Under the pieces are notes generated by a model. It made no database searches and had not been told where the DNA came from. It worked only from the letters and a program-made list of their open reading frames with translations. A DNA stretch of 41,587 bases. Source: Indolivaga alginatilytica (lineage in GTDB: Bacteria; Bacteroidota; Bacteroidia; Bacteroidales; Dysgonomonadaceae). A program made the position numbers and the translations under genes. Shown here in pieces: positions 1 through 41,587 of this stretch. The stretch's first letter is position 1. Every line of letters starts with the position of its first letter. The stretch covers positions 1 through 41,587 of the forward strand of contig NZ_QICL01000038.1 of the NCBI RefSeq assembly GCF_003201355.1, in the 5' to 3' direction.

Positions 1-81
1 CAGAAAGTCAGATCAACATCCGGACTACTAGTACATACGATGGGTAAAATTGCAATCGCATTTATTTATCTAATTTTTTAA
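1..81 (+). CDS. possible C-terminal end of an unidentified gene
   Basis: Frame 1 is open from the window edge to a TAA at 79-81 and gives 26 residues ending in a hydrophobic stretch (IAIAFIYLIF). No family is recognisable from so short a tail, and chance openness is possible. If real, it converges on htpG. Confidence 0.2.
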   Translation, partial: QKVRSTSGLLVHTMGKIAIAFIYLIF

Positions 82-122
82 ATACTGATTCGCATAACTT
101 ATTAATCTGAATGATGATATAT

Positions 123-151
123 AAAAAAAGCTGATCGAATACTCGACCAGC
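123..151 (-). terminator. rho-independent terminator of htpG
   Basis: Read on the minus strand, GCTGGTCGA and TCGATCAGC form a 9-bp stem (one G-U pair) with a 4-nt loop, followed by seven T. It lies about 75 bases past the htpG stop. On the plus strand the same stem has an A-C mismatch and no T run, so it serves htpG. Confidence 0.75.
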
Positions 152-211
152 CTTCATTATTATACTATATAGAGTATCCTATTTCCTATAAGCATGTAAT
201 TAAGTAATAAA

Positions 212-226
212 AAGGTCTGAGACCTT
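212..226. repeat. dispersed palindrome, copy 1
   Basis: AAGGTCTGAGACCTT, a perfect 7+1+7 palindrome. It overlaps the htpG stop codon. The A-rich side (AGTAATAA) points away from htpG, so on the htpG strand the palindrome is followed by TTTTTATT. See the finding on this family. Confidence 0.8.
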
Positions 227-2126
227 ATTTACCTGTAATCAGTTCAGTACTGCGTTTGATGAAATTGCTCAGGCTCTCTCCTTTCAACATATTGTTTGAA
301 AGTAATGCCAAGTCAACCAATTGCTTGATAATAGGATTTTCTGATGCGTATTTGCTAACAGCTTCCACATCTTTACCATCCACATCAGTAATAATCTTTT
401 TTACCAATGGGTGATTGGTATTTATAACCATTGTAAAGTTGTCGGGCATTTCTCCGTAGAACGACATGCCTGTTTGCATAGCAGCCATTTCTTTCATACG
501 ACGAGTGTACTCGTTTTGTGTAATCTGAATTGGTTGAATGTTTTCGTTCAATGGTTTATAATCAAAAGAGAATTCTACTTTCTCTATCTTAGGTAATTGA
601 GATTTGAAAGTTTCATTCAACTCTTCTTTTTGCTTATCAGTTAAATCGGCATCAGCAATATCTTCTTTCTTGATCAGATTGTTAACAATATCACTATCAA
701 CACGAACAAAACGGCTCTTCTCGAATTTGCTTTCCAGCATTCCTGCTAAATGTACATCCAATTGCCCATCAAGTAAAAGAACATCGTAACCATGATCTTT
801 TGCTGCATTAATATATGAGTACTGTTCCTCTCTATTATTTGTATATAGGTATATTAAAGTACCTTCTTTGTCTGTTTGATTTCCTGAAATAAGAGTTTTA
901 TATTCTTCGAATGTGAAGATATTGCCATCTGTATTCTTTAATAAACAGAATTTTTGAGCACGATCGTAGAATTTCTCATCAGTAAGCATGCCATATTCGA
1001 TGAATATTTTAAGATCATCCCATTTTTCTTCGAACTGAGGACGGTCATTCTTGAATATATCCTCTAAACGATCAGCTACCTTTTTAGTAATGTGTGACGA
1101 AATTTTCTTCACATTGTGATCGCTTTGAAGATAAGATCTCGAAACATTCAGAGGAATGTCCGGAGAGTCGATAACCCCATGCATCAAGGTTAGGAATTCA
1201 GGAACGATACCTTCTACCGAATCAGTAATAAATACCTGATTAGAGTATAGCTGTATCTTGTTTTTATGAGGATCTACATTGCTCTTCAATTTAGGGAAAT
1301 AAAGTACTCCTGTCAATTTGAATGGATAATCTACATTAAGATGTATCCAGAACAAGGGTTCATCAGTAAAAGGGTACAAGTCCTGATAAAATTTCTTGTA
1401 ATCTTCGTCTTTTAAGTCTGCAGGCTTGCGGGTCCACAAAGGAGTTGTGTCATTAATGACATTATCTTCCTCAGTTTCTACCGATTTCCCATCCTTCCAT
1501 TCTGTTTTTTTGCCGAATACAATCGATACAGGTAAGAAACGACAATACTTTTTAAGCAACTTGTCTATTTCACCTTGTTCAAGGAAATTCTTATTTTCGT
1601 CGTCTATATATAATATAATGTCTGTACCTCTTTCGGTTTTGTCAGCTTTGCTTAAAGTAAACTCAGGAGTACCATCGCAGCTCCATTTTACAGCTTCAGA
1701 ACCCTCTTTATGAGAAAGAGTCACAATTTCAACTTGTTTAGAAACCATAAATGCTGAATAGAAACCTAGTCCGAAGTGTCCTATAATTGCATTGGCATCA
1801 TTTTTATACTTATCCAAAAATTCGTTGGCTGAAGACAGAGCAATCTGATTGATGTATTTATTGATCTCATCTTCTGTCATACCTATACCTCGGTCGGAGA
1901 TTGTAATAGTACCTTTTTCTTTGTCTAATGATACTCTTACTGCTGTGTCTCCCAATTCGCCTTTAAATTCACCTAAAGATGATAGGGTTTTAAGCTTTTG
2001 AGTAGCATCTACTGCGTTAGAAACTAGCTCTCTTAAAAAGATTTCGTGATCGCTGTACAGAAATTTCTTAATAATGGGGAATATATTGTCTGTGGTAACC
2101 CCAATATGACCTTTTCTTTCTTCCAT
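225..2126 (-). CDS. htpG: molecular chaperone HtpG (Hsp90)
   Basis: Cytosolic Hsp90 family ATP-dependent chaperone, which remodels client proteins as a homodimer. The N-terminal GHKL ATPase domain is clear: FLRELVSNAVDA near residue 27, the DRGIGM loop near 78 and GHFGLGFYSAFMV near 115. The middle domain carries NVSRSYLQSD near 330. At 633 residues it is shorter than the roughly 680-residue Bacteroides proteins I know; the charged insert near the C-terminus of those proteins appears to be absent. The start ATG gives MEERKGHIGVTTDNIF, the usual family beginning. It is monocistronic, with its own terminator downstream and a large gap to the divergent sigma-factor gene. Identification is firm. 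Confidence 0.97.
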   Translation of the reverse strand: MEERKGHIGVTTDNIFPIIKKFLYSDHEIFLRELVSNAVDATQKLKTLSSLGEFKGELGDTAVRVSLDKEKGTITISDRGIGMTEDEINKYINQIALSSANEFLDKYKNDANAIIGHFGLGFYSAFMVSKQVEIVTLSHKEGSEAVKWSCDGTPEFTLSKADKTERGTDIILYIDDENKNFLEQGEIDKLLKKYCRFLPVSIVFGKKTEWKDGKSVETEEDNVINDTTPLWTRKPADLKDEDYKKFYQDLYPFTDEPLFWIHLNVDYPFKLTGVLYFPKLKSNVDPHKNKIQLYSNQVFITDSVEGIVPEFLTLMHGVIDSPDIPLNVSRSYLQSDHNVKKISSHITKKVADRLEDIFKNDRPQFEEKWDDLKIFIEYGMLTDEKFYDRAQKFCLLKNTDGNIFTFEEYKTLISGNQTDKEGTLIYLYTNNREEQYSYINAAKDHGYDVLLLDGQLDVHLAGMLESKFEKSRFVRVDSDIVNNLIKKEDIADADLTDKQKEELNETFKSQLPKIEKVEFSFDYKPLNENIQPIQITQNEYTRRMKEMAAMQTGMSFYGEMPDNFTMVINTNHPLVKKIITDVDGKDVEAVSKYASENPIIKQLVDLALLSNNMLKGESLSNFIKRSTELITGK

Positions 2127-2198
2127 GATGTTATATTTTGTATTTTGTTATGATTCTCTGGAAGGTTAAACCAAAAAGGGTGCCATACTCGAAAAGAC

Positions 2199-2211
2199 TG
2201 TCATTTTGTCA
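2199..2211 (-). promoter_or_regulatory. direct repeat TGACA-AAA-TGACA upstream of htpG
   Basis: On the minus strand two TGACA pentamers separated by AAA lie about 75-85 bases upstream of the htpG start, followed 13 bases later by a related TGGCA. This may be a heat-shock promoter or operator. Only the repeat itself is seen; the role is inferred from its position. Confidence 0.3.
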
Positions 2212-2404
2212 AATGTTTATGATTAATTTCTATTCTTTAAATTTGTTGATAGATTAAGTTTATGCCTTATTTATGCATCTTTATCTTTATTGTGTCAGTG
2301 GTTATTTTGCTGTTATATAGGTGGTTGTGTTTTCATTATTCTTGTGCTTAACATTTGTTGAATGAAAAAAACTTTATTTTATTTTTAGAGATGCAAAAAG
2401 ATCG

Positions 2405-2412
2405 TATATTTG
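2405..2412 (+). promoter_or_regulatory. -7 promoter element of the ECF sigma gene
   Basis: TATATTTG matches the Bacteroidota sigma-ABfr -7 consensus TAnnTTTG. The -33 region is only T-rich (TTTTTA near 2382). It would give a leader of about 65-70 bases before the ATG at 2488. The rest of the 360-base gap from htpG shows no gene. Confidence 0.5.
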
Positions 2413-2487
2413 TGGTGTAGGATTATCCAAATATTTTATGTATAATATAACGGATTGTTCTTTCTTTAACACTAGAAACATAAGGTT

Positions 2488-3021
2488 ATGAAAAATGATG
2501 AAAACAACGCAAACGGCTTCGAAGGCAAACTAATTGCTCTTCAAAATAATATGATGAATTTTGCTTTGACTTTAACTACAAATAGAGAAGAAGCTAAGGA
2601 TTTACTGCAAGAAACAACTCTTCGTGCTTTAGATAATAAAGAAAAGTATTATGAAAACGTAAACTTCAAAGGATGGGTGTTTACAATTATGCACAACATT
2701 TTTGTAAATAACTATAGAAGAATCGTTCGCACGCAAACAGTTGTAGATCAAACGGAAAATCTATATCATCTTAATTTGCCGCAAGATTCGGGATTTGATA
2801 CCCCGGAAGGTGCATATACTATTGCAGAGATAACAAAATCAATTAATAGTTTCTCTGACGAATATAAAGTGCCGTTTACTATGCACGTTTCAGGTTATAA
2901 ATACGAAGAAATCGCTCAAACTCTGACTCTACCCATCGGAACAGTGAAAAGTCGTATCTTCTTTGCTCGAAAGAGATTACAGGAAATGTTGAAAGATTAT
3001 AAATTTCAAGACAGAGAATAA
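2488..3021 (+). CDS. RNA polymerase ECF-type sigma factor
   Basis: 177 residues, the usual ECF size. Region 2 is at residues 20-85 (the FALTLTTNREEAKDLLQET core, then FKGWVFTIMHNIFVNNYR). Region 4 is at 115-170, with helix-turn-helix residues YKYEEIAQTLTLPIGTVKSRI and the basic ARKRL end. It would direct RNA polymerase to alternative promoters. No anti-sigma gene lies next to it, and a strong terminator follows 50 bases after the stop, so it is probably a single-gene transcript. This matches the stand-alone RpoE-like sigma factors common in Bacteroidales. Its target genes cannot be told from the sequence. Confidence 0.93.
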   Translation: MKNDENNANGFEGKLIALQNNMMNFALTLTTNREEAKDLLQETTLRALDNKEKYYENVNFKGWVFTIMHNIFVNNYRRIVRTQTVVDQTENLYHLNLPQDSGFDTPEGAYTIAEITKSINSFSDEYKVPFTMHVSGYKYEEIAQTLTLPIGTVKSRIFFARKRLQEMLKDYKFQDRE

Positions 3022-3069
3022 GTAGTTACAGGTAATTAGTTACAAATTTGTCTATAAAAAAATAGAAGG

Positions 3070-3104
3070 AGAGTCACATGTGAGTAATCAGTGTGACTCT
3101 TTTT
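3070..3104 (+). terminator. rho-independent terminator after the sigma gene
   Basis: AGAGTCACA (3070-3078) and TGTGACTCT (3092-3100) form a perfect 9-bp stem with a 13-nt loop, followed by TTTT. It separates the sigma gene from the thioredoxin gene and also rules out a thioredoxin start at the GTG inside the stem (3093). Confidence 0.85.
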
Positions 3105-3131
3105 AATCAGTATAAATATCGGCTGAATCAA

Positions 3132-3518
3132 ATGAAAAAAAATATTGTATTGTCTCTCTTGTTAGTCTTTTCTTTAGCTGTAGTAGCTCAGGATAATCAG
3201 ACAGGAGAAAATAAAATCGTTACTCTTACTTCTAAATCGTATGAGCAAGAAACTTTGAAAGGGCTTGTTCTGGTTGATTATTGGGCGGTCTGGTGTGGTC
3301 CATGTCGAAAGATGGAGCCAATTTTAAAACAAATTGCAGCCGAGACGGATGTGAAGGTTGGTAAGTTGAATGTTGATGATTATAAAGCTGTGGCAAGAGC
3401 CAAAGATGTATCCACTATCCCTACAATGATTATTTACAAGGATGGTAAAGAGGTACAGCGATTGGTCGGAGTATATGCAAAGGATGAATTACTTAAGGTT
3501 TTGAATAATTATAAGTGA
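3132..3518 (+). CDS. secreted thioredoxin-fold protein
   Basis: Thiol-disulfide oxidoreductase of the thioredoxin family, probably periplasmic. From the ATG at 3132 the protein has 128 residues. An N-terminal signal peptide (MKKNIVLSLLLVFSLAVVAQ) is followed by a thioredoxin fold with the active site WCGPC at residues 54-58 and the cis-proline loop STIPTMII. A longer reading from GTG 3093 would begin inside the upstream terminator and put extra residues before the signal peptide, so it is rejected. The exact partner is unknown. No other redox gene lies beside it. Confidence 0.88.
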   Translation: MKKNIVLSLLLVFSLAVVAQDNQTGENKIVTLTSKSYEQETLKGLVLVDYWAVWCGPCRKMEPILKQIAAETDVKVGKLNVDDYKAVARAKDVSTIPTMIIYKDGKEVQRLVGVYAKDELLKVLNNYK

Positions 3519-3612
3519 AAATCGAATAAGGGATAGGTTGTATTTAATTAGTCTCTATAATTATGCTTGTTATTTCTCATTATTTAAAAGTATGTATTTG
3601 CTTTATTGCTAG

Positions 3613-3840
3613 ATCCATTACTGGTTTTGATTGACAACAATGAATAATTGAGAAGAAATTACATGCAGTGGATACTACCAATATGTATTTTTCAATATAG
3701 TTTTACTGTAGTTAGATAAAATAAAAAGAGTCATATCGAATATTCAGCCGTGTATTATACGACTGAATAGTTTCGATATTTTCGTTAAAATACTTTTTTG
3801 CAATTTTATTATGAATTGTAAAGAGTGTTATTCTATGGAG
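3613..3840 (-). ncRNA. candidate small RNA, unit 1
   Basis: Inferred minus-strand transcript starting below the TAACTTTA element (3842-3849) and running through hairpin 3733-3778 to a second hairpin at 3613-3673. The second hairpin and its loop resemble those of unit 2 (shared ATATTGGTA and TTGTTGTC blocks and ATCCA/TGGAT stem ends). No start codon and continuous frame spans it. The 3519-4548 interval holds no convincing protein gene. Existence as an RNA is a hypothesis. Confidence 0.25.
3733..3778. terminator. strong hairpin, possible terminator
   Basis: ATATCGAA-T-ATTCAG pairs with CTGAAT-AGT-TTCGATAT, giving 8 and 6 paired bases around a small bulge. T-rich sequence follows on both strands, so it could terminate in either direction. 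It is present only in unit 1 and accounts for most of the length difference from unit 2. Confidence 0.45.
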
Positions 3841-3841
3841 G

Positions 3842-3922
3842 TAAAGTTACACCTTAATTGACTTAAGGCATAGTTCGGGAAGTCCTATTTCTGCAAAAAA
3901 GAGTTATGATAGCCGCAAAAAA
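3842..3922 (-). promoter_or_regulatory. tandem operator plus promoter, unit 1
   Basis: Two GCAAAAAA repeats start at 3893 and 3915, exactly 22 bp (two helical turns) apart. On the minus strand they sit upstream of TAACTTTA (3842-3849) with 43 bases between. The arrangement is repeated almost exactly at 4379-4458. Likely a dimeric regulator site; the neighbouring TPR-AraC protein is the obvious candidate. Confidence 0.45.
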
Positions 3923-4197
3923 GAGTCTTATGTGGTGTGTTTGGTGATTTTTTTGCTTTTTCAGACTGCCGGCTTGTAAAGTTTTTTCTTGAAGGATTGT
4001 TTTTGTTTTCTGGAAAGTAGGCGTCTTTCCTTGGTCTTTCTGTTTATTAGTGATTGCTGTATGACCTATTTGAATTCATTTCTTAGCTGTAGTGGTTTAT
4101 GTAGGTCTGATTCTCTATAGAGGCGATCTGAGTTTTTATGTAAGGTGTGTATAGAAGATATTAAATATTAATTGTAATATTTGTAAGCTATTGGACA

Positions 4198-4375
4198 ATC
4201 CATTGCTTGCGTAGGTTATTTGACGACAACAAATAATAGAAAAAGAACGACAAGCAATGGATGTTACCAATATCTTTTTTGTAAGTGTTAGTTGGTTTTT
4301 GTGTGTTTTACATATATTTCTGTTGGTTGTTGAAATATTCACTTAGCATAATCTTATAATTGGTGCTAATTGATA
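4198..4375 (-). ncRNA. candidate small RNA, unit 2
   Basis: Inferred minus-strand transcript from the TAATTTTG element at 4379-4386 down to a hairpin with a perfect 12-bp stem (ATCCATTGCTTG 4198-4209 with CAAGCAATGGAT 4251-4262, 41-nt loop). A reading frame across it opens only with GTG and has no clear ribosome binding site, so a structured RNA or a very small peptide gene are both possible. Confidence 0.25.
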
Positions 4376-4378
4376 GTG

Positions 4379-4458
4379 CAAAATTAGTTTTTTACGGAAT
4401 GAGTCTAGCCTGTAGAAGTCTCATCTTCGCAAAAAGTAGTTCTGATTGCCGCAAAAAA
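4379..4458 (-). promoter_or_regulatory. tandem operator plus promoter, unit 2
   Basis: GCAAAAA (4429) and GCAAAAAA (4451) are 22 bp apart, and 42 bases separate the first from TAATTTTG (4379-4386), which matches TAnnTTTG on the minus strand. The layout and intervening bases (GACTTC in both) match unit 1. It lies about 90 bases beyond the stop of the TPR-AraC gene. Confidence 0.5.
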
Positions 4459-4548
4459 GCACTCATCTTGGCTTTTAGAGTCCAAAATGAGTAAATATGT
4501 TGAATGTGTAGATGCTTTACCTCTTATTAAGACCGGGAGTGAAACATA

Positions 4549-6282
4549 TTAGGAAGTCTTATCATTTTTTGCCATTTCTCGGACTTCATTGGGAGTTAAA
4601 TCATATTTTTGTTTGAAAAGACGATAGAAGGTACTCTTGTTCGAGAACCCGGCGAGCGTGTAAATTTTATCTATGGAAAGATTTATATCCTGACTGAGTA
4701 AACGTCGTGTATATTCCAAGCGAAAATCATTTATGTATTCCGTGAAGGTCATACCTTTGTTCTCTTGAATGGTCTGTGTGAGATATTGTCTGTTAGTGCC
4801 AAGTTCGAGAGCAAGAGTTTCACGTGTAAGATTCGGGTTTCTAAAACTCTCGCTTTTATATAAATGAGCTGCCGTTTTCTCGAAAAGAGAAGCTTCTTTC
4901 AGTTTCTCAGGATTAGAATCCTGTATCAGAGAGCTTAGGTTATGTATCTCATTCAGGTATTTATCCAAATCTTTGTGCTGGGTAAATATTTTTTTGTTCT
5001 TTTTCTTTAGTTTGTTCGAATTATACTTTATGGCGAATACTATAGCAAGGAGCAGAATACATACTGTAGTTAAAGATATTATTATAGTTCGTGTATTCTG
5101 TACCTCTAGTTCGTGCTTTTCTGCCTGATCCTTTAATTTTTCAACTTCATAAATTGTGCGTAATTCGTTAACTTGTCTGCTCGAATTGTCTTTAGCCATC
5201 GAATCAACAAATAAAAATACTTCATTCTTTAGGGTGAAGGCATTCTTGTAATCTCCTTTAGCAGCTAAAATATCGGCTTTTTTATCTCTTACAGTATTGT
5301 AGTTGAAATTATCTGATATTTCGGAATAATAATCTATTGCCTTATCTATATACTGCAGTGCCTGCTCGTAATTTTTAGTTTTCAAATAATATTCAGCATA
5401 GGCAATCTGTGTATAGTGATAGAATCTATCATGTATATAAGCCTTGTTCTCATTGTAATATATGGTAATATTTTCTATCATTTGCTTAGCTTCGGTTAGC
5501 CTGCCCAATTCGATCATGCTTTTGGCGGTGTTGACATCGGCTAGTAAAATGAAAAGGGTGTTATTCTTGTCTTCCGAATATCTATTTGCGTAATATCGGA
5601 TCGAATCACAATATGCCAGAGATAACTCGTGGTTGTTTGCATTGTATGCGGCAGTTGTTAGTTCCCAGAAAAAGGTCGGTCCGTCTTTTCCATAGTTGGG
5701 GACGTACTTTCTTTTTAAGTCTAACATCTTCTGGAAAGCCTCCAGTGCTTGCTTGGGTTTCTCCAGAAACAGATAGATGCGTCCTAGTAGTTCGTAGGAT
5801 AAGGATTCCCCTGATTTGTTATTGCTGTCTTGCGTATCTTGAAGTAACTTTAGGGTTTTATTCAGAGCGAGTTCCATATTTCCGGATTGAATATATGAAT
5901 CAATGATATAAGCATCAGCTCCGATTTCGTTTTCTATATCGCCTGCTCTCTGATAATATTCTTTAGCTTTCTGAGCCATATATATAAAGCTGTCTTTTAA
6001 TGCTATGTGTTGGTAATAGCCGCACAGGTGCATATATGCATGTCCCGTATACTGATTGTTTTTTTGTTTCAGGGCTTCTTCTTTTAGTATCATGGCATTT
6101 GCGAATGCCTCCGGCGTGTTGATAGTGGCGGTCGACATCTTTCGAAGAGATTTCAGCTTTTCTATCCCCGTTTCTTTAGATACTTCTTGTTGTGACTTGC
6201 TGTTCGTTGCAACAGATGCCTGAATAGATATAATAAGTAAAAAAATAAAAAGCACATGAGTTCTGATGAGGAATTTTTTCAT
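4549..6282 (-). CDS. TPR-repeat membrane-anchored AraC-family regulator
   Basis: 577 residues with three parts. A signal or anchor segment (residues 1-26) leads into a periplasmic helical region with TPR-like repeats (about 40-370, with ALNKTLKLLQD, ALEAFQKMLDL and ALQYIDKAIDYYSE units). A single membrane span (about 398-420) precedes a cytoplasmic AraC helix-turn-helix domain (about 475-570; LTRETLALELGTNRQYLTQ and the second helix pair ending FSNKSTFYRLFKQKYDLTPNEVR). Such one-protein sensors transmit a periplasmic signal straight to DNA in Bacteroidota. No target operon is adjacent, but two matching operator/promoter units lie just beyond its 3' end. The ligand is unknown. Confidence 0.88.
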   Translation of the reverse strand: MKKFLIRTHVLFIFLLIISIQASVATNSKSQQEVSKETGIEKLKSLRKMSTATINTPEAFANAMILKEEALKQKNNQYTGHAYMHLCGYYQHIALKDSFIYMAQKAKEYYQRAGDIENEIGADAYIIDSYIQSGNMELALNKTLKLLQDTQDSNNKSGESLSYELLGRIYLFLEKPKQALEAFQKMLDLKRKYVPNYGKDGPTFFWELTTAAYNANNHELSLAYCDSIRYYANRYSEDKNNTLFILLADVNTAKSMIELGRLTEAKQMIENITIYYNENKAYIHDRFYHYTQIAYAEYYLKTKNYEQALQYIDKAIDYYSEISDNFNYNTVRDKKADILAAKGDYKNAFTLKNEVFLFVDSMAKDNSSRQVNELRTIYEVEKLKDQAEKHELEVQNTRTIIISLTTVCILLLAIVFAIKYNSNKLKKKNKKIFTQHKDLDKYLNEIHNLSSLIQDSNPEKLKEASLFEKTAAHLYKSESFRNPNLTRETLALELGTNRQYLTQTIQENKGMTFTEYINDFRLEYTRRLLSQDINLSIDKIYTLAGFSNKSTFYRLFKQKYDLTPNEVREMAKNDKTS

Positions 6283-6449
6283 TTCTTCAGTAGGGTAGTT
6301 GGGTTTAATAAAAAAAAACTGATTTTTTAATGTATACAGCTAGAGTATAGTATTAAGCAAATTATGATCTTTGATTTATGTCTTTTTGGAGGTTGACTTA
6401 GATTCTGTTGCTGTTGTTTTTTTTTCTAAAAGAACCTGTCTTTGTTCGT

Positions 6450-6474
6450 GTTGCAAAAGTAGCACTTTTGTAAC
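6450..6474 (-). promoter_or_regulatory. palindrome overlapping the TPR-AraC promoter
   Basis: GTTGCAAAAGT-AGC-ACTTTTGTAAC is an inverted repeat (10 of 11 pairs). On the minus strand it contains TACTTTTG (6454-6461), a match to the TAnnTTTG -7 element, about 175 bases upstream of the TPR-AraC start. An operator overlapping the promoter would allow repression, for instance by itself or by the adjacent MarR protein. The binding protein is not shown. Confidence 0.4.
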
Positions 6475-6553
6475 GAATAAGTCTTTCGATAGTCTTCAAA
6501 AATTCCCGAAAATCCTCAAAAAATACTTGGGGGAGTTGTTAAATGTATTTGTT

Positions 6554-7018
6554 TTAGAGAGTCTCCTGAATATTATTGAATACGATTTTTAGCATAGAGC
6601 GCACTTGGTTGAGCCCGTCTTTGTCTATTCCTGCAAAAGCATATTGCATTGTCTCGTTGACAGCCTCATTGGCTTTCTCTTTGATACTTTTTCCTTTCTC
6701 TGTTAAGTATATTTGATTAGATCTGCGATCGGTCGGAGTTGATCGGCGTTCCGCTAATTCAAGCTTAGTCAGATTGTCTACCAATCGGGTCATGCTTGGC
6801 TTGTCTTTGAATGTTGCATCACAAAGCGTTTGTTGTGAAACACCATCCTGCCGCCATAAAAACGAAAGAACCGTCCACTGTTCGGGAGTTATATCCAGAC
6901 CATGTTTTCTGAAATTGCGGTACATCTTTCGATTAATAGCCATCGAAACTTTTCCATTGATTATAGGAAAGATATACTCTAGTTCTATTAAGTCGCTATT
7001 TTCGTTCTCGTGATCCAT
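6554..7018 (-). CDS. MarR-family transcriptional regulator
   Basis: 154 residues, typical MarR length. The winged helix-turn-helix occupies about residues 40-110: ITPEQWTVLSFLWRQDGVSQQTL, the recognition helix KPSMTRLVDNLTKLELAERR, then the wing with the DRRSNQIYLTEKG signature. Helices at both ends would form the dimer. It probably represses a nearby or unlinked operon in response to a small ligand. It is transcribed in the same direction as the TPR-AraC gene downstream (271-base gap). The promoter is at 7151-7181 and a dispersed palindrome lies in its leader. Confidence 0.92.
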   Translation of the reverse strand: MDHENENSDLIELEYIFPIINGKVSMAINRKMYRNFRKHGLDITPEQWTVLSFLWRQDGVSQQTLCDATFKDKPSMTRLVDNLTKLELAERRSTPTDRRSNQIYLTEKGKSIKEKANEAVNETMQYAFAGIDKDGLNQVRSMLKIVFNNIQETL

Positions 7019-7050
7019 CTTCTGACTTATTTCTCAATTAAATTACTTTT

Positions 7051-7079
7051 AAGGTTACAGACCTTTTTATTGCTTTGGC
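7051..7079. repeat. dispersed palindrome, copy 2
   Basis: AAGGTTACAGACCTT with the shared flank TTTTATTGCTTTGG. It lies 33 bases upstream of the MarR start, inside the predicted leader, with the A-rich flank (minus-strand sense) away from the gene. Confidence 0.75.
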
Positions 7080-7150
7080 AAATATAACAAACAGAGACTA
7101 TTGTGCTCACAAAGTGTAATAATTAATATTTTACATTACTTTGATGCCTG

Positions 7151-7181
7151 CAAAGGTATAATATCTTTAGCTTAGTTGAAA
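7151..7181 (-). promoter_or_regulatory. promoter of the MarR gene
   Basis: On the minus strand TACCTTTG (7151-7158) is a full TAnnTTTG match, preceded by TTTC after 19 bases (7178-7181), close to the TTTG -33 consensus. The leader would be about 130 bases. Confidence 0.55.
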
Positions 7182-7196
7182 TATTTAACTCCATAT

Positions 7197-7227
7197 TTTG
7201 TTTTTAGAGCATATTATCTTACCTTTG
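7197..7227 (+). promoter_or_regulatory. promoter of the rpsF-rpsR-rplI operon
   Basis: TTTG (7197-7200), 19 bases, then TACCTTTG (7220-7227): an exact Bacteroidota sigma-ABfr promoter. It is 47 bases upstream of the rpsF start. Confidence 0.85.
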
Positions 7228-7273
7228 CGGCTCGAAAAACTTTATTGTTTAACAAGTTTATATTAAATTATTT

Positions 7274-7621
7274 ATGAATCATTACGAAACCGTTTTCATT
7301 TTGACTCCCGTTTTGTCTGATGTTCAGATGAAGGAAGCGGTAGAAAAATTCAAAGGCATTCTGACTGACGAAGGTGCTACGATTGTTAGTGAGGAGAATT
7401 GGGGGCTAAAAAAATTAGCTTATCCTATTCAAAAGAAATCTACAGGATTTTACGCATTTGTTGAGTTTGATGCAGACCCATCGGTTATTGCTAAGTTGGA
7501 ACTACAATTTCGTCGTGACGAAAAAGTTATTCGTTTCTTAACTTTCCGTCAGGATAAGTATGCTCATCAGTACGCAGAAAAAAGAAGAAATCTTAGATCA
7601 TCAACTAAAAAAGAAAATTAA
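7274..7621 (+). CDS. rpsF: 30S ribosomal protein bS6
   Basis: 115 residues. The start [26 protein letters not shown], the central [23 protein letters not shown] and the basic tail are typical of bS6, which binds 16S rRNA beside bS18 on the small-subunit platform. First gene of a three-gene ribosomal operon in the standard bacterial order rpsF-rpsR-rplI; rpsR starts 2 bases after its stop, so the two are probably translationally coupled. Confidence 0.98.
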
Positions 7622-7623
7622 TC

Positions 7624-7890
7624 ATGGCACAACAATCAGAAATCAGATATTTGACTCCTCCTTCAGTTGATGTCAAAAAGAAGAAATACTGTCGTTTCAA
7701 AAAGAATGGTATCAAGTATATCGATTACAAGGATCCTGAATTCTTGAAAAAATTCTTAAACGAGCAAGGTAAAATTTTACCTCGTCGTATTACCGGAACA
7801 TCGTTGAAGTTTCAACGTCGTATAGCGCAAGCTGTTAAGAGATCTCGTCACTTGGCATTGCTTCCTTACGTAACCGATATGATGAAATAA
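7624..7890 (+). CDS. rpsR: 30S ribosomal protein bS18
   Basis: 88 residues. It contains the bS18 core: [23 protein letters not shown], then [28 protein letters not shown]. It forms the bS6-bS18 pair on the 30S platform, and its position directly after rpsF fits stoichiometric synthesis. A run of AAAAAAAGGAGGAAAAAG between it and rplI is an unusually strong Shine-Dalgarno stretch for this phylum. Confidence 0.98.
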
Positions 7891-7912
7891 TTAAAAAAAG
7901 GAGGAAAAAGAT

Positions 7913-8356
7913 ATGCAAGTTATATTGAAAGAAGACGTTGCCAATCTTGGTTACAAAGATGATGTAGTAACTGTAAAAGATGGTTACGGACGTAACTACC
8001 TTTTGCCACAAGGAAAAGCTGTAATGGCTACAGAATCTGCTAAGAAAATGTTGGCTGAAAACTTGAAACAACGTGCTCATAAGCTAGAGAAAATCAAACA
8101 AGACGCTCAGGAAATTGCTGCGAAACTTGAAGGTGTTACTCTGTCTATCGGTGCAAAAACAAGTTCTACAGGAACAATCTTCGGATCTGTTTCTAATATC
8201 CAAATCGCTGAAGCTTTGGAAAAGAAAGGTTTTGCTGTTGACCGTAAGGTTATCGTTATAAAAGAAGCAGTAAAAGAAGTTGGTTCTTATAAAGCTCTAC
8301 TTAAGCTTCACAAAGAAGTGTCTGTAGAAATTCCTTTCGAAGTAGTTTCTGAATAA
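7913..8356 (+). CDS. rplI: 50S ribosomal protein bL9
   Basis: 147 residues. The N-terminal bL9 domain is clear ([36 protein letters not shown]), followed by the long linker helix (residues 42-75) and the C-terminal domain containing [16 protein letters not shown]. It binds 23S rRNA at the base of the L1 stalk. Last gene of the rpsF operon; a strong terminator follows 22 bases after the stop. Confidence 0.98.
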
Positions 8357-8378
8357 GAAATTCCAGATATAATATAAG

Positions 8379-8412
8379 AAGAGGCTGCCTTTTATAGGGC
8401 AGCCTCTTTTGT
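8379..8412 (+). terminator. rho-independent terminator of the rpsF operon
   Basis: AAGAGGCTGCC (8379-8389) pairs perfectly with GGCAGCCTCTT (8398-8408) around an 8-base loop, followed by TT. The stem is flanked by A on the left and T on the right, so it may also end the convergent transcript from 9971-8432. Confidence 0.85.
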
Positions 8413-8431
8413 GTTATAATAAGATTTGAGT

Positions 8432-9208
8432 TCACTGTATGAATTCAATAATGAGAGAGCATTGATCTACCATATTGGCGTTATTTGTAGCTGTTTCATT
8501 GGTGCGTACTGTAATGTTGTTTCCCGCTGTAAAGTTTAGTATCGATACAAAAGTGGGGCTTATTCCCCAGCCATTGCTATATCCTACAATGGTGCCATTC
8601 CATATCGAAACTCCATTTGCATATATGTGTGGTGCTACTAAATAGGGGTTGTTTCCTACTCTGTTTGTGCCCCAGTGTCCTGCGATGGTGACTCTGTATT
8701 TGCCAGTGTACGGAACTTGTATAGTTCCCGTCGACATATTTACACTTCCCTGTAGGGCACTGGAGATAGAACTGCTGCTGAAGTTGGTTAGTTGGCGGAT
8801 CGTAGTGGTAGTTTGATATGCCACAGTCCAGGTGCCGGTTAAAATTGCGTACCAAGAGCCTATGACCGATGCCCAAGTGCCTACTCCGTTTGCATCGGAG
8901 ACGAGCATCTTGCCTATCCCTTGCGTAGTATCCGCTATTTTTATAGCACCTCCTGCGGATTGGCTGGTAATATCTAATTTTGTAACAGGAGCGAGAGTTC
9001 CTATACCTACGTTTCCTTGGTTTGTTACAACTATATCATCAACAGCTTGAGCAGCTGTAATGCTGCCTGTAGATGGATTTGTAGTAGCCGAGGTCGAAGC
9101 TCCATCTATATGGAGTAGGGCTTTAGGGTTTTCTGTGTTGATTCCGATTTGAGCAATGCATATATTGCAGAATAGCAATATGATAAATGTAGATGTTAGT
9201 TTAGTCAT
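8432..9208 (-). CDS. secreted protein of the 'GIGT repeat' surface type, paralog B
   Basis: 258 residues, no assigned function. Signal peptide (MTKLTSTFIILLFCNICIAQ), then IGINTENPKALLHID and GNVGIGTLAPVTKLDI, motifs that recur in many secreted Bacteroidota proteins and resemble the region before tail-fibre-like modules. The C-terminal 130 residues are beta-rich (TGKYRVTIAGHWG, NITVRTN, SLIIEFIQ) and resemble a C1q/TNF-like jelly roll, which would suggest a trimeric surface adhesin; this is only a similarity by eye. It starts 7 bases after its paralog ends, so the two probably form an operon and arose by duplication. Confidence 0.7.
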   Translation of the reverse strand: MTKLTSTFIILLFCNICIAQIGINTENPKALLHIDGASTSATTNPSTGSITAAQAVDDIVVTNQGNVGIGTLAPVTKLDITSQSAGGAIKIADTTQGIGKMLVSDANGVGTWASVIGSWYAILTGTWTVAYQTTTTIRQLTNFSSSSISSALQGSVNMSTGTIQVPYTGKYRVTIAGHWGTNRVGNNPYLVAPHIYANGVSIWNGTIVGYSNGWGISPTFVSILNFTAGNNITVRTNETATNNANMVDQCSLIIEFIQ

Positions 9209-9215
9209 GTTCTTT

Positions 9216-9971
9216 TTATTTTACAAATTCAATGAAGAGGGTTAAATTAGATACACCATTTGCGAAACCTGCAGTGTTTTCTATACTGTAAATGTCCAGT
9301 ACATCATTTTGATTAAGGTATGTGAATGAGTAATAACTGACATAGGGAGAAAGTGATATGAGTGTTGATCCCAGTGAGTGTGGCGACCACATTGATGCTC
9401 CATTTTTCCTTACGTTATAATATCCGGCAATAAAATATCCGCTACCGCGATTCATTAAGGATATACCAAAGAGTGTAAGTCTATAAGTACCGGCATAAGG
9501 AACCGTTATACTTCCGTTGGTAATGTTTATGCTTCCGGTACCGGGTTTGGATATGGTTCCACCTGTGAAGTTGATCTTTCTAGTGCCTAGTGCGGTAGTA
9601 TAAGCCAGATTTCCTCCTGTGAGGGAGGCATTCCAGCTCCCGATAATATTTATCCAAGTGGCTACTCCGGTTGAATTACTGGTGAGTACTTTTGTAATAC
9701 CTTCACTGGTATCGGCTATTCGGATAGCTCCCGGTGTTGAGCTTATTATTTCGAGCTTCCTTTGAGGAGTTATGGTTCCTATGCCGATGTTTCCCTGCTC
9801 GTTCACTATGATATCGTCACTTGTGTTGAGGCTGCCGCTGGTATTGCTTTGCGTGTCAATGTGAAATATGCTTTGCGGGGTTCGGGTGTTTATCCCGACT
9901 TGGGCTTGTAATAGTCCGATGGAAAATGCTCCCATGATTAATAAAATGCTTTTTCTCATTACTTTTCTCAT
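9216..9971 (-). CDS. secreted protein of the 'GIGT repeat' surface type, paralog A
   Basis: 251 residues, first gene of the pair. Signal peptide (MRKSILLIMGAFSIGLLQAQ; the true start may be the in-frame ATG at 9959), then VGINTRTPQSIFHID and GNIGIGTITPQRKLEI, matching the other paralog position for position. It shares the block AIRIADTSEGITKVL...GVATWINIIGSW and the C-terminal beta-rich domain ending LFIEFVK. Function unknown, probably surface-exposed. The upstream 690-base gap carries a candidate -7 element and a (CT)24 tract. Confidence 0.7.
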   Translation of the reverse strand: MRKVMRKSILLIMGAFSIGLLQAQVGINTRTPQSIFHIDTQSNTSGSLNTSDDIIVNEQGNIGIGTITPQRKLEIISSTPGAIRIADTSEGITKVLTSNSTGVATWINIIGSWNASLTGGNLAYTTALGTRKINFTGGTISKPGTGSINITNGSITVPYAGTYRLTLFGISLMNRGSGYFIAGYYNVRKNGASMWSPHSLGSTLISLSPYVSYYSFTYLNQNDVLDIYSIENTAGFANGVSNLTLFIEFVK

Positions 9972-10122
9972 TAAAATTAGTGTGATTTAAAGATGAAAAG
10001 CAGTAACATGTAATCTCTACACGCTACTGCCGGACATAGTTGTGCTATGAATAAATTTCTCATAACTGCTGATTTCGAACGACAACAAGAAAAAAAATCC
10101 GCTACACGAGTAAATTTATAAG

Positions 10123-10130
10123 CAAAACTA
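10123..10130 (-). promoter_or_regulatory. candidate -7 element of the paralog pair
   Basis: TAGTTTTG on the minus strand matches TAnnTTTG, about 150 bases before the first gene. No good -33 element is seen at the right spacing. Confidence 0.35.
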
Positions 10131-10251
10131 TAATTGTATTTATTAGGGAAATATTGTATATTTAAGTGCTTTCGGTTTTTGAGGAGCAGAAACAACAAAA
10201 GACGGAAAGTTCCGCCTAAGACATTTTTGTAATTAATATGTTTACTGGTTA

Positions 10252-10303
<52 letters not shown>

Positions 10304-10324
10304 ACATTTCAGTATAATTAGCCA

Positions 10325-10349
10325 AATCTAAATGGTTAAAATTTAGATT
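10325..10349. repeat. perfect 9-bp inverted repeat beside the CT tract
   Basis: AATCTAAAT and ATTTAGATT flank a 7-base loop. No T run follows, so it is unlikely to be a terminator. The rest of 9972-10662 shows no gene. Confidence 0.4.
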
Positions 10350-10525
10350 GTTATTGTTTGATATGTTTGTTAAATTATACACCTGATCTTACTTAAAGAG
10401 TTATTTTACAGGAACAAATATAGGAAATGTTTTTGAAATCAAAGCTTTTCTCTGAAAAATGTGTTTCATGTGGTTCTCTTGCTGTTTTATTAGCTCATGC
10501 TTCTAAAGAATCAAAAAAGAAGTCG

Positions 10526-10533
10526 TACTTTTG
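10526..10533 (+). promoter_or_regulatory. -7 promoter element of tyrS
   Basis: TACTTTTG matches TAnnTTTG, giving a leader of about 120 bases that includes a copy of the dispersed palindrome. The -33 region is not recognisable. Confidence 0.45.
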
Positions 10534-10630
10534 TGATAACGAAAACATTTAAGGTTGTAGCCCTATTTGTTTTTTTTGTTAGAGGCAGATTTTTGTATCT
10601 GTGCGGAATAAAGTTTGTGAGAATAATAAT

Positions 10631-10645
10631 TGGGTCTGTGACCTT
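10631..10645. repeat. dispersed palindrome, copy 3
   Basis: TGGGTCTGTGACCTT, the most degenerate of the ten copies (AAGG changed to TGGG). It lies 17 bases before the tyrS start with AATAAT on the distal side. Confidence 0.55.
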
Positions 10646-10662
10646 AACAATAAATTAATTAG

Positions 10663-11955
10663 ATGAATTTTGTTGAAGAATTAAGATGGCGTGGTATGAT
10701 TCAGGAAATCATGCCGGGTACGGAAGAACAGCTACAAAAAGAATTAACCTCAGGCTATTTAGGGATCGATCCTACTGCCGATTCGTTGCATATCGGTCAC
10801 CTTGTTGGGGTGATGATATTAAAGCATTTTCAGCGTGCGGGACATCGTCCTATTGCTCTGATTGGTGGTGCAACCGGTATGATTGGAGACCCGTCTATGA
10901 AATCACAAGAGAGAAATCTGTTGGACGAGAAAACTCTGCGTCACAATCAAGAAAGTATCAAAAAACAGTTGGCTAAATTTTTAGATTTCGAATCTGATAA
11001 GCCAAACAGAGCTTTGCTTGTTAATAATTATGACTGGATGAAAGACTTTACTTTTCTGGATTTCATTCGCGATATAGGTAAACATATTACGGTTAACTAT
11101 ATGATGGCGAAAGATTCTGTAAAGAAAAGATTGAGCGGAGAGTCGGCTGATGGAATGTCATTTACCGAATTTTCATATCAGTTATTACAAGGATACGATT
11201 TCTTACATTTATATAGTGAACTCGGATGTCGCATACAGATGGGAGGATCCGATCAGTGGGGTAATATCACTACCGGTACAGAGCTTATTCGTCGTAAAAC
11301 AGGGGGAGAAGCCTTTGCACTCGTTTGTCCGTTGATAACTAAAGCAGATGGTACTAAGTTTGGTAAAACTGAGTCGGGTAATGTTTGGTTGGATCGTAGG
11401 TATACTTCACCTTATAAATTCTATCAGTTTTGGCTGAATGTTAGCGATGATGATGCAGCCAAATATATAAAGATATTTACAGCTTTATCGAAAGAGGAAA
11501 TCGAAGCTTTGGTTCATGCTCAAAAAGAAGCTCCACATCTTCGTCCTTTGCAGAAAAAACTCGCAGAAGAGCTAACTGTAATGGTTCACTCGGTTGAGGA
11601 TTATGAGGCTGCTGTAAGTGCATCAGGCATCTTGTTTGGAGGTTCTACGGCAGACACACTTAAAACTCTTGATGAAGAGACTTTATTGCAGGTTTTTGAA
11701 GGAGTTCCTCAGTTTGATGTAAGCAAGGTTGAATTAGAAGATGGTATCGCTGCTATTGACTTATTGACACAGGTTACGACAGTGTTTCCATCGAAAGGGG
11801 AGATGCGTAAAATGGTACAAGCCGGAGGTGTGATGATAAATAAAAATAAATTAGAAAATTCCGATGAAATTATTGATCATTCGTATCTGATTGATGGTAA
11901 ATATATTTTGGCTCAAAAAGGCAAGAAAAACTACTATTTACTGATTGCAAAATGA
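10663..11955 (+). CDS. tyrS: tyrosyl-tRNA synthetase
   Basis: 430 residues, class I aminoacyl-tRNA synthetase that charges tRNA-Tyr in the cytosol. The HIGH motif is intact at residues 43-46, and the KMSKS-equivalent KFGKT is at 232-236. [10 protein letters not shown] in the tyrosine pocket is typical. The C-terminal S4 RNA-binding domain is present (about 360-430; [17 protein letters not shown]). The start ATG gives [14 protein letters not shown], as in the family. tRNA-Gln follows 75 bases downstream. Confidence 0.98.
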
Positions 11956-12029
11956 AAAAAAAGTCGATGAGGTATTGCATATATCAAATTGATTATATAC
12001 TTTTGTATCGCTTTTGAAAAGCAAATGTT

Positions 12030-12100
12030 TGTCTCATGGTGTAATGGTAGCACTGCAGTTTTTGGTACTGCCTGTCTAGGTTCGAATCCTGGTGAGACAA
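12030..12100 (+). tRNA. tRNA-Gln (anticodon TTG)
   Basis: Acceptor TGTCTCA pairs with TGAGACA, and the T arm contains GGTTCGAATCC. The anticodon stem is GCAGT/ACTGC with loop TTTTGGT, giving TTG. No CCA is encoded. 71 bases including the discriminator A. Confidence 0.95.
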
Positions 12101-12114
12101 CAAATATAGAAATT

Positions 12115-12154
12115 ACCGTTGTATATCGATAAGATATGCAACGGTTTCTTTTTT
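12115..12154 (+). terminator. terminator after tRNA-Gln
   Basis: ACCGTTGTATAT (12115-12126) pairs with ATATGCAACGGT (12134-12145) with one G-U pair, then TTCTTTTTT. Confidence 0.75.
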
Positions 12155-12290
12155 GTCCATACATACAGCTTTTATGTGTTTGTTTATTCTAAGAATTTAT
12201 TCGGAGGTAATATGCTTCATCATAGTATTATTCGTCTGAGTTATTATATCAATGATAAGGTGTTGTGTGTTTTCGTTTTATATTTACCTT

Positions 12291-12572
12291 ATGAAGGTAA
12301 GGAAAGTAGTCGCTGTAATTGTTGTGTTATATAATCTATTGTCATGGATCTTTTTGTTAGATTTATATTTCAGGCTGCATCTAAACGAAAGTTTATCTCT
12401 AATAATAGTTTTATTTACATATCCGATTTCAATCGTTGGATTTGCAATTCTAGTTATAGGCTTTGATTCATCCTTCATGGTCATTATTTCTCAAATTATA
12501 ATGCCAGCTATTATTCTGTGGGGAGCGGACAATGTAACTAAAATGATTAACAATAGAATGCAACGTTTTTAA
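12291..12572 (+). CDS. small membrane protein of unknown function
   Basis: 93 residues from the ATG at 12291; an upstream in-frame ATG at 12252 would add 13 poorly hydrophobic residues and is less likely. Three hydrophobic segments are visible (about residues 5-24, 32-55 and 60-78), then a short basic tail (KMINNRMQRF). No family recognised. It stands 43 bases before a lipoprotein gene on the same strand and may share a transcript with it. Confidence 0.55.
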   Translation: MKVRKVVAVIVVLYNLLSWIFLLDLYFRLHLNESLSLIIVLFTYPISIVGFAILVIGFDSSFMVIISQIIMPAIILWGADNVTKMINNRMQRF

Positions 12573-12615
12573 TTAATTTGCATCTTGATAATTTAACTAT
12601 AAATTCAATTTTATC

Positions 12616-13017
12616 ATGAAAAAGATTTTAACTTTAATTTTATGCTCATTAACTTTATTTGTAGTTCAATCCTGTTCAAATGATGATGACAATACTTTTG
12701 ATCCGGAAATTGGAGCTAAAGAAGTTGCGGTCAATAGTCTCAATGCAACAATCTCATCTGTTTTGATTAAATCCGGTAAAGAGATAATCTTTGAATCTTC
12801 GGGTCTGGATAAAACGTATTATTCTCAAAAAATATCCAATCGAAAAGAGGTTTATATTGAAGTTACAGCAATTGTAGATACAAACGAGAGAGCCTTAGTT
12901 AATTTTGGAGAAGTAATAGGTGGCGATGCTATTGGTATAGTAAAACAAACGGAAAAAGAGCAGGCTGTAAAAGGTGAAAAGATTAAAGTATCCGGCACTA
13001 TAACGTTTTTGCAATAA
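12616..13017 (+). CDS. small lipoprotein of unknown function
   Basis: 133 residues. Signal sequence with a lipobox ending VVQSC, so Cys20 would be lipidated; the following SNDDD acidic stretch matches the lipoprotein export signal that directs Bacteroidota lipoproteins to the cell surface. The mature part is mostly predicted beta strand and ends in KIKVSGTITFLQ. No known family recognised. Confidence 0.75.
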   Translation: MKKILTLILCSLTLFVVQSCSNDDDNTFDPEIGAKEVAVNSLNATISSVLIKSGKEIIFESSGLDKTYYSQKISNRKEVYIEVTAIVDTNERALVNFGEVIGGDAIGIVKQTEKEQAVKGEKIKVSGTITFLQ

Positions 13018-13244
13018 GTAATATTTTTTGCTGTAAGCGGGACTTTTTGCCTATGTATTTTTTAGTCAGAATATGTAGAATTATCCGTGTTGTAATTCAT
13101 ATGGTTAGGCCTAGTCGAATAATATCCCAAATAAATTTCTCACCCTCTGTTTTAACATTTTATTTTTATTTTAAGTATCTATTATAAAAACAATTAGAGA
13201 CTATATTGTGTTATAATTACATGATAGATCAAAACAAGATAATT

Positions 13245-13382
13245 ATGAAACTAGAAAAAGACAAAATCGAATTATTGGAAACTCTGAAAGGAGTAAAAAG
13301 ATTAATGGATTCTGAAGATTATACGTATAGTTTTGATGACTTGTATGAACGTGTATCAGCAGTAATCGCGAAGTATGAATAA
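13245..13382 (+). CDS. 45-residue protein of unknown function
   Basis: ATGAAACTAGAAAAAGAC opens a 45-codon frame with an A-rich, AAGA-containing upstream stretch usual for Bacteroidota start sites. The product is charged and helical (MKLEKDKIELLETLKGVKRL...DDLYERVSAVIAKYE). An in-frame ATG at 13221 would add eight residues. The codon pattern looks coding, but I recognise no family. Confidence 0.5.
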   Translation: MKLEKDKIELLETLKGVKRLMDSEDYTYSFDDLYERVSAVIAKYE

Positions 13383-13572
13383 CTAATTTGAAAGGAGCTT
13401 GTGTAATTACGGGCTTTTTTCTGTTGTGGGTAGTTTAAGTGATATATAATCTCTGTTTTGGCTATCTGATTAAAATTTTCTATTTATACTTAATAAAAAA
13501 TAATATATAAAACATTATATAGCTTTAGGGCGTTTCTATTATACGTACGCGAGATAATTCAATGTTACGTAG

Positions 13573-13611
13573 AGAGGGAATTTATAATTAGAAAAGTTAT
13601 AGTTTCCCTCT
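13573..13611. other. inverted repeat in a gene-poor stretch
   Basis: AGAGGGAA (13573-13580) pairs with TTCCCTCT (13604-13611). The gap from 13383 to 13740 shows no open frame with coding character, so this may belong to an untranslated RNA or an mRNA leader. Weak evidence. Confidence 0.25.
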
Positions 13612-13740
13612 TGCCTATTTAGTCCGGTCTTTCTCTATCATTGTACATCTTTAACTTAATACTCAATTAATTAATCAGATTAATACTCTTCTGGCTTTAT
13701 AATAGCTTACATTTACATTATCACCAAAAATTATAGTATT

Positions 13741-13854
13741 ATGGCAAAAAAAGAAGGAAAAGAAGCTAAAAAGCCCAAGAAGGTCAAAGAAAAAGTAATT
13801 GCTGCTAATCCTCCGATGTCAAAAGAAGATAAAGCTAAAAAAAAGAGTAAATAA
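13741..13854 (+). CDS. 37-residue lysine-rich protein
   Basis: ATGGCAAAAAAAGAAGGA opens a 37-codon frame. About 43% of residues are lysine, with the centre VIAANPPMSKEDKAKKK. It is followed within 10 bases by a clean terminator, which supports it being expressed. It might bind nucleic acid or the ribosome by charge alone; no family recognised. Confidence 0.55.
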   Translation: MAKKEGKEAKKPKKVKEKVIAANPPMSKEDKAKKKSK

Positions 13855-13856
13855 TA

Positions 13857-13879
13857 AAGGGCGGGTTAACCGCCTTTTT
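13857..13879 (+). terminator. terminator after the lysine-rich ORF
   Basis: GGCGG (13860-13864) pairs with CCGCC (13870-13874), extended by A/T pairs, then TTTTT. Typical rho-independent layout. Confidence 0.75.
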
Positions 13880-13942
13880 CATTTCTTGGTCTGTTATCTT
13901 GGAATGTAACAATTGTTACATGTTTCTTATCCATTAAATATT

Positions 13943-13950
13943 TAAATTTG
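13943..13950 (+). promoter_or_regulatory. -7 element of the YecH-like gene
   Basis: TAAATTTG matches TAnnTTTG about 25 bases before the ATG at 13976, giving a short leader. A weak TTTC stands upstream at a shorter than normal distance. Confidence 0.4.
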
Positions 13951-13975
13951 TACCTATTAATTAAATACATTTTTT

Positions 13976-14212
13976 ATGGAACAATTACATGCACATGAAG
14001 TTCTTCACATGATGGAAGGAAACAGCTATACAGAATCTTCGTTGAAGGAGGCTATAATTCAGAAATTCGGAAAGGAACAGCGTTTTTATGCTTGTTCGGC
14101 AGAAAATATGGATTTAGATGAGCTTGTAGAATTTTTAAAGAATAAAGGCAAATTTATGGCTGCCGACAATGACGGCTTTACTGTAGATGTTACAAAAGTT
14201 TGTAATCACTAA
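13976..14212 (+). CDS. YecH-family (DUF2492) probable metal-binding protein
   Basis: 78 residues. It follows the family closely: an N-terminal HAHEVLHMM, central SLKEAIIQKFGKEQRFYACSAE, GKF near residue 58 and the final VCNH. Conserved His and Cys residues (H5, H7, H11, C41, C76, H78) could hold a metal ion. Biological role unknown in any organism I know of. Single gene followed by a strong terminator. Confidence 0.82.
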   Translation: MEQLHAHEVLHMMEGNSYTESSLKEAIIQKFGKEQRFYACSAENMDLDELVEFLKNKGKFMAADNDGFTVDVTKVCNH

Positions 14213-14240
14213 GTATCTAACTTTTTTTAGTATAGAAAGA

Positions 14241-14275
14241 TAAAAGCCTCGAAATCTAAAATTTCGAGGCTTTTA
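14241..14275. terminator. bidirectional terminator
   Basis: A perfect 15-bp stem (14241-14255 with 14261-14275) around CTAAA, A-rich on the left and T-rich on the right. It serves both the YecH-like gene (+) and the convergent GH92 gene (-). Confidence 0.9.
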
Positions 14276-14294
14276 TTTCAGTGGAATATATTTC

Positions 14295-16583
14295 TCAGAA
14301 TTTTTCGTCTTTAGAAAAGGAGTAGGGGAAATCACTGTCTTGAATTCCTCTTTGATTATCGGGCGTTGGAGACATCTTATATTCTATAACAGCACCATTT
14401 TGTAATTGCTCGTGAGTTACGTAGTTCTTGCTGTAAGGTTGTCCATTTACAGTCATCGTAGATATGTATCTGTTATCTTTGTTGTTATTGCCTGCTTTTA
14501 TTACAACTTGTTTTCCGTTTTCCAAATTGAGTTTTACACTTTTAAATAACGGTGAGCCAATAACATATTGGTCTGTTCCTGAGCATACTGTATAAAATCC
14601 TAAAGCAGAGAATACATACCATGCTGAGGTTTGTCCATTATCTTCGTCTCCGCAATATCCGTCAGGAGTCGCAAAATAAAGCTTATCCATAATTTCACGA
14701 GTCCAGAATTGAGCTTTCCAAGGTTCTCCCGAATAGTTGTACATATATACCATATGCTGTATTGGTTGGTTTCCATGTGCATATTGTCCCATGTTCATTA
14801 TCTGCATTTCGCGTATTTCATGAATTACTGTTCCGTAATAGCTATCATCAAATAAAGGAGGCATTATAAATACAGAATCCATCATAATATTGAACTCTTT
14901 CTTGCCACCCATCAAATCTATTAATCCTTGAGGATCGTGAAATACCGACCACGTGTAATGCCAGCTATTTCCTTCGGTGAAAGCGTCTCCCCATTTCAAG
15001 GGATTGAATGGTGATTGGAAAGTGCCGTCTTCATTCTTTCCTCTCATCAATTTAGATGAATGGTCGAATAAGTTTTTATAATTCATTGCTCTTTTGGCAA
15101 ACACTTGAAGTTCTTTTTCAGGACGATTCAGCGCTTTTCCTAATTTGTAGATAGTCCAGTCATTGTAAGCATACTCTAAAGTACGTGCAGCACTTTCTCT
15201 GATACCTACATTGTAAGGCACATAACCAAGTTTGTTGTAGAACTCGTGTCCTAAACGTCCGGTAGAACTTACATCAGGATGCACATTCTCAGTGCCATGT
15301 AGCAAACCTTTGTATAGAGTCTCGATGTCATAACCTCTTAAACCTTTCAGATAAGCATCAGCTACAACAGATGCAGAGTTGTTTCCAACCATACAGTCTC
15401 TATGTCCGGGGCTTGCCCATTCAGGTAAGAAACCACTTTCTTTATAAGTGTTTACAAGCCCTTCCTGCATTTGTGTATTGATAGAAGGATACATAAGGTT
15501 CAAGAATGGAAATAGGCATCGGAAAGTATCCCAAAACCCGGTATCGGTAAACATATATCCGGGTAATACTTTTCCGTTATATGGGCTATAGTGCATAGTT
15601 TTGCTTGCTGCATCTACTTCATGAAATTTTCGAGGGAATAGAACTGAACGATACAGACATGAATAAAAAGTACGAAGATTGTCAATATTATCATCTTCTA
15701 CCTCTATTTTACCTAATACTTCGTTCCATGTGTTTTTACCATTAGCTTTCACTGTCTCGAAATCATTATTACCTAATTCTTTTAAATTAAGTTCGGCTTG
15801 CTCGGGACTAATGAATGAAGATGCTACTCGGGCGTGTACTTTTTCTCCTTTTTTAGTAGAGAAACCGATAATAGCTCCTGCATGATTTGCTTTAGATTCA
15901 GTTTGTTTTTCAAGAATCTTTTGGTCAGCTACGGCTGATACATATGTAAAAGGCTTGTCGAAAATAATGATAAAGTAATTCTTGAAATTATCAGGAACTC
16001 CTCCGCTATTTTTTGTAGTATATCCAATTATTTTATTCTCCTCTGGAATTACTTTAACGTAAGATCCATTATCAAAGGCATCTATGGTTACAAACGATTT
16101 ATTATTCTCAGGGAATGTAAATCGAAACATAACAGCTCTTTCAGTTGGAGCCATTTCTGTTACCACATCATAGTCTGCAAGATAAACTCTGTAATAATAA
16201 GGGCTTGCAACTTCTGCTTTGTGAGAAAACCAACTTGCTCTTTCGTTCTCATCAAAAATAGCTTTACCTGTTGTTGGCATTATTGAGAACTGTCCATAAT
16301 CGTTGATCCATGGACTCGGTTGGTGAGTTTGTTTGAAACCTCTGATTTTGTCTGCATCATAGCTGTATGACCATCCGTCCCCCATTTTTCCGGTTTGTGG
16401 CATCCAGAAATTCATACCCCAAGGCATAGCAATTGCAGGATAGGTGTTTCCGTTTGATAGTGAATGTTTTGATTGAGTTCCTACAAGAGGATTGACATAA
16501 TCAACCGGGCTTTTTGTATCCGCTGCTTTTATGCTTAAAATACAAAACATACTGATAAACAAGTAAATACTTATTCTCTTCAT
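14295..16583 (-). CDS. GH92 family alpha-mannosidase
   Basis: 762 residues with a signal peptide (MKRISIYLFISMFCILSIKAA), so exported, probably periplasmic. The GH92 N-terminal beta domain (DYVNPLVGTQ near 28, YPAIAMPWGMNFWMPQTG near 48) leads to the (alpha/alpha)6 catalytic domain. The C-terminal signature GYCGDEDNGQTSAWYVFSALGFYTV is nearly canonical. GH92 enzymes are calcium-dependent inverting exo-alpha-mannosidases acting on N-glycans or mannans. It is transcribed away from susC and is not obviously part of glucan use; it may share regulation through the 470-base divergent region. Linkage specificity cannot be told. Confidence 0.93.
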   Translation of the reverse strand: MKRISIYLFISMFCILSIKAADTKSPVDYVNPLVGTQSKHSLSNGNTYPAIAMPWGMNFWMPQTGKMGDGWSYSYDADKIRGFKQTHQPSPWINDYGQFSIMPTTGKAIFDENERASWFSHKAEVASPYYYRVYLADYDVVTEMAPTERAVMFRFTFPENNKSFVTIDAFDNGSYVKVIPEENKIIGYTTKNSGGVPDNFKNYFIIIFDKPFTYVSAVADQKILEKQTESKANHAGAIIGFSTKKGEKVHARVASSFISPEQAELNLKELGNNDFETVKANGKNTWNEVLGKIEVEDDNIDNLRTFYSCLYRSVLFPRKFHEVDAASKTMHYSPYNGKVLPGYMFTDTGFWDTFRCLFPFLNLMYPSINTQMQEGLVNTYKESGFLPEWASPGHRDCMVGNNSASVVADAYLKGLRGYDIETLYKGLLHGTENVHPDVSSTGRLGHEFYNKLGYVPYNVGIRESAARTLEYAYNDWTIYKLGKALNRPEKELQVFAKRAMNYKNLFDHSSKLMRGKNEDGTFQSPFNPLKWGDAFTEGNSWHYTWSVFHDPQGLIDLMGGKKEFNIMMDSVFIMPPLFDDSYYGTVIHEIREMQIMNMGQYAHGNQPIQHMVYMYNYSGEPWKAQFWTREIMDKLYFATPDGYCGDEDNGQTSAWYVFSALGFYTVCSGTDQYVIGSPLFKSVKLNLENGKQVVIKAGNNNKDNRYISTMTVNGQPYSKNYVTHEQLQNGAVIEYKMSPTPDNQRGIQDSDFPYSFSKDEKF

Positions 16584-16630
16584 GATTTATTATTTAGTTT
16601 GATTTTGTTTCATTTAATTCAGAATTAAGT

Positions 16631-16645
16631 AAAGTCTCCGACTTT
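16631..16645. repeat. variant of the dispersed palindrome
   Basis: AAAGTC-TCC-GACTTT, a 6+3+6 palindrome upstream of the GH92 start. On the minus strand it reads AACAAAAGTCGGAGACTTTA, the same layout as the main family (A-rich side distal, GAGAC core), but with different arms. May be unrelated. Confidence 0.3.
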
Positions 16646-16893
16646 TGTTATAAATAATTTCTATACTATATAATTGGTATAGAAGGTTTCGTGTCATTTA
16701 GATAGCAAATCTAAGTATAATTCCTCAAAAATTAAAAAAGCATTGACTATATAACCCTTTATTATCCTGTATCATTGAATAGTGTAATCTCCCCTTTTCT
16801 TGTTATTTTGGTAGATGGTTAAAAAATATTAAAGGTTCAGTTTTCTGTGAACAATTAATAATAAGTGAGTTATATGTTGCTGATTCAAATTTG

Positions 16894-16907
16894 TGCAAAC
16901 GTTTGCA
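16894..16907. promoter_or_regulatory. LacI-type operator upstream of susC
   Basis: TGCAAACGTTTGCA, a perfect 14-bp palindrome centred on CG, the classic LacI/GalR-family site. It lies 150 bases before susC and about 55 bases upstream of a near-consensus -7 element (CATATTTG, 16963-16970). The same palindrome recurs at 25851 and 31447. The remaining bases of 16584-17056 hold no gene. Confidence 0.75.
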
Positions 16908-17056
16908 TAACAAAAAGCTTGTTTTATTGTTATTGAATGATAAAATACAACTGCTACATCTCATATTTGTAATATGATTTAGGCTTGTTAAAAAAGTAAA
17001 ACAGGTTTTATCCATGAAATTAATAACATATTAATGTTAATCTTAATAATTTGCAC

Positions 17057-20000
17057 ATGAAAGAAAAGGTAAGAAAAAGTTGTGTGTCAATGTTCCTCTT
17101 TTGCTTGATAGGAATATTGTCGTTATCAACAACGTATGCCCAAAGTGGTTCCGCAGGAATTATCAGCGGAAATGTAAAAGATTCACAGGGCGAAACTATT
17201 ATTGGAGCGAGTGTCGTTGTAAAAGGATCGACAGTCGGAACGGTAACAGATTTTAATGGTAATTTTCAAGTGAATGCCTCGACAGGTAATACTCTTGTTA
17301 TCTCTTACATAGGATACAAGCCACAGGAAATTGTTGTAGGAAATCAAAAAAACATCAGCATCGTTATGAAAGACGATACTGAATTGTTGAGTGAAGTAGT
17401 AGTAATTGGTTATGGTAGCGTGAAGAAAAATGATGCTACAGGATCGGTTGTCGCTATTAAAATCGATGAAAAAGAGCACGGATTTGCAACTACAGCTCAA
17501 GACCTGTTGATGGGTAAAATTGCCGGGGTTGCAGTTACAACAAGTGGAGGTCGTCCTGGTGATGGAGCCACTATCCGTATTCGTGGAGGTTCTTCATTAA
17601 CAGCAACTAACGATCCGTTGATAATAATTGACGGAGTCTTTATGAGTAATGATCTTGTAGGATCTTCGAATCCCCTTAGTTTATTAAACCCGAATGATAT
17701 TGAAACTTTTACGGTGTTGAAAGATGCATCGGCTACAGCGATCTACGGATCGAGAGCCTCAAACGGTGTTATCTTGGTAACAACAAAAAAAGGAGTTAGC
17801 GGCGGTAAATTAAAGGTGACCTATGATGGAAACTTCTCATTAAGCACAAGAAGAAACAGTGTTGATCTTTTGACTGCTAATGAGTTTCGTAATTTTGTTG
17901 ATACTCGTTTTGCGAATGACGACAGACATAGCGTTGTTATGGCTATGATGGGACAGGCAAATACTAATTGGCAAGATGAAATATTTCAAACAGGTTTTAA
18001 TACCGACCAAAACATAAGTATATATGGTTCGATCGGGAAAGCCGTTCCATTCCGCACTTCGGTAGGTTATACCAATGAAGAAGGTATACTTAGAACTTCA
18101 AGTATGGAGAGAGTTACTGCTAATATCTCTTTAACACCTTCTTTATTCGACGATCATTTGAAATTGAATATTAACGGTAAGGGAATGTTTTCTCATACTC
18201 GTTTTGCTGAAACAGGAGCTATCGGTTCTGCATTAAGCTTCGACCCGACACAGCCGGTTATGAATGGCAGTCAATGGGGAGGATTTTTTACTTGGACAGA
18301 TACGGACGGAAATTTAGCTCCTATAGCCGGCAAAAATCCGGTAGCTATGTTGGAGATGCAAAATAACAGAGCTAATGTTCGTAATTTCATTGGTAATGTT
18401 CAGGCTGACTATAAACTGCATTTCTTTCCTGATTTGAGATTAAACTTAAATGTAGGTTTGGATATTGCTACAACCGGCGGTACCGATTTTAAAGATCCGT
18501 TCAATCCGACAGTTTACAGCCAGAATGATGAGCAAAGTGGTCAACGAAAGGATTTTACTAATTTCAGGAATAACCAGTTAATGGAGTTCTATGGACAATA
18601 TATAAAAGATGTGGCATCTCTGAAGAGCAAGTTCGATGTAATGGGTGGTTACTCATGGCAGCATAATAAGAAAACAAGCGATGAAGACTTATGGTATGTT
18701 TCTAAAGTAGATAACTCTAATATAGCAGAGATGAATCCGGGTGAAGACTATTATAAATTTAAAGAATATTATCTGATATCTTTCTTTGGACGTTTTAACT
18801 ACACATTCAACGATAAATATTTGTTGACAGCTACAGTTCGTAGAGATGGATCATCACGTTTTAATAAAGACAATCGTTGGAGTGTATTCCCTTCTGTTGC
18901 ATTTGCTTGGAAAATGAAAGAAGAAACATTCCTGAAAGATGTTTCTGTATTAAGTGATCTTAAACTGCGTGTGGGATGGGGTAAAACCGGTCAGCAAGAT
19001 TTAGGTGACGATTATTTCTATCCTTCGAGCCCTTCTTATATGATTGGTGGAGGTCAGGCTTATTATCCGTTAGGGTTAAACGAAAATGGTACGATTAACT
19101 GGGTGAAATCGATGCGACCAAACGGTTATAATCCGCTTTTGAAATGGGAAACTACTACTACATGGAACTTCGGTCTTGATTATGGATTCTTAAATAATCG
19201 TATCAATGGAGCCGTAGATGTATATTTCCGCGAAACAACAGACCTGTTGAATAAAGAAGCTCCGGTAGTAGCAGGAACAAGCCCGGCTGAATTATTGCCA
19301 CAAAATATTGGAACAATGGAGAATAAAGGGATTGAATTTGCAATTAATGCCCGTCCGATTGTATCAAAAGAATTTGAATGGCAAGTAGGATTTAATGTTG
19401 CTTATAATAAAAGCGAGATCACAAAGCTGACTGCTACTCAGGATCCTGGTTTTAAAGGAATCACTACCGGATCTACCGGTGGAGATGGAGGCCTGAACGC
19501 TCAAATCTATGCTACCGGTTATGCTCCTAGAACATATTTTGTATATGAACAAGTATATGATAATAATGGAAAACCATTGGAAGGTGTGTATGTAGATAGA
19601 AACAAAGACGGTAAGGTAGATGAAAATGACTTATACTACTATAAGAAACCTGCTGCAGATGTACTTATGGGATTCAATTCAAAATGGCTATATAAGAATT
19701 GGGATTTAGGTTTTAATGGACGTATATCTTTAGGTAATTACGTTTATAATGCCAGCGAAGCAAATACTGCCGACGTTAGCTTAACGTCAATCTATGCAAA
19801 TAGTGTTTTCCTAACAAACAGACCGGCACGGGCATTAGAAACTAATTTCTTATCGAAACAGGCTTTGTCTGATCACTATGTACAAAACGGCTCGTTCCTT
19901 AAAATAGATAATATCACTTTAGGGTATACATTTAATGGCTTGTTCAAAAGTGCAACATCTGCCCGTGTTTATGGAATAGTTCAGAACCCGATTGTTATAA

Positions 20001-20101
20001 CTAAATATCGGGGGTTAGATCCTGAAGTATATGATGGTATGGACTACAATTTTTACCCAAGACCATTGATATTTATGTTAGGTTTAAATTTGAACTTTTA
20101 A
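17057..20101 (+). CDS. susC: SusC-like TonB-dependent outer-membrane glycan transporter
   Basis: 1014 residues from ATG 17057 (the TTG six bases earlier only adds two residues). Signal peptide, then a carboxypeptidase-regulatory-like domain (GIISGNVKDSQGETIIGASVVVKG...VISYIGYKPQE, about 35-115), a TonB box region (LSEVVVIGYG), the plug domain (LLMGKIAGVAVTTSGGRPGDGATIRIRGGSS...IIIDGVF, about 150-250) and a beta barrel ending LGLNLNF with the terminal aromatic residue. It imports oligosaccharides using energy from TonB/ExbBD. susD follows 13 bases downstream. The neighbouring GH13 and GH97 genes point to starch or glycogen oligosaccharides. Confidence 0.93.
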   Translation: MKEKVRKSCVSMFLFCLIGILSLSTTYAQSGSAGIISGNVKDSQGETIIGASVVVKGSTVGTVTDFNGNFQVNASTGNTLVISYIGYKPQEIVVGNQKNISIVMKDDTELLSEVVVIGYGSVKKNDATGSVVAIKIDEKEHGFATTAQDLLMGKIAGVAVTTSGGRPGDGATIRIRGGSSLTATNDPLIIIDGVFMSNDLVGSSNPLSLLNPNDIETFTVLKDASATAIYGSRASNGVILVTTKKGVSGGKLKVTYDGNFSLSTRRNSVDLLTANEFRNFVDTRFANDDRHSVVMAMMGQANTNWQDEIFQTGFNTDQNISIYGSIGKAVPFRTSVGYTNEEGILRTSSMERVTANISLTPSLFDDHLKLNINGKGMFSHTRFAETGAIGSALSFDPTQPVMNGSQWGGFFTWTDTDGNLAPIAGKNPVAMLEMQNNRANVRNFIGNVQADYKLHFFPDLRLNLNVGLDIATTGGTDFKDPFNPTVYSQNDEQSGQRKDFTNFRNNQLMEFYGQYIKDVASLKSKFDVMGGYSWQHNKKTSDEDLWYVSKVDNSNIAEMNPGEDYYKFKEYYLISFFGRFNYTFNDKYLLTATVRRDGSSRFNKDNRWSVFPSVAFAWKMKEETFLKDVSVLSDLKLRVGWGKTGQQDLGDDYFYPSSPSYMIGGGQAYYPLGLNENGTINWVKSMRPNGYNPLLKWETTTTWNFGLDYGFLNNRINGAVDVYFRETTDLLNKEAPVVAGTSPAELLPQNIGTMENKGIEFAINARPIVSKEFEWQVGFNVAYNKSEITKLTATQDPGFKGITTGSTGGDGGLNAQIYATGYAPRTYFVYEQVYDNNGKPLEGVYVDRNKDGKVDENDLYYYKKPAADVLMGFNSKWLYKNWDLGFNGRISLGNYVYNASEANTADVSLTSIYANSVFLTNRPARALETNFLSKQALSDHYVQNGSFLKIDNITLGYTFNGLFKSATSARVYGIVQNPIVITKYRGLDPEVYDGMDYNFYPRPLIFMLGLNLNF

Positions 20102-20114
20102 TAATTGAAGACTC

Positions 20115-21671
20115 ATGAAAGATAAAATGATAAAAGGTAAGAAATTACTATATATACTATTTTCAATTGCTTTGGCAATACCATTCACCTCGTGTCTGGA
20201 TGATTTGAACACAACACCTGAGGGACCTAATGTTTCACTTGATCCTTATGCTGATGCTTCAAATTATCCAATGTTGGTAGCAAAAGTATATTCGGGTTTT
20301 AGTAAACTAGGTATAACAGGGCCTGATGGAGATGGTGATATACCTTCTTCTCCCGATAAAGGAAAAACAACTTTTCTAAGAACATATTTCAATGTACAAG
20401 AGCTAACTTCGGATGAGGCTAAATGTGCATGGAGTGATACTGATGAGAAAAATTATTCTCAAACACTGCTTACTCCTGATAATTATATCGGTTACATGCT
20501 CTATCAACGTTGTATGCTAAATATTGTATTTGCAAATGAATTCTTGAGAAATACTCAAGTTCCAAGAGTAGAAGTGGCAAATTTAGATCGCTCAAGAGCC
20601 GAAGTACGTGTTCTGAGAGCAATGAACTATTACTTTTTGCTTGATATATATGGAAATCCGGGTTGGGTTACAGAAGAACATCCGGTAACTCGCTTGCCAC
20701 AACAATTAGGACGAGAAGGTATGTTTAACTGGGTAGAGAGTGAATTGCTGGACATTGAGAAAAGTGGCTTGCTGTTAGACCAATCCGCCTCGACTTATGG
20801 ACTGATAACTAATCAGGTTGTACAAACCGTTTTAGCTAAAATGTATATCAATGCTGAAGTTTATACAGGAAAACCTCGTTGGAATGATGCTTTGGCATAT
20901 GCTAAAAAAGTGACTTCATATTCAAATTTACAATTGGAAGGTACATATCAGAATCTTTTTTGTGCAGATAATGACAGATCGAAAGAGATTATATTTACGC
21001 TGCCTTATGATAATAAGATGGCTACAGATTGGGGAGGAATCGTATTCGTAATGGCATCTTCAACAGGTGGTGATATGCTTAGCTTATTGGATTTCACTGC
21101 ATCTTGGAGTGGAAACAGAGCAACTCAACAATTGACTAACCTGTTTGCAGGTAATGATAAACGAGCATTGTTTTTCAAAACAGATCGTGACCAGATTATG
21201 ACCGACCTTAGTAACTTCAATAAAGGGTGGTCTGTTATGAAATTTACAAATAAAGGATGGGACGGGGTTCCTAATCCACTTGGTGCCGTACAATGGGTGG
21301 ATACCGATTATCCTTTATTCAGATTAGCTGATGTTATACTTATACAAGCTGAGGCTGAACTAAGATTAGGTGATGCAAATGCTGTAAATTCATACAATAA
21401 AGTTCATGCTCATCCAAGAACCGGACTAAGTGCAGTAACATCTATTACATTGCAGGATATACTTAACGAAAGAGGACGCGAATTGTATTGGGAAGGACAA
21501 AGAAGAACAGACTTGATTCGTTTTGGCAAATTTACCAAAGGTTATAATTGGGCATGGAAAGGTGGAGCACAAAATGGGGTAGATATAGATGATAAATATA
21601 ATCTTCTTCCTATTAGTACAAAGCACCTTACAGGTAACCCTGCTTTGGTACAAAATCCATTATACAAGTAA
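20115..21671 (+). CDS. susD: SusD-like surface glycan-binding lipoprotein
   Basis: 518 residues. The leader ends in a lipobox (IPFTSC) followed by LDDLN, so it is an outer-membrane lipoprotein that caps the SusC barrel. The N-terminal TPR-like helices hold RSRAEVRVLRAMNYYFLLDIYG near 160, a strong SusD signature. The C-terminal part has LFRLADVILIQAEAELRLGD and ERGRELYWEGQRRTDLIRFGKF, the usual RagB/SusD ending. A second in-frame ATG at 20127 is an equally good start. Same operon as susC. Confidence 0.93.
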   Translation: MKDKMIKGKKLLYILFSIALAIPFTSCLDDLNTTPEGPNVSLDPYADASNYPMLVAKVYSGFSKLGITGPDGDGDIPSSPDKGKTTFLRTYFNVQELTSDEAKCAWSDTDEKNYSQTLLTPDNYIGYMLYQRCMLNIVFANEFLRNTQVPRVEVANLDRSRAEVRVLRAMNYYFLLDIYGNPGWVTEEHPVTRLPQQLGREGMFNWVESELLDIEKSGLLLDQSASTYGLITNQVVQTVLAKMYINAEVYTGKPRWNDALAYAKKVTSYSNLQLEGTYQNLFCADNDRSKEIIFTLPYDNKMATDWGGIVFVMASSTGGDMLSLLDFTASWSGNRATQQLTNLFAGNDKRALFFKTDRDQIMTDLSNFNKGWSVMKFTNKGWDGVPNPLGAVQWVDTDYPLFRLADVILIQAEAELRLGDANAVNSYNKVHAHPRTGLSAVTSITLQDILNERGRELYWEGQRRTDLIRFGKFTKGYNWAWKGGAQNGVDIDDKYNLLPISTKHLTGNPALVQNPLYK

Positions 21672-21740
21672 GATTAATTAATAGTAAGGTATAAATACAA
21701 TATCTCAATAATTAAATATAATTATCTCTTGTACTTATAC

Positions 21741-21770
21741 TTGCCAAAGTAACAAAAAGGTCTGAGACCT
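21741..21770. repeat. dispersed palindrome, copy 4
   Basis: TTGCCAAAGTAACAAAA flank then AAGGTCTGAGACCT. It sits between susD and the susE-like gene, 18 bases before the latter, with the flank distal to the downstream gene. Confidence 0.78.
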
Positions 21771-21788
21771 CAATAAAGAAAAAGCATT

Positions 21789-22865
21789 ATGAAAATAAAA
21801 AATATATTATTCTTAATGGCCGTTATATTTGCTTTTGTCTCATGTAACGACGATACAGATCCGGTTCTACCTCAATACAAGGCTTCAGTATTGACCCATC
21901 CTACCGATGATACGCTTTATGAATTGAAGCAGGTGGATGCTGCAAATACTCTATTCTCACTGGATTGGAAAGCCTATAATCAAAAAGATCTTTTGGTAGG
22001 TGCTGTAACATACTGGATACAGGTTGATACGATAGGTAATAATTTTGCCAATGCGCAAACCCTAAAACAGGTTCCGGGAGTTAATGAAGATGCAGAATCA
22101 ACAAACTATACAGCCTCATTAACTGTTGAAGAGGTAAACAAGGTACTTAATGGTTTACGTTTGCCAGTAGGTAGTATCTCGAATGTAGAGATTCGCGTAA
22201 TCACTCGTGTTGGGAATATTTTGGTCGAAGCTTCGGCATCAAATATATTTCAAGCAAGATTTATTCCATACAAAGCTATAGATACCTCGTCATTGTATAT
22301 GATAGGAGCTGACTTTGGAAATTGGGACTGGAGTTCATCAGGAGTTGTTGAAATGGTTCCAGTAAATGGTCTGGACGGTGTGTTCTGGTGCATCAATTAT
22401 TTTACTAAGAGTAATGGGTTTAAATGGGCTCCTAAGAAAGCTTGGGGTGATGATTTTGCTGAATTAGCAAACAAATCAGGTTATACCGTAACTGATGGAA
22501 ATGCCTTTGTACCGGCTGACGGACTATACATGGTTTATGTTGATTATCCGGGTGAAAAAATAACTATTGCACCGGCTAAAGTATATGGTATGGGTAACTG
22601 CTTCGGTGGTTGGGATGCTGATAAATTCCCATTTACTAATGATGGAAAGACTACATCGATAGTTACTACCGGTGAGGGAGAATTAAGAATGTATGCAGGA
22701 TTACCTTCCGGAGTTACCGGTACTGACTGGTGGACAAGAGAATTTATCATTCTTAATGGAAAAATCGCTTATCGAGGTAAAGGCGATGATCAGGAGCGAG
22801 TGAAAGTACAAGCCGGTAAAACGGTTACTCTTGATTTTAAAGCAGGTACAGGAACTATTAAGTAA
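21789..22865 (+). CDS. susE: SusE-like starch-binding outer-membrane lipoprotein
   Basis: 358 residues. Lipobox FAFVSC followed by NDDTD, giving a surface lipoprotein. The N-terminal half resembles the SusE fibronectin-like domain (SLDWKAYNQKDLLVGAVTYWIQVD). Two tandem glycan-binding modules follow, one at about 175-255 (LYMIGADFGNWDWS... FKWAPKKAWGDDF) and one at about 262-358 (MGNCFGGWDADKFPF... GKTVTLDFKAGTGTIK). Aromatic residues in NWDW and GGWD are typical of maltodextrin platforms. It would hold glucan at the cell surface beside SusCD. No separate SusF is present. A terminator follows. Confidence 0.82.
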   Translation: MKIKNILFLMAVIFAFVSCNDDTDPVLPQYKASVLTHPTDDTLYELKQVDAANTLFSLDWKAYNQKDLLVGAVTYWIQVDTIGNNFANAQTLKQVPGVNEDAESTNYTASLTVEEVNKVLNGLRLPVGSISNVEIRVITRVGNILVEASASNIFQARFIPYKAIDTSSLYMIGADFGNWDWSSSGVVEMVPVNGLDGVFWCINYFTKSNGFKWAPKKAWGDDFAELANKSGYTVTDGNAFVPADGLYMVYVDYPGEKITIAPAKVYGMGNCFGGWDADKFPFTNDGKTTSIVTTGEGELRMYAGLPSGVTGTDWWTREFIILNGKIAYRGKGDDQERVKVQAGKTVTLDFKAGTGTIK

Positions 22866-22880
22866 ACAAAATACTATTTA

Positions 22881-22915
22881 CTAAAAAGGCATGGAGGCTT
22901 TCCGTGCCTTTTTAG
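22881..22915 (+). terminator. terminator of the susCDE operon
   Basis: CTAAAAAGGCA (22881-22891) pairs perfectly with TGCCTTTTTAG (22905-22915), an 11-bp stem with a built-in T run. It implies the amylase has its own promoter in 22916-23084. Confidence 0.85.
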
Positions 22916-23084
22916 TATTTACTGACTATTTAATAACTAAATGTATTTAATGTCACATTCAAAAGTCATAACTAACAGTCGTTGTTATACATGGATTGAT
23001 ATGCGAATTTTGTTAAAAAAGAAGGAGTAAGTTTATTTGCTCCAACGATTATTTAACCTCAAGAACTGATTAAATAATAGCACC

Positions 23085-25820
23085 ATGAAGAAATCTATCT
23101 ATTTTATATTGTTCCTGTTTATTCCCTTATGGATACAGGCACAAATTATTACTACCAATCCGACCTTTCTTACAGATGATGTTGCCTCAGAAATCATTTT
23201 CGATGCATCTGAAACAGCACTCAATAATTATACAGGGAATGATGTGTATGCACATACAGGAGTTATTACGGATAAAAGTGCTTCTAGTTCCGATTGGAAG
23301 TATGCTCCTACCTGGCTCGATAATAGTGACAAATATAAATTAAGCGCACTCGGAAGTAATAAATGGAAATTGAGCATGCCTTCGGGTATTCGCTCTTACT
23401 ATGGAGTTCCCGCAGGAGAGAAAATACTTAAGCTCGCTTTTGTATTTCGTAATGCTGACGGATCAAAAGAAGGAAAAGACAATGGCAAAGACATATTAGT
23501 TGATGTACACGAAAAGGGCTTAATAGTAAGTTTCGAAACACCTCTTGGAGATCAACTACTGGAAAAGAATACTTCTTTAGCCGTAAAAGCTAAAAGCTCT
23601 GAGATAACTACGCTTAAACTTTATCTAAACGATACACAATTAGCGAAATCCGACAATGTAACATCTATATCTTATACTCATAAATTTGATAAAGAAGGAA
23701 CCTTTTGGTTAATAGCAGAGGCTGGTATTAGTCCATCGATAGTCAGAGATAGCATCTACGTAAATGTAAAGAAAGATCAGGTAAGTTTACCCCTTCCCTC
23801 CAATGTAAGAGCAGGAGTTAATTATATAGATGATAATACAGCAACAGTTGTATTATATGCACCCAATAAACAGAGTGCATATTTGATTGGAGATTTTAAT
23901 GACTGGAAGATCGACAATAATTATATGCTTAACAAAGCAGGTGATTATTGGTGGATAACAGTCTCAAATTTAGAAAAGAATAAAGAATATGCATTTCAAT
24001 ACCTGATTGATGGAATGGTAAAGGTTGCAGATCCGTATACTGATAAAGTTCTCGATCCTTGGAATGATTCATATATCCCGACAACTGTATATCCTAATTT
24101 GAAAACATATCCAACAGGGAAAACAGAAGGTATAGTCTCTGTAATGCAAACGGGGCAAACTCCGTATACTTGGAAAACAAAAAACTTTACACCCGCAGAA
24201 AAAGAGAAACTGGTAATTTATGAACTTCTTATTCGTGATTTTACAAAAGAACATAGTTTTGAATCGACTATGCAAAAGCTTGACTATTTGCAATCACTAG
24301 GAATAAATGCAATTGAATTATTGCCTATCAACGAATTCGAACGAAACAGCAGTTGGGGATATAATCCATCGTTTTATTTTGCCGTAGATAAGTATTACGG
24401 AACAAAAGATGCCTTCAAAGCATTTGTTGATGAATGTCACAGTAGAGGTATGGCTGTAATTATAGATATGGTGTTGAACCATTCTTACGGTCAATCACCA
24501 TTCGTGAAGATGTATTGGGATAATGCAAATAACCGTCCTTCGGCAGATAACCCTTGGTATAATGTAGAATCGCCAAATAGTGCTTATAGTTGGGGATATG
24601 ACTTTAATCACGAGTCAGATCGAACCAAAGCTCTAGTTGATAGCATCAATAGTTATTGGATGAAAGAATATCAGGTAGACGGTTTTCGTTTCGACTTTAC
24701 AAAAGGATTTACCAATACCAAAGGTGACGGATGGGCTTATGATCAGGCACGTATTGATATTTTGAAACGAATGACTTCTGAAATTTATAAACGCAATTCG
24801 GATGCAATTGTCATAATGGAACATCTGGCTGACAATTCAGAAGAAAAAGTACTTTCGGATGCCGATATTATGCTTTGGGGTAATATCAATAATAACTACT
24901 GTGAGGCAGTTATGGGGTATACCGAAAACAACAAATCCGATTTGTCATGGGCTTTATATTCGAAACGAGGTTGGACAAAATCTAACTTAGTTGCTTATAT
25001 GGAAAGTCACGATGAAGAACGTATGGTGTTTAAAGCAAAAGCATATGGAAATTCATCGGGAACTTATAATATTAAGAACCAATCTACTGCTTTGGAACGT
25101 GCAGGATTGGCAGCGGCATTCTACCTGACTTTGCCCGGACCTAAAATGATCTGGCAATTTGGGGAGTTGGGATATGATTATTCGATTAATACATGTAGTG
25201 ACGGTACAACCATTTCGAACGACTGTCGTGTATCGGAGAAGCCTATCAGATGGGATTATGCGGATGATAAGGAGCGCAAAGCTCTTTATACTACTTACTC
25301 GAAACTTATCAATCTAAAAACTGAGAATAAAGTATTTGAATCTGTAAACATAGAACATTCTCTGACGGGAAGTCAAAAATATGTAGTATGGAAAGGTACA
25401 GATATGAATGCCTTTGTTGTAGGTAATTTTGATGTAGTGAGTGCTACTGCCAATGTAACATTGCCACGTAGTGGTGACTGGTATGATGCCTTTACGGGTG
25501 CAATGGTAAGTATTCCGTCAACAAATTATTCGGTAACATTGAATCCCGGAGAATATAAGTTTTATCTGGATAAAGGTAGTATTGCTTCTATTGAAGAAGA
25601 TATGTACGAGAATAATAAGTCCCTCATTATTCTTGATGATCGTATAGAATATACAGATGGTACTGCAAAAGCGATAACTATTTATGATTTGTCGGGCGTT
25701 GCCCTCTTGAATAAGACAAATACCGAATCTATCGTAACATCAACATTATCAAAAGGTATCTATATTGTGAAACTAAAACTGGCAGATAAGGTAGTCTCTC
25801 AAAAGTTTATCAAGAGATAA
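23085..25820 (+). CDS. GH13 alpha-amylase with CBM48-like domain and T9SS sorting tail
   Basis: 911 residues. Signal peptide, then N-terminal beta domains (20-225) and a CBM48/isoamylase-N-like module at about 230-325 (AYLIGDFNDWKIDNNYMLNK). The GH13 barrel has all four regions: IDMVLNH with D461 and H466, GFRFD with nucleophile D537, the acid/base E579 in IMEHLAD, and the region IV pair H642-D643 in ESHDEER. The C-terminal 75 residues (ITIYDLSGVALLNK...GIYIVKLKLADKVVSQKFIKR) match a type A T9SS sorting domain. It should cut alpha-1,4-glucan outside the cell and so replace the lipoprotein SusG of Bacteroides. No lipobox is present. Confidence 0.92.
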   Translation: MKKSIYFILFLFIPLWIQAQIITTNPTFLTDDVASEIIFDASETALNNYTGNDVYAHTGVITDKSASSSDWKYAPTWLDNSDKYKLSALGSNKWKLSMPSGIRSYYGVPAGEKILKLAFVFRNADGSKEGKDNGKDILVDVHEKGLIVSFETPLGDQLLEKNTSLAVKAKSSEITTLKLYLNDTQLAKSDNVTSISYTHKFDKEGTFWLIAEAGISPSIVRDSIYVNVKKDQVSLPLPSNVRAGVNYIDDNTATVVLYAPNKQSAYLIGDFNDWKIDNNYMLNKAGDYWWITVSNLEKNKEYAFQYLIDGMVKVADPYTDKVLDPWNDSYIPTTVYPNLKTYPTGKTEGIVSVMQTGQTPYTWKTKNFTPAEKEKLVIYELLIRDFTKEHSFESTMQKLDYLQSLGINAIELLPINEFERNSSWGYNPSFYFAVDKYYGTKDAFKAFVDECHSRGMAVIIDMVLNHSYGQSPFVKMYWDNANNRPSADNPWYNVESPNSAYSWGYDFNHESDRTKALVDSINSYWMKEYQVDGFRFDFTKGFTNTKGDGWAYDQARIDILKRMTSEIYKRNSDAIVIMEHLADNSEEKVLSDADIMLWGNINNNYCEAVMGYTENNKSDLSWALYSKRGWTKSNLVAYMESHDEERMVFKAKAYGNSSGTYNIKNQSTALERAGLAAAFYLTLPGPKMIWQFGELGYDYSINTCSDGTTISNDCRVSEKPIRWDYADDKERKALYTTYSKLINLKTENKVFESVNIEHSLTGSQKYVVWKGTDMNAFVVGNFDVVSATANVTLPRSGDWYDAFTGAMVSIPSTNYSVTLNPGEYKFYLDKGSIASIEEDMYENNKSLIILDDRIEYTDGTAKAITIYDLSGVALLNKTNTESIVTSTLSKGIYIVKLKLADKVVSQKFIKR

Positions 25821-25843
25821 ACAGACGGTTGCTTCATATAAAT

Positions 25844-25871
25844 AAAAGGTTGCAAACGTTTGCAACCTTTT
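25844..25871. promoter_or_regulatory. 28-bp perfect palindrome: LacI operator merged with a terminator stem
   Basis: The centre (25851-25864) is TGCAAACGTTTGCA, identical to the susC operator. The outer arms AAAAGGT and ACCTTTT extend it to 28 bp of perfect dyad symmetry, followed by ATTG. It lies 24 bases after the amylase stop and 125 bases before the first GH97 gene, so one sequence could act as terminator and operator. Confidence 0.75.
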
Positions 25872-25953
25872 ATTGTTAGTTAGACACTATTACTCAATGT
25901 AAATCAGAGTTAAATAAGCTTTTTTTGTACTACGATTAACTCACAATAATAAA

Positions 25954-28092
<2,139 letters not shown>

Positions 28093-28125
28093 TCAATCTA
28101 GGAAATAGTTCTTTTTTTTCATGGT

Positions 28126-28163
28126 AAAAGAGGGAGTATATGTTTACGTATGCTTCCTCTTTT
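28126..28163 (+). terminator. terminator after GH97 copy 1
   Basis: AAAAGAGG (28126-28133) pairs with CCTCTTTT (28156-28163), with partial pairing further in. It suggests that copy 2 has its own promoter in the 150 bases that follow. Confidence 0.65.
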
Positions 28164-28320
28164 CTTAGTTTCAAGTCTGATTATAATGATCAAGAATATA
28201 TTAATTAACATTTATATAGAACGAAATAGTGTATTGATAATGCTTTTACTCTATTTATTTTGAGTGGAAAAAGTTATCTTTACTTCAAATATCATGATAA
28301 CTCTTTCTAATAATACGAAT

Positions 28321-30417
28321 ATGCAGAAAATACTACTGGTGCTAAGTCTTTGTCTTGTTATAGGGATAGCGAAGGCTCAGAAGATTACATCTCCCAATGG
28401 AAATGTTACTCTATCTTTTAAATTGGATGAAGCGGGAAAACCGACTTATAATCTTAACTTTAAGAATAGGGCTGTAATCAAGGACAGTAAAATGGGATTC
28501 TTGTTCAAAGGGGTGAAACCAATGAATGAAAATTTTACGATTGTTGATACTCAGTACAAAAACGATGACAATACATGGGCTCCTGTATGGGGTGAGAATA
28601 AAGAGATAAGAGACAATCATAAAGAAATGTTTGTTTCGCTTGTTCAAAAAGATTCGAAACGCAAAATAAATATTCGGTTTCGAGTATTTGACGATGGGGC
28701 AGGGTTCAGATACGAATTTCCGGTACAAGATCAATTGAGACACTTCATATTGCAGGACGAAACTACCGAATTTAATTTGTCAGGCGATCATAAAGCATTT
28801 TGGATTCCTGCCGATTATGATACGAACGAATTTCCGATTACCACTTCTAAACTATCCGAAATAGAAGGACTTATAGATGAGGTTCGTAAAGAGCCTTTGG
28901 CTGCAAAAGCACCTTCTCCTAATGTGGCAGTACAAACTCCGTTGATGCTAAAATCGAGTGATGGATTATATATTAATATTCATGAAGCAGCTTTGGTAAA
29001 TTATCCGGCAATGTTTCTTAATGTAGAAGCTAGCTCTAAATTGAGTTCTCATTTAACACCAGATGTTAGAGGTAATAAAGCTTATTTGCAAACGGGTTAT
29101 ACTTCTCCTTGGAGAACAATTGTAGTGAGTGACGATGCTCGTGATATTCTTGCATCTAACCTAATTTTGAATTTGAACGAACCGTCTAAAATAGAAGATA
29201 CTTCATGGATTAAGCCTACTAAATATATTGGTGTTTGGTGGGAATACTTTACAGGTGGAGGTTCTACATGGGCATATTCTAATACTGGTGATGTGATTAT
29301 CGGTAAAACAGATTTCTCTAAAATAAAACCTAACGGAACACACGGAGCTAATACCGAGCATGTGAAGTATTATATAGACTTTGCAGCAAAAAATGGCTTT
29401 GATGCTGTTTTAGTTGAAGGTTGGAACGAAGGTTGGGAAGATAATGCAGCATTCGTAAAAGAAGAAATTTATAGCTTCACAAAAGCATATCCCGATTTTG
29501 ATGTGAAAGAGTTACACCGTTATGCTGTAAGTAAAGGAGTGAAAATAATTATGCATCACGAAACCACTTCTTCGGTGGCTAGTTACGAACGCCAATTGGA
29601 AGATGCATTCAAGTTTATGGTTGACAATGGCTATGATGCTGTAAAGACGGGCTATGTAGGACCTATTATTCCTCGTAGCGAATATCACGATGGGCAATGG
29701 ATGGTAAATCATTATATACGTGTTGTAAAAGCAGCCGCAGATCATAAGATTATGGTCAATTCGCATGAGGCAGTTCGTCCCACAGGGTTGAGCCGTACTT
29801 ATCCCAACTGGATAGCTCAGGAATCGGCACGTGGAACCGAATTTGAGTCATTCAATGGCAATAAGCCCGAGCATACAACCATTCTACCTTTTACACGTTT
29901 GATGGGTGGTCCAATGGATTATACTCCCGGAATATTTCAAGGCGATTTGTCGGTGTATGGTTCTAATAAAGCAAAACTAAGTACTACATTGGTAAAGCAA
30001 TTGGCTTTGTATGTAACTATGTATAGTCCATTACAGATGGCTGCCGATTTACCCGAAAATTACGAACGTTTTGCTGATGCTTTCCAATTCATGAAAGACG
30101 TAGCTGTGGATTGGGATAATACCTATATTCTCGAAGCAGAACCGGGTGATTATATTACTATTGCACGTAAAGCTAAAGGAAAGAGCGAATGGTACGTTGG
30201 AGGTATCACCGACGAAAACGCACGTGAAGCGATTATCGATTTCAGCTTCTTACCCGCAGGTGCTAAATACACAGCAACCATATATGCCGATGGAAAAGAC
30301 GCTGATTGGATAAAAAATCCGCAGAGTTATGAGATCAAAACGATGACGGTTACTAACAAAACTAAATTAAAGCAACGCCTAGCTCCCAGTGGCGGTGTAG
30401 CCATTAGTATAAAATGA
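28321..30417 (+). CDS. GH97 alpha-glucosidase (SusB-type), copy 2
   Basis: 698 residues from the ATG at 28321, where the signal peptide MQKILLVLSLCLVIGIAKAQ begins; in-frame starts at 28264 (GTG) and 28294 (ATG) would put extra polar residues before it. The chosen start gives exactly the length of copy 1. Catalytic and calcium-binding equivalents E414, E483, E501 and E507 are all present with SusB spacing, so an inverting enzyme is expected. The last 140 residues are much closer to copy 1 than the first half is, which suggests gene conversion. No LacI-type palindrome was found in its own 228-base upstream gap. Confidence 0.92.
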   Translation: MQKILLVLSLCLVIGIAKAQKITSPNGNVTLSFKLDEAGKPTYNLNFKNRAVIKDSKMGFLFKGVKPMNENFTIVDTQYKNDDNTWAPVWGENKEIRDNHKEMFVSLVQKDSKRKINIRFRVFDDGAGFRYEFPVQDQLRHFILQDETTEFNLSGDHKAFWIPADYDTNEFPITTSKLSEIEGLIDEVRKEPLAAKAPSPNVAVQTPLMLKSSDGLYINIHEAALVNYPAMFLNVEASSKLSSHLTPDVRGNKAYLQTGYTSPWRTIVVSDDARDILASNLILNLNEPSKIEDTSWIKPTKYIGVWWEYFTGGGSTWAYSNTGDVIIGKTDFSKIKPNGTHGANTEHVKYYIDFAAKNGFDAVLVEGWNEGWEDNAAFVKEEIYSFTKAYPDFDVKELHRYAVSKGVKIIMHHETTSSVASYERQLEDAFKFMVDNGYDAVKTGYVGPIIPRSEYHDGQWMVNHYIRVVKAAADHKIMVNSHEAVRPTGLSRTYPNWIAQESARGTEFESFNGNKPEHTTILPFTRLMGGPMDYTPGIFQGDLSVYGSNKAKLSTTLVKQLALYVTMYSPLQMAADLPENYERFADAFQFMKDVAVDWDNTYILEAEPGDYITIARKAKGKSEWYVGGITDENAREAIIDFSFLPAGAKYTATIYADGKDADWIKNPQSYEIKTMTVTNKTKLKQRLAPSGGVAISIK

Positions 30418-30495
30418 AGCACTCAATTTAATCTACTTCCATTTTGTTCATGTTAGGGGGACTCAGGGGGAGATAGTGGTAAGGTAAGCTATTCA

Positions 30496-31074
30496 TCATA
30501 AACTCCATATGTTTGTTTGCTTGTGTGATCCATCTTCCCTGAATATTTTCTCCTCCAATCTCTCATTATTTATTATTCTTTGAAGATAAGTGCGGCTAAG
30601 ATAGTGATCAATGATTTTCTTTTCTATAATATCTTCTTCATCTAAGTATTTATAAAAACGGGTTTTATACAACTCCCCTTTTGAATCGTATTCATTCTCT
30701 TCCAATGTACGATTAAGTTGGTCTTTTTGTATAATTGAAATTTTATTTTGTAAATCACTTATTATTCCAGCTATATAATGAAAATCAGAACCCGATTGTA
30801 TCTGAGGTATTATTAAGTCATTAATAGTTGCCTTTTTTTCATCTGAATATTCAACAATAATGTTATAGTCCGAGTGACCTCCTTTATAATAATCTCTTGT
30901 TTTTTCTCTCTTTTCGATAAGACCAGTTTTATATATGCCCAAAGGAAATATAATTTTTATATGCTCTTTGTTTATTCCTTCAAAAGTGATCGTCAATTTA
31001 GGAGGTGTCAAATCTTGAGTGACTAAGTTATCTGAAATTCTTAAAAAACGATTGGAATTATATTCAATTGTCAT
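30496..31074 (-). CDS. hypothetical protein interrupting the GH97 array
   Basis: 192 residues, no signal peptide, no membrane segment, no known family recognised. The N-terminal half looks like beta strands (LTITFEGINKEHIKIIFPLGIYKTG), and the C-terminal half is charged helix (KTRFYKYLDEEDIIEKKIIDHYLSRTYLQRIINNERLEEKIF). It is on the strand opposite to the flanking glucosidases. With a transposase remnant just beyond its start, it looks like part of an inserted segment. Confidence 0.6.
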   Translation of the reverse strand: MTIEYNSNRFLRISDNLVTQDLTPPKLTITFEGINKEHIKIIFPLGIYKTGLIEKREKTRDYYKGGHSDYNIIVEYSDEKKATINDLIIPQIQSGSDFHYIAGIISDLQNKISIIQKDQLNRTLEENEYDSKGELYKTRFYKYLDEEDIIEKKIIDHYLSRTYLQRIINNERLEEKIFREDGSHKQTNIWSL

Positions 31075-31233
31075 ACCTAATTTGTTTAAATAATTTATAT
31101 TATTTTGTTTATGGTACTCACCATTGTTAGTACAGAGTTTATCTCTTTCTAACAGATTTTTTTATTTAAGTAATTCAAAAATACTCAATATTTTGATTTA
31201 TTTCATGATTCTGGATGTTTAATATCAGTTTTT

Positions 31234-31368
31234 TTATGCCATCTGTTTTTTATGCTGCTGTTCAAGTGTTTTGTGATTTAAACTTTGATATAAGCGATTG
31301 TAATTGTAGAACTGTAAGTATTGATTGGATTGGTTAAGCCCAAAGTTCAGATACTGTTTGGTAAAACC
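31234..31368 (-). pseudogene. remnant of an IS3-type transposase (C-terminal end)
   Basis: On the minus strand 44 codons up to a stop read LNQSNQYLQFYNYNRLYQSLNHKTLEQQH, the pattern of the integrase-core C-terminus of IS3-family transposases (FYN..R.HQSL.YKTP). A +/-1 frame to the right continues with coding-like sequence (DKTLWVNYDKRNRQKNEEGHW), so frameshifts have broken the gene. No intact ends were found. The rest of 31075-31629 holds operators and the next gene's leader. Confidence 0.6.
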
Positions 31369-31436
31369 CAATGCCCCTCCTCATTTTTTTGTCTGTTTCT
31401 CTTATCGTAGTTCACCCATAGGGTTTTATCGATCTT

Positions 31437-31460
31437 TGCATACGTTTGCAAACGTTTGCA
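31437..31460. promoter_or_regulatory. two overlapping LacI-type operators upstream of GH97 copy 3
   Basis: TGCATACGTTTGCA (31437-31450, one mismatch) overlaps the perfect TGCAAACGTTTGCA (31447-31460). They are offset by 10 bp, so they face the same side of the helix. They lie 170 bases before the third GH97 gene. Confidence 0.72.
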
Positions 31461-31588
31461 GCCAAGTATTACCTTTTTGTATTTGCTTTATGTTAATATG
31501 ACAAGGTAATATCTTTTCTTTGTATATAAGAAATAGAGAGGGTTTTTTGACTATTGTAAATTGTAATAATACTTATAAAATTAGTAAA

Positions 31589-31603
31589 AAGGTCTTAGAC
31601 CTT
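31589..31603. repeat. dispersed palindrome, copy 6
   Basis: AAGGTCTTAGACCTT, perfect apart from the central base, preceded by TTAGTAAA, 26 bases before the GH97 copy 3 start. Confidence 0.8.
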
Positions 31604-31626
31604 AATCTTAAAATGAAAAGATATAA

Positions 31627-33819
<2,193 letters not shown>

Positions 33820-33841
33820 GAAAAAGATAGATTTAAATATA

Positions 33842-33879
33842 AATATCCCCGAATAGGTAATGTCCTGTTCGGGGATATT
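33842..33879. terminator. bidirectional terminator between GH97 copy 3 and the MFS gene
   Basis: AATATCCCCGAA (33842-33853) pairs perfectly with TTCGGGGATATT (33868-33879), a 12-bp stem. The two genes converge here. Confidence 0.85.
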
Positions 33880-33916
33880 CTTTGTGTGTAAATGAATTGT
33901 TAGTTTATTGAGGGGC

Positions 33917-35239
33917 TTATCTGGAAGTCTTTTTCACCGGATCATTTATAAATATCACCGATACAGCTCCTATAAGAAGTGAAACTCCCGAAACAAGGAA
34001 CATGGCAAAAGGTCTGCTCCCTGCAACATTTTCGAAAAGGAAGTGTCCTAACAATCCCCCTGCTATCTGAGGAATTACAATAGTAATATTGAGAAGTCCC
34101 ATATACAATCCCATTTTATTGGAAGGTACTACATTTGCCAGTATCGAAAAAGGCATAGTTAATATCATAGCCCAAGCAATACCAATGAGGAACATTGGTA
34201 ATAAAAGTAAATATTGATCGTGAATAAAGAACATTGAGAGCATTCCTATACCTCCTAATACAAGAGAGAATGAATAGAAATTCTTTCTTCCGAACTTATC
34301 TGTAATTCTGGGTAGGAAAATAGAGAAAATAGCAGCTATAACGCTGTATACACCTGTTAAGATACCAAACCAATTTCCTGCATGATTATACTCTACCGAA
34401 TGAGGGTCGCTTGTGTTCCATACAGTAACAGCAATTCCATCGGTGGCATATACCCATATGTAATAGAATGCAAACCATGAGAATAGTTGTACAATAGACA
34501 ATTGAAGTATGGTGATTATTGTTTTCTTGTTGTCGGTAGATGTTGCGTTTTCTTCTTTGTTGGCAGATTCGCTTCTGTTGTATTCTTCAAACAATTGGGG
34601 TGGATATTCTTTTACACTGAAACATGTCCATAAATTGGTAAGTACAAGAAATCCTATGCCAATATAAAAGGAGACCGAAACGGAGTCGGCTACCCGACCT
34701 TCGTCCGCTTGATTGCTAAAACCGATGTAGGCAAGCAGAAAGGGTAGGCATGAACCTACAATAGCACCGAGATTAGAAACAATAGTCTGTACGGAATATC
34801 CCTGATTACTTTGTTTGCTGTTGACCATATCCCCAACTAACGATCGGTAAGGTTGCATGCTTACATTAAATGCGCTTTGCATGAGGAATAAAATGCTTAC
34901 TCCGGCCAGTACGGGAGGCATAATACGTGATACGATGTACGAATTGGGCATGAGGAACATCATAATAGCCGAAACTACAAGCCCTATCAGTATATAAGGT
35001 ATTCTTCGTCCCAGTCGAGTCCATGTTCTGTCGCTGAAGTAGCCGATGAGAGGTTGCATAAATAACCCGGCTAAGGGGGCGGCAAGCCATAAGAAAGCCA
35101 ATTCGTTGGTATCTGCACCTAATGCTGATAATATACGGCTTGTGTTTGTCATTACAAGCGTAAAACAAATTTGTGTACCTAAAAAGCCGAAGTTTATATT
35201 CCAGATTTGCCCGTATCTGAGCGTAGGTTTATTTAGCAT
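33917..35239 (-). CDS. MFS sugar transporter (maltose/sucrose type)
   Basis: 440 residues, about 12 membrane segments. The N-terminal pattern (LRYGQIWNINFGFLGTQICFTLVMTNTSRILSALGAD, then PLIGYFSDRTWTRLGRRIPYI) is that of SLC45/GPH-like sucrose-maltose carriers found in Bacteroidota glycan loci. The cytoplasmic loop motif GYFSDRTWTRLGRR and its second-half counterpart ITDKFGRKNFY are present. It should bring maltose or glucose across the inner membrane after periplasmic GH97 action. Transcribed towards the GH97 array, it starts 138 bases after the lacI gene on the same strand and might share its transcript. Confidence 0.86.
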   Translation of the reverse strand: MLNKPTLRYGQIWNINFGFLGTQICFTLVMTNTSRILSALGADTNELAFLWLAAPLAGLFMQPLIGYFSDRTWTRLGRRIPYILIGLVVSAIMMFLMPNSYIVSRIMPPVLAGVSILFLMQSAFNVSMQPYRSLVGDMVNSKQSNQGYSVQTIVSNLGAIVGSCLPFLLAYIGFSNQADEGRVADSVSVSFYIGIGFLVLTNLWTCFSVKEYPPQLFEEYNRSESANKEENATSTDNKKTIITILQLSIVQLFSWFAFYYIWVYATDGIAVTVWNTSDPHSVEYNHAGNWFGILTGVYSVIAAIFSIFLPRITDKFGRKNFYSFSLVLGGIGMLSMFFIHDQYLLLLPMFLIGIAWAMILTMPFSILANVVPSNKMGLYMGLLNITIVIPQIAGGLLGHFLFENVAGSRPFAMFLVSGVSLLIGAVSVIFINDPVKKTSR

Positions 35240-35266
35240 AAGGTCTTATATTTCTGTTCAGGTATT

Positions 35267-35297
35267 AAGGTCTCAGACCTTTTCTATTCCTTTGGCA
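35267..35297. repeat. dispersed palindrome, copy 7
   Basis: AAGGTCTCAGACCTT, then TTCTATTCCTTTGGCAAG. On the gene strand (minus) the flank CCAAAGGAATAG precedes the palindrome, 27 bases before the MFS start. A half copy (AAGGTCTTAT) touches the start codon at 35240. Confidence 0.8.
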
Positions 35298-35376
35298 AGT
35301 GTTACAACCAGAGGTTGTTATAGTGATTAAAAATATCACCAATTATTTTAAATTATTTAGAGCTATGCAGACTACT

Positions 35377-36399
35377 CTATTTTACCAGAGGTCGTGTGGT
35401 TTCTCTTATAACTAAACTGGTTTTCACTATTTTATTTTTCTTATCCGTACTATCGGGATTTTGTACCTTCTCTAAAATCAGATTCATAGCCTCTTCTCCT
35501 ACTTTTTGAGGATGCTGATCTACGGTTGTAAGCATAGGATCGGTATCCTGAGAAATATTAGAGTTGGAGAAACCGCATATAGAGACTTCTTCGGGAACTT
35601 TAAGTTTTAATGTTTTTGCAGCTAGCAAAATTCCGGAGGCTGTGTAATCATTCATTGCCATAAAAGCATCAGGTCGGTTGTCCGATTGTAACAGTTCCAT
35701 AGCTTTTTCGTAGCCGAGCTGTTTATTATCCGCAATTCTTATAATATCTTCATCTATGGGCATGTGATGTTTTCTTAATGCATCCAGGTAGCCATTTTTT
35801 CTATTCTTGGATATCTCGAGATGAGGAGCAGCACCAAAGAATGCAATATGTTTGCATCCCGTTTGGATCATATAATCAACGGCATGAAATGTACCCGAAT
35901 AATCATCAACTACAACTTTACCGGAGTCTATTCCTGTGCAAATGCGGTCGAAGAAAACCACTGGTATATTATTATCAACCAGTTCTTGAAAATGATCGTA
36001 TTTTATTGTTGTTTTTGATTGAGATATAAGCATTCCGCATACACGAGCTTCTATCAACGTCTGAACATTGCGTATTTCTTTTGTATACTCTTCCGACGAT
36101 TGGCAAACAATTACATGATAGTCATGATCTTCGGCAATCGTTTCCATTCCCGATAATACAGATGAGAAGAAATGATTGGCAAGTTCGGGGACTATTACTC
36201 CTATAATATTGGAGTGACTGTTTCTAAGGCTCAAAGCCAAGGAGTTGGGCTTATATTTATGTTCGTTTGCATATTCTTGTACCACTCTCCGAGTTTCGAG
36301 GCTGATATCGGGATTGTTGTTTAGAGCTCTGGATACAGTCGATGCAGAAATATTCAGATTCTTGGCAATATCTTTAATCGTTATACGTCCTTTTTTCAT
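35377..36399 (-). CDS. LacI-family transcriptional regulator
   Basis: 340 residues. The N-terminal LacI helix-turn-helix (ITIKDIAKNLNISASTVSRALNNNPDIS, residues 6-33) and hinge helix (PNSLALSLRNSHSNIIGVIVP, about 52-72) are complete. A periplasmic-binding-like sugar domain follows (HFFSSVLSGMETIAEDHDYHVIVCQS, VVFFDRI, PDAFMAMNDYTASGILLAAK). The palindrome TGCAAACGTTTGCA upstream of susC and two of the GH97 genes is a normal site for this family, so this is the likely local regulator. No SusR-type regulator is in the window. Confidence 0.93.
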   Translation of the reverse strand: MKKGRITIKDIAKNLNISASTVSRALNNNPDISLETRRVVQEYANEHKYKPNSLALSLRNSHSNIIGVIVPELANHFFSSVLSGMETIAEDHDYHVIVCQSSEEYTKEIRNVQTLIEARVCGMLISQSKTTIKYDHFQELVDNNIPVVFFDRICTGIDSGKVVVDDYSGTFHAVDYMIQTGCKHIAFFGAAPHLEISKNRKNGYLDALRKHHMPIDEDIIRIADNKQLGYEKAMELLQSDNRPDAFMAMNDYTASGILLAAKTLKLKVPEEVSICGFSNSNISQDTDPMLTTVDQHPQKVGEEAMNLILEKVQNPDSTDKKNKIVKTSLVIRETTRPLVK

Positions 36400-36638
36400 T
36401 GTTTAGAAATAATTAACTATTGTAACGTTTTTATTACCATATTGTTTAGCCTTATTTGTTTTGTTTATGACACTTGCAAAATAATAAAGTCAATTGATGA
36501 TTCATAAGAATCATTATGTAAGGAATAAAAGTAATCAAAAAATCAGCTTAGAGTAACTATTTCTTTCAGATATTAAGTAATGTGAAACATTTATTGCCAT
36601 GTTTTATAATTATAACTGTCTCTGGTTATCACTTTTAC

Positions 36639-36665
36639 CAAAGCAATAAAAAGGTCTTAGATCTT
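36639..36665. repeat. dispersed palindrome, copy 8
   Basis: CCAAAGCAATAA flank, then AAGGTCTTAGATCTT (one mismatch in the right arm). It lies 43 bases beyond the rluF stop, with the flank distal. The rest of the 308-base gap 36400-36707 shows no gene. Confidence 0.78.
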
Positions 36666-36707
36666 ATTTTCTTAGAATCACTTTAAAATACTGTTTTTAT
36701 ATGAAGG

Positions 36708-37739
36708 CTATTTCTTCGTTCCTTTGCGAGCTTCTCTTTCCTTACTTTTAGGCTCAGATTTGGTTTTGGCTTTAGTCTTTGGTTTATTCGCAGCCATTTT
36801 TTGTTTTCCCACCCTCAATCCACTCGAAGGTTTGCCTTTACTTCTGGGTTTTGGTTTATCTTCTCCATTTTCAGAAGTTAGCGTAAATTTCTTTGGCTGA
36901 TCTTTGTCTGTTTTGTTTGCAGTAGCTTTTTTTGCAGCCAGACTTCCTTTTCTATAATTGGTTCTTATATCATGCTCTTCAAGAGCTCTGTTAAAAGACT
37001 TGTTGCTGTTGGATGGCGTTTTTCCTGCGGGAGTTTTCTCAGAAGCTTCAAGCATGTCGAATAATCCTTCCATTTCCGAAGCAGTCAGGTTACGCCAGTT
37101 TCCCTGCCCTAACTTATCCAGTTTGATATTCATTATCTGAATACGCTCCAGTTTGAGTACATCATAATTAAAATATTCACACATACGTCTGATTTGTCTG
37201 TTAAGACCTTGTATAAGTGAGATTTTGAATGTATAAGGGTTGATCTTTTCTATCTCGCATCTGCGTGTCACTCTGTCTAAGATAGGTACACCTTGCGACA
37301 TACGAGTGATGAAGTCAGACGTGATCGGGCGATTAACAGTGACAATGTAATCTTTCTTGTGATTATTTCCTGCACGCAATATCTTATTAACGATGTCTCC
37401 GTCGTTTGTCAGGAGGATTAATCCTTGCGAATCCTTATCCAACCTACCGATAGGAAATATACGTTGTTCGTGTCTTATAAATTCGATGATATTGTCTCTC
37501 TCCAACGGATTGGTAGAACTTACAACTCCAACAGGTTTGTTGAATGCAATATATACAGGCTCTACTTTATTCTCAATCAATTCTCCGTTCACCTTCACTT
37601 TCTGTCCCGGTAATACACGAGATCCGATAGTAGCTTTTTTACCATTTACTGTAACATTACCACTTTCTATATATTTGTCAGCTTCGCGTCTGGAGCAGAA
37701 GCCCGATGCACTGATGTATTTATTTAAACGATATTCCAT
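36708..37739 (-). CDS. rluF: 23S rRNA pseudouridine synthase RluF-type
   Basis: 343 residues from the ATG at 37739 ([24 protein letters not shown]); a longer reading from GTG 37787 would start inside a repeat element. The S4 domain (residues 3-60) is followed by the RsuA/RluB/E/F catalytic domain with [10 protein letters not shown], whose aspartate is the catalytic residue, then [26 protein letters not shown] and [13 protein letters not shown], nearly identical to E. coli RluF (U2604 of 23S rRNA). The last 110 residues are a lysine-rich low-complexity tail, presumably for rRNA contact. Flanked on both sides by inverted copies of the dispersed palindrome. Confidence 0.9.
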
Positions 37740-37779
37740 TTTCTCTAAATCTAAAAGTAAGAACAAAAATAAGTATACT

Positions 37780-37807
37780 AAGGTCACAGACCTTTTTATT
37801 GCTTTTG
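37780..37807. repeat. dispersed palindrome, copy 9
   Basis: AAGGTCACAGACCTT, then TTTATTGCTTTTG. It is upstream of rluF in inverted orientation to copy 8. A degenerate further copy (AAAGGTTTGAGAGCT, about 37829-37843) lies 21 bases away in the opposite orientation. Confidence 0.78.
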
Positions 37808-37994
37808 TATGTGCAATAATGATAAAAAAAAGGTTTGAGAGCTAGCCAGATATCAATCTTCAATATTCTTTATTTCAGTACTCTCTATCTTTTTTTGAAA
37901 ATGAAAGAATATAGAAGTTTATCAAGATGAAAAACACCCGTTCTTAATATAATTAAAGACGGATGTTCTGGTTTATTCGTTTATCTTAATCTAG

Positions 37995-38081
37995 CGGAGA
38001 AGAAGGGATTCGAACCCCCGATACAGTTGCCCGTATACTTGCTTTCCAAGCAAGCGCCATCGTCCACTCGGCCACCTCTCC
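37995..38081 (-). tRNA. tRNA-Ser (anticodon GGA)
   Basis: 87 bases with the long variable arm of class II tRNAs. Acceptor GGAGAGG pairs with CTTCTCC, with discriminator G. The anticodon arm CTTGC-TTGGAAA-GCAAG gives GGA, and the T arm has GGTTCGAATCC. No CCA is encoded. Confidence 0.95.
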
Positions 38082-38151
38082 TTAATTACGGCACAAAGAT
38101 AAAAATATTTCTTGTATATAAGTAATGTAAAACGTTTATTGCTTTATTTTA

Positions 38152-38346
38152 GAGTCTGGTTAAATTTAACCGAACTGTTTTTCTTGTAAAATGCTGCCAT
38201 TGTTCTTTGCTACTTTTTTAAGCTCTTTTGAGCATCTTTTTCACTTACTCCTCTTGATTCAGCCCGCTGAATCTACTAGTAATAAGTGTAAAATCTATCT
38301 CAAAATAAGTCTTAAAAAAAGAAAGCAATAAAATTTAAACAGACTC
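38152..38346. mobile_element. 195-bp MITE related to the IS at 41409
   Basis: Terminal inverted repeats start GAGTCTGGTTAAATTT on the left and GAGTCTGTTTAAATTT on the right, flanked by direct repeats TTA (38149-38151 and 38347-38349). The right terminus is identical over 20 bases to the end of the IS at 41409. The inside has no reading frame but has two hairpins (GCTCTTTTGAGC at 38222; GATTCAGC-CC-GCTGAATC at 38256-38273). It is probably moved by that IS's transposase. Confidence 0.8.
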
Positions 38347-38380
38347 TTAAAAGTTATAACCAGCTATTTCAGTTGTGCTT

Positions 38381-38409
38381 ACCAAAGCAATAAAAAGGTT
38401 TGAGACCTT
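38381..38409. repeat. dispersed palindrome, copy 10
   Basis: ACCAAAGCAATAAA flank, then AAGGTTTGAGACCTT. It lies 12 bases beyond the tatD stop. On the tatD strand it reads as a 6-bp hairpin followed by TTTTTATTGC. Confidence 0.78.
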
Positions 38410-38421
38410 ACAATAGTCCGT

Positions 38422-39195
38422 TTAGTTTATCGAAAACAGTTTTTTTGCGTTTGCACTTGTTATTTCACCTGCCTGTTCGGGAGTAACATCGTATATCTCT
38501 GCTAATTTTGCTGCAATATGAATGGTGTATGAAGGTTCGTTTCGCTTTCCTCTGTATGGCACAGGAGGAAGGTAGGGTGCATCAGTTTCGATGATGAGGT
38601 GCGAAAGATCAGTTCCTGTCAACACTTGAGGTAACGTCGAATTTTTGTAAGTAACAGTACCGTTTATTCCCAGATAGAAATTGTCGAGAGCCAGTACCGC
38701 TTCCAATTCAGCCATTGAACCTCCGAAACTGTGGAAAGCTCCTCTAAGTTTAGATGCTCCGATATTCTTGATGCATTCTATTGATTCGCTAATTGCGTTT
38801 CTGCAATGAATCGATACGGGCAGATTCAATTCGATACTCCATCGCAGTTGTTCTTCAAAAGCTGCTCTTTGTTCTTTCTCTAAAGACTTATCCCAATAGA
38901 GGTCTATTCCTATTTCACCGACAGCAATATATTTATGGATAGAAAATTGTTCTTTGATTATCTTTAAATCAGATTCCCAATTTTCCGTTACACTTGTCGG
39001 GTGTAGCCCCATCATCGGTATGCAGTATTCTGGATATTTTTCTGCGAGATTATTAACCCGATCTATAGTTTCTACATCTACATTGGGCAATAAAATATTC
39101 GTTATACCTGCTTGTTTAGCTCTGTTTATGATATCTTCTATATCGTTATCAAAGCTTTCGTCATAGGTATGGGAGTGGGTATCTATTAGGGTCAT
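38422..39195 (-). CDS. tatD: TatD-family metal-dependent DNase
   Basis: 257 residues, amidohydrolase-like barrel. Metal ligands are visible: DTHSH at residues 5-9, the glutamate in VGEIGIDLYWD near 92, HCRNA near 129, SFGG near 152 and ETDAPYLPP near 203, all usual for TatD. These are cytosolic 3'-5' exonucleases or D-aminoacyl-type hydrolases. It starts 15 bases after the stop of the polyprenyl synthase gene, so the two are co-transcribed. Confidence 0.95.
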   Translation of the reverse strand: MTLIDTHSHTYDESFDNDIEDIINRAKQAGITNILLPNVDVETIDRVNNLAEKYPEYCIPMMGLHPTSVTENWESDLKIIKEQFSIHKYIAVGEIGIDLYWDKSLEKEQRAAFEEQLRWSIELNLPVSIHCRNAISESIECIKNIGASKLRGAFHSFGGSMAELEAVLALDNFYLGINGTVTYKNSTLPQVLTGTDLSHLIIETDAPYLPPVPYRGKRNEPSYTIHIAAKLAEIYDVTPEQAGEITSANAKKLFSIN

Positions 39196-39210
39196 TTTAA
39201 TTGTTGAATG

Positions 39211-40182
39211 TTAAGAGTCACGAGTAAGCAGGCTTTTGGCTAGCTCTCTTAATTCCTTTTTCTTAGCATAATCTACACTAACTAGATCAAGATATGCAAT
39301 TCCTTTTTCGTAATATGCGTGAATAATATCTGCAGATGTCTGTTTTAGATTCAGTTCGTCATAGATGGATGTTACAGCCTTAATCTTTTCAGTTTCATCG
39401 AAGTCTATCTTATTTATCCAATCGAGCAATTGATCTTTGCTGTCTTCGTGTTGAAGAGCTGTGATTTGTAAGAATGTCTTTTTATTACAAAGTATATCTC
39501 CGCCGATTCGCTTTCCGAATGTTGCGGGGTCTCCATATACATCGAGGAGATCATCCATTAATTGAAATGCTAATCCGATATTTATTCCGAAATCATAAAG
39601 CGATTCGGCGTCTTCTTGGCTCGATCCTGCTGCAAGGGCTCCGCATTTGAGTGCACAACCTAATAATACAGCAGTCTTTAGCCGTATCATTTCGAGGTAT
39701 TCGGCTATGGATACATCAAGGCGTTTTTCGAATTCCATATCAAGCTGCTGACCGCAGCATATTTCGGTTGCTGTAGTCGAGAACAGAGATAAAACCTCAG
39801 GCAGATATTGTGGATCAGTTTTTGCTATTTCTTTATAAGATTCAATAAGCATGGCATCACCCGATAAAACGGCTGTATTATCGTCCCATTTAATATGCAC
39901 GGTGGGTTTGCCTCTGCGTTTATCAGCTCTATCCATCAGGTCGTCATGTAATAGAGTGAAATTGTGGAAAATTTCGATACCTAAAGCTATAGGGATCGAT
40001 TTTTCGATATCATCTTTATATAGGTTGTAAGCCATTACGGCTAATACGGGTCTAACGCGTTTGCCTCCAAGTTCGAGGATATAATCTATCGGGGCGAATA
40101 ATGATTCGGGCTTACCCTCAAATTTAAGGGTATTTACTTCATTATTAATCTTTTTGAGTACGTCGGAGAATGTATACAGCAT
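39211..40182 (-). CDS. trans-isoprenyl diphosphate synthase
   Basis: 323 residues from ATG 40182; the longer frame to 40203 would start inside the promoter. Both aspartate-rich motifs are intact: the first, LLHDDLMDRADKRRGKPT, near residue 85, and the second, QLMDDLLDVYGD, near 210. GGKRVRPVLAVMAYNL near 42 is typical. It condenses isopentenyl diphosphate with allylic diphosphates in quinone or cell-wall lipid precursor synthesis. The bulky phenylalanines before the first motif (IFHNFTLLHDD) may limit chain length, but the product length (C15, C20 or longer) cannot be assigned. First gene of a two-gene unit with tatD. Confidence 0.92.
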   Translation of the reverse strand: MLYTFSDVLKKINNEVNTLKFEGKPESLFAPIDYILELGGKRVRPVLAVMAYNLYKDDIEKSIPIALGIEIFHNFTLLHDDLMDRADKRRGKPTVHIKWDDNTAVLSGDAMLIESYKEIAKTDPQYLPEVLSLFSTTATEICCGQQLDMEFEKRLDVSIAEYLEMIRLKTAVLLGCALKCGALAAGSSQEDAESLYDFGINIGLAFQLMDDLLDVYGDPATFGKRIGGDILCNKKTFLQITALQHEDSKDQLLDWINKIDFDETEKIKAVTSIYDELNLKQTSADIIHAYYEKGIAYLDLVSVDYAKKKELRELAKSLLTRDS

Positions 40183-40200
40183 AATTATATATTTGATATT

Positions 40201-40231
40201 CAAAAGTACATAATTTCTACTGGAATTAAAA
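40201..40231 (-). promoter_or_regulatory. promoter of the polyprenyl synthase-tatD unit
   Basis: On the minus strand TACTTTTG (40201-40208) matches TAnnTTTG, with TTTT 19 bases upstream (40228-40231). The leader would be very short, about 10-15 bases. It supports the ATG at 40182 as the start. Confidence 0.6.
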
Positions 40232-40259
40232 GTTGCTGAGATATATTTATCCCGAGAGT

Positions 40260-40667
40260 TTAAATGATGATAGCAACAATGCCTAGCAAAGAAGAAACTA
40301 CAAGGACAAGAACTATTCCTAATATTATATTTTTTGTTGTCAGCTTTGGCGGAAGGTTAGGGTCATTTTCTTCAAAATTAACAACATCATCGCTGAGTTC
40401 CCCTACCAATATGGCTCGTTCTAAATCGGCAATGGTTAATTCGGTATGCTTATAATTCTTATGAGAAAGATCATTTTCCAGAGGGAAATAGTTGAGAAAG
40501 TTAAAAGTGGAAATATCCACATCGAACTTTTCGGAAAAGGCTTCGATGAAAGCTTTTGCATGTTCGCTCTCTATATTCAAGTCCCTAACAATAGAGGTGT
40601 TATCATATATCTTTTGATCGTACGATGAATATTTAAGAATGAGTTGTTCTAGATCCTTATTTCCCAT
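40260..40667 (-). CDS. DUF1493-like protein with C-terminal membrane anchor
   Basis: 135 residues. Residues 1-95 follow the DUF1493 / acyl-carrier-like pattern: a helix, then IVRDLNIESEHAKAFIEAFSEKFDVDISTFNFLNYFP and a late ELTIADLERAI helix. The usual phosphopantetheine serine is not evident, so it is unlikely to be a working carrier. A single membrane span (about 112-134, IILGIVLVLVVSSLLGIVAIII) ends the protein, which would make it tail-anchored with the domain in the cytosol. Function unknown. Confidence 0.65.
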   Translation of the reverse strand: MGNKDLEQLILKYSSYDQKIYDNTSIVRDLNIESEHAKAFIEAFSEKFDVDISTFNFLNYFPLENDLSHKNYKHTELTIADLERAILVGELSDDVVNFEENDPNLPPKLTTKNIILGIVLVLVVSSLLGIVAIII

Positions 40668-40801
40668 TATAATGTTTATAAGTCAGGTTTATCTTTGTAA
40701 GATACAAATATATATAGAAAAAGATGAGTTTTTTGTTATTGAGATATTAAATTTTAGGTCATACATTTAACATCTTTTATTTACTAACTAATAATCAATT
40801 T

Positions 40802-41408
40802 ATGAAAAAACTATTATTATGCGCAATGCTGCTTATCTGTAGCATGTTTCAACTAAGTGTATTTGCCCAAAATTATCATGAAGATGATAAGGAGGGGTTG
40901 CGTCAGTTTCTGAGGCAACAGTCAAGTGGTTCTGTTTATGATCGGTATAACTTCGAGGCTGCCGGCTTAAGTGCTTCAGATACTCTTCGTTGGTATGAAT
41001 CTGAAGACTGGCTACAAGAACTAGCTGGGCCTCCTCATAATCGTATTGATATTTATTATGATGATGCTCTCCCAAGAAGGATTATTTCTCTTAGAGTGAC
41101 CAGCCGATTTTCTGGTAAACTTGATTGTAGGAGGTTTAATAATTTGAAAGAGTTGGAGTTGTTGGGAGCTTCTTATTTGCCTTCTACCGTAGAGGTTGAT
41201 TTATCTCAAAATCTCTCTCTGGAAGATTTACGTTTTTATTTTGCTCATCTTGTAAAGTTAGATTTGCCAAGTAATCCAAATTTAACTAAACTTCACTTGG
41301 CTGGTTCTTCGTTAAAAGAGTTGGATCTTTCAGGTTGTGTAAACTTGAAAGAACTTCGTCTTGAGAATAACGATTGTTTGGAAAATTTAAATGTTTCCAA
41401 TAATATAA
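40802..41408 (+). pseudogene. leucine-rich-repeat surface protein, truncated by an IS
   Basis: Signal peptide MKKLLLCAMLLICSMFQLSVFAQ, then a region of about 80 residues with no clear family, then irregular LRRs (NNLKELELLGAS, LSLEDLRFYFAHL, PNLTKLHLAGSS, LKELDLSGCVNLKELRLENNDCLENLNVSNN), as in BspA-like adhesins. The native sequence ends at 41408. The frame runs on to a stop at 41437 inside the IS and picks up foreign residues (VCLNFIQQ). The remaining repeats and any sorting tail presumably lie beyond the IS, outside the window, so the gene is probably inactive as it stands. Confidence 0.82.
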
Positions 41409-41587
41409 GAGTCTGTTTAAATTTTATTCAACAATAATTTTATAGATGCAATTTTGACCATTTCTTCGGCAGAGTCAAAAGTTGTTTCATAGTTTCGGCA
41501 TAACCTTCTGTTATAATCAAACCATGCAAAAGTAGGCTCAATGACCCAACGCTTTTTAATTGGTCTAAACCCTTGATTCTTATATCC
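41409..41587 (-). mobile_element. IS5-like insertion sequence, right end (runs off the window)
   Basis: The terminus starts GAGTCTGTTTAAATTTT immediately after TAA (41406-41408), which would be the 3-bp target duplication (TNA type, as in the IS1031 subgroup of IS5). It contains the end of the transposase gene. The other end is not in the window. Confidence 0.8.
41417..41587 (-). CDS. IS5-family transposase, C-terminal fragment
   Basis: 56 codons in frame to a stop at 41417-41419 that lies inside the terminal repeat. The product includes RPIKKRWVIEPTFAWFDYNRRLCRNYETTFDSAEEMVKIASIKLLL, the canonical C-terminus of IS5-type DDE transposases; the glutamate of WVIEPTFAW is the catalytic E of the DDE triad. 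The 5' part lies outside the window. Confidence 0.9.
   Translation of the reverse strand, partial: GYKNQGFRPIKKRWVIEPTFAWFDYNRRLCRNYETTFDSAEEMVKIASIKLLLNKI

Follow-up and report, generated by a model that had tools for sequence, protein, structure and literature searches.

REP sequences, which occur with TnpA-REP transposases, are short, dispersed, extragenic palindromes. Repeats of other kinds have been found at the ends of genes: in the passages of PMC3049150 that bear on this point, 36 genes of Streptococcus pneumoniae have their extreme 3' end and stop codon within a copy of the repeat BOX, with no strong evidence that these genes are truncated, and part of PMC5896051 reports a MITE at the 3' end of a gene. 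Here we describe a set of palindromes in a window of 41,587 nucleotides (the whole stretch of DNA that was analysed) from Indolivaga alginatilytica. The palindrome forms just the left end of a non-coding dispersed element of about 93 bp, TAAGGTCTnAGACCTTTTTATTGCTTTGG…TTACTTA, the left end of which coincides with native stop codons far more often than the right.

All ten palindromes listed in an earlier note on this DNA are present, but only four of them (212, 25954, 31589 and 35267) match AAGGTCTnAGACCTT exactly; those at 21757, 36651, 37780 and 38395 have one mismatch, that at 7051 has two and that at 10631 three. Two degenerate forms, placed near 16631 and 37829, were also found (at 16631 and 37830, with three mismatches each). 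When up to three mismatches were allowed, the window contained 14 matches, against a mean of 2.1 and a maximum of 6 in 100 shuffles. Indeed, the palindrome is overrepresented throughout the genome, with 163 exact copies in 5.12 Mb compared with none for the pattern read backwards. A sample of 400 kb yielded 20 exact and 27 one-mismatch matches, whereas five rearranged control palindromes together gave no exact match and a single one-mismatch match over 400 kb.

The conserved flank noticed beside the palindrome is real, and is part of the larger element. Alignment of outward-oriented copies gave a common unit of about 93 bp (46 near-full copies; 41 in a second alignment) with the termini TAAG…CTTA, hence TA at both ends, and with inverted repeats of only 4-5 bp. 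In these alignments the palindrome was the better conserved part and the tail the less conserved. Compensatory change was clear at one palindrome pair (13 symmetric double changes compared with 1.4 expected), the remaining five pairs having 1-3 such changes each; three covarying internal hairpins considered as candidates were dropped, clear covariation being confined to that one pair of the left palindrome. A profile search found 131 matches in 842 kb of I. alginatilytica and 90 in 800 kb of the same-genus relative G004 (E<1e-3; 1335 and 1295 N stretches, respectively, excluded from the sequence), with none in the reversed sequence.

Copies of the element in the window, with the part of the 93-position profile that each one matches
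Feature	Position	Strand	Profile match
Left-end remnant; its TAA (225-227) is the HSP90 (htpG) stop	202..227	-	1-26 of 93, E=4e-5
Full-length copy upstream of MarR gene, left end towards gene start	7050..7142	+	1-92, E=3e-17
Doubtful palindrome before tyrS	10624..10646	-	1-23, E=0.22; 3 mismatches
Left two thirds of copy, upstream of SusE gene	21713..21772	-	3-60, E=1e-12
Tail-only copy, after SusE gene	22933..22990	-	33-90, E=2e-5
Left-end remnant, upstream of first GH97 gene	25946..25969	-	2-24, E=6e-4
Left-end remnant, upstream of second GH97 gene	31569..31604	-	1-36, E=0.003
Full-length copy, between MFS gene and next ORF	35266..35359	+	1-92, E=1e-17
Full-length copy, after S4/pseudouridine-synthase gene	36574..36666	-	1-93, E=1e-18
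Left half of copy, upstream of S4/pseudouridine-synthase gene	37779..37823	+	1-45, E=5e-8
Split copy, after tatD gene	38119..38410	-	Left part 1-68, E=9e-14; right part 57-93, E=0.6

The tail-only copy was absent from the earlier list of ten, and the site before tyrS is a weak profile match only. The two ends of the split copy lie 292 bases apart, and another repeat, some 200 bp long, interrupts the copy (about 38147-38349). The HSP90 ORF runs from 225 to 2126. Pfam agreed with the names given to the adjoining genes (MarR, tyrS, SusE, two GH97, MFS, TatD and HSP90), except that the one called rluF is identified as an S4 plus pseudouridine-synthase protein. As the note had remarked, these genes share no common pathway, and a pathway regulator is unlikely. 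None of the 11 Rfam 15 matches in the window (E<=1) overlaps a copy.

The exact palindrome was found in 9 of 61 genomes. Besides the 163 copies in I. alginatilytica, there are 100, 64, 55 and 22 in the same-genus genomes G004, G001, G005 and G003, respectively. Four genomes that do not belong to the genus have 1-4 each, and in one of them the control pattern also matched once. A covariance model detected at least 67 copies in each of four genomes of the genus (I. alginatilytica included; all 67 candidates scored per genome) and at least 65 in a fifth (of 67 scored); the sixth, G002, which is 62% complete, had neither an exact palindrome nor a model match. In other genera of the family the model found 20 copies in G019, 10 in G023, 5 in G010, 2 in G029 and 1 in G017 (26, 10, 5 and 3 in the first four at a looser threshold), and it found none in 24 genomes of other families. 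The TyrS of the window shares 82-85% identity with the proteins of four named Dysgonomonas; by this measure the genome would fall in the Dysgonomonadaceae, probably in Dysgonomonas. The four named Dysgonomonas loci (85 kb) contained no palindrome with two or fewer mismatches and no profile match. The family is therefore not uniform across Dysgonomonas as named.

We compared orthologous gaps, in which both neighbours are reciprocal best hits and are adjacent in I. alginatilytica and in G004. Among 140 such gaps the element was present only in I. alginatilytica in 26, only in G004 in 13, in both in 8 and in neither in 93, so that occupancy was one-sided in 39. Additional relative sequence gained little (142 gaps compared with 140 for G004, and 3 and 6 with G001); the 142 gaps divided into 23, 13, 8 and 98 in the same order. 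At many of the orthologous sites displayed, gap length differed in line with the presence of the element. Since the element differs in presence at orthologous gaps, it moves. The nested second repeat within the split copy of the window was also counted in favour of a mobile element.

The site of insertion seems to resemble TTAA: among 104 copies away from stops, T preceded the TA in 65% and A followed it in 51%, compared with 36% and 37%, respectively, for intergenic TA. A duplication of the TA on insertion is suggested by the sequences of the sites. Only 6 of 27 one-sided sites exceeded the 95th percentile of unrelated gaps, and these six empty sites had TA at three, TAA at one and no T at two. 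This direct support for duplication is modest because the non-coding flanks have diverged. Stronger support than that from the empty sites comes from the copies at stop codons, since 27 of 35 such sites read TAA once the element and a single TA have been taken out.

A striking feature of the family is where its two ends lie. With genes called by codon usage, the TAA of the left end was itself the stop codon of the gene that it faced in 34 of 86 cases, whereas the right-end TAA was so in 9 of 74 (200 copies in three genomes; Fisher p=1.4e-4). The bias was repeated in two other genera (29 copies), where the left end was at a stop in 12 of 17 cases and the right end in none of 4. Truncation of the genes was ruled out as the cause: for genes with a stop inside a copy, 22 of 23 orthologous pairs had protein ends within three residues of each other (an orthologue was available for 23 of the 46 genes, and one gene pair was counted from both sides), compared with 84% of 543 controls. 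The stops in the copies are therefore native.

Part of the coincidence is accounted for by short gaps. As a null, we distributed copies over the TA sites of reconstructed gaps, taking account of orientation, of clearance from start codons and of a preference for TTAA. For 180 copies, 32 left ends were at a stop when 13.4 were expected, and 13 right ends when 13.0 were expected; the TTAA weights come from the same copies, and without them the right-end expectation is 9.0. In gaps of less than 40 bases, of 40-119 bases and of at least 120 bases, the left end was at a stop 14, 7 and 11 times (10.4, 1.9 and 1.2 expected), and the right end 8, 4 and 1 times (8.4, 2.9 and 1.7 expected). Thus, in gaps of at least 40 bases, 18 left ends coincided with a stop where 3.1 were expected, and insertion at TA alone is insufficient to explain this excess. 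This gap-based null supersedes a cruder one, in which 26 were observed and 11.9 expected in I. alginatilytica, and 13 and 5.8 in G004.

These results make it likely, in our view, that each palindrome marks the left end of a MITE-like, non-autonomous mobile element some 93 bp long, which inserts at TA and is tolerated at stop codons. A dispersed family with common ends, its presence or absence at orthologous sites and its coincidence with native stops are observed directly. Such an element would insert at TA, preferably within TTAA, and probably duplicate the TA; it would presumably be moved in trans by a putative transposase. With TAAG at its start and CTTA at its finish, an element that enters the TA of a TAA stop would rebuild that stop and leave the protein unchanged. 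Given this, and a compact genome, stops and the few free bases before starts would be the places that tolerate the element.

Several results count against the MITE-like reading: the lack of a partner transposase in the searches, the few clean empty sites, the shortness of the inverted repeats, the four empty Dysgonomonas loci and the left-end stop excess in long gaps. No IS630-type transposase (DDE_3, PF13358) was found in six genomes of the genus, and no autonomous partner was recognised among the listed pairs of a left with a right end at a spacing of 200-4000 bases (2.44 Mb in three genomes). The one pair inspected individually, at 38119-38410 of the window, was ruled out as an autonomous parent, being the nested insertion described above. 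For accepted MITEs, too, the autonomous partner is often unknown.

The best-surviving alternative is that the element is a portable intrinsic terminator, in which the AAGGTC-tna-GACCTT hairpin and the T tract beyond it end the transcript and have been selected after stops. We think this unlikely. The earlier note had raised a role in stopping transcription that leaves the gene, and a hairpin followed by T-rich DNA (-5.5 kcal/mol) does make this possible from the sequence, yet an equally good fold arose in 9 of 200 shuffles. Of the seven palindromes at window positions 21600-41587, four were called terminator-like, and the preference of the left end for stops, also in the other genera, counts in favour of a terminator. 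However, position and orientation do not support it. Within 0-60 bases past a stop there was no excess of left ends, which were fewer than right ends; in tandem gaps the two orientations stood at 36:23 in I. alginatilytica and 25:25 in G004; and convergent gaps, with 4 and 8 copies, respectively, showed no enrichment per base. Before starts, copies with the right end first (126) were about as common as those with the left end first (114).

The note had also held that the A-rich flank is invariably directed away from the gene beside it. Applied to the whole element, this rule fails, since the palindrome end was the nearer to the gene in 46 of 81 copies, and in 41 of 81 in G004 (both ends defined). 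The apparent rule is mostly geometry, because the palindrome ends a 93-bp element that is confined between genes. Leaving aside six cases of overlap with called genes, no left end came as close as 8 bases to a start codon, while 16 copies had their right end at a distance of 1-8 bases.

Two further observations bear on a terminator. The share of copies at stops was alike for young and old copies, with copy score as a proxy for age, and hairpin pairing and T content were the same after stops as in every other context. Both argue against slow retention as a terminator, which leaves targeting or immediate selection. As a tentative extension of the MITE-like reading, and one that we rate as rather improbable, insertion may be directed to native stops in one orientation, with the palindrome end replacing the stop, so that gene ends act as safe harbours; targeting would then be tied to the stop codon itself, beyond TA or TTAA.

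Less probable still than a terminator is that the palindrome is the site of a DNA-binding protein, either an operator or of the nucleoid type, with the tail incidental. The greater conservation of the palindrome and the symmetric double changes at one of its pairs would fit such a site, but the other five pairs had only 1-3 such changes each, and where palindromes were present in both genomes (17 gaps) they were often changed too. Also in favour of such a site, no tail was recognisable for 41 of 98 palindromes with one mismatch or fewer in I. alginatilytica and 43 of 70 in G004, a count biased by the choice of intact palindromes. The neighbouring genes in the window share no pathway, which counts against it.

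Mobilisation as a REP, by a tyrosine transposase of the TnpA-REP type, was already disfavoured and is very improbable: the proposal of a dispersed REP-like element was right in kind, the element being short, dispersed, extragenic and palindromic, but it is longer than REP and TA-ended, its consensus lacks the GTAG tag expected of REP elements, the single PF01797 match in I. alginatilytica has no copy of the element in its 3.2-kb locus, and G004 and G005, with at least 67 model copies each, gave no PF01797 match.

The MITE-like reading has some wider implications. An element of about 93 bp is able to fill hundreds of sites in a compact genome (an extrapolation from 842 kb), and part of its spread consists of occupying stop codons while proteins stay unchanged. 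Palindromes of this kind are easily misread as operators, and caution is warranted. With the one-sided stop excess repeated in two other genera, targeting versus selection becomes testable.

The nearest precedents, so far as the excerpted accounts describe them, are the pneumococcal repeats BOX, RUP and SPRITE. Like the present element, BOX is a small interspersed intergenic repeat with stops inside copies, but BOX has a modular build and is overrepresented in convergent gaps (PMC3049150), where our element is not enriched, and in our element one end prefers stops; this comparison is by description. RUP, of about 107 bp, resembles it in its TA-containing targets and in being thought to move in trans (PMC3049150, PMC2229807), but the ends of RUP match IS630-Spn1, whereas the six genus genomes have no PF13358 gene. 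SPRITE shares a hairpin with a T-rich tract, a position near gene 3' ends and the lack of a matching insertion sequence; its stem is 18 bp and it is strongly enriched in convergent gaps, in contrast to a stem of 6 bp and no such enrichment here (PMC3049150). Correia/NEMIS and other TA-ended MITEs are likewise short, A+T-rich, non-coding and present in many copies, but, in the sections that treat them, usually have longer terminal inverted repeats (PMC2229807) than the 4-5 bp of this element. The listed open-licence papers on repeats in Bacteroidetes or Dysgonomonas yielded no description of it. We regard the element as a new family of an already known kind of small mobile repeat, of which the one-sided association with stop codons is the unusual part.

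Across the 2.44 Mb of sequence from three genomes, those copies of the ~93-bp element that face a start codon keep their palindrome end at least 9 bases away from it, six overlaps with called genes excepted, and 16 copies have the other, non-palindrome end at 1-8 bases from a start codon. The clearance of the palindrome end looks as if a hairpin were not tolerated close to the ribosome site.

Some element copies have an altered middle, which is replaced or interrupted by a TGTAGGGGC-type palindromic repeat lying directly after TTTATTGCTTTGG. The motif TAGGGGC occurs 57 times in the 842 kb of own genome scanned, a raw count not set against chance. The copy after tatD is itself host to a second MITE-like repeat, with ends of the form GAGnCTGTTTAAATTT…. 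With up to one substitution allowed, this end motif was found 12 times in the same 842 kb, and in the same-genus relatives twice in 1.2 Mb (G004) and once in 0.4 Mb (G001). Two element copies lie near the reverse-strand tRNA gene.

The single PF01797 gene (locus L105), from the family sought for a TnpA-REP-type transposase, is surrounded by repeated small ORFs that start MKTDLYTK and is adjoined by a TTGGGATTTGCAATCCCAA-type palindrome.

Coordinates of tRNA genes, repeats and the PF01797 locus
Feature	Sequence	Position	Strand	Source or context
tRNA gene	window	12030-12100	+	Rfam
tRNA gene	window	37995-38081	-	Rfam
Second repeat, ~200 bp	window	about 38147-38349		inside element copy after tatD
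Second repeat, ~200 bp	own contig 1	near 363103		
Altered-middle element copies	own contig 1	near 252825, 254828, 521246, 555062		
Altered-middle element copy	own contig 2	near 41925		
L105	own contig 1	about 534.5-537.7 kb		single PF01797 gene
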